This document shows positions 1 to 64,000 of a DNA stretch of 64,000 nucleotides, in pieces (within the stretch, counting starts at the first letter, position 1; the number at the start of each line of letters is the position of its first letter). The stretch comes from Physcia stellaris. Its lineage: Eukaryota; Ascomycota; Lecanoromycetes; Caliciales; Physciaceae. Under the pieces are notes generated by a model that made no database searches, was not told the DNA's origin, and saw only the letters and a list, made by a program, of their open reading frames with translations. The stretch covers positions 620,001 through 684,000 of the forward strand of contig JABSSW010000010.1 of the NCBI GenBank assembly GCA_018902385.1, in the 5' to 3' direction. The position numbers were made by a program, and so were the translations under genes.

Positions 1-296
1 GCTCGTTTTTTTCTTTCTGTTAATCGTTGATCGATCATGATTTGAAAAAGCATAAAAGTTGTTGTTTAATGAATTCGATGTCTCGTTTCTTTCGTCTTGT
101 GATTTGAAAAAATTTTAAAAATTGTTGTATGTTTTGTTTTATTGTTTAACGAATATGATAAAAACTTATCTTTGTTGTGACTTCGTTTTGATTTAACACG
201 ACTGATAATCGTCTTTATTTTCTATTATTTTTGAGACTTCAATCGTTCGATAAATACGAAAAAAAAAGAGTGAGTACAGTTTTGACAATACAATCT

Positions 297-510
297 CGAA
301 AAAGCGTATTTGACGTACTGTACGAACAATTGTTAAAAGAAAAAAAGCAATCTAATAGACAGTACAACTTCGAAAAAATGTATTGATCAAGATGTTCACG
401 TTCAAATAGTATCGTTTCGAAAAAGCGTATTATAAAGTCATTACATATTCGTTAAAATCACATAATATCGCTTCGAAAAAACGTATTATGCAGTCATTAC
501 ATTTCGATCT
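297..510 (+). repeat. degenerate repeat of a TTCGAAAAAGCGTATT-like motif
   Basis: The core motif recurs near 297, 371, 416 and 472 with small changes. The last two copies also share a following stretch reading roughly TATNNAGTCATTACAT. Spacing is 45-75 bp, so this is a loose array and not a clean tandem repeat. Confidence 0.55.
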
Positions 511-1125
511 TGCAAAGCAAAAATTCGATCAAAAAGAACAAATAGTGTTGAAAATATTTGATTTTTTCGCATATTAATCGATTTGATTTTCTGATAAATC
601 TTAATCACGTCAAAAAAATTCGATTTTGCACTTTTCGCATCGATGCATGCTCGACGCATTCGATGCATCATTTTTTTTATCGATTTCTCGATCATTTTCA
701 GCTTTTCGCATCGCATCGACATATTTTATAAACTTTTTACAATCAAATTACATAAAGATCGATTCATTGATGTCGCAAGAAGTATTTGAAAATTCTGAAA
801 TTCACAATGATGCTATCAAATCATGATGTGATTTGCATTCTCGTCAATATCGCACTACTCAAGCAATTGATATTTGTTTCATGATGTATTTTCTACTCAA
901 TTTTAGATATCGAATTTCACATCGATGCTTCATTTCATGAAAATGCATATTTAGAACGTCGCAATTCTTCAGATGTTCGATCGCACGTCTTACAAATCGA
1001 CTCTACGTCATATCTGAAATCACGAATTTCGATTCGTTCGTTTTTGCAATTTTCGCATCGATGTATGATTTAACTCTACAGAATTTACGTCATTCGAAAA
1101 GCTTGCTCGAAAGTTTCAAACAACA

Positions 1126-1190
1126 CATCGTTGAAAAAACTTCAGAATTCATCGTTGAAAAAACTGAATTTACATCGCTGAAAAAGTTTG
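1126..1190 (+). repeat. short tandem repeat, about 24 bp unit
   Basis: Three neighbouring copies of CATCGTTGAAAAAACT-like sequence start near 1126, 1149 and 1173. A second motif, CGAAAGTTTCAAAC, occurs at about 1109 and 1193 and flanks the array. In one frame this gives a short repeated peptide, but no gene is supported. Confidence 0.5.
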
Positions 1191-1484
1191 CACGAAAGTT
1201 TCAAACTGAACTCGTCAAAATATTGAGCAAAAAACACAAGCGATTGCTGTGAAAAAGTGTTGAAAATACAATTTTCGCAAATGTGCTCGACAGATGTTGC
1301 AATCAAAATTCATTGATATAAATCGATCAATCGAGATTAGCGTTTTGACATTCGCACACATCTTGTGTTTTCATTTGCATGTATGTTATCAAAACAACGA
1401 AATTCAAAACAATAAAATGATAGTCATTCATGATTTTTTCAATATTTTTTGTAATTTTATTGTTTTTTTTCGTTTCGTCATCAT

Positions 1485-1722
1485 TGTTACGAACATGTCT
1501 GACAGATAATTTATGTTAATTTGACAAATAAATAATTGATATGATATGTGATCGAACAACGAATTATGTTTTAATTTTACGTTGAAATTAACGTGATTTG
1601 AAATTTGACGTCGCACATTGTTTGCAATTTCAACATTTTGTATTTATTTGTTTTTGCAAATTTATTGTTTTCGTTTAATTAATCAATAATACGTTTATTC
1701 AAACACGATTCATGATATTACA
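1485..1722 (+). repeat. left LTR of element A
   Basis: Begins TGTTACGAACATG and runs to about CATGATATTACA. It matches 7969-8192 in the same orientation and 22,110-22,340 in reverse, so it defines one LTR family with three copies here. The exact 3' edge is uncertain by a few bases. Confidence 0.88.
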
Positions 1723-2295
1723 ATAAATTTTCAATTTTATCGTTCGTCGTGATACGCGAACGTTCAAAAATAAAATTTCAAAATCGATTAAATTTTTTTG
1801 ACGAAACAAACGACGAAAAGTTTTGTTGATCAAACAAACGATCAAAAATTTTTTTGACGAAACATTTGACGAAAATCGTGAAATAACAAATCGAATTTTC
1901 ACGCAAACGACAATTTTCGACGATAAAAAACGAAAATTGACACGATTAATTTTTTTTTTTTTCATTTTCAATTTTTCATTTTTAGTTATGATTCGAAATC
2001 ATCACAAAACAATTTTTTCGAATTTTTATTTCGATGAAACAACGTTTCAAAACGTTACGTTTCAATGTGAATCGTATGTTGCAAAATTAACGACAATTTT
2101 TTTGACGAAAATTTTGTCGAACAATTCAAACGTCGTCGATTTATATTAACGATCGAATTCATAAAAATGAAAAATGACGAAATCATTCATTTTTTGAATA
2201 TCGTCATTATCGATCAATTAAAATGATAAATCAATCATAAAATCGTCGATTTTTTAAAAAAATTTGATCGATTACGTATCGATCGTGACAATTAT

Positions 2296-3331
2296 TTGAA
2301 CGTTTTGATTCAATATCAAAATTTGTACAATATTGTCAACGTCGATCGTGACGAATTGATCAATACAAATATCGAATTAAATAAAATTCGTAAAAAATTG
2401 AATATTTTGAAAAACGAATACGAAAAACAACGTGATCGATTTTTTGATCAAACAAAAAAATTACATTTTTTTTCAAAAAAATCACGACGTTTTGTTAATC
2501 ACAAAATTCGCGATCGTGCACGAAATTTTGACGTCGACGATAAAAAAACGACGACGAAATCAACGTAATTAATTTTTTCAATAAAAACAAACGACGTTTC
2601 AAAAACATTCAAATTTTTTTAAATTTATCGATGAAATAAAATTTATTTGACGTGTTTGAAAAACAAAAATACACGATAAAATGACGATTAACGTTGATTA
2701 TTACGATACGAACATAATCGCAATCATTATTGTGATTGATTGAATTGAAAATGATGTCGATAATCACATACAATCGATTCGTGATATCGATATAAATCAT
2801 TTCAAAATTGACATATGATGTTGAAATTTTTGAATTATTTTTCGAAAATTTTGATTTCAAACGCAATATGCGTAATCAATTTCGAACATTGATCATAAAT
2901 ATTCAAAATTTTCAATTTTTTTATTTTATTTTTTTCGTTTTAACAATTCAATTGATTATAACGAAATCATCAAAATCGAAAAATTGATGAACAAAATTTT
3001 TGAAATTTGAAAAAAACGATGAATGTATATTCACGTGAATTTATCACGTTCGATAAAATTCGAATATTTTACAACAAATATACAATCGACAATCGAATTT
3101 TCGAAAAAAAAAATCGCGACACGTCAACAACGTTTTGAATTGTTTCAATTCAAATCAATTTTTGTCGTTTCGATTTCGATGTTTTTTACGAAATTTGTTA
3201 TTTCGATTTTTTTCGTGAAATTTACAATTTATTTTCATTTCAACGTTGAAATCAAAATTCGTGATTCGATGATCGACAAATTAATCGTCACGAACAAATA
3301 TTTTCTATGTGATGAAATCGATCACGTATAA
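2296..3331 (+). pseudogene. gag region of element A
   Basis: A charged, probably coiled-coil segment rich in Lys, Asn and Asp (2296-2568) is followed by low-complexity sequence. Near 3290-3331 there is a trace of a CCHC-type zinc knuckle (CDEIDHV-like) just before the protease. Placement rests on element order and on this trace; capsid similarity is not readable. Fossil, many breaks. Confidence 0.6.
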
Positions 3332-3435
3332 AAAAAATATTCAAACGTTTACAAATATCAAAAACGTTATTAACACAAAATGCAAATGTTTTACATAAAC
3401 ATGATCAACGAATCGAACGAATTTGATTCGAAAAA

Positions 3436-3834
3436 TTGATAATTTACATCAAAAACGCGATTGATGAATGTTTAAAAAATTTTTTTATTTATATGACGAA
3501 TTGTTTGATTTTTTTTGTCAAACGATTTTTAATTATCAATTGTACGTTGTCATTCAACGATAATAAATATAAATTAAAAATTTTAATAAACATTGATGCA
3601 ATTGATTATGTTTTCATTGATAAAAAAATTGCGCAATTTGTATGCAACATGTTGAACATGAATTTCGTATTTTTATTAAAATCGAAATTCATTATCGAAT
3701 TCGACAATCGTCAAATTTTTTCAATAATTCATGTTATTTATTTCAAATTGACAATTGATTTGCATTTCGAATTGACAATTTTTTTGTTCATTATCGATTT
3801 GAACAATCATTCGATAATTTTAAAAAAATCGTGA
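3436..3834 (+). pseudogene. retropepsin-like protease region of element A
   Basis: The translation shows the spacing of a fungal Ty3/gypsy aspartic protease: a hydrophobic strand leading into ILINIDAIDYVFID at the active-site position, then a run of beta-strand-like segments ending in a DLNNHSIIL-like tail. The family acts on the Gag-Pol polyprotein inside the particle. Position between gag and reverse transcriptase agrees. Fossil, not functional. Confidence 0.72.
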
Positions 3835-4785
3835 ATAAACAAACATGAAATTATTTTGAATATGATTTACGATAAATTGATTTTCAAATCGTTCAAATGT
3901 AATTATCATGACAATATATTCATCAAAACAATGCAAATTCGACGTTTGAAAATTTTTGATTCAAATCGTCGATAAAACGTATTTAATTGACGTCGCGATG
4001 TTTTTTTATCGAAAACAAATAACGCGAAACATATTGTTGCAATAAAATTTCGATATACGATTTTATTTCGTTCGCAATTTAATTTTTCAACGTTTTATGT
4101 ACAAAACGAATCAAACGTATTCGATTCAAAATGTTTCGATTGTTTTATTCATTCGAAAATCGATCAAAATGACGAATCGTTCGTCGTTAAATCAAATCAT
4201 TCAAAAATTGATATCACAACGATTACGAAAACGACATTTCATCAAAAAAATTTGAAAAAACAACGCAACAAACGTTGAAAAATCAAAAAACAACAATTCG
4301 AAATTTTTTCATTTTCGAAATTGAATTCAAACGATTCGATAAATATCGCGATAATTGATGCGATTTTTTTTTGTTTATTCGTCGATTTCAAAAATCGAAA
4401 ACAAAAAATGCAATGTTTTTTTATTACGATCAATCAAATCGATTTCGCATTCAAAACATTGCGAACAAATTTTGAATCGTTGAAAATTGTCGTCATGATC
4501 AAAAAAATTTTAAAACACGAACAAATCAAATCGATTTTTGAACGTATAATGAAAAAAATATCGAAATATTTCAAACATTTGTCAAAAATATTCGATTTTC
4601 AAAAAACAATTGAATTGTCGTCGCATCGAATTTACGATCACAAAATCGAATTTTTAAACGATAACAATACATTGTTTCGAAATCGAATATATTTTTTGTT
4701 CGAATTCAAATTTCAAAAATTCAAAAAATATTTGAAAAATAATTTTCAAAAAAATTTCATCGTATTCAATTAAACAACATACGTT

Positions 4786-5270
4786 TTGTTCGTTTTATTT
4801 GCAATCAAATCAAATGATCAATTACGTTTGTGTGTGAATTATCGACGATTTAATCACATCACGAAACGCAATCGATATGTCATTTTTTTAATCGAAAAAA
4901 TTTTAATTAAAATGCAAAATTGCAAATATTTGATCAAATTGAATATCATATCGATTTTCAACAAATTTCGAATGAATGAAAAAAATGAAAAATTTATCAC
5001 ATTCGTTATTTTCATGAAATTGTACAAATATCGAATATTATTTTTCGAATTGATCAACGAATTCGCGAATTGACAACATTACATTGAACGATTTGTTATT
5101 CAATTTTTTGAACGATTTTTGTCAAATTTATTTAAATGATATTTTCATTTATAACAAATTCAAAAAAAAACACATCGTTCACGTTCGTAAAATGTTGAAA
5201 AAATTCAAAAAAATCGAATTACAAATGAATATTGAAAAATGCGAATTTTTAAAAAAAAAACATTTTTGAA
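4786..5270 (+). pseudogene. reverse transcriptase domain of element A
   Basis: Clear Ty3/gypsy reverse transcriptase: LRLCVNYRRFNHIT at the family block normally read RxCVDYRxLN, then KLNIISIFNKFRM at the first metal-binding block, then the YLND(I) catalytic block followed by HIVHVRKMLKKF and EKCEF. These are among the best conserved parts of the family. The linker upstream (about 3900-4780) is AT-rich and weakly conserved. Fossil. Confidence 0.88.
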
Positions 5271-5559
5271 CGTCATATTATCGATAAATGATTTTCGCAT
5301 AAATTCGAAAAAATAAAAATCATTGTCAATTGAAAACGTTTTACAAATTTGAAAAAAATACAAATTTTCGTGAATTTCGTCAATTTTTACAAACGATTCA
5401 TTCGTGATTTTTCGAAAAAATTCGAATTTTCATTCGAATGATCAAAAAATTCGTGAATTTCGAATGAATTGTTAAAATCGAAAAAATTTTCAATTTTTTC
5501 AAAAAACAATAATCGAAATTTTCATATTACGACATTACGATCGAATCAAACAAATCATT

Positions 5560-5790
5560 TTGAAAATTGATTTTTTTGATTACGTCAATACGAAAATATT
5601 ATTTCAATACGATAACGAAAAAATTTTGCATTTCGTTGTTTTTTATAATCGCAACATGATTTCAGTCGAATGCAATTACGAAATTTATAACAAAAAATTG
5701 TTAATTATTATTCGTTGTTTAAACATTAACGTTTTAAATTTGAAAACATTGAAAAATCGATCAAAATTTTCATTGATCACAAAAATTTGA
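5560..5790 (+). pseudogene. RNase H domain of element A
   Basis: The block YVNTKILFQYDNEKILHFV, then YNRNMISVECNYEIYNKKLL, matches the Ty3/gypsy RNase H blocks normally read TDASxxAxGxVLxQ and SRxMxxxExNYxIxxKELL. It lies where expected, downstream of the reverse transcriptase. Fossil. Confidence 0.85.
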
Positions 5791-6049
5791 AAATTTTCAT
5801 GACGTCAAAAAAATTAATTTTTCGTCAAATTTGTTGAACAAAAATTTTTTCGAAATTTAATATTGTTATTCAATTTCAATTCGAAATTCAAAACGTTAAA
5901 ACAAATGTTTTGATTCGTATGTTTGATTCACGATCAAAAAACGATATTGACGAACGACATTAATATCGAAAACAAATATTGTTTATTTCGAAACGATTCG
6001 AAATTCACGCGATGAAAATTGACGAATTTATTTATGAACGAATTTTTGT

Positions 6050-7500
6050 TGTCAACAAAATTGACGATAATTGCACGATTTATCGTGAAATTATCGAACA
6101 AAATTTCATTTCAATAAATGAAATTGATTTACGAAATTGCATTGAAAAAAACGACGTTTTATATCGAAAAAATCGATTTTGAATGTTCGTCGATGTTTTT
6201 TTATTCGTTGATTTTTTCAAAAAAATTCATGAATTTTTTGTTTCGAAACATTTAAATTTTAATCGCATGAAAAATTTTATACGTCGCGATTATTATTGAT
6301 TTAATATGCGCAAAACGATTCGTCGATACGTACGTAATTGTTATGAATGTCAACGCACGAAAATTTTCAAAAATCGCAAAAACGATTTATTTATTTTTTT
6401 GATTATATTTTTGCAACGTTGAATCGACATATTAATAAATTTCATCATCGAATTGTTCGACGTTTACGATCATAATGTTATATACACGATAATTGACAAA
6501 TTTAACAAAAAACGTCATTACGTGTTTTGTATCGTCGACGACGAAAATATCAATGTTAAAATCACGATCAAAATATTCATCAATTACGTATTTCGTACAT
6601 ATGAATTATTTTTTTCGATAACGTTTGATCGAAATTTTCAATTTATATCGTTCGTTTAATAAACATTTTGTCGAATTTTCGACATCAAATGTAAATTTTT
6701 CATCGTTTTTCATTCAAAAATCGATGAACAAATCGAAAAAATCAATCAAAATATCGAAAAACAATTGCGACAATATTGCAATTACATGCAAAACGATTGA
6801 AACGTTTGATTGTTCATAATCGAATTTGCAAACAACAACGCAATATTTGCAACAACAAAATTATTTTCATTTTTTATCAATAAAAATTTTCATTTTCGTA
6901 TAAATTTTTTATCAAATTTTATTTCGTATATTACAACGAAAAAACGATTTTTGATCGTCAAAACAAAAAATATTATCGACACGATACAAAATATTTTCAA
7001 TTACGTACGAAATCATGCAAAAATGATTTAAAAACGTATAACAATTCAAATCAACAAACATCGAAAAATCGTAAAATACGTCGAAAAAAATTTCGTTTTT
7101 TTCGATCGACGAAACATCAAAACGATCAAATCGTTTAACAAATTCAATAACAAAAAATTAAATTTTTACAAAATATTACAACGTATGAACAATTCATATC
7201 AATTCAAATTGTTTGAAATTATACATATTTACGATGTGTTTCATTGTTGATTTTTGCGCAAAAATTTTCGTAATTCATTCGAAAATCAAATCAATGAATT
7301 TTTTGATTTTGTTATAATCAACGAAAATTTCGAATGAAAAATGAACGATATTTTGAAATTTCGATATTATTACAATCGTTTTCAATATCGTGTCAATTGA
7401 TCGAATTGATCGCATAATCGAACATGATATTATGTCGACAACGAAAAATTTAATAATGTTCGCGACGTAATGAACGATTTTTATCGCATTCATTTCACGA
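6050..7500 (+). pseudogene. integrase with chromodomain-like C-terminus, element A
   Basis: An HHCC-type zinc-binding segment lies near 6130-6390 (ending in a YVRNCYECQR-like motif). The catalytic core follows near 6450-6700, including an IDKFNKKRHYVF block and a TFDRNFQFIS block. The C-terminal part (6900-7250) contains RRNIKT- and FHC-like landmarks common to fungal chromoviruses, and a YRVN-like chromodomain trace lies near 7330-7500. Known role: insertion of the cDNA, with the chromodomain steering it to heterochromatin. Fossil. Confidence 0.82.
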
Positions 7501-7954
7501 TTGCAAATTCAAAATCGTTCAAAACGTTAATTTCAATATTTTAAAACGTCGTTAACGAATCAAATTTTTCAACAAATCGTCGTCGTTTTCGAAAAAAAAT
7601 CGTCATGTTGACATTAATCGAAATTATATTCAATTAAAATTTGAAAATTTCGAATTCAATACATTTATTTCGATTTTATTTTCGCAACGTTTTCGCAATT
7701 TTTAATTTTCGTTATCGTTTTCGTGTTATTTACAATCAAAATTTACATCGCATGAAAAACTGAATCGTGTCAAAAATATTTTCAAAAATTGTTGTCAAAT
7801 TTTATCGAATTTTGAAACAACAACGAAACATTTGAAAATGAAAAATGATAATCGTGAAATTTTTGAATTTTGCAAATATTCAAATCAATCAACAAAATTT
7901 TGAAAAAAATTTTTCAATTTCGAAATAACAACGAATCGTCGAAACGACGTTCGC

Positions 7955-7968
7955 GAAAAAAAAATAAT
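7955..7968 (+). other. polypurine tract before right LTR of element A
   Basis: A GAAAAAAAAATAA-like purine run sits immediately 5' of the right LTR, as expected for the plus-strand primer. The same arrangement is seen in reverse for element B near 22,341-22,356. Confidence 0.7.
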
Positions 7969-8192
7969 GTTACGAACATGTTTGACAAATAAATTTGACA
8001 AATAAATAATTAATATGATATGTAATTGAACAACGAATTATGTTTTAATTTTACGTTAAAATTAACGTGATTTGAAATTTGACGTCGCACATTGTTTGCA
8101 ATTTCAACATTTTGTATTTATTTGTTTTTGCAAATTTATTGTTTTCGTCTAATTAATCAATAATACGTTTATTCAAGCACGACTCATGATAA
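7969..8192 (+). repeat. right LTR of element A
   Basis: Begins TGTTACGAACATG like the left LTR and stays alignable through TTTATTCAAGCACGACTCATG. It is slightly shorter than the left copy. The 3' edge is approximate. Confidence 0.88.
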
Positions 8193-9712
8193 AAACGAAT
8201 ATTTTGATAAAAATGTTTAAATTTCGTTTCGTCGAAAACAACGAACGTGAATTTTATAAAAAACAAATTTTATTGTCATTTTTTCGATTGTAATTATGTT
8301 CGATTGACGTTTAAAACGATTTGTACGAACGCGTCATGCAAATCAATCGAAAAAACGAAAATTGTATTAATTATTGTTAAATTTTGATCGAAAAACAAAT
8401 CATTAAACGAAAAAATAAATTTGCAAATTGTTTCAATCGAAACGAAATTTTTTTTAACAACGAAAATTTATGAATGTCAAATCAATTAAATTTTATGATG
8501 AAAATAATTCGTAACGTTCACGATCAATTTTTTTGTGCATATTCGAACATAAATCGTATTAAAAATTTCATTAAACGTTATTATTATTGATTTAATATAA
8601 AATTATTTATCAAACGTTATATTCGTAATTGTCGCAAATGTCAACGATCGAAATTTTTACACAATAATCGTCACGAATTATTAATTTCATCGTCGATTTT
8701 TAATCAACGATAAATTGATATATCGATAAATTTCATAATTTAATTATTTAATATCAAAAACAACAATGTCATTTGTATTATTATCGATCGTTTAATCAAA
8801 AAACGTAATTACATTTTTTGCGTGATCGATAACGATAATTTAACAATTCAAATTTGCGTCAAAATATTGTTATAGTACGTATTTCGTATTTATGAATTTT
8901 TTTTTTCATTATTTCAAATCGAAATGATTAATTCGAAAATCGCGTTTGAATTTTTTTTTGTAAACGATTAAAAATTAAATGTAAATCGTTTATTGTTTTT
9001 TAATTTGAAATCGATAATCAAATCGAACAAACAAATCAAAATATCGAAATGCGATTACGTTTGTATTGCAATTATCGTTAAAACAATTGAATTGATTGAA
9101 TAAATATCATGAAATTCGTTGACAACAACGATGTTTCAACAATTATCGAATTTATTTTATTTTTCATTAATAAAATTGTCATTTTCGAATGCATTTTAAA
9201 TCAAATTTAAATAATTACGAAATCATTAAAAAACGTTTATTAATTAAACAAAACAAATTTATTGTCAAAAAAATGAATCGTAATATTAAATACGTCAAAA
9301 TCAATATTATCGATACAAAACAAAAAATAATTATTTCAATCAACAAATTTCGTTTTTTAATAAATTTTGAAATAAAAAAATATGTTTGATTGAATTGTCG
9401 TTATATAAAAACGATTCGTTCGTCGAACAAATTCGATGACAAAAAATTGAATTTATACAAAATGATCAAAAAAAAATTTGATTTATAAATTAAAATTGTT
9501 TGACGACATGCATATTCATTCAATTTTTCATTTTCATTATTAAAAAAAAATTAAAAATTCGTTGAAAAAACAATATAACGATTTTTCAAAATCAATTATC
9601 GCAAACGAAATGTTTAAATAAAAATTCGATAATATATTGCAATTTCGATATTATTATTATCGTTTTTAATATCGTTGCAAAAAATCGAATTGAAATTTTC
9701 ATGATCGAATTT
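8193..9712 (+). mobile_element. fragment J: Ty3/gypsy integrase-bearing remnant, left part
   Basis: Between element A and element I lies sequence that translates, over several frames, like a second Ty3/gypsy integrase: a C-x2-C-QR block near 8625-8650, a DISINFI-like start of the core near 8700-8730 and an IIDRLIKKR-like block near 8780-8800. It is clearly different from A at the nucleotide level. It is interrupted at 9712 by element I and resumes at 21,484. Its 5' part is missing from the window. Fossil. Confidence 0.72.
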
Positions 9713-10001
9713 TGTAAAAAATTCAAAATTCAAAATTTGCAAAAAGCGCGAATCGAATTTTGTCAAATCAAATCAAATTCGAAATATCAAACAATAAAAC
9801 GAACAATTTCATCATATTAATAAAATTAACACAACAACGATTATCGCATTGATATTCGCGCATATGCGATAATTGATGTGTACGTTGCATTTAGCAGAAC
9901 GTGTATATAACAAATTTTTTAAAAAATAATTAATTTTGCAATTATTAGTTTAGAAATTATTTTGTTTTTTGTTATACATTTTTGATATCACGAATTTTAC
10001 A
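9713..10001 (+). repeat. left LTR of element I
   Basis: 289 bp, TG...CA ends, near identical to 21,195-21,483. The two copies differ at about a dozen positions, mostly transitions, of which roughly half are ApG/CpT and half CpA/TpG. Confidence 0.92.
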
Positions 10002-10963
10002 TTTTAATAATTGCAATAATCATCAGATTAGCATCATTCGTGTATAATTAGCAATCAAACAATTGAGTATTTTCATTGATCGAACGCGTTATGTTTTTTC
10101 AAAATTCGATTCGAACGAGAAATCGATTTTTCGAGAATTCGAACGAGAAACGATCAAAATCAAATCGAGAATGAAAAATTTACATCATACAATTAAGTAT
10201 CGCAATCATGATTTATTGTATTGTTTTATTATCACGTATCGTTCAATCTAAAAAACAAGCATGAATTCGAAAAATTAAAAATTTCAACGCAAAATTTCAA
10301 AAACATGCTATTCAATACAATGAGAAATTTACAATTACAGCAAGCAATTTTAATCATTCGATTTCATTGATATTTTCAGCGATAAACGTCAATCATTTCA
10401 AATTTCGATTATTCATAGCAATATCGACAAATCAAAAACGTCAAAACGATTGAAAAAGTTTGCGTAATTTGTCGAAATATTTATTCAAAATGAATTTTTG
10501 ATTTTTCAAATCACGAAAAACAACGCGAAAGTAACGATTCGAATCGATTCATTCGCAATTTCGAACATCAAACGTCAAAATATCAAAAACGTTTTTAAAA
10601 TTAAATCAGATCGTGATCACGACAAAAACTCGAATCAATACATTTTAATTAAAACATCAATGCATTCACAAAAACAAATCGAATGTTGATTTAAACAGAA
10701 AATTTCATCGACGATTGCAAAATCGCATGAATACAATGTCATTCAAAATCAAAATGACGATAAAAAATTCACATTCGATATGATTAACAAAAAATCAATC
10801 AAAATACATTGTATCATCGACATTTCGACAACGAAAATGTTGATTTTGCAAAAATTAATTTTGAAAAATTTCATATTGTTTCATCAAAAAAATGTTGATT
10901 TTGCAAGAATTGATTTTGCAAACGATAAAACAAATGAATGTTTCGATCATTTTCAATCAAATT
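10002..10963 (+). other. element I internal sequence left of E, no recognised gene
   Basis: Three short open frames occur (10,063-10,251; 10,498-10,689; 10,780-11,013). They lack Gly, Pro and Trp like every frame in the block. I recognise no domain. They may be remains of a gag-like frame or chance frames. Confidence 0.5.
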
Positions 10964-10968
10964 CGTAT

Positions 10969-11184
10969 TGTGACGAACGTGCATCGATTTCAACATTTGA
11001 AATCAACATTTGATCAATCATTAAAATTAACATTTTTATTTTATCACATCGAATGACAAAATCGAAATTCGTTTATGATCAAATTTTTTACATATGTTTT
11101 GTCAAATTTTCATGTAATTGTTTTTTATTTCGATATTCTCGTGTAATTATGTAATTAACTTATATTTTTGCATAACATTTCACA
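10969..11184 (+). repeat. left LTR of element E
   Basis: 216 bp with the inverted ends TGTGA...TCACA. It matches 16,434-16,649 closely, and 42,844-48,960 (element G, reverse, interrupted) and 25,579-25,757 (element D) more distantly. Confidence 0.9.
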
Positions 11185-12385
11185 TTATATCGAAATCAAT
11201 CACGTCATGTTCGTTATAAAATACGCGAACATTAAATAAACAAAACCTTTTGTTTTTAAATTCAATTGCGATAATGAAACATAATAAATTCGTATCGTTT
11301 TGATCATTCAACGAAAACAATTGAACATTAACAACGTGAATTAATTGTGAATGTGCAAAACGAAACATAATAAACTCGTCGTTGTGTTTTAAAAAACGTT
11401 CAAAACAAACGAATTTACGCGATAATTTCGATTCACAAACAACAATTTTTTTTTTTCAACGTATATTATTTGTTGATCACGAAAATGATTCGATTAAATT
11501 ATCAAATCAAATTTAAATTATCAATAAAACATTATACAGAATATTTGAGCAATGATCGAATCAAAAATTTCGTCGTTAAATCAAAAATCAAATTTTTGAT
11601 CATCAATATTCGAATCATTTTTTTTATTCGAGAATTTCTCGACATTTTATCAATTTTTTTAACAAATCGATTGTTTTTTCACATCAAATCGATAATTTCA
11701 AAAAACAATTTAGTAATTCGTTAAAAAATCATTTAATTTCTCATCGACATTTGATATTGCAATCAATTTTTTTGTTCGAAAAACAATTCGAAAACGTGTT
11801 TGTTGATTTTAATAAAACGATTTTTTTTTTCAATTTTTGCGATGAATTCAATTTCAATTTTTCGAAATTTCATATCGAAAATCATTATTATATCAGAAAT
11901 TTTCGATCGAATTTCATTTTTTCGATCGAATTAAAATCATTTATTTTTTTCGAAAATTTTTCGAAATTTTATTTATTTTGTTAACGAATCGATCGTTTTT
12001 TTTTATTCACTCGATCAAGTTCATATTTCGATTAGAAATTTTCGAATTTTTTCACAATATTTTTTCAAACAATCAACATTGAAATCATTTTTGATTTTTG
12101 AAAATTTTCAAAAATTACATTTGTCGATTTTGCAAATCAGTTTCGATTTTTCAACATTTGTGATAAAGTTGATAACATTTCTTATATTTTCGTTCAATAT
12201 TACGACAAAAATTCAGTATTGCGATTATTCAATTTTGACGAAAACATAAAAAAAATCATATTTGTTTCATTAACAAAACGTTTTGTTTTTTTCGTTTCGA
12301 TGTTGAATTCAATATCATCGCATCAAAAACAACAAGAAATTTTTAACGAAAAACTTTTTTCAGCATTCGATATTGATTTTATTCA

Positions 12386-14948
12386 TTGTGTTTGAAAGTT
12401 TTTCGAAAATCATATTCAATTATTCAGAAAATCAACGTTTTTTTTTCGATCATTCAAATGATTTCAGTATTCAAAAATTTAAACATTTTCAATTCGAAAT
12501 ATTTTTATTTTGATTCAGAAAAAAGAATATTTTGCGAAATCGTCAGTTTTTTTCAACATTTTCGACAATGTTTGCATTTATTTCGCAAATCAAATTTGTT
12601 GAATTTATTGTCGAAATGTTTATGTGATTTCGTGTTCGAATGATTCAAAATTCAATTTGAATTTATTTCATTGAAACGTTTCAATAAAATTTTGACGAAA
12701 ACATTTTTTTTGCAACAATTTTTTCACGACGTAATTCATTTCAACGTTCGAATTTTCAGTCAAACACACTCAATTCGACATGCGAAATCAAAAAAAAATC
12801 AATTGTCGATGATTCGTTCGTTTCGTTTGAATTGCGAATTTCTATTGCAACATCAAGACAGAAATTCGAATTTGCAATGATTTTCGAAACGATCATTTCA
12901 TCGAAAATATCGCATTTTTTATTTATTGCATCAGAAATTGTATCAAAGTCGATGAAAAACGAATCAATTCGATGATTTACGATTTTGACGCGATTGTTTT
13001 CGTTTTTTCAAACGTTCGAATCAAAACATCGAAAATTTTTTGTTCAAGAATTTACAAACATTTGTTCATTTTTTTCGAATAATATAATCAATTCAACATG
13101 CGAAATCGCATCGAAATCAACAATTGTTTTATTCGCAAAAAATGCGAAATTTATCGCAAAATGATTTATCGCATTTCGAATTCAAATTGTTCGCATTCGC
13201 GCAAAAATGAAAATTGAACGAGCAATTTTTCGTTTATCAACATTCGAATTTGTATCAACATCGATGAAAAAATTTTCGATTCAACAAATCGTTTGCGTTC
13301 GAGTTTGCAAACGTTGCAAACAAAATTTCAATTTCAATAACAAATTTCACGAACATATTCGCGAGCATCATGTTTGAAAATTTGTTCAAAATTTGAATTT
13401 TCGAATTTTCGCATCAAAATTTACATGTAAAAAAAAAAAATCAGCATTTACATGTTCGTTTGTTTCGCAAAAATCATTTATTTTTTTCGCAACATCACGA
13501 AATCAAATATTTTCAGCGAAAATTGTTTCGCGATTTGTTTCATCAAATGATTCGAATTTTTCGATTGCGACACACAAAATCACATCAAAATTCGTGAAAA
13601 TTGCATCAATCAATGATTTTTTTTATTTCGTTCGCAACATTTTCATCAATGTTTCGAAAATCGATTTCGAAATTTCATTTTACAATCGACGATTTGTTTC
13701 GCATGTTTCGTGAAAATTTTAAATTATTTGATTTGCGACAACATCATAATCGACGATTTTTTTCGCGAAATTTTGATTTTCGTCAATTCGATCGATCATG
13801 TTCAATTTTTTCGAAAAAGTTTTATTTCATTATCGAAAATCTGTTCAAAATGTTCGATGAAAATGTCAAAAAAAAAATTTATTTTACAATCAAAAAAATC
13901 AATTCGAAAATCAAATGAACGTATTTTTTCGAAACATTTCTTCAAATCAAATGCGAATTATTTTTTATTTCAAGTTTACAATCAATCAAAAATCGTCGAT
14001 TAATCAAAATTCGAAAAATTCAAAATCGAAAAATTTGAATCAACACATGTTTGCGAAATCAATTCGCATTGTTTTCAGCAAAAATTTGTTTAAAAAATTG
14101 ATCAATTTATTGTACAAATCGACAAATGTTTTTTGCGTCAAAAACAAATTTTTGCAAATTTTAAATTTTTACAAATCGAAATTTTCGAAATTTCGTATTT
14201 TTGTAAAAAATTTTTTTTTAATTTTCATATTTTTTCGTTTTTTTTCGATTTTTTTTTGTTTTCGCATTTGTTTCGATCATTTCAATTACAAAAACGAATT
14301 GCATTAACGTTTACGAACAAATCGTTTCGATCATTGATCGTGTCATTCGATAAAAATAATGAATTTATCGTTTCGAAACGAAATTGAAAAAAAACGAAAA
14401 ATAAATTGTTCGAATATTCAATCACGAAACATCAAAAATTCGAATTTTCAATTTTGTACATTCAAAATCACGTACAAAATCATGAAAAAGTCAGCAATCG
14501 TTTGTTCGTCTGTTTCGTTTATTTTTTTTGCAACATCAAAATCGATATTTTGTTTTGCATCGATATTATCAAAAAATTCGCATTTTTTTATTGCGACATT
14601 CGATATTACATCAAAACAAACAGAAATTGCAACAATGTTAACGATTCGAAAAATTATATCAATTGTTCGTTTACATTTTTTCGAACATTTGTTTCGAAAT
14701 ATCAAAAATTTTATTTTACAATCGATGATTTGATTCGCATGTTTCATGAAAAATTCAAATCAATTAATTTATCGCAACATCAAAAACGTCGTTTTTTTTC
14801 GCAAAACATCGACGTTCGATCATTTGTCACGTATCAGTTTCGCATTATCGTTTATTTTCTGTTTGCAATCAATCAGAAAACATCGATTAATCAAAATTTG
14901 AAAAATTCGAATTTGAAAAGTTTTCAGAAATTTACGTTTGCGAAATAG
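12386..14948 (+). pseudogene. gag-like low-complexity coding remnant of element E
   Basis: Overlapping short frames give Phe/Ser/Ile/Lys-rich peptide with repeated ATF-ITSK-like phrases, as in element D. A C2H2 finger lies at 13,303-13,371. The segment resembles a structural protein and not an enzyme. Its relation to the D coding region is visible by eye; function is inferred only from position. Fossil. Confidence 0.5.
13303..13371 (+). other. C2H2 zinc-finger motif in element E
   Basis: The translation has C-x2-C, then NFNFNNKFHEHIREHH, giving C-x2-C-x12-H-x4-5-H spacing. The same motif occurs in element D (27,117-27,187) and, weaker, in F (34,911-34,980). Fingers of this type are found in some fungal LTR elements upstream of the protease. 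Confidence 0.7.
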
Positions 14949-15106
14949 ATTCGTTTTGTTATGTCAAAAAATTCGATTTATTGATTATACAAATTGTCAA
15001 ACATTTTTTGCGTCAATTCAGAAACGTTTGCAAATTTTAAATTTTTCAAAAATGAAATTCTCGAAATTTCATATGTTCGCGAAATTTTTTCGCGTTTAAT
15101 GTAAAA

Positions 15107-15582
15107 TGTCATGCAATAATATGAATAACAACAAATTGTTAAAAAAAATTCGAACATTTACAAGTTTGACAACAAAATTTTCAATTGTTTATTAATGATT
15201 GACGAAGTTATTTGTAAAATTCGTGCAAATTATTTGATTTTTAAAAAATTTATTGCATACACGTTTTATTGAATGCAATGTACGAATCAAACATCGTAAA
15301 TGCGAAAATATCGATGCGTTAATCGTGAATGCAATGATTTTATTGACATGACGAAAATGTTTATTTCGTGATACAATCGATTAATTGATCGTCGAAATTA
15401 TTCGTAAAAAATTGTATGAATTATTATTTTCAACGAAATTCATTACATTCACGTTTTGTCGAATACAATGTACACATCAATTATCGAATATGCGTAAACA
15501 TCAACGCGTTAAACGTTGTTGAGTTGATTTTATTAACATAACGAAATTGTTCGTTTCATCGTATAATCGATTTGATGTTGCA
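15107..15582 (+). repeat. solo LTR of the J type inside element E, with internal duplication
   Basis: The sequence aligns with 21,814-22,095 over its whole length: both start TGT(T/C)ATGCAAT and share TTTTCAATTGTTTATTAATGA and GCGTTAAAC. This copy is 476 bp against 282 bp because a segment of about 200 bp occurs twice (about 15,190-15,375 and 15,390-15,575). No internal element domain is attached, so it is best read as a solo LTR. Confidence 0.65.
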
Positions 15583-16433
15583 AAAATTCAACGTTTACAT
15601 TAATGTTTTCATTACATTCAAAAATTCGAATTTTCGATTTTTACACTTTAAATTACGTATTAAATTTTAAAAAAACAAATTTTCGATCGTTTGTTTATTT
15701 TATCATTTACGTTATCGTTTGCATTTTTAACGAATTGATTGCAAATCAATTTTTTTATCAATTGCAATAATTTCGATTTCAAATATTTCGCATAGATTTG
15801 CATTCGTCATCAAAATACAAATATTTTTATTCACATCGAAAATTTGATAAAAAATCGCTATTTTGATCAGAAATTCAAAACGTTAAACAATTTTTTCGTT
15901 TCGATCAATTTGTTTCAAAATTTTCAAATTTCAAATATTTTCAAATGATTTATCATATTTTTTAATCGCAAATATCATAATTCACGTTTAATTGTCACGT
16001 TTCGAATAAAAATTCGAAAACGTTTTCATTTTTTTTGTGTATTAACTATTAATGAACATCGCATGCATGTTCAAAAATTTGTCAAAAAAAACGTTTTTTC
16101 ATTATACGAAATGAGACGATATTTTCGCATATTTCATGTTTTAATAATTTTTTACATTTGAATTCAAACGCAAATTTTTTGAAAAATTTTCATGTTTTTG
16201 AAAACGATCGTTTCATCATATTAAACGTCAAATATTTTTGACATTCAACGATTTTCGCAAATACAAAATCAAATAATTTGCAAAAATCGTTTTTGTCGTT
16301 TTCGTCGTTTTTATCGTTCGTTATGAATTTAATGCGTTTACGAACAAATTATCGAAATCACGTGTTTTGTCGATTGACAAAAAAAAAATCAATTGATCGT
16401 TTCGAAACGAAATTGAAAAAAAACGAAAAATAA

Positions 16434-16649
16434 TGTGACGAACGTGCATCGATTTCAACATTTAAAATCAACATTTAATCAATCATTAAAATTAACATTT
16501 TTATTTTATCACATCGAATGACAAAATCGAAATTCGTTTATGATCAAATTTTTTACATATGTTTTGTCAAATTTTCATGTAATTGTTTTTCATTTCGATA
16601 TTTTCGTGTAATTATGTAATAATATTATATTTTTGCATAACCTTTTACA
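16434..16649 (+). repeat. right LTR of element E
   Basis: 216 bp, preceded by a purine-rich tract (GAAAAAAAACGAAAAATAA). It agrees with the left LTR except for a few transitions and a small cluster of differences near 16,620. Confidence 0.9.
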
Positions 16650-19299
16650 CGCATAACGAAAATTTCAATAATCAAATAACATTCAATAACAACGACAATT
16701 TTTTTGCGACGAATATTGTTGACATAATTATCAAACGTTGTCGCAAAAAACTTTGCATAATTGATTGCAATAAAAAAATCAATTCAAAATAATGTTTTCG
16801 TTAAATTCAAAACAATTTCATTTCAAATTTTTAATCACGAAATTGCAATTTTAAACAACAGTCAATTCAAATTATTGACGTTTGTTTTGTACGAATATCA
16901 TTTTTGAACGAAAACGATCGCAAACGTTTTTTTAACGAAAATTTTTGAAAATTGATTTGAATCAATCGATTTCGTGAAATTGTTTTAAATGCATCAAAAT
17001 CAAAATGAATATATCGATCAAATTCGATTTTGACATTTTTCGATGCAAATTTTTTCATCATAAATCGTTTCGAACACATCGAATCGAAAAAATCAATCGA
17101 TTTTATTATTTATAATCAAAATAAAATTTTCGTTGTATTCGTACGAATATTTCATGACGAAAACACGATTTCGAACGAAACGCATATCGAACAACGATGT
17201 CAAACAATTTATTTTTGTCGAAAATCGAAAACATATACAAAAACATCAAAAAAGTTGCGAATTTGACGAATTATAAATTTGACGAACATACAATTCGTTC
17301 AATGAAAATGTAACAAATTTGAAAAAACATGCGATATGTTTGACGAAATCGCAACGAATCACGAACATGCAACAAAATTTGCAATTGAACAAAAAATCAC
17401 ATTTTAATTTTATTTACTTTTTATCGAAAAATGATTAATAATTTTGAAAATTTTTTTGCGCAATTATTTGAAAAACGTTCGATCGAATTTGAAATCGAAC
17501 AAAAAAAAATATCGTACAAAACATTAATTTATCATTTGATCAAAAATCGTTCGACGAAAACGTTAATTTTATCGTTTGATTGTTCGACGACGACGTCGCA
17601 ATTTGTACAAATTTAACATTTATGTGCAACGTACAACAAATTTCGCGTAAAACAAATGACAAACACAAACGACGTCAAAACGAAATATATCGTTTTGCGA
17701 AATTTCATTATTTGTACAAATTTTATGATTGCGCATGAATAACGAATTTCGTAATTACAAATTTTTATATGATTGAAACATGCGACATGCGACAAATTTC
17801 GCACAAAACAAAATACAAACGCAAAACGTCGATGAAACAAATTGTTAAATGCATTCATTTTTTGTTTCGTTAATTCGTTTTGCAAATAAATTTTCGACGA
17901 AACGTTTGAATTAATACGTTATAATGTATTCGAACAAAAATTATACATTTCACGAATCATAACACAAATCGTTTTCGTTGTTTTTTTTCAAAATGTGCAA
18001 ACGCAAAAACAAAAAAAATTCGTCGTTTTTTCGAAATAAAAAAAAATGAATCGTTGTACAATTATGATCAACATCGAGAAATGTATTTGATATTTTCGAT
18101 TTTTTGAAATTGTACAAAATTACAAATATCAACACAAAAAATTTCAATAAATTTGATTTTTAATTTCATGTTAAAAAACAAACAAAATTTCACATAAAAA
18201 AAAACAATTGTCAAAACGATTTTTCAATTCGAATTTTCGAATTTTTCAACGTCGACGAAACGTGTTCATGAAATATTTTAACAATTATTTTACAACAATT
18301 CGAATCGATTAAATCGTTCAAAAAAAATTGACGTTCAAAACAACGCAACAAATTCACAAAAAGTTTTGATCATAATATCATCGAAATTTCAACAAACACG
18401 ACAAACGATTCGAAAAAAAAATCATTGAAAAAAAAAATTCAAAAACAATCGTCAATTTGATATATTTGCGACGATTTTTGCAAACAAATCGAACAATTCG
18501 AATTTGTCAAATGAAAAAATCACAATCATAATAATTTTTCAAGTCATTTCGATGCGATTCAAACAACGATGCAAAAATCATCAAAAAGTTTTGTTTTACG
18601 AAAGATTTTCAATTGAAAAAAATAAAAAAAAATTAATTTTACAAAAAATTTTCAATTGAAAAAAATATTTCGTGTTCGAATGATTTTCAAAAAAAAATAA
18701 AAAATTCGATCGATTTTTGATAACGAAAAATTAATTTTACGAATGATTTCGTTTTTGTTTTCGATTGTGCATCAAACGTGATCGTCGATAAATAAAAAAC
18801 AATAATATTGAATAATGCATCAATTTTTCAATCGATCAACGAAACGATTGCACGAAAACATATTCAAAAACATGATATTGCATACGACGATAAAATTACT
18901 GACAATTTTGTCGAATGATTCGTTCGTTGTTAAAAATAATATTGATAATGCGCGAATTTTCGAGTTTGATCAATGAATGATTGAACAAAAACATATCAAA
19001 AATTTGAAAATAAAATAAACAATGACAACGATTTTCGATGTTTGAATTCGTTCATTGTCGCAAATTTCGTGTGTGATTCAAATGAAACAAAAATTAATTA
19101 TTTTTGATAAATCATATTCGCATTGACATAAAAAAAACGAAATATTATGACACGCGAATTGTTTGTATTTTTCGAAAAATAAAAAAAAAATGTTTTTTGT
19201 GAAACATGACAATTTTTGATCGAATTTTCGATGTGAAACGCATTTGATCGAGCATTTTGATGAAAAATATTTCAAAACATATGTTGATTAAAAAAAACA

Positions 19300-19610
19300 T
19301 TGCAAATTGCGAAATATGAATCGTTTGTCAAAACATTTCGTCAAGAATCAAATCACGAACATGTAAACGCGATCATAAATTGCGAAATACGAATCATTGC
19401 AAACATTTCGACAAAATTTGAACATGTGAACAACAATTGAAAAAAACGCGAAACATGCGTCGATTGCAAATAAAACAAAACATTTCGTCATATTTTAGCA
19501 TGCAAACAAATCGAAAATTGCGAAATATGAATCATTGAAACATTTCGACAAAATTTAAACATGAAACATGAATCAAAAAATTGCAAACAAACATTTCGTT
19601 CAAAATCACA
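19300..19610 (+). repeat. degenerate tandem repeat, about 70 bp unit
   Basis: Four copies of a unit containing AATTGCGAAATATGAATC and AACATTTCGTCA start near 19,306, 19,378, 19,445 and 19,513. Divergence between copies is high but the order of landmarks is kept. Confidence 0.7.
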
Positions 19611-20159
19611 CGATAAATTATCGTTTCAATTCAACGAAAATTGATATGAATTAATTTTACGTGAATTTCATAACAAATTATCAAAAAATAAAACAAAAAT
19701 TGTGTTTTTAAAAAATAATGATCGCGAAAAATCTCGCTAAAGCACAAAATTTCATGATTTTTTTTCGTCATACAAAGCACAACGTCGATACAATTTCAAA
19801 CGTCATAAAACGATTGACGATTAATGAAAAATTCGTTTATTCGTGAAACATGCATAATTCAATGAGAATATTATCGTTCAAAGTTTTGTCGAAATTTTTC
19901 AAAAATAAATCAAATTTGCGAAAATGCGCGAAAAAATTCGCGATATTGTTAAATGTGCATGATTCAAAAATAATAAAACAAACAAAAACACAAAAAAATC
20001 AAAATAACAAAATATTCAAAATGTGAATTCATCGCGAATTATATTTAAACGTCGTTTCGCTTTTTGAAAAAATTAAAATTAAAAAAAAAATTCGCTAAAA
20101 ATTCACGTATCAATTAAAATACATCGACATTGACAAAAAAATAATCACGAAAAAATGAT

Positions 20160-20540
20160 CAAATTACGAATAATCGCACACGATTATGATTCGAACAAAT
20201 CGTGCGACGAAAACGTATTTGAAAATCAATAACACGACAATATAATTTTTTTGATGATACAATCGATTCGAAAATAATTTAATATCATGACGCGTGCAAA
20301 CGTTTTGTAAATGCAATTTTTTTTGATAAAACAATTGATTCGAATAATCATGCAAACATCGTGACGCGATCGACGTTTTACATTCATGAATAAACAATCA
20401 AATTACGATCAAATCGTACAACAAAAACATATTTGAACATTCAATATCATAACGCGTTCAAAATTGAACGTGTTTTGTAAATGCAATTTTTTTGACGAAA
20501 CAATTGATTCGAACAATCATGAAAACATCACGATTTCATG
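20160..20540 (+). repeat. two-copy direct repeat in element I
   Basis: CAAATTACGA followed by an ATCGTGCGACGAAAACGTATTTGA-like stretch begins near 20,162 and again near 20,399. The segment GTTTTGTAAATGCAATTTTT, GAAACAATTGATTCGAA, ATCATG follows each time (near 20,303 and 20,473). Spacing is roughly 165-235 bp because of indels. Confidence 0.65.
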
Positions 20541-21018
20541 TCATCAATTTCGTGTTGTTTATTGTTTAGAATTTACGACGCATGAAAAATTAAATCGTGT
20601 CAAAAACATTTTCAAAAATTGTTGTTCGATTTGATTGAACGATGAAATTGTGAATGTGAATGTGAAATGAAATGCGAAAATTTCGAAATCGAATATTCAA
20701 TTGCGATCACGATTATTTTATCAATAAAAAAAAATATTCGACGTTTTACGCGTTTAATCATTTTTTTCGAACAATTCATCGATTCAATGTAAAAAATAAA
20801 AAAATAAAAAATAAAAAAATTCGAATTCGATTTTTTTGTCATTCAATCAATTGTCAATCATCAAATCGAAAATTGTGAATTGTACGAAATCAAATTTTCG
20901 ATATTGAAAACAACAAACAATGAAATCATCAAATCATGTTTTTTTTGAATCATTCACGAAAATGATTTTCAAATTTTTAACGCAAATTGATTATGAATCG
21001 AAATAAATTATAAAATTT

Positions 21019-21103
21019 CGAATGCGAAAATCACGATGACAATGTTTTTTCAAATTTCAAAATTTTCGATGCGAAAATCACGATGACAATGTTTTTTCAA
21101 ATC
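21019..21103 (+). repeat. short tandem duplication, 48 bp apart
   Basis: ATGCGAAAATCACGATGACA plus AT-GTTTTTTCAAAT occurs at about 21,022 and again at 21,070 with no change over some 33 bp. Confidence 0.8.
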
Positions 21104-21194
21104 AACAACATACAAATACACAAATTTAAAAACTTTTGTTGCAAAACATATGAAAATATATTTCAAAAAATTTCGATGTTTAAAAAAAAACGCG

Positions 21195-21483
21195 TGTAAA
21201 AAATTCAAAATTCAAAATTTGCAAAAAACGCGAATCGAATTTCGTCAAATCAAATCAAATTCGAAACATCAAACAATGAAACGAACAATTTTATCATATT
21301 AATAAAATCAACACAACAACGATTATCGCATTGATATTCGCGCATATGCGATAATTGATGTGTACGTTGCATTTAGCAAAACGTGTATATAACAGATTTT
21401 TTAAAAAATAATTAATTTTGCAATTATTAATTTAAAAATTATTTTGTTTTTTGTTATACATTTTTGATGTTACGAATTTTACA
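21195..21483 (+). repeat. right LTR of element I
   Basis: 289 bp, same ends as the left LTR. Followed directly by AATTT, the second copy of the target duplication, after which fragment J resumes. Confidence 0.92.
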
Positions 21484-22109
21484 AATTTAATATTACGTTG
21501 ACGATGACGAATTTCAAAATATTCAAAATATCGTGAATGTTTTTCACGAAATCAATTCAAAAATAACGAAATTTGTTTTACGAAATGATTAAATTGTAAA
21601 TATCGTTTATAATCGATCAAAAAACATTAATATGAATTCGTTACAATTTATTGTCAAATTGATTTCGATAATTTTTGTTTCGAATTTTTGTTTTTGTGTT
21701 ATTTCGCGTTATTTACAATCAAAATTTACGTCGTATGAAAAATTGAATCGTGTTAAAAACATTTTCAAAAATTGTCGTTAAATTTTATTGAATAATGAAT
21801 AATATAAAAAACGTGTTATGCAATGTTATAAATGAACAATAAATAATTAAAAAATTTGAATATTTACAAATTCGTCAACAAAATTTTCAATTGTTTATTA
21901 ATGACACGCGAAATTATTTGTAAAATTCGTGCAAAATATTTGTTTTTCAAAAAATTTAATATATGTATATTTCGTTAAATACAATGTACAAATCAATTGT
22001 TGTATATGCGATAATATCAACGCGTTAAACATAATAACAAAAATTTTATAAACATAATCAAATTGTTCGTTTCGTAATATCAATTCGATGTTACAAAAAT
22101 TTTCGAATT
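21484..22109 (+). mobile_element. fragment J, right part with its 3' LTR
   Basis: Sequence after element I continues the fragment interrupted at 9712. It contains the 60-70 bp motif (21,713-21,780) also found near the 3' ends of A and B, then a probable LTR at 21,814-22,095 (starting TGTTATGCAATG). The J element thus reads integrase, 3' region, LTR. Element B abuts it at 22,110. Fossil. Confidence 0.62.
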
Positions 22110-22340
22110 TGTTAATATTATCATGAATCGTGCTTGAATAAACGTATTATTGATTAATTAAACGAAAACAATAAATTTGCAAAAATAAATAAATACAAAA
22201 TGTTGAAATTGCAAACAATATACGACGTCAAATTTCAAATCACGTTAATTTTCACGTAAAATTAAAACATAATTCGTTGTTCGATCATATCATATCAATT
22301 ATTTATTCATCAAATTTATTTGTCAAACATGTTCGTAACA
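22110..22340 (-). repeat. 3' LTR of element B
   Basis: Reverse complement of the A-family LTR: in the minus direction it begins TGTTACGAACATG at 22,340 and ends near ATGATAATATTAACA at 22,110. Confidence 0.88.
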
Positions 22341-23052
22341 TTATTTTTTTTTTTCGCGAACGTCGTTTCGACGATTCGTCGTTAATTCGAAACGAAAACG
22401 TTGTCGATTGTTTTGAATGAATTCAAAATTCGAAATTTTCACGATCATCATTTTTTGATTTTTTCAATATGTTGTATCAATTTACAATTCAATAAAATCG
22501 AACAACAATTTTTGAAAATGTTTTTGACACGATTCAATTTTTTATGCGACGTAAATTTTGATTGTAAACAACGTCGAAACGATAATAATGAAATTTGAAA
22601 CTAAAAAAAAAATTTTTGAAACGAACGAATGAAATCAAAATAAATTCAAATTCAATTGCGATTTTCAAATTTTAATCGAACGTAATTTCGATGAATGTCA
22701 AAACGACACTATTTTTTCTAAAACGACGACGATTCGCAAATGAATTTTGATCATCGATTTAAAAAATGAAAAAAATGATTTTGAATGATTTCGAATTTGC
22801 AACGATAAAATGAATTCGATAATAATTATTCATCACGTTACGAACATTATCGAATTTATCGTTATCGACGTAATATCAAATTCGATCATGCGATCAATTT
22901 GATCAATTGACGCGATATTGAAAACGATCGTAATGATATCGAAATTTTAAAATATTGTTCATTTTTCATTCGAAATTTTCGTTGATTACAACGAAATCGA
23001 ATGATTCGTTGATTTGATTTTCGAAAAAATTACAAAAAATTTTGCGCAAAAA

Positions 23053-24324
23053 TCAACAATGAAACACATCATAAATTCGTATTGTTTCAAATAATTCAAA
23101 TTGATAAAAATTGTTTATACATTTTAACATTTTGTATAAATCAAGTTTTTTGTCATCAAATTTGTCGAATAATTTAACGATTTTGATGTTTCGTCGATTC
23201 AAAAAAACGTAATTTTTTTCGACGTATTCGACGATTTTGCGATATTTGTTGATTTGTGTCGTTATACGTTTTGAATTATTTCGACGTGAATTTCGTACAT
23301 AATCGAAAATGTTTTGCATTGTGTTCGTGATGTTTTTCGTTTTAACGATCAAAAATCGCTTTTTTTTCGTGACATACGAAATAAAATTCGATGAAAAATT
23401 CATACGTGAATGAAAATTTTTGTTGACGAAAAACGATAACAATTCAATAAATGCAAAAATCGCGTTATTGTTTGTAAATTCGATTATAAATAATTAAACG
23501 TTTCAATCGTTTTGCATGTAATTGCAATATTGTCGCAATTGTTTTTCGACATTTTGATTGATTTTTTCGATTTAATCATCAATTTCTGAATGAAAAATCG
23601 TGAAAAATTTACATTTGATGTCGAAAATTTTGCAAAAAATTTGTCATACGAAAAACACGAATTGAAAATTTCGATCAAATGTTATAAAAAAAAACAAATC
23701 ATAAATACGAAACACGTATTGAATGAATATTTTTGTTGTGATTTCAACATTCGTATTTTCGTTTTTCGTTGTACAAAATGCATAATGACGTTTTTTATTA
23801 AATTTGTCGATTATCGTGCAAATAACATTATGATCGTAAACGTCAAATAATTTCGTAATGAAATTAATGAATATATTCGTTCAACGTTGCAAAAATATGA
23901 TCAAAAAAATGAATAATTCGTTTTTACGATTTTTGAAAATTTTAATTCGTTAATATTCGTGATAATTACGTACGTATCGACGAATTGTTTTGCGCATATT
24001 AAATTAATAATAATCACGACGTAAAAAAATTTTCATGCGATTAAATTCAAAATAATTCGATGCGAAAAATTCATAAATTTTTGAAAAAATCAACGAACAA
24101 AAAAACATCGACGAACATTCATAATCGATTTTTGTAATATAAAATATCGTTTTTTTTTGACAATCGTTTAAATTGATTTCATTCACGAAAATAAAATTTT
24201 GATTAAATGTTTCATGATATGTTTGACAATCGTCGTTTGTTTTGTTTGCGACGAAAATTCGTTCGTAAATTGATTCGTCAAATTCGACGACATAAATTTC
24301 GAATCGTTTTGAAATGAACAACAT
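23053..24324 (-). pseudogene. integrase region of element B
   Basis: The frame at 23,442-23,053 carries the same C-terminal integrase landmarks as A (NSRRNNSKRI, LNRRNIK, IYDVFHC). The frame at 24,324-24,004 covers the zinc-binding end with NKTNDDCQTYHE and NRMKIFLRRDYY. The catalytic core lies between them. Fossil, many breaks. Confidence 0.8.
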
Positions 24325-24570
24325 TTGTTTTTTATATTGATGTCGTTCGTCATTATCGTTTTTAAATCATGAATTCGACATGCGAATCAAAACGTTTGTT
24401 TTAACGTTTTGAATTTTTGATTGAAATTGAATGACGATATTGAATTTCGATAAAATTTCTGTTCAACGAATTTGACGAAAAATTAATTTTTTCGAAATTA
24501 TGAAAATTTTCAAATTTTTGTAATCGATGAAAATTTTGATCGATTTGTCAATGTTTTCGAATTTTGAACG

Positions 24571-24792
24571 TCAATGTTTCAAACAACGAATGATGATCAA
24601 TAATTTTTTGTTATAAATTTCGTAATTGCATTCGATTGAAATCATGTTTCGATTGTAAAAAACAACGAAATACAAAATTTTTTCGTCATCGTATTGCGAT
24701 AACATTTTCGCATTGACGTAATTTGAAAAATCGGTTTTTAAAATGACTTGTTTGATTTTATCGTAATAACGAAATATGAAAATTTCGATCAC
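24571..24792 (-). pseudogene. RNase H region of element B
   Basis: YVNAKMLSQYDDEKILYFV and ISIECNYEIYNKKLL are the RNase H blocks of element A with a few substitutions. Fossil. Confidence 0.83.
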
Positions 24793-24960
24793 GATTTTCT
24801 TGAATAAATTGAAAATTTTTTCGATTTTTGTAATTCATTCGAAATTCACGAATTTTTTGATCATGCGAATGAAAATTTTGATTTTTTTCGAAAAATCGCG
24901 AATGAAACGTCAATAAAAATTGACGAAATTCACGAAAATTTGAATTTTCTTGAAATTGAT

Positions 24961-25112
24961 TGTCAAGAAAAATAATGTTTGATGCAATTGTTGATAAATA
25001 AATAATTGATTAATTATTTGAATATGTGCGAAAAAATATTTACATATTCGTTTTGCGACGACGCTAATTTCATTGAGATTGTCACGTGACATTTTTGAAA
25101 CAATTTTTAACA
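24961..25112. repeat. left LTR of element C
   Basis: About 152 bp, starts TGTCAAGAAAAATAATG and ends near TTTTTAACA; matches 29,982-30,139. Confidence 0.85.
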
Positions 25113-25578
25113 ACATGTTTATTTTTTGAAAAAAAAAACGACGTTTTCGTCGTTTCACGAGTTTTTCAATTTTTTCAATTTTTCGTGCGATATTCATGAT
25201 TTAATATTTATGCGAATTGACGATAAAAAGTTCAAAAAACATATCGTTGAATACGAAAAAATCAAAAAAATGACGAGTAAAAATAATAATACAATTGAAA
25301 ATTTATCGAAACGTTTTCGCAATCATGTTTTGATGCAAAAATTGCAAATTCGAAATTTTCGATTTTAATAAGCGAACGTTTCAGACGATCGAAAAATCAA
25401 ATCGATTAATATAACGAAACGTCAATTATTTTTTGTTAATTGATTGATATTTCGTTTTCGTCAAATTCGTTTTTTTCGATTTTATTCAAATGATATTCGT
25501 AAAAAACATTTTGAACGATTTCGATCAAATAAATTCGAAATTTATCGTCAACGAACGTTTTCGACGAAAACTTGATGT

Positions 25579-25757
25579 TGTAACGAACGTATTATGTGTT
25601 GATTTGATAAATGTTTGAATTTTTATTTTATCACATCGAAATTCGAATTCGAATTTCGTTTTGATCAAATTTTTTACATATGTTTTGTCAAATTTCAGTA
25701 ATTAGTTTTGCAATTTAAAATTTTGTTGTTATTCATATCATTGCATGATATCTTACA
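25579..25757 (+). repeat. left LTR of element D
   Basis: About 179 bp beginning TGTAACGAACGT; aligned to 28,245-28,422. Confidence 0.85.
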
Positions 25758-26877
25758 TTATTTTAAATTTTTAAAAATTCAATCGAAATATGTTTTCGTA
25801 CATGTTTCATCATAGTCGAAAATAAAACAATGAATTGAACATTGAAATTCGTCGATCAAATTTCAATATCTAAATCATCAACGAATTTCAATATTTCATT
25901 TCATTTTTATTTTCGATTTTATATATTTAATTCATCGCTCGTTAACGATACGCGAAATTAAACAAGCATTCGCATTTTTTCAAAACACGATTGTATCAAA
26001 AATTTTGTTACAGCATTCGAAATTTCAAATTTGATTTCAAAATCGTCACGATAATTCAACATTCGAATCATTTATTTGTTTCGAAAATTTTTCAAAATCA
26101 TATTTATTTATTTAGCAAATCAACATTTGTTTTTTGTTTCGATAATAATTTCAATAACATTTCGAATCAAATCGATTTCGAAATATTCAATCAATATTCA
26201 ATATTTACATCATCATTTTTTTTGAAAAATCTTTCGAAATTTTTATTTATTTATTTAGCAAATCGATCGTCATTTTTTGTTTTCGCAATGAACAAATACG
26301 ATATTTTTGCAAAGCGATTGCGTATTTTCGATATCGAAAATTGATTTTCAAAATATTTTACATCACAAAAATTAATCGACGTTGAATTTTATCAAAAACG
26401 TAATTTGATAAAATGTTCAAATTGTCGCGTTAATTTTCATAAAATGGTTTTGATAAATTACAAATCATATCACAATTTCGATTGTTCGTTAATTGAAAAA
26501 ATCAAATTCGAAATCGAATTAACAAAATTACAATTTCATATACAAGCGAAAGCAGAAATTTTGACGATCGAATTGTTCAAGCAGAAAAAAATCAAATCGA
26601 CTGAACAAAAAATTCAAAAACAAACACAACGTGACGTCGAATTGATTAAATGTCAAATCAAATGAAAAACGAAAAAACAAATTGAATTGATCGAACAAAT
26701 TCAACAAAAAATTCAATTATTTAAATCAACGTTTAAAAATATCGATATTTTCGATTTTACACTAATATGCGATATTTTGATATTCGATTTATATAACAAA
26801 ATAATGAATTTTTTGCAAAATTTTCAGCAAATTCAACATCAATATTTGAAACAAAATGTGTTCGATTTATTGTTCAA

Positions 26878-28017
26878 ATGCGTTCGCGATTTTGCATTCG
26901 CATAATTCAAAAATCAAATTTTCAATATCATACAAAATTTCGACAAAAATTTAACATATGCGTTTTTACTATTTCGTTCGAATTTATCGCGAAATCATTT
27001 ATTTTTAATTCAAATTTTTCGTCGCAATATCATTCGTACGTTGAATGTTTCGTTCATTTTTCGTCAATGAATCGTTTGTTAAAATATATTCAATTTCATT
27101 ATACGAATTCGCAAATGATTTGCAAACATTGCGATACAAATTTCAATTTCAAAAACAAATTTCACGAACATATACGCGAACATCATATTCAAAAATCGAT
27201 TACGTCATTTATTTCATTTATCATATCAAAAAACTCAAATTTTCGATTTTTTACATCAAAATTCACGTACAAAATCATGAAAAAATCAATTTCGCTTGTT
27301 TCGTCGATTTTCTTTGCAACATTTGTATCGATATCATCAAAATGTTCACATTTTTTTATTGCGACATTCGATATTACATCAAAACAAACGAAAATCGTAA
27401 CAATGTTAATCACACGAAATTTTACATCAAAACGCGTCGAAATTGCAACGTTCAATTGTTCGTTTGTTTTTTCGTTTATTTTTTTTGCAACATTTACATC
27501 GATATCTGAATCAATATCATCAAAGTGTTCGAATTTTTTTATTGCGACAATCAATATCACATCGAAATCGATGAAAAAATTATCAATCAATTCATTTACA
27601 TTTTCGATTTCATTTTTTCGAACATTTTTTCGAATATCTGTATCAAAACATCAAAAACTTTATTTCATTATCGATGATTTGATTCGCATGTTTCGTGAAA
27701 AATTTAAATCATTTGATTTGCAACAACATCAAAATCGTCGTTTTTTTTCGCAAAACGTTGACGTTCGTCGATTTATTTATCAATCACGAATTATCGTTTA
27801 TTTCTTGTTTGCAATCAATCAAAAAACATCGATTAATCAAATTTTGAAAAATTCGAATTCGAAAAATTTTCAACAACATACGTTTGCGAAATCGATTCGT
27901 TTTGTTTTTGTTTTGTCAGAAAAATCGATCATTTCATCATACAAAAAATCAAACATTTTTTACATTTCGTTGCAATCAAAATTTTCATTTTTGCAATCAA
28001 AATTTTCATTCGCATGA
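26878..28017 (+). pseudogene. long low-complexity open frame of element D (gag-like)
   Basis: The frame spans 379 codons and contains no Gly, Pro or Trp. Residues near 80-104 form a C2H2 finger (CKHCDTNFNFKNKFHEHIREHH). Later parts repeat phrases like SSKCSHFFIATFDITSK twice. A structural, gag-like protein is the likeliest original role. In spite of its length the composition shows saturation by mutation, so I do not regard it as a working gene. Confidence 0.6.
27117..27187 (+). other. C2H2 zinc-finger motif in element D
   Basis: C-x2-C-x12-H-x3-H followed by a second HH pair, nearly the same peptide as in element E (13,303-13,371). Confidence 0.72.
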
Positions 28018-28244
28018 TTTCGATTTACGTTTACGTTTTCGTTTGCGTTTTCGTTCACGTTTTCGTCATTTTTTCGATTTCGAATTTCAAATCACGTTTG
28101 TTGCATTTGTTTCGATCATTTCAATTTTCGCAATGATTTGTTCAATTATTCACGTTTTAATCAACGATATTTTTCGAATCGTCGATCGATAAAAAAAAAA
28201 TGATTAATCGTTTCGAAACGAAACTGAAAAAAAACGAAAAATAA

Positions 28245-28422
28245 TATGACGAACGTATTATGTGTTGATTTGATAAATGTTTGAATTTTTATTTTATCAC
28301 ATCGAAATTCGAATTCGAATTTCGTTTTGATCAAATTTTTTACATATGTTTTGTCAAATTTCAATAATTAATTTTGCAATTTAAATTTTGTTGTTATTCA
28401 TATCATTGCATGACATTTTACA
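28245..28422 (+). repeat. right LTR of element D
   Basis: About 178 bp; matches the left LTR and ends near TTTTACA. Confidence 0.85.
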
Positions 28423-29981
28423 TTGTTGTCGTTTTGATCGTCAACGATTGATGTATTGTTGACGATAAAAAAAATCGTTGAAAAATTGCTGTTGACGTTG
28501 ATTGCGATTTGACGATTTTGACGTGAAATTTGACAATCGATTATTTTGTCAAATCGAAATTTTGACATCGATGTTTTTTAAAATCGCTTGATGATGATTT
28601 GAACATGTGATTCGAATATATCGCGACGAAACAAAACGTCGATTCGATGAAAAATATCATGATCAATTGATTGAAAATATCGAAAAAATCGACAATTTTG
28701 ACATAACGAAACATTTGCAAAAATCACGTTTTAAAAATGATTTTTCGCTTGATATCATTCAACGAATATTTCTGATTCGTTAAACGATTTAAAACGATCG
28801 AAATTCGAATTTTAAAACGATTAATAAAAATTCGATTTCAATTATCGAATTTGACGTTACGAAATAAATTTCGATAATCGTCGTTAATTTCGATCGTGTA
28901 TCGAAAAAAAAATCGACATTTGTCAAGCAAACATGCAATAACGAAATTCACGATAATTTTTTCGTCATGTTGTTTGATTATGTTTTGTAAACGTTGACGA
29001 AAACATACACGTTTTTGTAAAACACGTGTTTGTTCGAATGAACGATGATTGTAAACGATTTATTTTTTTTTATTTTTTTGAATCAAAAAAATTCAATTTT
29101 TCGATTTTGAGTTTCGATGCGAAATTGTCGAAAATTAAAAAAAGTAAAATTCGTTTGAAAACATCAAATGCAAACTATTTTGACTCGCGAATGATCGAAT
29201 TTCAAAATGTTGACGAAAAAATGAAACGTTCAAAAAATGTCGATGCAAAAAATGCAAAAAATTTTTACGTTATGAAAACGATTTGAATCAAAAATTGATT
29301 GAATGTTTTTGATAAAATTCGAATTAAAATCGTTTTTATTGCTTTCTGTATGATGATTTGTAAAAAAAAATTTTTTTTCAAATCGTTTTCGAATTTTATA
29401 AAAATCAATTCGTCAACGAAATTACGTAAATCGTTTATTTGATTTTGATTAAATTCAAAAACAATTTGTCATTGATTCGATTTGTTAAAAACGACAAAAA
29501 AAAACTGATTCGAAAACGAAATCGACGAACGAATGATTTCGAAATCGAAAAATTTGTTGAAAAAATTCGACGAAATCATTTTTGTTTTTGATCAATCGAA
29601 ACAAATTGAATTTTTTGAATTTGTTGATCGATTTCGAAAACATCGTTGTCGCTGTTTTGAAATGTAAAATTTTCGACTTTTGAAATTATCGAAAATTGTT
29701 TGCGATCGCGTTCTGAAATCATCGTTGATTTAACGAAATATTATCGACAAAAATTGAATTATTGTAAATTATCAAAAAAATCGTTTATCGAATTTTAAAA
29801 ATTTGTTTAATGAAATGCAAACTCGAATAAATGACGAAAAATTGCAAAAATTATCAAATGAATCGTTGTTTTTCGCGTTTGAAATAAATTATCAATAAAT
29901 CGTTTATAGAAATTTAAAATTTGTTATGTTTTGCAAAAATTGAATATGATCAAAAACAAATCGATAAATAATGTTATCAAT
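28423..29981. other. element C internal sequence right of D, no recognised gene
   Basis: About 1.56 kb. One short plus-strand frame (29,026-29,286) is Lys/Asn-rich and matches nothing I know. Two related stretches near 29,760 and 29,890 (TAAATTATCAATAAATCGTTTAT-like) suggest a local duplication. Confidence 0.45.
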
Positions 29982-30139
29982 TGTTAAAAAAATAATGTTT
30001 GATGCAATTGTTGATAAATAAACAATTGATTAACTATTTGAATCATTTTGCGAAAAATATTTACATGTTCGTTTTGCGACGACGTTAATTTCGATATGTT
30101 TGAAATTGTCACGTAACATTTTTGAAACAATTTTTAACA
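29982..30139. repeat. right LTR of element C
   Basis: About 158 bp, starts TGTTAAAAAAATAATG; followed by the second TTGAT. Confidence 0.85.
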
Positions 30140-30153
30140 TTGATAAAACGTGT

Positions 30154-30808
30154 TCAATCAATTATGATTTGCATTTTCTTAAAATTCATGCGAAAATTAT
30201 TTATCGAAAATATAACGTTCAAAAAATCATTTTTTTTGAAAAATTCGCATTTTTCAATATTCATTTGTAAATCGATTTTTTTGAATTTTTTCAACATTGT
30301 TCGAACGTGCACGATATGTTTTTTTGAATTTGTTGTAAATAAATATGTCATTCAAATAGATTTGACAAAATTCGTTCAAAAAATTGAACAAAAATCATTC
30401 ATGTAATGTTGTCAATTTGCAAAATCGTTAATTAATTCAAAAATAATATTCGATATTTATACGATTTCATAAAAATAACAAACGTGATAAATTTTTCATT
30501 TTTTTTTTTCGAAATTAATTGAAAATTGATATGATATTTAGTTTGATCAAATATTTGCAATTTTGAATTTTGATCAAAATTTTTTCAATCAAAAAAATGA
30601 AATTTCGATTGCGTTTCGTAATGTGATTGAATTTACGATAATTCACACACAAACGTAATTGATCGTTGAATTTGATCGCAAATAAAACAAATAAAACATA
30701 TATCGTTTGATTAAATACGATAAATTTTTTTTGCAAATTTTTTTTCAAATTTTTTTTCAATTTTTTAAATTTGAATTCGAATAGAAAATACATTCGATTG
30801 CGAAACAA
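30154..30808 (-). pseudogene. reverse transcriptase region of element B
   Basis: Minus-strand frames give LRLCVNYRKFNHITKRNR and KYLIKLNIISIFN, then further down HIVHVRTMLKKFKKIDLQM and EKCEF, the same blocks as in element A. Fossil. Confidence 0.85.
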
Positions 30809-31639
30809 AAAATGTTATCGTTCAACAATTCGATTTTATGATCGTATAATTTATGAAAAAACAATTTGATGATTTTTGAAAATCAAAAATTTTTGATAAA
30901 TGACGAAAATATTTGACATTTTTTCATTATGCGTTCGAATATCGATTTGATTTGTTCGTGTTTTAAAATTTTTTTGATCATGACGACGATTTTTAACGAT
31001 TCAAAATTCGTTTGTAATGTTTTGAACGCGAAATCGATTTGATTGATCGTAATGAAAAAACATTGAACGTTTTGTTTTCGATTTTTGTTTTTGAAAGATC
31101 GACAAAAAAAAAAAATTGCATCAATTATTGCGATATTTTCGAATCGTCAAAATTATTTTGAAAATAACGAAAATTTTGATTGTTGTTTTTCGTTTTAAAA
31201 TCGTTTATTGCGTTGATTTTTCAGTTTTTTTTTTTGACGAATGTCGTTTTCGTAACAATCGTAATATAAATTTTTGAATTATTTGATTCGATTGTTGACG
31301 ACTCGTCGTCGATATCGATTTTGAATGAATTGAACATTCGAAACATTTCGAATCGATTATATTTGATTCGTTTTCAACAAAAAAAGTAAAAATTTGATTT
31401 TGAAACGAAACAAAATAATATATCGAAATTTTATCGTCGTTATGTGTTTTGTATTATTTTTTTGCGATAATTTTGTATCGCGAAAAAATTAAATATATTT
31501 TATCGACGTTTTGATTTGAAAATTTTTAAACGACGAATTTGCATCGTTTGATTGAATATGTTGTCGTAATAATTGCATTTGAACGATTTAAAAATCAATT
31601 TATCGTAAATTATGTTTAATATAATTTCATGTTTATTAA

Positions 31640-32197
31640 ATTCACGATTTTTTTAAAATTATCGAATGATTGTCGAAATCGATGATTATCAAAAAAACGA
31701 TCAATTCGAAATGTAATTTTATCGTCAATTTGAAATATATCGCGTGAATTATAAAAAAAACAAACGATCGTCGAATTCAATCAATGATTTCGAATTTAAT
31801 AAAAATACGAATTTAAAATGTTTTTTGCATACAAATTGCGCGATTTTTTATCAATGAACGCATAATCAATTGCATCGATGTTTATTAAAATTTTTAATTT
31901 ATGTTTATTATCGTTGAATGATAACGTACAAATGATAATTAAAAATCGTTTGATGAAAAAAATTTAAACATACGAATCGTGAATAAAAAAAAATTTTTCG
32001 TTCAATCGCATTTTTGAAATCGTCAATTTTTCGAATTAAATTCGCTCGAAAATATCGAAATTTTTTGCATTTGTAATTTAATAAATTGACGTTTTTGAAA
32101 TTTATTGACGTTGAAACAAAATTTTCAAATATGATCGATATTTTCACACTTGAAAATTTGTTATAAATGACAATTAATTGATCGATAATCAAAAATT
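31640..32197 (-). pseudogene. protease region of element B
   Basis: The minus strand near 31,910-31,780 reads like the A protease (ILINIDAIDYAFID). Sequence up to 32,197 corresponds to the segment just upstream of the protease. The element stops here against the LTR of F. Fossil. Confidence 0.68.
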
Positions 32198-32391
32198 TGT
32201 TATGACACAAAATCAAATTAAATGATATGAATTTAAATCAAATATTTTGACATGATTTTTGACAAAAATTCTGTCGTCATTTTATATTAAATGAATGATG
32301 ATAGACAATTGATTCGCAATTACTGTACATAAATTGACATTTTGTCGTTCATAATTTTTAAATCAATCAATTCACATTTTCGCGTTTAACA
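32198..32391 (+). repeat. left LTR of element F
   Basis: 194 bp, contains ATTCGCAATTACTGTACATA, and ends near TTTAACA; equal in length to the right LTR. Confidence 0.92.
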
Positions 32392-33531
32392 ATTGATAAC
32401 ATTATTCAAACGATGATTTGTACGTAAACAAATCGACATCATCAATTGTTTTTGACGTATCAATTTTCGAAATATAGCACACGATTTTAAAATGTCAATA
32501 TTTTTTATCGTATTGACGTCGTTGTCGCAATCGAAAATTTCGTTGTTTTTTCGATTTGACGTGTCGATCGAAATCAATCAATTTATTTCATTCAATTGAA
32601 AATTAAAATTTCAATCAAATTTTTTCAATATTTTACAATTTTCAACAAAGACGATTGATTTTTCATTCAAATATTCAAAATATTTCGATTTTTCGTGAAA
32701 ATTCGCATTGTCATCGCTCAATGACGACACATTTGAAAATCAATTTATCATCGAATTTTTGTTTGATTCGAACAATTCAATTTAACGATTTTATTTGTTT
32801 TTTCATCAACAAATAATTTGTTCAATTATTTTGAAAATTTCAATTCGTTTTTTTTTTGTTTTGTTTATCATTTTTTTATTTTGATTCGTCAATTTTCAAA
32901 ACATTGACATTTATTATTGTTCGAATTATTCATTTAAATCACGTTGATTGTTTTTACATCAAAAATCATTCGCATTGCGTTTGAATTATTCGATTACATC
33001 GATTCAATTGATCGAATTTATTTTGTCAATATTTCGACAAAAATTATTGTGAACAATATCGTAATTAATTGTTTTAAATCAATATCGTTGTCAATTATTA
33101 ATCATTTAATTTCGACAAACATTGTTTACTAACAAAATGAATCGTCGACAAAATTCGTTTTCGCAAAAATTTTAAAATTTTCGTGATCGTCATCGAAACG
33201 TATCGAAACAATCAATCATTTTTCGATTGAATTAATGATCGAATTACGTTATTTATTTTTGATTTAAAATCGACGATTGCAAATACTTTTTTTGATGTTT
33301 TTTACGTTCATTTTTCGAAAAATTTACGTCGTAAATTTCAAGTCATTTCGTCGACGTCGTTTTTTCAACGACGAAACAACATTATAATTTCGCTGAACAT
33401 CATTTTTTGAAACACAAAAAATATTAAATTTATTTTCGCATTCAATTCAAATATGACGAACAAAAATAACAATTAACAAAACACGAAATTCACGCAGCAA
33501 CAATGACAAATTTTTCAAACATTGATTACAA

Positions 33532-35093
33532 ATGTTCGAAACGATATTCAAACAAAATTTCAAAATTTTGTCGAATCATCAAATTCAATCGAATTTTTTG
33601 ACAATGACGATGACGTCAAATGAAATGTTCAAAAAACAAAATTTTTCGATTCGTGATACGAAAAAAAAACGTTATTATCGACAATTCGATCGAACATTCG
33701 AACAAAAATACATATTTTCGAAATGTTCATTTCTATATTGAAAAAATTAAAAATATGATATTGTTCAAAAATGTTGATGTGATTCGAACAAATTTTTATA
33801 ATTGCATGCGTGATCATGCATTACGATAATATATTGAAATCGTCAATGACGATCAGAAAAAATTGATCAAATTAAAAAAAACGTAAAAAAATGAAAACGT
33901 TTGTTGTTAAAACGTTATAAAAAATCGTCGTTCACGACGTTAACGATGATCACGAAAAAAAAATACATTATAAAAAATGTTTGCAAACACAAAAAATCAT
34001 TCGATTTCGTCGAAATAATAATCAAAAATGTTAAATCGATTATGATGTCAATTTATTCACAATTGTATTTAATTTACAATGAATTGAAATTGAAATTTCG
34101 ACGAAATTTGATTAAATCGACAAAAAAATTACAATGAATGAGTTTTTTCAACAATTCGATGATAAAAAAAAATATAATGAAACATCGAAAACAAATATCG
34201 TTTTTATTATTCAATTCGAAAACGAACGTCGTTTTTAATTCATTTATCGTTTTTTTCAAATTTCAATTTCATTCGATTCGTATAATATTTTTTTTCTATC
34301 AATGAACGTGTAAATTACGAAAATTTCAATGAATTTTTTCGCAATTTCGTCAAATTCAATATTCGAATTTCGTATCAATTTGAAAGCAAAATAACGTTTA
34401 TATTTTTCAATAACGTTCGTATCAATCAGATTATTCAAATCGACAACAATCGACACAAAATATGCAAAAACGTTCATACGAAAATCAACAATATCGATTT
34501 CAACAAACGCAACAAAACGAAATTCAAAAAAATCGAAACACGTTCGATTCGCAATTTCAATATTCGCAATTTTTACGTTTTAATCAATATTTTGTTGATT
34601 TTTCAAATTCATTTTCGTTTTCGTTTAAGCAAAATATTTATTTTAATCAGAATGAAACGTCAAATCAAAATGAAACATCATATCGACGAATGTATTTTGC
34701 GAAAAAAAAAACAATTATTCAAACGATGAAAAAAGTTATCAAAATGATTACAACATGAATACTGAAAACGCGTCAAAAATATTTATGATAAATGATGAAT
34801 ATTATGACGAAAAACATTTCGAAACTCAAAAATTTAATAAAAATTATGTGATTTATGAATTATTCGAATATTTTGTGAATATTTCAATCAAACAAACAAA
34901 AATTTATTCATACAAACGTTGTCAATCGAAATTTTATTTTAATAACAAATTTCATCGACATTTGCGTTCGTGTCAAACAATTTCGATTAAATTTGACACA
35001 TCGTCGACGAAAAATGTTCATAATTATCAAAAATTTATTTTACAATCAAGTGTCAAAACAAATACACGATTCAATTTCGAATTTCGTTCGTGA
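33532..35093 (+). pseudogene. gag region of element F with C2H2 finger
   Basis: A Gln/Asn-rich stretch (34,462-34,758) is followed by a finger-like segment at 34,911-34,980 (YKRCQSKFYFNNKFHRHLRSC), resembling the E and D fingers. Such Gln-rich segments plus a finger are seen before the protease in some fungal gypsy elements. Fossil. Confidence 0.6.
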
Positions 35094-35186
35094 CGTTACG
35101 TCACGATAAAAACAAACATAAAACAATTTTTCATCGATATATGCGTCGATATCGAATACGATGCGTTTTTAATCGATCGTAAATTT

Positions 35187-35804
35187 TTGATGCAAAAAAT
35201 ATTTGATTACAAAACACATGCGCGACAAATCATAAAATTTTTCAAAATTCGCGATATCGAAAACGTCGTCGTCACAACAATTGATCATATTTCATTAATT
35301 TTTCGTGTTTTTGAAATTTCGATTGATGACGAAAATGCGATTGTCACGTTTATTCGACAAATTTACATAATAAAAAAATTGAAAACAAAATTTTTTTTAA
35401 ACAATGATATATTGAATTCAAAACAAATGAATATAAATGTAAACAAACAAATTGTCATTATAAAAAATTGCAAAAATATACGAATTAAATTAAATGTCAT
35501 TAATGTTGAATTACAAATCAAACGCGTTGTTCGTGTTAACGAAATTATTAAAATTTCAATCAAATCAATTTTTACAATTTCATTCAAATTACGTGACAAA
35601 AATAATTTGTTTATTGAACGCGATTTTATGTTCACGTTTTCACGAATTGAACGATTAAATCAAAATGAAAACGTATTTTTTCATATCATTGATGCACATA
35701 CAAAAATCGTTCAAGTTCACAACATCAACGTCGAAAATGTTTACATTTTCAAAAATACGCGTTTTGAATTCGTACAAAAATACGAAAAAAAAAATGTTAT
35801 TTAG
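35187..35804 (+). pseudogene. protease region of element F
   Basis: A long frame with FFLNNDILNSKQMNI, where the family reads LLxGNDIL, and a following ERDFMFTFSRIERLN segment that fits the protease to linker part of this gypsy lineage. Fossil. Confidence 0.68.
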
Positions 35805-36249
35805 TTAATTCGAAATACGTTCATTTAATTGTTAATGTTCATAAATTTGTTTTCAAAAATTGATTTAAGCAAACGTTGAAATTTGATGTTTCGATTATGA
35901 CAATTGACGCGATTATGACGATTAATTATGAAAATTTGCACGATGCGATCGCGATTAATTTCGTCGATGCAAATGTCGATTTTGCGTTCAATTTTGTACG
36001 CAATTTTAACGATTCAATTGTTGTAAATTTTAGTATTAATGCGAAAGAAATTTTGTCTGTTGAAATTATCGTTTACGATGACGTTAACGTTCGAATTAAA
36101 TTTGCAAACGTTGCGTTAAATTATTCAAAATTATGAAACGACAATGAATTTATCGTGCGAATTTCGAAAAATGAATGAATGTCAATTGAATTCAAATTCG
36201 ACGCGAAAATAAAAACAACAAAAATTTATTTTTTCGATTTCGCAAATCG

Positions 36250-36952
36250 AAAGTTCGTTGATGAAATTTTTGATAAATTGCACGTTCAAAATCGCATGAA
36301 ATACATCAATCAATTCATTTCGCATAATTATTTTGTTTTCGCAATATGAAAAACAATATTTGAATCAAACGATTCAAAACGCAAAAATCGAATCGTCGTG
36401 AATATACGCGAATTAAACAAAATTATTTTAATCGATTTTTATTTTATGTTTTTTTAATCAGACATTATTTCAGTTGTCGTCGAATGCAAATTCATATTCG
36501 TTTTTGACGTTACGAATTTTTTTCATCAATAACTGATAAAATTTGCAAACAAACATAAATTTATTGTCGTTTCACATAAAAAACAAAAACAATTTAACGT
36601 CGTCGTGATGAAATTCAAAAATTCATTTTCATACGTACAACGACGAATCGATTTTATTTTTCGAAATTTTCGCGAATTTGTTCGTGTTTACGTAAACGAC
36701 ATTGTCGTTTTTTTCAATATTTTTGAAAAATATATGATTCATTTTCATTCGATGTTCGAACGATTAAATATTTATAACATTAATTTGTCGTCGAAAAAAT
36801 CATTTTTCGATTATTTTACGATCGCATTTTTTGATCAAAAAATTGACGTTTTTGATTTCACTATCGCAATCGATAAATTGAAAACAATAATCAAATTGAA
36901 TTTTTTTTATATTTTGAAAACTTTGAAAATCTATTTAAATTTAACAAAATGA
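36250..36952 (+). pseudogene. reverse transcriptase region of element F
   Basis: The block NSFSYVQRRIDFIFR, then VRVYVNDIVVFFNIFEKYMIHFHSMFERL, carries the catalytic YVND(I) site followed by the HxxHL helix of gypsy reverse transcriptases. LSSKKSFFDY and the KLKTI segment follow as expected. Fossil. Confidence 0.85.
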
Positions 36953-37078
36953 TTACGAGATTTTGTTGCGTTTTATGTTCAAAAAACGAACGCGTTACAA
37001 GATCGTAAAATTTTATTTTTACGTTAATCATCGTTCAACAAAAAAATCATTCGCAAAATTTATTCGCAAAAAATTGTA

Positions 37079-37780
37079 ATGAACAATTTTTCAAATGAAA
37101 AATTAAAATCATATCGATTATTGCAAAAAATTTTTAACAAAATTTCATTTTTGATACATTTCAATTTCGATCGAAAATTGTATATCGACATCGACGCGTT
37201 TAAACGACGCGAATTCGACGCGATAATTTATCATTTCAAAACAAACAATAATTCAAACAAATTCAAACGTAACGACATCGAATTTATTTTATTTTTAAGT
37301 CGAATATTGAACGAAATCGAAATCAAATATTGATTCATCGAATTCGAAATGTGTGATTTAATATGAATTGTCAAAAAAATTCGACATATGATAAAAGCAA
37401 TCAAAAATATCATTGTTGTGTTCACGAATTATGTCGTTAATATTTTTATCGTTAAACAAATCACGATGAATTCGAGCAACATCGATAAATTCAATTTTCG
37501 TTTTGTTCGTGTTTCAATTTATCTGTCACAATTTAAATTGAAAATGAAATATAAATCAGAAAAAAATCATATTGTTTCGAATGCGTTATCAAAATTAGCG
37601 TTTGACAATGAACAAATCGACGTAAATTCAAAAAATAAATTTGATTTAAACACATATCATGACGAAATAATCGATTTTTCGAATAATTTCGATTGTTACG
37701 TTTTTCAAAAAATTTTTATTGTCATGTCGAAAAAAAAAAAATCAAAAACGATTATCAAAACGAAAAGACGTGACGAAACA
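37079..37780 (+). pseudogene. RNase H region of element F
   Basis: LIHFNFDRKLYIDIDAFKR is the start of RNase H (family: LYxDxDAS). Further on YLSQFKLKMKYKSEKNHIVSNALSKLA is the well-known H-xVPDALSRL end block. Fossil. Confidence 0.83.
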
Positions 37781-37800
37781 TAATCACGATATTAAAATCG

Positions 37801-39330
37801 TTGACGATTCGAATGCACGAAAAAAAACAAAATTTGTCGATTCGAAATTTTCAAATTTCGTTGTCGTTCGAAAACAACGTAAAAAATCGAAACGTCAATG
37901 AGCAAAAAAATGACGATACGAAATTTATATCAAAAAAACTCAAAACAAAAATCAATTTCGCGATAAATACGAATGACATTATATATCACGTTGACATTGA
38001 TTCGCGTCGATCGTGTATATTTGTCACAATGAAACGCGAAATATTTCGTTTAATTCACGATCAAAATTATCATTCGGAAATTCATCGATGTTATGACAAA
38101 ATTTTCAATACATTATACATATTTCGATTTTCGCGAAAAATCAAAAAATACATCGAGCATTGTTTTATTTGTCAATTAATACAAATCAAACGTCATCGAT
38201 TTTACGAAAAATTAATGTTTATTACATTCGTTTCGCGTTCGTTTCATATCATTGTCATTGATTTCATTTTAATTATGTTTGACGAAATAAACATTGTTAT
38301 GTTCGCAATTTGTAAATATTTTCGTCGAATTTCATTGATTTTCGACAAAAACATTTATGAAACGAAAAAATGAATCAACGTATTATTGAACAAACTATTA
38401 ATCGTCGATTGAAAAATGTTTGAAATTATAATTTTCGATCGTGATTCAAAATTTATGTCGAATTTTTGACAAATATTTTTTATCAAATTAAACACGAAAT
38501 TGTTAATTTCAATGACATATTATTCGCAAACGAACGATTCGTCAAAACGAATCAATCAAATTGTTGAAATTGTTATCAAATATTTTGTCATCGAATTTTC
38601 GAACATCGATTACATTTTAATTTTTTTTGCAATTCAAGTTCAGTTAAACAACACGTTTAACATCGTTACAAATTTATCATTCAATGAAAATATATACGAA
38701 TTCAAAATCAAAAACGCGATATCAAATTTAATCGAATTTAACACAACAAATGTACAGAATTTGTCAATTCAATGCATGAAATATCAGCGAAAAATCGTCG
38801 ATATCACGAATTTTGCAATTGTCAAAATCAAAATATATTATGATTCACGTCATATTTTTATTCGACTAAAACAAAATGAAAAAATTTATTTACAATTCAA
38901 CAAAAATTACAAATTGTTTGACAAATTAAATTCGAAATTATTTCAACAACGTTGCGAATCATTTCGAATTTTTAAACGCATCGAACGTTTTGCGTATTGA
39001 TTGAAATTGTCATCAACATAACGAATTCATTTCGTTGTGTTTATTGCACAATTCGAATCAACATTTGTCGAAACTGATTTTTACAATCGTTCGCGTTTTT
39101 ATTATTTTGATTTTATTGAAATCGAAAACGATACGAATCAATACAAATTTTATGATATTGAAAAGCTAATCGAAAAACGAATTAAAAAATACAACAAAAT
39201 TTTCGTAATTCAATATTTAGTCAGATGAATCGATTATGAATCGAAATATAACGAATGACAATTCATTTTCGAATTACAAAATTTTCAGAATTTCATTGAA
39301 CAATACGAATTCAATCATTCGCATGATTTT
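37801..39330 (+). pseudogene. integrase and chromodomain-like tail of element F
   Basis: HDQNYHSEIHR plus YIEHCFICQLIQIKRH gives the HHCC zinc site. FHIIVIDFILIMF opens the catalytic core, and MTYYSQTNDSSKRINQIVEI is its second block (38,500 onward). The segment YDIEKLIEKRIKK followed by IQYLVR (39,150-39,230) is a chromodomain trace. Fossil. Confidence 0.85.
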
Positions 39331-39451
39331 GATGATCGTAACAACAAAAAAACGAAAAAAAAAATAGATTGATACATGATATGATTACGCATAATAATAA
39401 AACATGAAATTCAATGAAAACATTGATTTTTCTTTTTTTTGATTGACAAAT

Positions 39452-39645
39452 TGTTATGACATAAAATCAAATTAAATGATATGAATTTAAATCAAATATT
39501 TTGACATGATTTTTGACAAGAATTCTGTCGTCATTTCATATTAAATAAATGATAATCAGACAATTGATTCGCAATTACTGTACATAAATTGACATTTTGT
39601 CGTTCATAGTTTTTAAATCAATCAATTCACATTTTACGCATAACA
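39452..39645 (+). repeat. right LTR of element F
   Basis: 194 bp, matches 32,198-32,391 with a small number of differences. Confidence 0.92.
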
Positions 39646-39757
39646 ATTTCGAATCGTTTAAGAAAATCAAAAACTTTACGTTTCAATTTTTTTACGATTG
39701 TTTTCATAATTTTAAGCGTTTTCTTTGAATTCATATCGAAATCGATTTTTGCTTGAA

Positions 39758-40411
39758 TTAAATTTTCTTTGACGTTATCAATAATTTTCTTAATTTTTTC
39801 ATGATTAACGAGAACGTTTTGATTTTCTTTTTTTTTCTAAATTCGATCAGAAATTGAAAAACGATCGCGTCGATAAAAAAAACATTTAAAAATGTATCGA
39901 AATTTAAATCGTTTTCATATTTTTCATTGTCGAAAATCGTGATTTTAAATCGTCGATTAAATCGTCGAATGAATTTCTTGATTATATTCGATTTTCGAAT
40001 AGAAAATTTCATGAATGTAAATTGTTGAAATTCTTTTATGATTTTAATACGTCGTTTTTTCTTAGAAAGTTTGACGAAAAAATATTTTTTATCGATTTTT
40101 TCAATGACATATCGAGAATTGAAATCTAACACGATTTTCGAAAAAAATTCATTTTTTTCGACGTAATTTTCAACTTTAAATCGAAATGATCAAATTTTGA
40201 TCGTTTTCGATCATGAACGTTTTTGCAAAATCGTATATTTTTGAAAACTTATCGATATTGAAAACTTTTTTGACGACGTGAAAAAAAATGAATAAATATT
40301 TTTTAATGAATGTCGTTGTTGAAAAAACGTTTTCAAATTTTTAAACGTTTCGAAATGAATACAACGATCAAATTTAAAAATGATTTTATCGATTTGCATG
40401 TTCAACATCAC
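39758..40411 (-). pseudogene. protease-to-polymerase linker of G
   Basis: Charged, Lys-rich minus-strand frames with no catalytic motif lie where the linker between protease and reverse transcriptase is expected. Fossil. Confidence 0.5.
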
Positions 40412-40579
40412 GTCGTGTGCGTTTATTCAAAATTTATTCAAAATCAAAAAATGAACGTTTATTTTCGTAATGAACATGAAAATAAATAATTCAAAATGAT
40501 TTTGCATTGTGAATGTGAAATAAATGACATGAATAATAAATTTAATCAAACGATCGTCAAATTCGTTGACGTGTTTAAA

Positions 40580-40795
40580 TCATGAAAAAATTACAAAATT
40601 TATTTGAAATTTTTCACAAATCAATTGCGCAATTTTTTCATCAATGAAAACAAATTCAATGACATTTGTGTTCATTAATGTTTGCACGTTGTGTTCGTAT
40701 TTATCGAAAATTAATATACATTGAATGACTAGTGAATTGTCTGTGAATTTATTGAACGTGTTGAATGTTTTGAACATTGTTGAAATCGACAACAT
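40580..40795 (-). pseudogene. protease region of G
   Basis: IEFVFIDEKIAQLICEKFQI corresponds to the retropepsin segment of A (DYVFIDKKIAQFVCNML). Fossil. Confidence 0.7.
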
Positions 40796-41015
40796 TTTTT
40801 TCGCGATTCTGAAAAGATTTAAATTTTTTTCGATTCATGTTCGAATGAAAATTTTTCGTTAATTTCGTTGATTTCATCGTTCGTGACAAATTGATTTAAT
40901 TGAATGAAATTTTTGAACAGAAAATCGATTATGTTGTGAATTTTCAAAACGTTTTTTTCTTTACGTAATATTTTTTGAATGTAAAAAACAATCGATTTTG
41001 ATTTTGAACAATTTT

Positions 41016-42377
41016 TTAATCAATAATGCGACGTTTCGCATTTGTAACAATTCGACGACGTTTTTTTTTAATTTGAAAATTTTTAAAAACGATCAGCTTT
41101 GAAACGAAAAATTTCTTGAAAATTGACGAAATGAAAACGCGAATAAAAAACTTGACGTTGATTTTTTTATTAATTGATTGATCAATTCGAATGAATATTT
41201 CAAATTTAACGATTTGATAATTTTTCAAATTGTGAAATTTTTGATTCACAATTTCAATCAATTTTTTCAACGAATTGATATCGTTGAATTTTTCATTGTT
41301 GACGATAATTCGTTGAAAAACAAACGTTAATTTTTCGCGAAATTCATCAATCAAAATCTGTTGAAAATAATTGAATAATTGATTAAATAAAAATACGAAT
41401 TTCGAAAAAAATTTCGAAAAACGTTGATTGATGTTCATTTTGAAATTTTTAAATTTATTTCGAACGATACGATCGATATTTTTTTCGACAAAAATTGTAA
41501 TTAATAAAACAAACATTTCGTCGATTGTTTTGAAAAACAAAAAATCATGTTTGCGTCGAACAAAAACATGATCACGAACGATTTCATTCAATCATAATGA
41601 CACGATCAAAATTTTCATCTGATTCGTTGAATAATGATCATTGTTGATAATGAACTTGTCACGAATCAATTGTTTTCAGATTTCATATGATAATTTCGAA
41701 ATGTTCTGTGAAAATTTGAAAAAATTCGAAATTTTAACATTACGTTTTTTATTTTTTGTAACGTTTGTATTCAAAGATGAAATGAAAACAGAAATATCGA
41801 TTCTTTTCAAATTGAATTGAAAAATGACGTTTTCAATCGTGAATTGAAAATTTTCGATGAAAAAATCGTTGTTTTTAAACTTAAAATCGATTTGTTGATT
41901 TCGAATAATTTGAATCGTATTGACAAATTTATTGTAATTATCGACATATTCGTTTCATTGAACAATACAAATTACGTCGATATCTTTATCGACGCGTAAT
42001 TTCTCGAAAATTTTAAAAACGAATGTCGAATTATGACGAATTCAATTAATCAATTGTGTTTCAATACAAATATTAAAAAAATTTTCACAATCGTTTTTTT
42101 TTATCGGAAATTGATGAACGTTTTCGAAATAACAACAGAAAATGTTCGAATTCAAAAACAAAACAATGAAATCAAATAATTTTTGTTTTGATTTAAAAAC
42201 GATAATACGATCGATTTGAATAATGCGTTTGCGTTTCATGAATGCAAATATGTTGAATGACATAATTGCTTGTAAAAAAAAAATTTGATTTGTAAAAAAA
42301 AAAATCGAAATCGAAAAACGTTTGCAATAAAAAATAAAAAAAATCATTATTTGATTATTATCAATTGCGAAAAGCAA
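41016..42377 (-). pseudogene. gag region of G
   Basis: The 191-codon frame (41,591-41,016) has the helical pattern of a gypsy capsid C-terminal part, with YFQQILIDEFREKL and a segment ending in RIVTNAKRR, where a CCHC knuckle would lie. A second frame upstream (42,377-42,042) is weaker. Fossil. Confidence 0.6.
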
Positions 42378-42843
42378 CGAATGATAAATAACGTGTTGTT
42401 TAAAAATGTGATAAACAAAATGAATAATTGATGTTTAATTCGAAATGTTTCGTTATGAATGTTGATTTTTGATGAAATCGAACGTCGTTTACACAATTTG
42501 TCGTTTTCGTTCAATGATCGAAAATAATGTCAACTCGTCGTTTCGATTTGTAACGTACGATTTCGTCGTCGTTTTGCTAAAATATCGAAATGACTTTTTC
42601 GTGAAAATTCACATTCAAAATTTCTGTTTTCTAAAAAATGATTTGCGTGAAATAAAATTTCGATATTTTCATTCGAATCGTTTGAATTTTTGATTTCACG
42701 TGAACAAAATTTTCTCGTTTTCGTTGCACGTTTAGAATTTAATTGTTGACGTTTTAAATTTTCGCGTTTGATTGAAATTTTGTTTATTGAATAAATTGTC
42801 GTATTTCGAACAATTTGAAAAAATTAAAATGATTTAAAAATAA

Positions 42844-43014
42844 TGTGAAATGTTATGCATTGATTGAATTAATACATAATTACACGAAAATTTCTAAATA
42901 AAAAGCAAATACATGAAAATTTGTAAAAACATATGTAAAAAATTAAATCGCTTGAATGCGTCAAAACGATTTTCGATTTTAACATTCGATGTAATAAAAT
43001 AACAATGTTAACAC
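42844..43014 (-). repeat. 5' LTR of G, larger piece
   Basis: Reverse complement aligns to the E LTR from its middle to its end (ACATATGT, TTTCATGTA, GCATAACATTTCACA). The other 44 bp lie beyond element H at 48,917-48,960. The total, about 215 bp, equals the E LTR length. Confidence 0.82.
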
Positions 43015-43210
43015 TGTTGAAAAGTACGATGACAAAAGACTGAAATATGAACACGAATAGAATCAGAACTTCTGATTGATCGATTAAACGAAACGTGTCA
43101 AAATCGATCATTATTAAAAACATTTGCGCAATCAAATTGTACTTACTTTTGTACGTAATTTCGATAGTATTGCATGCAATGCAATGACAATCATTCACAT
43201 TCGTTCAATA
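43015..43210 (+). repeat. left LTR of element H
   Basis: 196 bp; differs from the right LTR at eight positions, every one a transition in CpT or ApG context. Confidence 0.94.
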
Positions 43211-43432
43211 GATTATGAGATTCGAATTAACATAAGCTTTTTATGATTGTCAACGTCAATCGTTCGATCACGAAATCACGAAAATCAAACAGTTGTGAGA
43301 AGAACTCATCGTTCGATCGCGTTAAAACAATAAAGAGAATTTACACGATTCGATCGACAACTTCACGAAAAAGCACACGACAGTAAAGAGAATTTACATT
43401 CGAATACATATTTACATATCACATCACGCATC

Positions 43433-44263
43433 ATGAACGATTTCGAAATCAGCAAATTCAACGCGCGTCGAATTTGCGATATTTTTATTCGTCAAAATTG
43501 CGAAAAATGATTCAAGTTAATGAAACAATGACTCATCGACGAAGAAATCTGAATGATCGTCGATTCAAATTATGTGTCGAAGTTGTTGTCGAATGATTTT
43601 CGAAAATCAAAATGAAATGTCGATTTGAATTTTGATGAGAGAAAAACTAAAAAGAAATTCGACGCAAGAGCACAATATCAATTCATCGAATGTATCAATG
43701 ACGATGATCAAGAATTGATGACGAAACTGAAAACTGTCAAAAAGATTTGAAAAATTCTTGTCAACAAATACAAACAAAAATTTGCTACAATTGAACGACA
43801 ATTGTTGCAAGAACTCATGAATTACAAAAAATTTTCAGACGTGATCATTGAGATCGTTTATATCGATATCATCAAGAAAAATCGCAAAGTTGCAAACATG
43901 CAATCAGACATGATGAGTTTGTTCAAATCAAAACGTCGTTTTCAAACACTTTTAGCATTCTTGTTTGTCGAGTACGATGTCATTCGTGATGCAATCGACG
44001 CACAAAACAATTTCGATGTCGATAAATCTATTCAAAAGTTGCAAAAGAAAAAAACACAATTCATTGCAAGCAAGATCGTTGAGTCGACATTGATAATCAA
44101 AAACAATCGTCGTCAATCTTATCGCATATCTCAACGACGATTCTTCAATTTCGACGAAAGTTCTCGTCGTTTCAAAATTAGAACGAAAAAAACGAAATGT
44201 TTTCTTTGCGATGATTCACATCGAATCGCAAAGTGTGATTTTTTGAAAAAATTAAAAAAGTGA
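43433..44263 (+). pseudogene. gag region of element H with zinc knuckle
   Basis: A copia-type gag: an N-terminal NDFEISKFNARR segment, a helical middle, and a CCHC-like knuckle CFLCDDSHRIAKC near 44,199-44,237 just before the end. The knuckle binds the element's RNA in this family. Fossil. Confidence 0.75.
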
Positions 44264-44559
44264 GCGAAAAAACAAAAAATCAAGAAACTTTTACGTAAGA
44301 ATAAAAAACACAAAACGTACAACGTCGTCGATTTTTTTTCGTTCAGCAGCAATTCAAGCTTCGACATCGACATCGATTCAAACAATGAAAAACACATGAA
44401 GAAAATCGTCGCTTTATTCAAAGAATTGATCAATAAATTCTTCAAGTTCGTTTGAGTTGCAAACATTGACGTTTCGTTTCACATGATTGACGATTTTCGA
44501 CTCTTTAATGAGTTTTTCAAGTCGATTAAAAGACGCACGATTAAAGTCGAAAAAAAAAA

Positions 44560-45102
44560 TTGTATTCAAATCAATGTGATTCAGTGACGATACGCGTCAA
44601 GAACGATGAAAGCACGTTGACGAAAATGTTTTATGTATTTGATTTCGACGTCAATCTTTTATTCGACAGACACTTTATCAAGAAGAATTTGATAGAAAAT
44701 TTCAATGACGATAATTTGTTTATGCGTAATAAGCAAGACGTTGAAATATTTCGAGCATTCGCTCAAAAAGATGTTTACATAATAAACAAAATCACATCAA
44801 AACTTAAAAAGTACGCATTGTTAGCGAGCAACACGATGTTTGCAATTGAATTTTTTAAAGTTTTGTTTGTTTCATTTGCAATGTCAGCAATCGTGAATTC
44901 GAACGAAATTTTGTTCGATGCAAATATTGATTTTCGAAGTGATATCGAGATCGATTCTCAATTATCGAATGTTGATTCAAATATTGATTCAAATGTTGAT
45001 TCAAGTATTGATTCAAATGTTGATTCAAATATTGACTCAGATGTTGATTCAAGTATTGATTCAAATGTTGATCAAAAGAAACGTGATTTATACGAATTAT
45101 GA
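44560..45102 (+). pseudogene. protease region of element H
   Basis: FYVFDFDVNLLFDRHFIKKN corresponds to the copia protease block normally read VLYVPxLxxNLLS. The frame then enters an Asp/Ser/Asn repeat (44,971-45,074). Fossil. Confidence 0.72.
44971..45074 (+). repeat. 12-bp tandem repeat coding for a (V/I)DS(N/S) run
   Basis: Eight full and one partial copy of GTTGATTCAAAT / ATTGATTCAAGT. The repeat is in frame and gives an acidic Val/Ile-Asp-Ser-Asn tract. Confidence 0.9.
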
Positions 45103-45960
45103 CATCGACGTTTTGATCATATGAAATTTGCAATGTAAAACTTCGAGATTTGCACAAGATCACAACTTTACGCAAGTCGATTTTTATCGTCGAGAATCGC
45201 AGCGATTCATGTAAGATATGTGCGATTACGAAAATGATTAATGCACATAATCGTCGTTTAATCGAACGCAAAACTCATATATTGAAATTGATGTTCATTG
45301 ATATTTGCGAACTTTTATTTGCTTCAAGACTCGATTACGAATATTTTTTAGAAATCGTGAATAATCACTTTCGACGAACGTGAATTTTATTTCTTCGCAA
45401 ACGAGTCGATGCATCAAAAGTTCTCAACAAATGAAAATTGAAAATGAAATTAAAAACTCAACGAAAATTACAGACAATACGTTGTGACAACGTCAAAGAA
45501 TTGAAATTTATACTCGATTTTTGATGCGAATCTATCGATATTGTTTCACAGTACATCGTTTCGTATAACTTTATTCAGAACGATGTAGTAGAGCATGTCA
45601 TAAAAACATTCGAGAATCAAATTCGAAGCAATGACTCAAAATGCAAAATTGTCTATAGAATTTTGATTTGAAACAAAAGAAACAAATGTATATGTTCGCA
45701 ATCGTATGAACACGAAATCAATAATCGACGACAATTTTACAAACTTTATTGAAATTTGAACAAATATTAAGTCGTCGATAAATCACATACGCGTTTGAAA
45801 ATGCAAATGTTATTCGTTCGTTGATATCAAATCATTGTTCGAAAGAAACAAAAAGAACAAATTCGTCAATACAAAAAAATCAAATGTGTTCATGAATTAT
45901 GACGAAAACATCATCATTCAATACAAGATATGAACTTTTGATCGTCGCGATGTCATTAAA
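45103..45960 (+). pseudogene. integrase region of element H
   Basis: Follows the protease with a HRRFDHMKF-like segment at about 45,105-45,130, the copia pre-integrase H-x-R-x-x-H block, and fragments of the integrase core to about 45,900. Only partly readable. Fossil. Confidence 0.6.
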
Positions 45961-46690
45961 CATCACAAGATAGTGTTTCTTGAAAACGAGAAATGAAAAA
46001 GTGAATCATTGAATTTGTTCACGATTACAATGAACGAATTATTTGAAAAACGACTTGTCGAAAAATCACGCAAAATAATTTTTGCATTTGCAGTCGTTTC
46101 GATGACATCGACGTTTGCATCAATTTTTGTTGCATCAATTTTTGCAAAATTTTCGATTCTCATTGCGTCTATGATTTCGAAGAACAAAAAAGAAATTCAG
46201 TCAACATATAAAAAAAAACGATGAATTTATCGATACATCAAATAAAAAGAATGAAGTCAACGAGTTTACGACGAAGTCGACAATTCAAACGCGTGTTAAA
46301 TTAACATTTCTCACGAAATCTTCACGCATGATACAGCAATTTTTTCACGTGACAATTTTTAAGCGTAAGCGAGACATCACGAACGAGAAAAAACGAGATG
46401 AACATCGCAACAAGATTGCACGCGTCATGATGATTTTTTTGATCGAAAATTTCGATACGTACGAGCATGATGAGTGAGCTCTGTTTGCAACAACAAAAAA
46501 AACAAATCGACAATTTGTTGAAAAACTAATTATATTTGTACTCGAAAATTATCAGAAAATCGTCAATGATTTTACTTGAAAGAAATTCTAATTCGAAACT
46601 ATTCAAATCGAATTGACGACGTTAATAGTCAATGAAATTTGAAACGTCGTCATTTCATCGAAGAACGTCAATATCGTCATCAATAAATGA

Positions 46691-47480
46691 ATGTTCAAAA
46701 TCAAAATGCATGTGAATGATACATTGAACAAATTGAAGATCAAACTCGTTGCAAGAAATTTCTCGCAAATATACGAAGTCGATTATACAGATATTTTTGT
46801 TTCAATTGTCAAATTCGATACTTTTCGCTTGTTTTTTGTCATTGTCGCGTTGAAGAATTTCGAATGTCATCAAATAAACGTCAACAATGTTTTCACGAAA
46901 TCATTTTTAAAGAAGATAATTTACATGAAATCGTCATTCGACGTGAATTTATTTTTCGAACAAGCATTTCTGATTCGTCGAAGTCTTTATGAATTGAAAC
47001 AAGCAATTAGAAATTGACATGAGCGTTGCGTAAAAGAATTGCACAAATTGAATTTCGAACAGATTTCGATTGATTTTTGCATGTTTCGTCATAAAAAACG
47101 AAAAATCATATTATTTTTTTACGTGAATGACATTTTTGTTGTCGTCAAATTCAACGAGCAAGTCAATTGATTCAAAGATGAGTTCAAAAAGATATTCAAA
47201 GTCAAGAATTTGAAAAAAATGAAGAAGATTTTTGACATTAAAATCACTCGCGATCGTAAAAGACGAACTATTCGATTGAATCAAACTCATTATTTGAACG
47301 AAATATTGAATGAACTGCATATGAACATCGATAAACACGAACGTACGAAGCTATTCATGAACGATTACGATTCATTCAAATCAATGAATCGAACGATGAA
47401 CGAATTGATTCAAAGAATTATCAACACAAGATTGAAAAGCTCATGTATGTTGTCATACACACTCGTTCAGATATCGTCTT
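46691..47480 (+). pseudogene. reverse transcriptase region of element H
   Basis: Copia reverse transcriptase blocks are plain: LVARNFSQIYEVDYTDIF, INVNNVFTKSFLKKIIYM and RRSLYELKQA. The YVND(I)F catalytic site lies near 47,120, and ITRDRKRRTIRLNQTHYL near 47,250. Fossil. Confidence 0.9.
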
Positions 47481-48159
47481 CGCATTGAAACGATTAAGTC
47501 AATATTTCAGTGATTTTGCGAAACATCACGATAGAGCAATGAAAACTCTGTTTCGTTACATTCGATCGATCATCGATTTAGACCTTGTATATGATTTGAA
47601 ACTGAACAACAGTAAAAATTTCAAAATCAAGATTTATTCGAATTTTGATTACGCAGTCGATAAATTGAACAGAAAGTCGATTTTCGAATACGTTTACATG
47701 TTCGCTGAGAAATCAATATCATGAATGAGTCGTAAGCAAAAATCGATCGTTATTTCAATCATTGAAGTCGAATATATGGCTCTATCGACATGCGCTAAAG
47801 AAAAATTATGAATAGCACAATTTTTTCGAAATTTGAGTTTCATCAAATACTTCGAAATCGAATTGAATCAAATAGCAATCATTCAAAACGATAAGCATGA
47901 AGTTTGCTCATTAATGCAACTTTTGAGAGATAATCAGATCGTTAACTTGTTGATCAAAAACGCACATATTCACGAACGATCAAAACACATTGATGTGATT
48001 TATCATAATATCAAGAATTTGCATCAGAAGAATTTGATTCAATTGAATTACGTTTCAAGTGCAAACATGATAGTCGATGACTTGACTAAATCATTGTCAA
48101 AAAATAAATTCAAGAGATTCGTGAAGCAATTGAGACTGAAAAAATCGAAAATCAATTAA
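47443..48159 (+). pseudogene. RNase H region of element H
   Basis: TRSDIVFALKRLSQY, then YSNFDYAVDKLNRKSIFEYV, is the copia RNase H signature (family: YxDADWAxxxxxRKSTSGY). The HIDVIYHNI segment near 48,000 is its late helix. Fossil. Confidence 0.9.
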
Positions 48160-48185
48160 ATTTTTTTCAATAATCAGAATTGCTT

Positions 48186-48605
48186 TTTTCATGTTAAGAT
48201 GCTGATGATTCAATCGTACACATTTGACGAATCATGATCGAAAACAGAAGCTCGTTGATCGTGTTCAAATTTGAGTTGCATAATGATTCAGAATGATTTT
48301 TTTTGAAATCGTTCGAGTTTAGTTTTTTGATCAGAAAAAATCAGTGTTTTTTTCGTCAATAGTTAAGAAAGTTCGAGTTTGATGAGAGTCACGTCATTTC
48401 TTTCATTTTAAAGCGATGATGATTCGATTGTACGAATTTGACAAGCTATGATTGAAGACAGAAATTCGTTGATCGCGTTCAGACTCGAGTTGTATGATGA
48501 TTCAAAATGATTTTCTTCGAGATCGTTCGAGCTCGATTTTCTGATCAGAAAAATTCAGTGTTTTCTTCATCAATGAACGTAGAAATTGAAGCTCAGTGAG
48601 AGTTA
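48186..48605 (+). repeat. tandem duplication of about 210 bp in the 3' part of H
   Basis: The stretch from GATGATTCAATCGTAC to AGAAAAA-TCAGTGTTTTTT near 48,196-48,347 recurs as GATGATTCGATTGTACGAAT to TCAGAAAAATTCAGTGTTTT near 48,417-48,565. It lies between the end of coding and the right LTR. Confidence 0.8.
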
Positions 48606-48715
48606 CGTCGCTGCACGAATTAACATTCAGTGAAAATCACAATCAATGCAAGAATTGAAGCTCAGTGAAAGTCGCATTCACGAGTGCAATGAGCATGATT
48701 GTCATCGAGTGAAAG

Positions 48716-48911
48716 TGTTGAAAAATACGATGACAAAAAACTGAAATATGAGCACGAATAGAATCAAAACTTTTGATTGATCGATTAAGCGAAACGTGTC
48801 AAAATCGATCACTATTAAAAACATTTGCGCAATCAAATTGTACTTACTTTTGTACGTAATTTCGATAATATTGCATGCAATGCAATGACAATCATTCACA
48901 TTCGTTCAATA
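48716..48911 (+). repeat. right LTR of element H
   Basis: 196 bp; followed by AACAC, the second target-site copy. Confidence 0.94.
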
Positions 48912-48916
48912 AACAC

Positions 48917-48960
48917 GATATTAATTTGTCAAATATTGAATTCGATGCACGTTCGTCACA
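48917..48960 (-). repeat. 5' LTR of G, outer 44 bp
   Basis: Reverse complement begins TGTGACGAACGTGCATCG, identical to the start of the E LTR. Confidence 0.82.
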
Positions 48961-49107
48961 ATTCGTACGATTGAATAAATAAAATGTGAATAAAAAACAA
49001 TTGCAAAACGTAATCTGTTTTGTAACGATTAATAAATCAATATATCACATTTCAAGTTATACATTTTTGATATCAATAATTCATTAAATTATATTATTTC
49101 TAATACG
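48961..49107 (+). repeat. possible diverged LTR remnant of the I type
   Basis: The string TTATACATTTTTGATATCA and a final GAATTTTACA match the end of the element I LTR, with an insert between them. Only this end is convincing. Confidence 0.3.
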
Positions 49108-49449
49108 AATTTTACAACGATAATGAATCAAAAAAAATTCGTTTTCGTGTTATTGTATTACGAAAATTTCGTAATTCGTAATATATTCATAAATCAAAAC
49201 AATTTCAAATTTTGAATGAAATCGTACGAAAAAACGCGTTGAAAATCGATAAATTTGTTATCGTCAATATTAACAAAACGAAAAAAACAAATTATCAATT
49301 CGTAAAAAACACGTTTATCGTCGTTCGATTTTCAATTTCGAACGACAACGTTTCGTCGATTTTTCGACAAAAATTTTAACGATTTTTACAATCGTTTCAA
49401 CGACGATTGTGACAATTTTCAAATTATCGAAAATTGTATCAAATCGAAT

Positions 49450-49520
49450 TATAAATTCGTTTATATTTGTTTCATGTATCAACAATCAAATCACGACGAA
49501 ATAACGTGTTTTATTCGTTG
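49450..49520 (+). other. Cys/His-rich motif in gag-like part of K
   Basis: The translation has ICFMYQQSNHDEITC, a C-x(n)-H-x4-C arrangement like the C-x2-C-x4-H-x4-C knuckles of DIRS-type gag proteins. Confidence 0.45.
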
Positions 49521-49699
49521 TCGATTTTGATTCGTGCGAAAAAAAAAAATTTGTCGCGAATTTCGAAATCGTTTTTTTTATAACATGAAAATATTTATTT
49601 CTGATATAAATTATCGAAAATTTTTTTTATGATATTGCATCAAATAACGAAAAAAAATTGAAAATCGAAAATTCGTTAATTTATGATAATTGAAAAACA

Positions 49700-50420
49700 A
49701 CGTTGCGTTTTCATTTCGATAAATTTTTCGTTAAAAATTTTTTGCGTATAATTCGTTTCGATACGAAAATAAAATACGAAAAATTTTTACAATATTTTAT
49801 ATCGAAAAATCACGTTTCGATCGAAAAAATTTTTAACGTTTTTATCGTCGATATACAAAAACAATTAACGTTAAATAAATTGTTGATTATGAAATTACAA
49901 TTAAAAACAAATTCGTACGTATGTTTTTCGTTGAAATTGATATCGAAAAACGATAAAAATTGAAAACGAATTCACAATTTTTCGCATTTTGCAAATTCGT
50001 TAATTAATCATTACATTCGAAAAAAATATAAAATTTTTGAATATATTGTTGTAAACGATATTATAATCGCAATAATACGACGAAATCGTTATGTCGAAAA
50101 TATTCAAAAAAAATGTTAACGTTTTCAAACACGTATCGTTGATTGTATCAATTCGTTAATTGTTTAATTTTTATTGATTGAATATTTATTATTTGAAATT
50201 GTTTTTATTTTTCGAATTACGCACAACGTTTTTTTTATTCGATTTGTTTAATTAATAATTTCAATTACATATTTATCAAATTGTTTCGATATTTTACAAT
50301 TTATCATTATTTTGATGAATTTTTTTTCGTGTTATTATTTGACGCAAACACGAAATCGTACAAAAAATTGTAAATTTATATTTGCGAAAAATTGAATTTT
50401 CGCATCAATGCAAAAAAAAA
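49700..50420 (+). pseudogene. reverse transcriptase region of K
   Basis: A helical lead-in (49,703-49,963) ends in FSLKLISKNDKN and is followed by an IHNFSHFANSLINHYI-like block and an IIRRNRYVE block. These match the DIRS-type pattern RxIHxLSxPxGxSVND. It differs clearly from the gypsy and copia types elsewhere in the window. Fossil. Confidence 0.6.
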
Positions 50421-50839
50421 CAATCGAATATCGTGATGTCGTTTTTGAATATTGAATTGAATTCGAATATTATAAAAATCAAATTATTTGCAAATAAATT
50501 CGAACGTGTCAAAAAATTGATTTATAACGTTAACAACGAATTTTTCAATTCGATTAATTATCAAAAATTCGATAAATTCGATGATTTTTTTTTGCGCGAA
50601 AATGATTGTGTTTGAAAAAAAAATTGATTTCGATTTACAAAATTTTCGATTCGAAAACACGATTAATATACATCAACGACGACATGCGAACGAATTTGAA
50701 TTAATGAATCGAATTTTTATCGCAATAAAACGAAATCAAAATGATACGAAAATTTGAAACACGTTTCGAATATTTGATATGAATCGACGTTTCAAAAAAT
50801 TAAAATATTGATAATTATCGAATTCGTTATCGACATAAT

Positions 50840-51200
50840 TTTTTTGATAAAATATTCAATTAACGTTTTATCATTCGAAATCGCAAAAAAAAAACGAAAT
50901 ATACAAATTAAAAAAATGCAAATCGTTTTGCACGTCATGCGTATTTGATTGAAAAATTTCAACGATTACGAATTTATTGTTTATTGTAACAATCAAACAA
51001 TTTGCGAAAATTTACGTTCAAACATTATGCGAAATTTTGTCATGAAAAATTTACGTAAAATCATGATATTGTTGATTGTTCATAATATCGAAATTCACGT
51101 CGTTTAAATCGAATTAAAAAAAAATCGTTTTATTGATTTGTTGTCACGAAATAAATATAATATTATTATTAACGAATTTGAACAATTAATTTATTTGACA
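50840..51200 (+). pseudogene. RNase H region of K
   Basis: FIVYCNNQTICENLRSNIMR followed by an IHVVxIELKKNRFIDLLSRN-like end. This is the DIRS RNase H form, normally read VxxxxDNxxAVxxIxxG and HIPGxxNxxADxLSR. Fossil. Confidence 0.62.
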
Positions 51201-51539
51201 TTTTAAATTTAAATTCTTTTCGTAATTTTTATGCGATTCGAAATTCGTTCGAAAATTGATATGCAAAATGTTTTTTGTTCAAAAAAACAACGAATTATAT
51301 TTAATGAAATTTGATTTTCAATACGCGTCACAATTACGATATTGCGATAAATAATTACAAATGATATTGTTTGACGAAATTGATTGTATTGAATTTTTGA
51401 TCGATCAACGAATAAATATTATATTATTGAATAATTTTCATGAACATAAATCGTTTGAAATTCAAAATTATCAAAACATATATCGATGCATTGAAATTTG
51501 CACACATTAATCGCGATTATTCAAATTTTTCGATTTTTA

Positions 51540-52190
51540 ATTCGTCGTTATTGCAATGTTACATACGCGAAATAAAAAAAATATCAAAAAAACGATCGTC
51601 GAAAACGTAAATTCATTATTCGTAATATTTTGTTGAAATTGTTAATAAAATTTGATATCAATATCAAATAAAACGTCACGATGCACGTTGTTTTTTTTAT
51701 GATTTTCGCAAATTTTTTTGTATAAAAAAAATTACGTATAAAACGAACGAACAAAACGAATTCGATTTTGTTCAATAATACGTTATTCGGTTTTTCGTTA
51801 TTTTACAAATCGATTTTTTGAAATTGATTTTTTTTTTTTTAAATGAATTTTTTTCGTCACGACGTTATTATTATTATTGTTGCAACGAACGATACGAATT
51901 GTTTTATCAATTTTTTGCGTCATTTTTTTCTCAAATATTTTGCGACAACGAATACGTTATTGTTCGAAATTGAATCGTACAAATTTTTTAATGCACAAAT
52001 GATTACGAATGTGTTGCGTAAAAAATTTTGTATCGTTGAAAAACGTAAACATTATTCAAAACATTTTTTTTGTCGAAAAATCGTTACAAAAATCAAAATT
52101 CAAAACATTATCGAAATTATGATTCAAATATTGAATCGTTAATTGTTCAATTCGTATTTGTTATACATTGACGTCAATAAAACAATCAAA
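51540..52190 (+). pseudogene. tyrosine-recombinase region of K
   Basis: Within 51,843-52,142 the frame reads IIVATNDTNCFINFLRHFF, then LFEIESYKFF, then KHYSKHFFCRKIVT and IQILNRW, with SNSYLLYI just beyond. These follow the tyrosine-recombinase blocks CPVxAL, LF, the GHSFRxGAAT box and the LGRWxSDxYxxYI box, which holds the catalytic Tyr. Known role: cutting and joining a circular DNA intermediate without target duplication. Fossil. Confidence 0.65.
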
Positions 52191-52292
52191 TTGATTGTTT
52201 TTTGATATTTTCAAATTTTTCAAATTCGTTAAATTCACGTCGTTTTGTTTGTAATGATTTTCGTCGCGTGATGTTATTTTGAAATTTAAAAA

Positions 52293-52411
52293 TTAATCGA
52301 CAATATTATTGTTCAACAAAATTTTTGTTATGAATATTTTTTTACATAAACGATATTCGTTGATCGAATCAATTATCAAAATTTTTATACAAAAATTTTC
52401 AAAAATATTAA
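52293..52411 (+). repeat. terminal direct repeat of K, first copy
   Basis: 119 bp from TTAATCGACAATATTATTG to about AAAAATATTAA; pairs with 52,634-52,751. Confidence 0.85.
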
Positions 52412-52633
52412 TTCGATTTGTTAAACAAAAATGTTGATACAAAAAAAACGCATGAAAATTCAATCGTCAAAAAAATTACGCGAATTTTTTGCTCGTTATA
52501 TTACAAACGATCGTTTATTGTTTTTTTTTTGTTTTTCATTTTTCGAAACGTTTGTTTTTTCGTTTATTCGTTTTTGAAAAATCGTTTTATGTACATATTA
52601 TTTCATAATTCGATCGCGATAAATAAAAAAATT
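52412..52633 (+). other. segment between the two terminal repeats of K
   Basis: 222 bp, AT-rich. In Ngaro-type elements the matching segment repeats the left end of the element; I found no convincing match near 49,100. Confidence 0.45.
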
Positions 52634-52751
52634 TAATCGACGATATTATTGTTCAACAAAATTTTTGTTATGAATCTTTTTTTGCATAAACGATGTTCGT
52701 TGATCGAGTCAATCATCAAAATTTTTATACAGAGATTTTCAAGAACATTAA
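52634..52751 (+). repeat. terminal direct repeat of K, second copy, at edge of the AT-rich block
   Basis: 118 bp. It differs from the first copy at about ten places, nearly all transitions with G or C kept here, so this outer copy is less mutated. Base composition changes to normal immediately after it. Confidence 0.85.
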
Positions 52752-54322
52752 CGTTATCGAATATGAGTTAATGATTTGTGCAATTGTTGATGACTCAAAT
52801 ACGCCGACTAAAACTACTATGATTAATGTTGTGTACATCATTAATGCTGTCTGGATCTTCGTGTGAGGAGATAGCGATGTCTAAACAGAATATCGAGAGA
52901 ATGTAGGGCCGTTTTTGTACACGGTAAAAGTTCAGCTCAGCTGTATATGGCTGGAATTGCTGTATGTTTGCTGCAGTCATACATGCATCTAGCTTGATTG
53001 AACGGATGGTGTACATGGCTCATCTTATGTATACGAGGTGGCTTAAACCTTGTCGATGGGATTGTGGCATCAGAATTCGATTCCAGGTGAGAACCTCCAT
53101 GCTATGCCATTGCGGTGAACCATGTGATCAGAAGTGGAACAAGCTTCAAGCTTTCCTACCACTCTGGATCTTCTTTTACCCACATCTTGACGCTCCTTAC
53201 AATTGGCTTCTAGTCTCTAGAACTGTGAGGGCGGCGGACCGCAACCGCGGAGTGGTCAGGCCATGTGATGGTTTCTGGGCGCGATAGACCTAGGCATAAG
53301 CACTAAAGTCTATGCTTTCGCGCTACTCGAGTAACCCAACTTCGTGTTCCTGCGCGGTGGTGTCATATTACGCAGTAGCGGCAGCTATTCCTTGACCAAG
53401 AATGAATTGCTCAATATATACGTCGGGAATAGAAGTCCAGGTAATTAGCCATAAGCACATATTCACAAGACGATATAATATGCAGATGATTCTACCCGTT
53501 CGATGGGCTCGGACAGATTTGGTAGACAGACGTCTAGGTGTTATCCTATGCACTGTGATGACACTTCGTTTCTAGGTGGCATTTAGCTGGGGACTAGCCG
53601 AGGTGAGTCCCGGACCAGTCCCTACAGCGATCCGCTGCTTGGAAGCCTAGCGTCAGTCTAGGCGCCGAGTCTGAAGTGCTCGTGCCAGCCTCCACCAGTA
53701 GTGCATGGGGATAGTCCTAAAACCTGATTGGGTCCGAATGTAACAAGCTTTCCGCGTTGTACCGGACCATGCACCCGGAAGACTGCATAGCGCTTATCCC
53801 CGTACCCGGCAAACTATCAAAGAGTTTTCGGTATTCACACCTACCACTTCGGTAGACACACCTGCAGGTCTATAACCCTCGGATAACGCCCGGATTCTTC
53901 ACCCAGAAGCCCGCACAGCCCCTACCCGTCATGATATGTTGCAAAGACCTCGGATTCGAACATTTTAGCGTCCAATAGATGCTGATTCGACTATTCCTAT
54001 TCTAAAAAGCAAAAAGGTATTTCACCCCCAAGAAAGCACATGCCGTGGCCAGCTCTGTCCAACCTGGCGACGATTTGGGTCACAAACTCTGAGGACTCAA
54101 TCGCTTCAGCTCAAATACGCATGAAGGTTCTCGGACATAGCATTCCGTGATACAATTGTTTTTTAACCTCGTACGTTATTTTAACCGTGCTATGGATCAT
54201 CCCAGAAATCAACATAAACTTTCACCAGATCCAGAGACCTCTTGGAAACATCCCTTAGATTTTCAGCTTTATAATACATGGGAGAGGAAGGATTATCTTA
54301 ATCACATGAGGCCTGATCTAAG
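52752..54322. other. normal-composition stretch without a supported gene
   Basis: Open frames up to 107 codons occur (for example 52,964-53,287 on the plus strand), but I find no domain, no convincing start context and no intron pattern linking them. A small perfect hairpin, GCCTAG-7-CTAGGC, lies at 53,645-53,663. The sequence may be regulatory or decayed. Confidence 0.5.
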
Positions 54323-55075
54323 TCACGCAAAACAAAAATAACTATCCCCCTCCTCCTCGACCCTCTTTCTCCTCGCCCTCTCCATCGCACCCGGCAGCGC
54401 CTGCTCCCTAACCAATCTCGCCAACGCTTTCTCCTGCTCCGCTCTGCTCGGCGCCTGGGAGGCATGGTGCGTCGCCAGCTCAGCTCTGTATCTCTCTACC
54501 GCTTCTCTTTTGCTGTCCTTTATCCCCTTTGGCCGGGTCCCCTTATGCGCAGTGGTCTGAGTAGGGGCAGCACTAGTCCCAGCTCCCTTGGACCGCGGCA
54601 ACTGCCTCGATACCTGCGTGGGGGTCTTCATCCACAACGGATCGCCCCTTAGTCGAGCCTTTGGCGGCATCGGCATCGCGATACCAGGTTTAGAGCCAGC
54701 ACTCGGGTTCTGATTCTGGGCTCGGTCCTTGGTGGCAGCGATGAGAGTCGAGACGTGTGGTGCGCGACGGCGCTTGAGGAGGGTGGAGCTGCTTGGGGGG
54801 AGGAGATGGAAGCCGAACTGGGAGCGGACTTTGTGGTCCAGTTTGCGGTAGGCTTTCATGATTGGGGTGGGGTGGGGGTTTTGGTAGTTTGTCATTGTGG
54901 GTGTGGGTGGGTGGTGGTGGGCTGGGTATGTATTGAGATGGGTTGAAGTAGGGATTAGATTTGGGTGGAAGGGGGTCGTTTGAAGAGGCACTTGGAGAGG
55001 AGGGCTGTGGATGCTTCGGGAGGGTTCTTGATATGGTGTATAAGGGCTTTGTTTCGGCGCGTGGATGAATGGCAT
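54323..55075 (-). CDS. small basic hypothetical protein, 190-250 residues
   Basis: I do not recognise this protein. The open frame has 250 codons, but the first 60 residues are a Pro/His/Ser/Thr-rich leader that may be untranslated; the Met at residue 61 (MTNYQNPHP, start codon at 54,895) is a sensible alternative start and would give 190 residues. After it come a short basic segment, KAYRKLDHKVRSQFGF, a Ser/Pro/Lys-rich middle and a highly charged Ala/Arg/Glu helix at the end (residues about 190-245) that could form a coiled coil. There is no signal peptide or membrane segment. It is intronless, has normal codon use with many Gly and Pro, and ends in TGA. Its neighbour upstream is 425 bp away. 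The frame looks real because of its length and biased composition; function unknown. Confidence 0.6.
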   Translation of the reverse strand: MPFIHAPKQSPYTPYQEPSRSIHSPPLQVPLQTTPFHPNLIPTSTHLNTYPAHHHPPTPTMTNYQNPHPTPIMKAYRKLDHKVRSQFGFHLLPPSSSTLLKRRRAPHVSTLIAATKDRAQNQNPSAGSKPGIAMPMPPKARLRGDPLWMKTPTQVSRQLPRSKGAGTSAAPTQTTAHKGTRPKGIKDSKREAVERYRAELATHHASQAPSRAEQEKALARLVREQALPGAMERARRKRVEEEGDSYFCFA

Positions 55076-55500
55076 TGTTGAGAGGACAAGTCAGTTCTTT
55101 GTTTCTGCTGGGGTTGACAATGAATGTCTTTCGGGCCTATTGGATAGCTCAAGAGTGACAACAAAGGAATGCGTACGTGAGACTGTCGCTGGTCTGGGAA
55201 GTCGGAGTAGCCGAGTACGATCGAGAAGGGTGAATCTACAAGAAGATTGATTAGCAGCATTTTATCCGTTGTTTTCGGGTCTGACTTTCCAAAGCACAAG
55301 CACCATCCGGTATAGATATGCCAGAACTTGCCAATATATCAAAGGCTTCAATGTATATATCTGTAATATCTGGTGCAGTGAGTGTCACGTCCCGCAGAAG
55401 GTTTTTGACCAGCATCGACATTATACCAAGAGGGAGAACAACTTCTCAACAGTGCAGTGACCTAGGCGCTAGGCTTTCTTATTAAATCTCCACGACCGCC
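55076..55500. other. intergenic stretch, probable 5' region of the 54.3-55.1 kb gene
   Basis: No supported coding sequence. A minus-strand frame (55,299-54,955) overlaps the next gene out of frame and has no recognisable content. Confidence 0.5.
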
Positions 55501-58316
55501 TTAAGCTAAATCCCTGAATTGCACCAACTCAGAGAAAGCCTGAGGATGCTGTTTCGCTGCGCTAAGAACTAGAAACATAGCCAAATGCACCCAAGCCTCC
55601 AAGAGGTGCTCGGACATCACGGACTCAAATTGTGACGTCCCTTGCAATTCGCAAAGAGTTTGAGAGAGTAGCCTGCAATGCCAAATATCTCCAGCTTGTT
55701 TAGACGCATAGAGGGGAAAGCGTCTCCTGGATTCGACTGCATCCAACCATTGCAGCGGAATGTCTCTGTCCTTTAAGGGGGTTTCAGTAATACTCACATC
55801 TATCGAAATTGAAGGGTTGACATACCTGAAGTAAACATTTGACCGCCCCCCAACATTTTGCAACCATTTCCGACGTGTGATCAATCGGAGGGAAGGTTTG
55901 AAAGAGTGCTTTCATGACATGGACGAATTTACTTCTCGCCTGCACGAAGCCGACATGTCCTTGGTGGGTGATGAAAGACTTCTGTAAGTTTCGACTACCA
56001 GCAGAATAATTTCTTTGTATGTTGTCATATTCCGCCAGACCTTGCGGTTGATGGTCGTTAATATCATGACGCCCCCTCAGGTCCACTTTGATCCCGTTCG
56101 TGGTGAGTCTCTTCATCATTTCTAAGCCATGCTAAGGTTTCATTCACTTCTTCTACTGTACCGGAGGGACATTTACAATATTCGCCGCATTTTTGGAAGC
56201 TGCTTGTGGAGAGGGAAGAATGCATCTTTGCAAGAGTGTCTCTGATTTTGACTTCATCGACACCAAAATGCCGCTTCACGCTTACATCGTTGGAGCTAGC
56301 CAAGTTACGCTGGTCTTGGTGCAAATCTTGAACGGGGCCATCGTGGGCTTCGGAATCATCTGGAATCGCTGATACTCTTTTCTCATCAGAGGCTGCCAAA
56401 CAGATGTGGTTGAGATTTAGAGAAGCTTGAGCCTCTCGTGCTGTGTCTGTATCTTGGCTCTCATGTTGTTGAAATGCGGAGGTCGCTTGAGTTGTACTTA
56501 ACATTGATTCCTTACCAGTGGAGCTCTCCGACAGGATATCATCTGATATAATTGATTCTTTCCCAGACATTAGGAACATTGGATAAGGCCATCATTATCA
56601 CGATAATCGACAGACCTGTGATATGTTTGATAGAGTTGCAAGACTCGCAAAATTAGAGAGTTACATCTCTGTTCTCAACGTTAATTCTAATGTTGTATGT
56701 TGTGCTCGCTCGAGCAGCGAAGGCCAGCTGCTGGCATCTTGAGGCTCATCAGCACACAACACTTCATACTGGTTCTCAAAATAAGGCTCAGTTGTCTGAA
56801 GTTGGCAACAAAATCCTAAGAGTTGCCAGACAGGGCCCAAAATACTCAAAAAGCTATGGTGAATCTTCGTACAAGCCACGTAGCACAAGCATTGACTCCC
56901 AATAGCCATACTCGATCAGCTCCGTCGGATACACGTAGATATGGTTGATCTTGCTGTGCAGACAAGCGATTTACCCTGATCTCGTTCGGGAACTGCTTGG
57001 TATCGTCTAGATCCGAAGGCGTGCACGTGATTAAGACAGCTATTAATCGTCAGTAGACAACAAACCGACTTTGTTGAGGTGTTCATTGCCAGAGCTTACT
57101 TTTGCCAATGATCAGGCACCAGATTTGGGGTACATGGAAACATAGCCTTTCGTCGCGTATTGTAGGCAGCATACCGCCAGCTGCATATCCCTTTGCTTTG
57201 GTGTGGACATACGCCATGACTGTAACAACGTTTTTGGAGGGAATGAATTAGAGGTTTTGGACGGTGCCAAGGTGGAATATGGAGCAAGACTAAAGTATGG
57301 CATGGAAAAGAATATTACAGGTCGTTCTCTTATCCCTTCAAGATACTCAAAAACATCAGTATCATCATCAAGACGATTGAGTGTGACATTCGGGTCCGTA
57401 TATTTGCCAGAGTTTCTATGTCATGGTTCAGGTCAGCAATCCTGCTAGATGAAATATCAAAGCAATGGAATATTTCAACACCCTATATGAGACACGATAG
57501 TACAAGTATAACGTGTTTGAGACAGGCGTACCTCTCGGAGCTTGGCAATTGCTTGTCATATCGGTTACGTACAAGGCTCATGACGAACAATGCCTCCTTT
57601 CTTTCATCTTCTTCGAGGCAATCAAGCTGCGAAACATAGTCCTGCTAGTACTTAGCACGCAAACATTACCTTGTTCCTTCGCGGTCTAGCACTTAGGATA
57701 AATGAATCAAGAGAGGGGTACTTTTTGTTAATTTGGCTATTCGCAAGTAATTAGCGGGGAGCAAAGGCAACGTCGTCGGTACTCACATCCACTGCAGCAA
57801 CTGAGACGGCTTCCCTTGGCTGTCCTGCGCATCTTGGACGGACAGATCGGCGATACACCCCTCACGACCGTGGATACCACCGGTGTATCGTGACTGAAAA
57901 ATATCTAAAACGTTCTCGTCGTAGAGCTTGGCACGATACTCTTTCTTTTTGGGGCTAGTAAATTTCCTAGCTGGAATAGGTGCACTTGCGTTCTTGCCTT
58001 TTTCATTGGTGCCCGTTTTCTTGAATTTGAACGACAACTTGAGGCTTGGTAGTAAATTTTGGTAGCTAGGGCTAGTAACCTCGGATCGTGTATCTTCGGA
58101 CGGACTATCGTCCGAGGAGTGAGCTTCTTCAGGAAAATGTAGCCTGGTATCTTAATGGTCGCTCGATTAGCTCCGAGCCCTTAGATGCTTTTTTTGAGCT
58201 CCAAGGATTGAATTCCTCCTTTTTGCCTTGCGTGCACTGTTATCTACGTCCTCGACGAACTGCCATGTCTGCTCTGGGGAAGACCATATCATAGGGATGC
58301 CGCTTGTTGCTGGCAT
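55501..58316 (-). pseudogene. large multi-exon host gene, probably degenerate; function unknown
   Basis: Coding-like blocks run downward from 58,316. The first is MPATSGIPMIWSSPEQTWQF (58,316-58,167). A block at about 58,135-57,787 holds the Ser/Glu/Asp-rich HSSDDSPSEDTRS and GREGCIADLSVQD, then a GTGAGT donor. Next come 57,644-57,532 (LDCLEEDERKEALFVMSL) and 57,405-57,100 (TLLQSWRMSTPKQRDMQLAV, then LCFHVPQIWCLIIGK), with a good 60-bp intron at 57,040-57,099. Then 57,039-56,850 has VLITCTPSDLDD, 56,830-56,661 has SSWPSLLERAQHTTLEL, 56,579-56,064 is acidic and Ser-rich, and the last blocks (56,119 to 55,501) are joined by a GTATGT intron near 55,774-55,827. The CFHVPQIWCLII block recalls large uncharacterised fungal proteins; I cannot name the family. 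The reading frame appears to shift near 57,170 and again near 56,870, and stops lie near 58,167, so it is either a pseudogene or has introns I missed. Not mutated by the RIP-like process. Confidence 0.45.
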
Positions 58317-58958
58317 CACACCCTGGATCTGTCATTTTCTCCCTCGGATTATTTGCGACAGACGGCACGACAAGACCTTGGGTGCGACTGAATATATATC
58401 TAGCGCTATGAATCTGTCTTTGCAAGGCCGAAGGTCCCTCCTGCAATGATGCAGCCAGATTGCCCCGACTGTAAGCCAAGCAAAAGGTGTAGTACCACAT
58501 GATCAATCACTGCAATGATGAAGCATAGGCGTCTTCGTCCATGCGCAAGATCAAACTGGAAAGCATGCGTGGATTATGCCATCCCTTCATACCTAAGGTA
58601 TTCTCAAGCAGTGAAGTAAGCGCTAGAAGTCATGTGGTTACGAGAGTTTCTCCGAACCTCGGAATCTTTGACGAGCCATACTCGTAAAAACTGGCCCGCG
58701 AAGCATTTGTGATCACGATGACGTCATCTGCTTGGCACGGAATATTCCGTTGTCAAACAATGACCTCAGCAGGTCTGAGGGGTCCCTTATAGTCAAGACG
58801 CCAGACAGCGCAGATACACTCGTACATTATTATTGTCATGCACCGCTCGCACTCGAAAAGGCGCAAAATTAGGACACCCTCCTTACGGTTCTTGAAATAT
58901 CCCAATCGAGCACACACTCTCTCATAGCTACCCCACCCAGCACCGGCTTTACTCAATA
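58317..58958. other. spacer between divergent genes, possible upstream exons of the minus-strand gene
   Basis: Minus-strand frames at 58,506-58,240 and 58,956-58,753 have ordinary composition but no recognisable domain. They may be 5' exons of the large minus-strand gene or chance frames. The spacer would also carry the promoters of both neighbours. Confidence 0.4.
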
Positions 58959-60168
58959 ATGCTGAGCGAGCTTGAGCAGCTTTACAATTACACTGGTTTG
59001 TTGCGCTTCATTTGCGCATTATCATCGTATTGGGACTCATCTGATCTCCACGAATTCAACGTCGCCTCATTCGCCCGCTTCCATGACCCCTCGTAGTTTT
59101 GGCCATCCACGACTGCGCTGACTTCCACTCTTTATCTCATTTGTCAATACGCCAACGCCTCGATGAGGAAGGCCACCAAGAGGCTTTCGCCTTCTTCGAC
59201 CAGAAAACTGCAGCAACACATGCGATCTGGTGGATCACCACCAGAGAAGAGAGCAGCTTTTTCACCGAATTCTGGGACGAGGATCCGCACACGGAGCCGA
59301 TACCGTAATCGGGCGAGGCGTTCACGCACTGGAAATTGCATTTGCTAACCGAAGACCTACCTCTAAGTTTTTACAGATGGGTCATTATGTCGAACATGCT
59401 GTGGGACATACCCAGGATCGAGGACTGCAAGACATATGACCTACACGATCCGCAGAATCCACCTTACACGTTCGGCCTCAACTTTTCGAAGAAGGAGGAC
59501 TAGTGGCATGTGGTCCTAAGCGGTGGGTCACTGCCGGTCCTGGTGAGTATGAATACCGCGATGATCCAGAGTTGCAATGAAAGACTGATTAGAACGGTCC
59601 ATGGGTCGAGGGATTGACGCGTGAGGCAGCGAGAGGAGCCGGAGCGGGATTGATTCCGATCTGGTGGCCGTGGTTTAATCCGATACCGGGCCTTTGGGAG
59701 AGCATTAGGTTCGCGCAGGCCTTGGACTGGGATAGTCCGAAGTGGGCTTGGGATGGGGCAATACGCGGGAATGGCACCCAGAAGAAGAATTCGGGTGATT
59801 GGAAATCCGGAAATGGAATGCGAAAAGGGAAGAAGTCAGGTGCACACGCTACCGTGGGCGAAGCAGGGGCATGTACAGCTCGAGAGTGGGCACGCAATCC
59901 AGTCATTGGTGGGTTCGAAGCAATAATAATACAACGCGATTATTGTGCAAGACTCTCACGACCACGAGTATGTTTGCCTCATTTGGTCGCAAGATGCAAA
60001 GCCCCCGGGTCAATCTCGGCTAACTTTTCCCAGCCTTGGGCGCTTAGATCAGCCCGCAGCCAATCGTTCTTTGCACCTTTCTGGGTTAAGCGTGTTTATG
60101 TTCCACGACCGCAAGGCACGCGAATACTCACTGTCTTAAAGACTAAGATTATAACAGACAACGCCTAG
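58959..60168 (+). pseudogene. Trp-rich protein gene with three introns and one in-frame stop
   Basis: Exons fit together in frame as 58,959-58,995, 59,097-59,304, 59,377-59,542 and 59,593 to at most 60,168. The introns are GTTTGT...CGTAG (101 bp), GTAATC...GCTAACC...TTTACAG (72 bp, with a good branch site) and GTGAGT...GACTGATTAG (50 bp). The protein starts MLSELEQLYNYT and includes a Trp-rich stretch (LIPIWWPWFNPIPGLWE). No signal peptide or known domain is visible. One TAG at 59,501-59,503 interrupts exon 3 in an otherwise good frame, so the copy is either a recent pseudogene or carries a sequencing error. An unspliced reading from the same ATG would stop after 45 codons. The 3' end is uncertain: after about residue 200 the peptide becomes low in structure and may not be coding. 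Function unknown. Confidence 0.5.
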
Positions 60169-60460
60169 GTGGCTGACGGTAGGCGTCCACCACCAGGTCG
60201 CAGCAAGGAGGGATGAATTCTCCATCTGCAACAATTCTCCGTGCATGCGTCCACGGCATGTCAGCTTCCAAAGCGTTATCAGCCTTGCGGAATCAATGAC
60301 TACATGGATGCCGATCACACAACTACATTTGATCTGAACAAACGGGCTCAAGACACCAACAACTTCTTATTTTCTGCTATTCAAACACTTTATGTTAGGT
60401 TTTCGTCGAAATCTCAACTCGTTGCTATAGCTTGGGTGGTTCTTCCAGACGTTTAGTAGG
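60169..60460. other. upstream region of the Zn2Cys6 regulator gene
   Basis: No supported coding sequence in about 290 bp; presumed promoter and 5' leader of the regulator. I see no clear operator motif. Confidence 0.5.
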
Positions 60461-62233
60461 ATGGGTAACTTGCATAGCTTTTCGAAAGGTTGCAGAACCT
60501 GTTTACAGCGCCGAATCAAATGTGTGAGTCTGAACCCACAAGATGCCGGTACTCGTACTCCCGGATCTTGGCATAAGCCGTGGAACACTGCTCTTTGTTT
60601 CATCCCACCCATGAGGCAAAAATTTTAATTGTGATCTATTTACAGGACAGGAGGCATCCTCATTGCGAACGCTGCGAGAAAGGGCGAATCAAGTGCCAAG
60701 GGTACAATGACACGACCTTTGTGGATACAAAGGAGCAAGTTCTGAAGCTTTACAAAAACGGGTCCAAGGCTCGCTCCAATTCGAGCAAGTCAATCGTCTC
60801 GAATGCAAAAGGGGCTTCATTCCATCCGGACGCCACCGATCTTGGTTCTGCCACCTACTGCAGGCGAAGTGCATATCTCACGGATGTCTCGCTTCCAGCT
60901 TTACCGCGAATGCCGTCTCCGCCAATGACAGACGAAATGTGTATCGCATACACGATAGCCAATTTGGCGAAAGGTCCGTTGACCATCATCTGCCACGACG
61001 TCTTTTTGTGCGATAGGTCCGGCCTACAATCAAATGAGTCGGTGATGCGTCAATGTCTTTCTACACTGGCCAAAGTCTATTATGGATTCCAGAGAAACGA
61101 CTCACGAGCATTGAGCAACGGCATACGTTCATATGGTCGAGTATTGGGTAAACTCAGTGGTGTATTGAGCAACCATAACTGTCGTGTTACCTCGGACATC
61201 ATTGTTTCTGCTCTCGCACTTTCTCTGGTCGAGGTATGTATCAGTCCCTTTGGAATGGTACTCAAATGTCAGCCTTCTAAAGGATCTATAGACCATTCTA
61301 CCCGTCAGCAGATCCTCCTGGATAACGCATATTCTTGGTCTTGAAAGTCTGTTTGCTTCCCGGGGCACAGTAGCGGCTGCTGAAATGACTCATCATGACC
61401 AAATCTTACTAGAATGGTGTCGCCCTCTTATGATCCTAGCAGCATTCTTCACTCGTAAACCGTCGTTGATGAATGAGCCCGTGTTCAGAAAGATGGTTCA
61501 TCCTTACGATTCAGGAGGAGCACTGGATTTATCATTCCTGATGTCAGTCCTTGCAGAACTTCCGGCGATATTCTTGCAGTGTGACGTCTGCGTTGGGGCT
61601 ACGACGAAGAAGCCTTTCTTGTCGCAATCCCCAGATGTGACGATGATATGGGCTAAAGTACGAGAGCTGCAAGAAGGTTTACGAGCTTGGAAAGACGCAT
61701 GGAACGATGATGTCGACTCTAAGATGTGGGAAGTAATACCATTCTTGGGAGTGGACTCAATCAAAGCAAATGATATGAGCTGGACTACTGTGTTTCAGTT
61801 CAGCAATACCCCGGCCGCCGTTGCGCATACCATGTATCACAGCACCGTAATTCTTCTCACCAGTATTCCATTGTCACTGCTTTCAGCTGGTCTTTTTGAT
61901 ATCGAACCATCCTTACTCGCAGAGGAAGACTGTAAAGTCTCAGACTTGAACGAAGCCCTGCTACTCGAGGTCAGGACATCGATTCAATCTATCTACCGTA
62001 GCACTGAGTACTACTTGCATCATCTGCAGCCCGGGCAAGCTCCAGCGGACTTCTATCTTTTCTTCCCTTTAAACGTTGCACGACGAGCCTCGATCAAACT
62101 AGCCTACCAATGTGAGCTCGCATACCTGGAAGAGGCGTTCGAGAGTATGAAGAAGAGGTTTCCAAAAGGCATGTGGGTCCTTAATAGTATTCTCAATCGA
62201 TTTAACGGACATGGGGAGGGACTATTCGGGTAG
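60461..62233 (+). CDS. Zn2Cys6 fungal-specific transcription factor, about 530 residues
   Basis: Three exons: 60,461-60,523, 60,646-61,233 and 61,292-62,233. Intron 1 (GTGAGT...TTTACAG, 122 bp) falls inside the zinc cluster; intron 2 (GTATGT...CTATAG, 58 bp) is also classical. Spliced, the N-terminus reads MGNLHSFSKGCRTCLQRRIKC and continues DRRHPHCERCEKGRIKCQGY, giving perfect C-x2-C-x6-C-x6-C-x2-C-x6-C spacing for two zinc ions. This binuclear cluster binds CGG-type DNA sites. The remaining 480 residues match the fungal_trans_2-like regulatory region by pattern: a Ser/Lys-rich linker, then helices from about residue 120, including MTDEMCIAYTIANLAKG and the WITHILGLESLFASRG stretch right after intron 2. 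All three reading phases agree and no lesion is seen. The start is set by the first ATG before the cluster. It converges with the propeller gene at 62,427. Target genes cannot be read from sequence. Confidence 0.88.
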
Positions 62234-62426
62234 ATTGCTCTCAATTTAAGACCTCGGTGGCAACCAAAAACTTGTAAAATTGACCCGCGCATATACCTTT
62301 ACACCGCCGTGCGATCACAAACTTCACAGTATGTCTACTTCAATACTGAAAGGCGTCAGCTCTCGATCCCAGTAGCTTAGACAGCGAAAGTACCACAAGC
62401 CTAGCATTTTCCCCCATCCTCTTCCT
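62234..62426. other. convergent intergenic gap, shared terminator region
   Basis: 193 bp between the stop codons of the regulator (+) and the propeller gene (-). Both transcripts must end here or overlap. No distinct signal is identified. Confidence 0.5.
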
Positions 62427-63661
62427 CTAGCGGTACTGGCCGTTTTTTCCGAAGAACTGCGCCAGATCGCCGACGTCGACCCTACTAACCCCTTGACTAC
62501 CAGCTGGTGCGCCAACGAAAGCACCACCATTGGTCGTGATGTACAGACTCGTTAGATCGCTATCGCCTACACCAAACCGAGCACTAGAAGCGCTGATGAT
62601 ATCGCTGGAACTCTGGTTGAAATCACCTGCCACGACAAGCTGGGAACCTGTCCGCGTGTCCAGTCTAATGAGCGCGTTCCTGGGGCTGGCCACATAAGCA
62701 AACCCCCAATCATCAAGAGCGAAATCATCGCACGCGATGCCTGAAGCGATCAGCTTCGCTTTGCCTGCCGATGAGCCATCTAGATGAATCTAGAGTGGGA
62801 AACTGTCAGCCTTTGTTGACATATGTATTCTCCTTCTTTATTCCCTCTCCCTCGTGTAAAAGGTTTGCACTGAAAGGGAGATACTCACGGGCATTTTGTA
62901 GAAAGTCTGCGCGCCAGAGTTACAATAAAAAAGCGTCTTGTTCTGGACCCGGAGCCCATTGATGCCAAAAGCCGCAAACTCCGTCTTATTTGGCAGGCCC
63001 GCCATGGAAGGATCTTTGATGACGAGTTGTGACCTGCCACTATCGACATTAAACTTCCAGACACCCCCCAAGATCGTATCCGCAATGAGCACAAAGTCAT
63101 CACTCCGCCGAATGCAAGTCATCCCATTCGGCAGAAGCGCGGAACCCAGAACCCCTATTTCCTTAACAGCGGGTGGCGTAAATATACTCCCATCAGGAAG
63201 TGCCACAAACCCCGCATATCAACCTCGTACACGCGAAAAGCACCCCCATCAACACCCTGTCCATGCACATAGAACCTATCTTCCGCAAGCTCCGTGATAC
63301 CGACTGTGTTCCGGAGCGCGGTGAAATTATGCAGCACGATGGGGGGGCGGATGGATAAGGGATCGATATAGAATAGGAGCGGGGCTGGGAAGGCTGTTGT
63401 AGCGAGGAGTTGGCCGTTGAAGCGGAATGCGAGGTTCTCGAAGCCGGCGCCGGCGTACGTGGCGATTTTGGTTACGGGGGCTTTTGAGGGGGCGGAGGGC
63501 GGGATGTAGGTTACGATTGGCTGGACAGGTACGGAGGGGGCGGTTGATGGGGAAGTTGGGGTTGGCGATGGTGCGGGTGAAGAAGAGGGCTGTGAGACTC
63601 GGGACGCGATTGCTATCGTGGTGCTGAGTAGTATCAGGATCGAAGATAGGAGAGTGGGCAT
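62427..63661 (-). CDS. secreted SMP-30/gluconolactonase-like six-bladed propeller protein, one apparent frameshift
   Basis: The protein starts MPTLLSSILILLSTTIAIAS, a clear signal peptide, followed by a Pro/Ser/Thr-rich linker (residues about 24-55) and then a beta-propeller. Blade landmarks are FENLAFRFNGQLLATT, NTVGITELAEDRFYVHG, LPNGMTCIRRSDDFVLIADT, LGGVWKFNVDSG, GINGLRVQNKTLFYCNS, CDDFALDDWGFAYVASPRN and SLYITTNGGA. They agree with fungal SMP-30/NHL-like secreted proteins, a group with lactonase or strictosidine synthase-like folds. One intron, 62,790-62,888 (GTGAGT...CTCTAG, 99 bp), joins YKMP to IHLDGSS in frame. The coding total is one base off a multiple of three, and the frame changes near 63,210 next to a run of four G, so either a base is missing in the assembly or the gene is broken. 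Otherwise about 379 residues, complete for the family. The substrate is unknown. Confidence 0.8.
62790..62888 (-). other. intron of the propeller gene
   Basis: Minus strand reads GTGAGTATCTCCC at the donor and CCCACTCTAG at the acceptor, 99 bp. Reading frame and propeller pattern continue across it. Confidence 0.8.
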
Positions 63662-64000
63662 GGTGGTAGAGGTAAGTTGAGTTGTCCGTAGAAAATCGGT
63701 GTTATCACGGAGGACTAGAGGTACTGACGAACGGGGCGCAAATTATCACGATGCGTTCTGCTCGACGGGAATAGACCGTTATATATTCGCCGAGAGCCAC
63801 TGTTCCAATACAATCTACAATTCCCCACTACACAGGGCTCATCCTATCCGTACCATGGAATCCTGCGCTAGACCGCAAAGGGGCCAAAGAGCGATGAGTG
63901 GAGCCCAAGAACAGATCCGCAGCTCAGCAAATACCGTCCAATAGGATCGATTGGGGTAAGAGGTGTCCACGTCACAGATCTCCGCAACTGCTGAGACCGA
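63662..64000 (-). promoter_or_regulatory. promoter region of the propeller gene with TATA-like box
   Basis: The minus strand has TATATAA at about 63,785-63,779, roughly 120 bp before the start codon. The plus-strand frame at 63,699-63,944 has no domain and is not supported as a gene. Confidence 0.5.

Follow-up and report, generated by a model that had tools for sequence, protein, structure and literature searches.

Repeat-associated C-to-T mutation in Physcia stellaris: CpC is hit first and CpA is largely spared

Background

RIP in Neurospora crassa takes its targets in the order CpA > CpT > CpG > CpC (PMC5496416, in the part of the text available). CpC comes last in the full published orders of both N. 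crassa and T. reesei, as given in the available portions of that literature. According to the accessible sections of a ten-genome survey (PMC4352252), every species with a RID/Masc1 gene carries the CpA signature. An extract of another paper (PMC6709928) gives EQT and EET as marks of the Masc1/RID family and reports EET for a B. cinerea Rid.

CpC has been recorded as a mutated site before. A table in the available part of the Rhizoctonia solani AG8 study (PMC4014442) has CpC as the densest of four CpN SNP classes, though its authors name a CpG bias, and the Monilinia paper, as excerpted (PMC8959702), describes CpC-to-TpT double changes alongside classical CpA. These records count against full novelty for the pattern described here. 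A CpC-first order is not among the full RIP orders found in the open-licence literature, so far as its available text goes; Clutterbuck 2011, a main survey of RIP preferences, lies outside this comparison and may hold a CpC case.

We analysed a window of 64,000 nucleotides from Physcia stellaris (GCA_018902385.1, contig JABSSW010000010.1, positions 620,001 to 684,000), most of which is a heavily mutated block of repeats. We believe this block reflects RIP with a reversed neighbour rule, CpC > CpT >> CpA, CpG, and we put the probability of this reading at roughly three in four.

Results

The mutated repeat block occupies window positions 1-52758 and extends past the left edge of the window. We delimit it by dinucleotide counts, shuffles and nine leftover CC and GG, and the pattern on both strands is C-to-T at C before a pyrimidine. 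GC over the whole block, by base count, is 0.256. A first-pass annotation of this DNA had claimed that GG and CC are nearly absent over 52 kb, and counting agrees: 3 CC and 6 GG remain, where 200 mononucleotide shuffles of the block, our null for its counts, hold about 916 (minimum 848) and about 809 (minimum 742). The nine places it had named are exactly the block's nine, each no more than 3 bases off. It was also right about CT and AG, which it had called nearly gone in the older elements: 315 and 475 are left; together these make 790 against about 5017 in the shuffles (minimum 4870). CA, TG and CG are still common, as it had said. The ratios of observed to expected are 0.00 for CC, 0.01 for GG, 0.12 for CT and 0.19 for AG, with 1.31 for CA, 1.22 for TG, 3.66 for CG and 0.44 for TA. 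This dinucleotide loss is real and extreme. It is also uneven, since 464 of the 790 leftover CT and AG fall within 1-2000 and 42001-50000 (2-kb bins), and several bins elsewhere keep only 0-2.

Standard RIP indices miss the block. TpA/ApT is 0.44, where the threshold for RIP is 0.89 or more. None of 105 block windows of 500 bp passes this index and 6 of 105 pass the second RIP index; in the normal flank the figures are 3 of 22 and 2 of 22. Surveys based on such indices could count this fungus among those without RIP. Long reading frames persist as well: the 52.8 kb, at 25.6% GC, still contain 53 frames open for 100 codons or more, where 20 mononucleotide shuffles average 1.2, and the scarcity of TAG and TAA accounts for this. 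As CAA, CAG and CGA stay largely untouched, the CpY rule, if true, makes few stop codons, and it would alter what genome defence does to genes by letting long frames remain.

The genome searches for repeat and flank copies scored no more than 40 candidates each, so that all copy numbers given here are lower bounds. A repeat at 6112-8107 on the plus strand (C10:626112-628107), the same as the one in genome sample L044, recurs at 85-100% identity in at least 40 long places of the genome, counting L044, and pairs in inverted orientation with window 22118-24957 at 83%. Part of a gypsy-type LTR retrotransposon lies at 36001-38500 (plus strand; at least 40 genome matches, itself included), with Pfam matches to an integrase zinc-binding domain at 37801-38373 and, below its cut-off, to RVT_1 at 36605-36952. 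Part of a copia-type LTR retrotransposon lies at 44001-47500 (plus strand), with RVT_2 at 46691-47017 and at least 42 matching genome pieces, itself included; it carries fewer mutations than most of the block. Ten further block reading frames had no Pfam match above cut-off, and nine others, two of them from the block and seven from the flank, yielded just two weak matches, both below cut-off.

The right edge of the mutation, at about 52758-52800, coincides with the end of a repeat. This repeat occupies 50501-52763, and other long genome matches stop at or near the same point: of the ten others listed, nine have their end within window 52675-52763 and the tenth has it at 52394. Beyond it the flank, 52759-64000, is unmutated and ordinary in its dinucleotides, with GC of 0.490 and all 16 ratios of observed to expected between 0.76 and 1.13. 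Its stretch 54601-63900 (9.3 kb) has one genome match, itself, among the candidates scored, although a single copy is not thereby proven. The annotation held that the same bias in single-copy genes would speak against its reading; this normal 9.3 kb does not show it.

To stand in for dinucleotide counts over the whole genome, we took 20 stretches of 2 kb at chosen round positions on contigs C1-C13. Four carry the signature, a share that is rough given this sampling, and 16 are without the bias, like the flank. Two of the four mutated samples were searched for copies and both are multi-copy. On the places tested (the edge, the 9.3 kb flank and these two samples) duplicated DNA is hit and single-copy DNA is spared. 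A general effect of composition is rejected, given the normal flank and 16 of 20 normal samples.

The order of mutation can be read from the copia-type family, for which we aligned the 30 best-scoring of the at least 42 matching pieces, minus-strand copies turned. When these 30 copies are ranked by how much they have changed, CC+GG falls along the series from 87 to 0 and CT+AG from 293 to 3, while CA+TG goes from 454 to 331, TA from 157 to 305 and GC from 0.373 to 0.214. CC and GG disappear first and CT and AG next, with CA and CG little altered. We then scored the 29 other copies against the copy of highest GC, L031. T now stands at 2353 of 2462 of its CC (96%) and 6693 of 8219 of its CT, compared with 1313 of 12774 of its CA (10%) and 859 of 12852 of its CG. 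The reference is itself mutated: C is present in other copies at 5.7% of its TA cells, 3.1% of TT, 2.9% of TG and 0.7% of TC. Its CC became TC 1243 times and TT 1102 times but CT in just 67 cases, which marks the 5' C as the one that is hit. One copy, L028, gives T fractions against L031 of 0.867 at CC, 0.007 at CA and 0.018 at CG, and values of -ln(1-f) of 2.02 for CC, 0.69 for CT, 0.007 for CA and 0.018 for CG. CpC is mutated first and CpT about 2-3 times more slowly.

The gypsy-type family, aligned from the 8 best of 40 scored matches (147 candidates), has T in 646 of 798 CpT cells, 230 of 2131 CpA cells and 118 of 2288 CpG cells. The column counts of both alignments, 30 copia copies and 8 gypsy copies, use only columns with C in at least one copy and understate the loss of CpC and CpT; scoring against L031, and scoring rDNA against Rfam, avoids this restriction. 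Aligned copies, the check that the annotation had proposed, show that mutation falls mainly on CpT (two families) and CpC (copia family) rather than on CpA.

Judged by alignment to the Rfam consensus, a mutated rDNA copy (pseudogene L065) shows the direction of change independently of the transposon families. The family used in the search was RF00002, and the alignment covers part of the LSU match. Over all aligned blocks, the conserved rRNA positions that are now T are 29/34 at CC, 20/37 at CT, 1/30 at CA and 0/36 at CG (Fisher p 1e-18). Leaving out one poorly aligned SSU block gives 28/31, 20/36, 0/28 and 0/36, and a chosen subset of blocks gives 27/30, 17/33, 0/27 and 0/34. With variable positions included the counts are 124/163, 77/117, 15/96 and 29/124; CA and CG are less clean in this count, into which true species differences enter. 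The two families and the rDNA copy all have C-to-T (G-to-A) on both strands of repeated DNA, and the annotation's statement that the target is C before a pyrimidine on either strand is supported. The CpA preference that the literature takes as the usual sign of RIP is what we do not find: 1 of 30 conserved rRNA CpA has changed, and in copia 10% of CpA against 96% of CpC.

Discussion

AID/APOBEC-type deaminases read their preference from the 5' side of the target. In copia scored against L031 the 5' base hardly matters (ACC.95, CCC.97, GCC.94, TCC.97), and on this ground a deaminase of 5' context is rejected, even though the genome has 8 PF00383 matches, that is, genes of the cytidine-deaminase fold. 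Both strands are hit and so is the rDNA copy, which rejects editing limited to retrotransposon cDNA. We consider it very improbable that an AID/APOBEC-type or other dedicated cytidine deaminase edits these repeats.

CC and CT are pyrimidine pairs, as UV-type damage would have it. TCA and TCG are pyrimidine pairs too, and they are barely above ACA and ACG (0.11 and 0.07 against 0.10 and 0.06 changed, copia versus L031), so UV damage at such pairs is rejected. The flank and 16 of the 20 samples lack the signature, which tells equally against a sequencing or assembly artefact, and we give this pair of explanations practically no credence.

A more serious alternative is that CpC and CpT in repeats are methylated, by something like MIP or heterochromatin methylation, and then deaminate slowly over many generations with no pre-meiotic mutator. 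The enzymes present are compatible with either reading, and slow decay, too, would be expected to leave copies in a graded series. Against it, CC is heavily lost even where CA and CG are almost intact, as in L028 (CC 0.867 with CA 0.007 and CG 0.018), which makes for a very strong bias. The strand of leftover CT versus AG in general does not cluster along single copies (14 copia copies, run test against 1000 shuffles): L031 alone is low, a value matched by no more than 27 of 1000 shuffles, L018 exceeds 99% of shuffles in its number of runs, and the other 12 are ordinary. Whole-copy strand ratios of leftover CT and AG do differ among copies (chi2 42.9, 13 df), although related copies are not independent, and this is easier to square with mutation hitting a single strand at a time than with passive decay. 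In our opinion slow decay is improbable.

The most decayed copies do show change at CpA. L033 against L031 has 0.975 at CT, 0.354 at CA and 0.104 at CG, and the change depends on the next base (CAT 0.16, CAA 0.06, copia versus L031). This could be a second, slower process, stronger before T than before A. A variant of our explanation would then have two layers, a CpY mutator plus a weaker process at CpA, either canonical RID activity or decay, visible chiefly in the oldest copies. CA loss is greatest where CT is almost gone, and the genome has two Masc1/RID-type genes. A single enzyme with a graded preference yields the same pattern, and we regard the two-layer variant as rather unlikely.

The search for RID and DIM-2 homologues that the annotation had suggested found both kinds, which, going by PMC4352252, suggests a filamentous ascomycete. 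One Masc1/RID-type gene lies on C5 at about 498.8-501.7 kb and another on C6 at about 790.9-792.5 kb. The pair, designated L001 and L003 in no particular order of contig, has PF00145 matches of 2.2e-33 and 3.3e-29 and the catalytic PCQ in both. Motif VI reads EET in L001 and EQT in L003, replacing ENV, and one DIM-2-like gene has ENV. In L003 the catalytic exon forms an open frame of 816 codons. L001 has two in-frame TGA inside its PF00145 match, both in intron-like stretches (the first: GTATGT...CTGAC...TAG) as read from sequence alone. The motif VIII-IX stretch looks short in both genes, with intron borders approximate; the family's target recognition domain is about 80 residues.

Under RIP with the reversed rule, a mutator would recognise repeated DNA and turn C before a pyrimidine into T on either strand. 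CpC would go first and CpT about 2-3 times more slowly, with CpA and CpG mostly spared until the other targets are exhausted. A Masc1/RID-type methyltransferase, reading the 3' pyrimidine, is probably the mutator; its contact with the 3' base would set the rule, and it may be active in the sexual cycle. We lean slightly towards the fuller proposal that such an enzyme, perhaps the EET paralogue, follows a CpY rule with CpC best, sparing CpA and CpG, and that lineages having it would have been missed since it escapes the standard RIP indices. The annotation had suggested a repeat-directed mutator of different preference, a methyltransferase or a deaminase. Alignments, rDNA and genes support the mutator; the deaminase option is disfavoured, as the 5' base matters little, and the methyltransferase is a candidate. 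A clean reversal of the target rule would offer a natural contrast for finding the RID residues that choose the 3' neighbour.

Comparison with known systems

All the comparisons below rest on portions of the cited texts. MIP in Ascobolus immersus resembles our case in having a Masc1/RID-type enzyme (Masc1) act on repeats (PMC6709928), but it leaves methylation only, whereas here the letters are changed. Microbotryum, a basidiomycete, and Tuber also show C-to-T in their transposons, again mainly at a site that is not CpA (PMC4352252). That target is CpG, which in P. stellaris is among the best-kept contexts.

Anisogramma anomala is alike in its two rid genes, one dim-2 and AT blocks rich in copia (PMC10998396). 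CpA and CpT dominate there, however, and TpA/ApT is 1.3-1.7 in five families, compared with 0.44 here. CpT is a main target of RIP in Botrytis cinerea, Sclerotinia sclerotiorum and Magnaporthe oryzae as it is here, but CpA is also targeted in those species, whereas in P. stellaris CpA is largely spared and CpC goes first; the main text of the paper on these three (PMC4352252), in its available part, does not mention CpC. RIP in N. crassa, carried out by RID with DIM-2, shares with our block C-to-T on both strands, the tie to repeats and the presence of RID-type and DIM-2-like genes. The two differ in the rule itself: CpC comes last in N. crassa, and here the order is CpC > CpT >> CpA, CpG.

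Composition and repeat nature of the block

The block from window position 1 to 52758 holds 3 CC and 6 GG dinucleotides, where mononucleotide shuffles predict about 916 and 809, together with 315 CT and 475 AG. CA (3471), TG (2905) and CG (3152) are kept, and TA is low at 0.44 observed/expected. The sites that the first-pass annotation had listed as scattered survivors turn out to be exactly the nine CC and GG in the block, with positions agreeing within 3 bases. The flank from 52759 has a GC of 0.490 and all 16 dinucleotides at 0.76-1.13 observed/expected; the switch spans about 100 bases.

The block is repeats wherever tested. Within the 44.0-Mb genome, at least 42 pieces, counting the element itself, match its copia-type retrotransposon (RVT_2, window 46691-47017), at least 40 match its gypsy-type retrotransposon (integrase zinc-binding domain, 37801-38373), and the family of the repeat at 6112-8107 has at least 40 long places. 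The less mutated copia-type region also contains a tandem repeat of two 214-bp units (48203-48609) and a 12/24-bp tandem array within a reading frame (44968-45076).

The right-hand repeat ends where the mutation ends: among the 10 other long matches listed, 9 stop at window 52675-52763 and 1 at 52394. Flank positions 54601-63900 (9.3 kb) match only themselves in the genome search. There is a short repeat of ordinary composition at 53827-53961 (135 bp, 82% identical to contig C4:1256394-1256528), which may be shorter than the process detects. A flank reading frame at 60580-61344 weakly matches a fungal Zn2Cys6 domain (PF00172, 0.0062, below cut-off).

Twenty 2-kb samples were taken at round positions along contigs C1-C13. 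The signature appears in 4 of the 20, a rough share, and the other 16 are normal (CC/GG 0.87-1.18). Genome searches with two of these four mutated samples showed each to be multi-copy.

Direction and neighbour rule

Ordered by degree of change, the 30 aligned copia copies run in a graded series from a GC of 0.373 down to 0.214. From end to end CC+GG goes from 87 to 0, CT+AG from 293 to 3 and CA+TG from 454 to 331, while TA rises from 157 to 305. The yardstick was the highest-GC copy, L031, which is mutated too and so is not an ancestor. Scored against it, the 29 other copies have T at 95.6% of CC, 81.4% of CT, 10.3% of CA and 6.7% of CG sites. At CC sites the product is TC or TT and rarely CT, which identifies the first C as the target. 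Losses in one copy, L028, are on a log scale 2.02 for CC, 0.69 for CT, 0.007 for CA and 0.018 for CG. In the gypsy-type family (8 copies) CpT change far exceeds CpA and CpG, with zero CpC columns left for counting.

The 5' base has little effect (CC 0.94-0.97, CT 0.79-0.85, CA 0.08-0.14, CG 0.05-0.12), and the base after next has little at CC and CT and more at CA (0.06-0.16). The genome has 8 deaminase-fold matches, and one could propose that a deaminase mutates the repeats. Deaminases of the kind considered have a rule set by the 5' side, however, and here it is the 3' base that matters, which makes this explanation very improbable and fits a methyltransferase-type reader.

The leftover CT:AG ratio varies among 14 copies (for example 62:126, 77:46 and 46:85; chi2 42.9, 13 df), as would be seen if each round had acted on one strand along an entire copy.

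A mutated rDNA copy gives a test that is independent of any repeat copy. L065 (C41:44399-47552; 1-3154) is heavily mutated and is the sole 5.8S match in the assembly among 39 scored of 2644 candidates; the assembly may lack the working rDNA array. Its Rfam alignment covers LSU, 5.8S and SSU rRNA. At Rfam-conserved positions in all printed alignment blocks, T now stands at 29/34 CC, 20/37 CT, 1/30 CA and 0/36 CG (Fisher p 1e-18). The lone CA change sits in a poorly aligned SSU block, and leaving that block out gives 28/31, 20/36, 0/28 and 0/36. With variable positions included the counts are 124/163, 77/117, 15/96 and 29/124.

Mechanism and candidate machinery

Our best reading is repeat-induced point mutation (RIP) by an enzyme that would read the 3' pyrimidine; we infer both the timing and the enzyme of the change. 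Two enzymes acting in layers are a possible but less probable source of the pattern, and a MIP-like mark on repeats (methylation without mutation) followed by slow decay is unlikely.

A PF00145 search of the genome found three genes, all at loci of normal composition. Two are of Masc1/RID type, a family marked by EQT or EET in place of ENV according to a passage in PMC6709928. The C5 gene (about 498.8-501.7 kb) has an 816-codon open frame plus one more exon, with PCQ and, in motif VI, EQT; the C6 gene (about 790.9-792.5 kb) has PCQ and, in the same motif, EET. Their catalytic parts are 40% identical across 174 residues. Two in-frame TGA within the PF00145 match of the C6 gene both fall in what look like introns. 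The DIM-2-like gene (C3, about 340.0-343.3 kb) has an open frame of 1118 codons that carries ENV and DUF7893, along with a BAH match that falls short of its cut-off.

Consequences for RIP indices and reading frames

The usual RIP indices fail on the block. TpA/ApT is 0.44 and (CpA+TpG)/(ApC+GpT) is 1.375, against thresholds of 0.89 and 1.03 stated in part of PMC2621366. Among 500-bp windows, 0/105 in the block and 3/22 in the flank pass the first, and 6/105 and 2/22 the second.

Stop codons on both strands of the block number 6143 versus 9158 predicted by composition. TAG is almost lost (121 versus 1869), TAA is halved (2740 versus 5422) and TGA is up (3282 versus 1867). The block, at 25.6% GC, has 53 stretches that stay open for 100 or more codons, versus 1.2 in shuffles. 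This surplus, like the loss of TAG and rise of TGA, is likely a by-product of the mutation rule. With fewer stops and 53 long open stretches, a long reading frame in DNA of this kind is weak evidence for a gene.

Comparison with known systems

The order in N. crassa is CpA > CpT > CpG > CpC, and CpC is likewise last in Trichoderma reesei (both from a section of PMC5496416). A ten-genome survey describes CpA, CpT and CpG signatures, with CpA in every RID/Masc1-bearing species, and its main text, as far as the relevant portions go, does not mention CpC (PMC4352252). Its CpT signatures mean that CpT as main target is already known, and so are two RID-type genes together with DIM-2 (an excerpt of PMC10998396). 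A CpC-first order with CpA spared was not found in searches of the open-licence PubMed Central literature, which covered Clutterbuck 2011 only as a citation. The nearest contrary cases, judging by extracts of the two papers, are Rhizoctonia solani AG8, where CpC is the densest SNP class (PMC4014442), and Monilinia, where CpC-to-TpT changes occur alongside classical CpA (PMC8959702).
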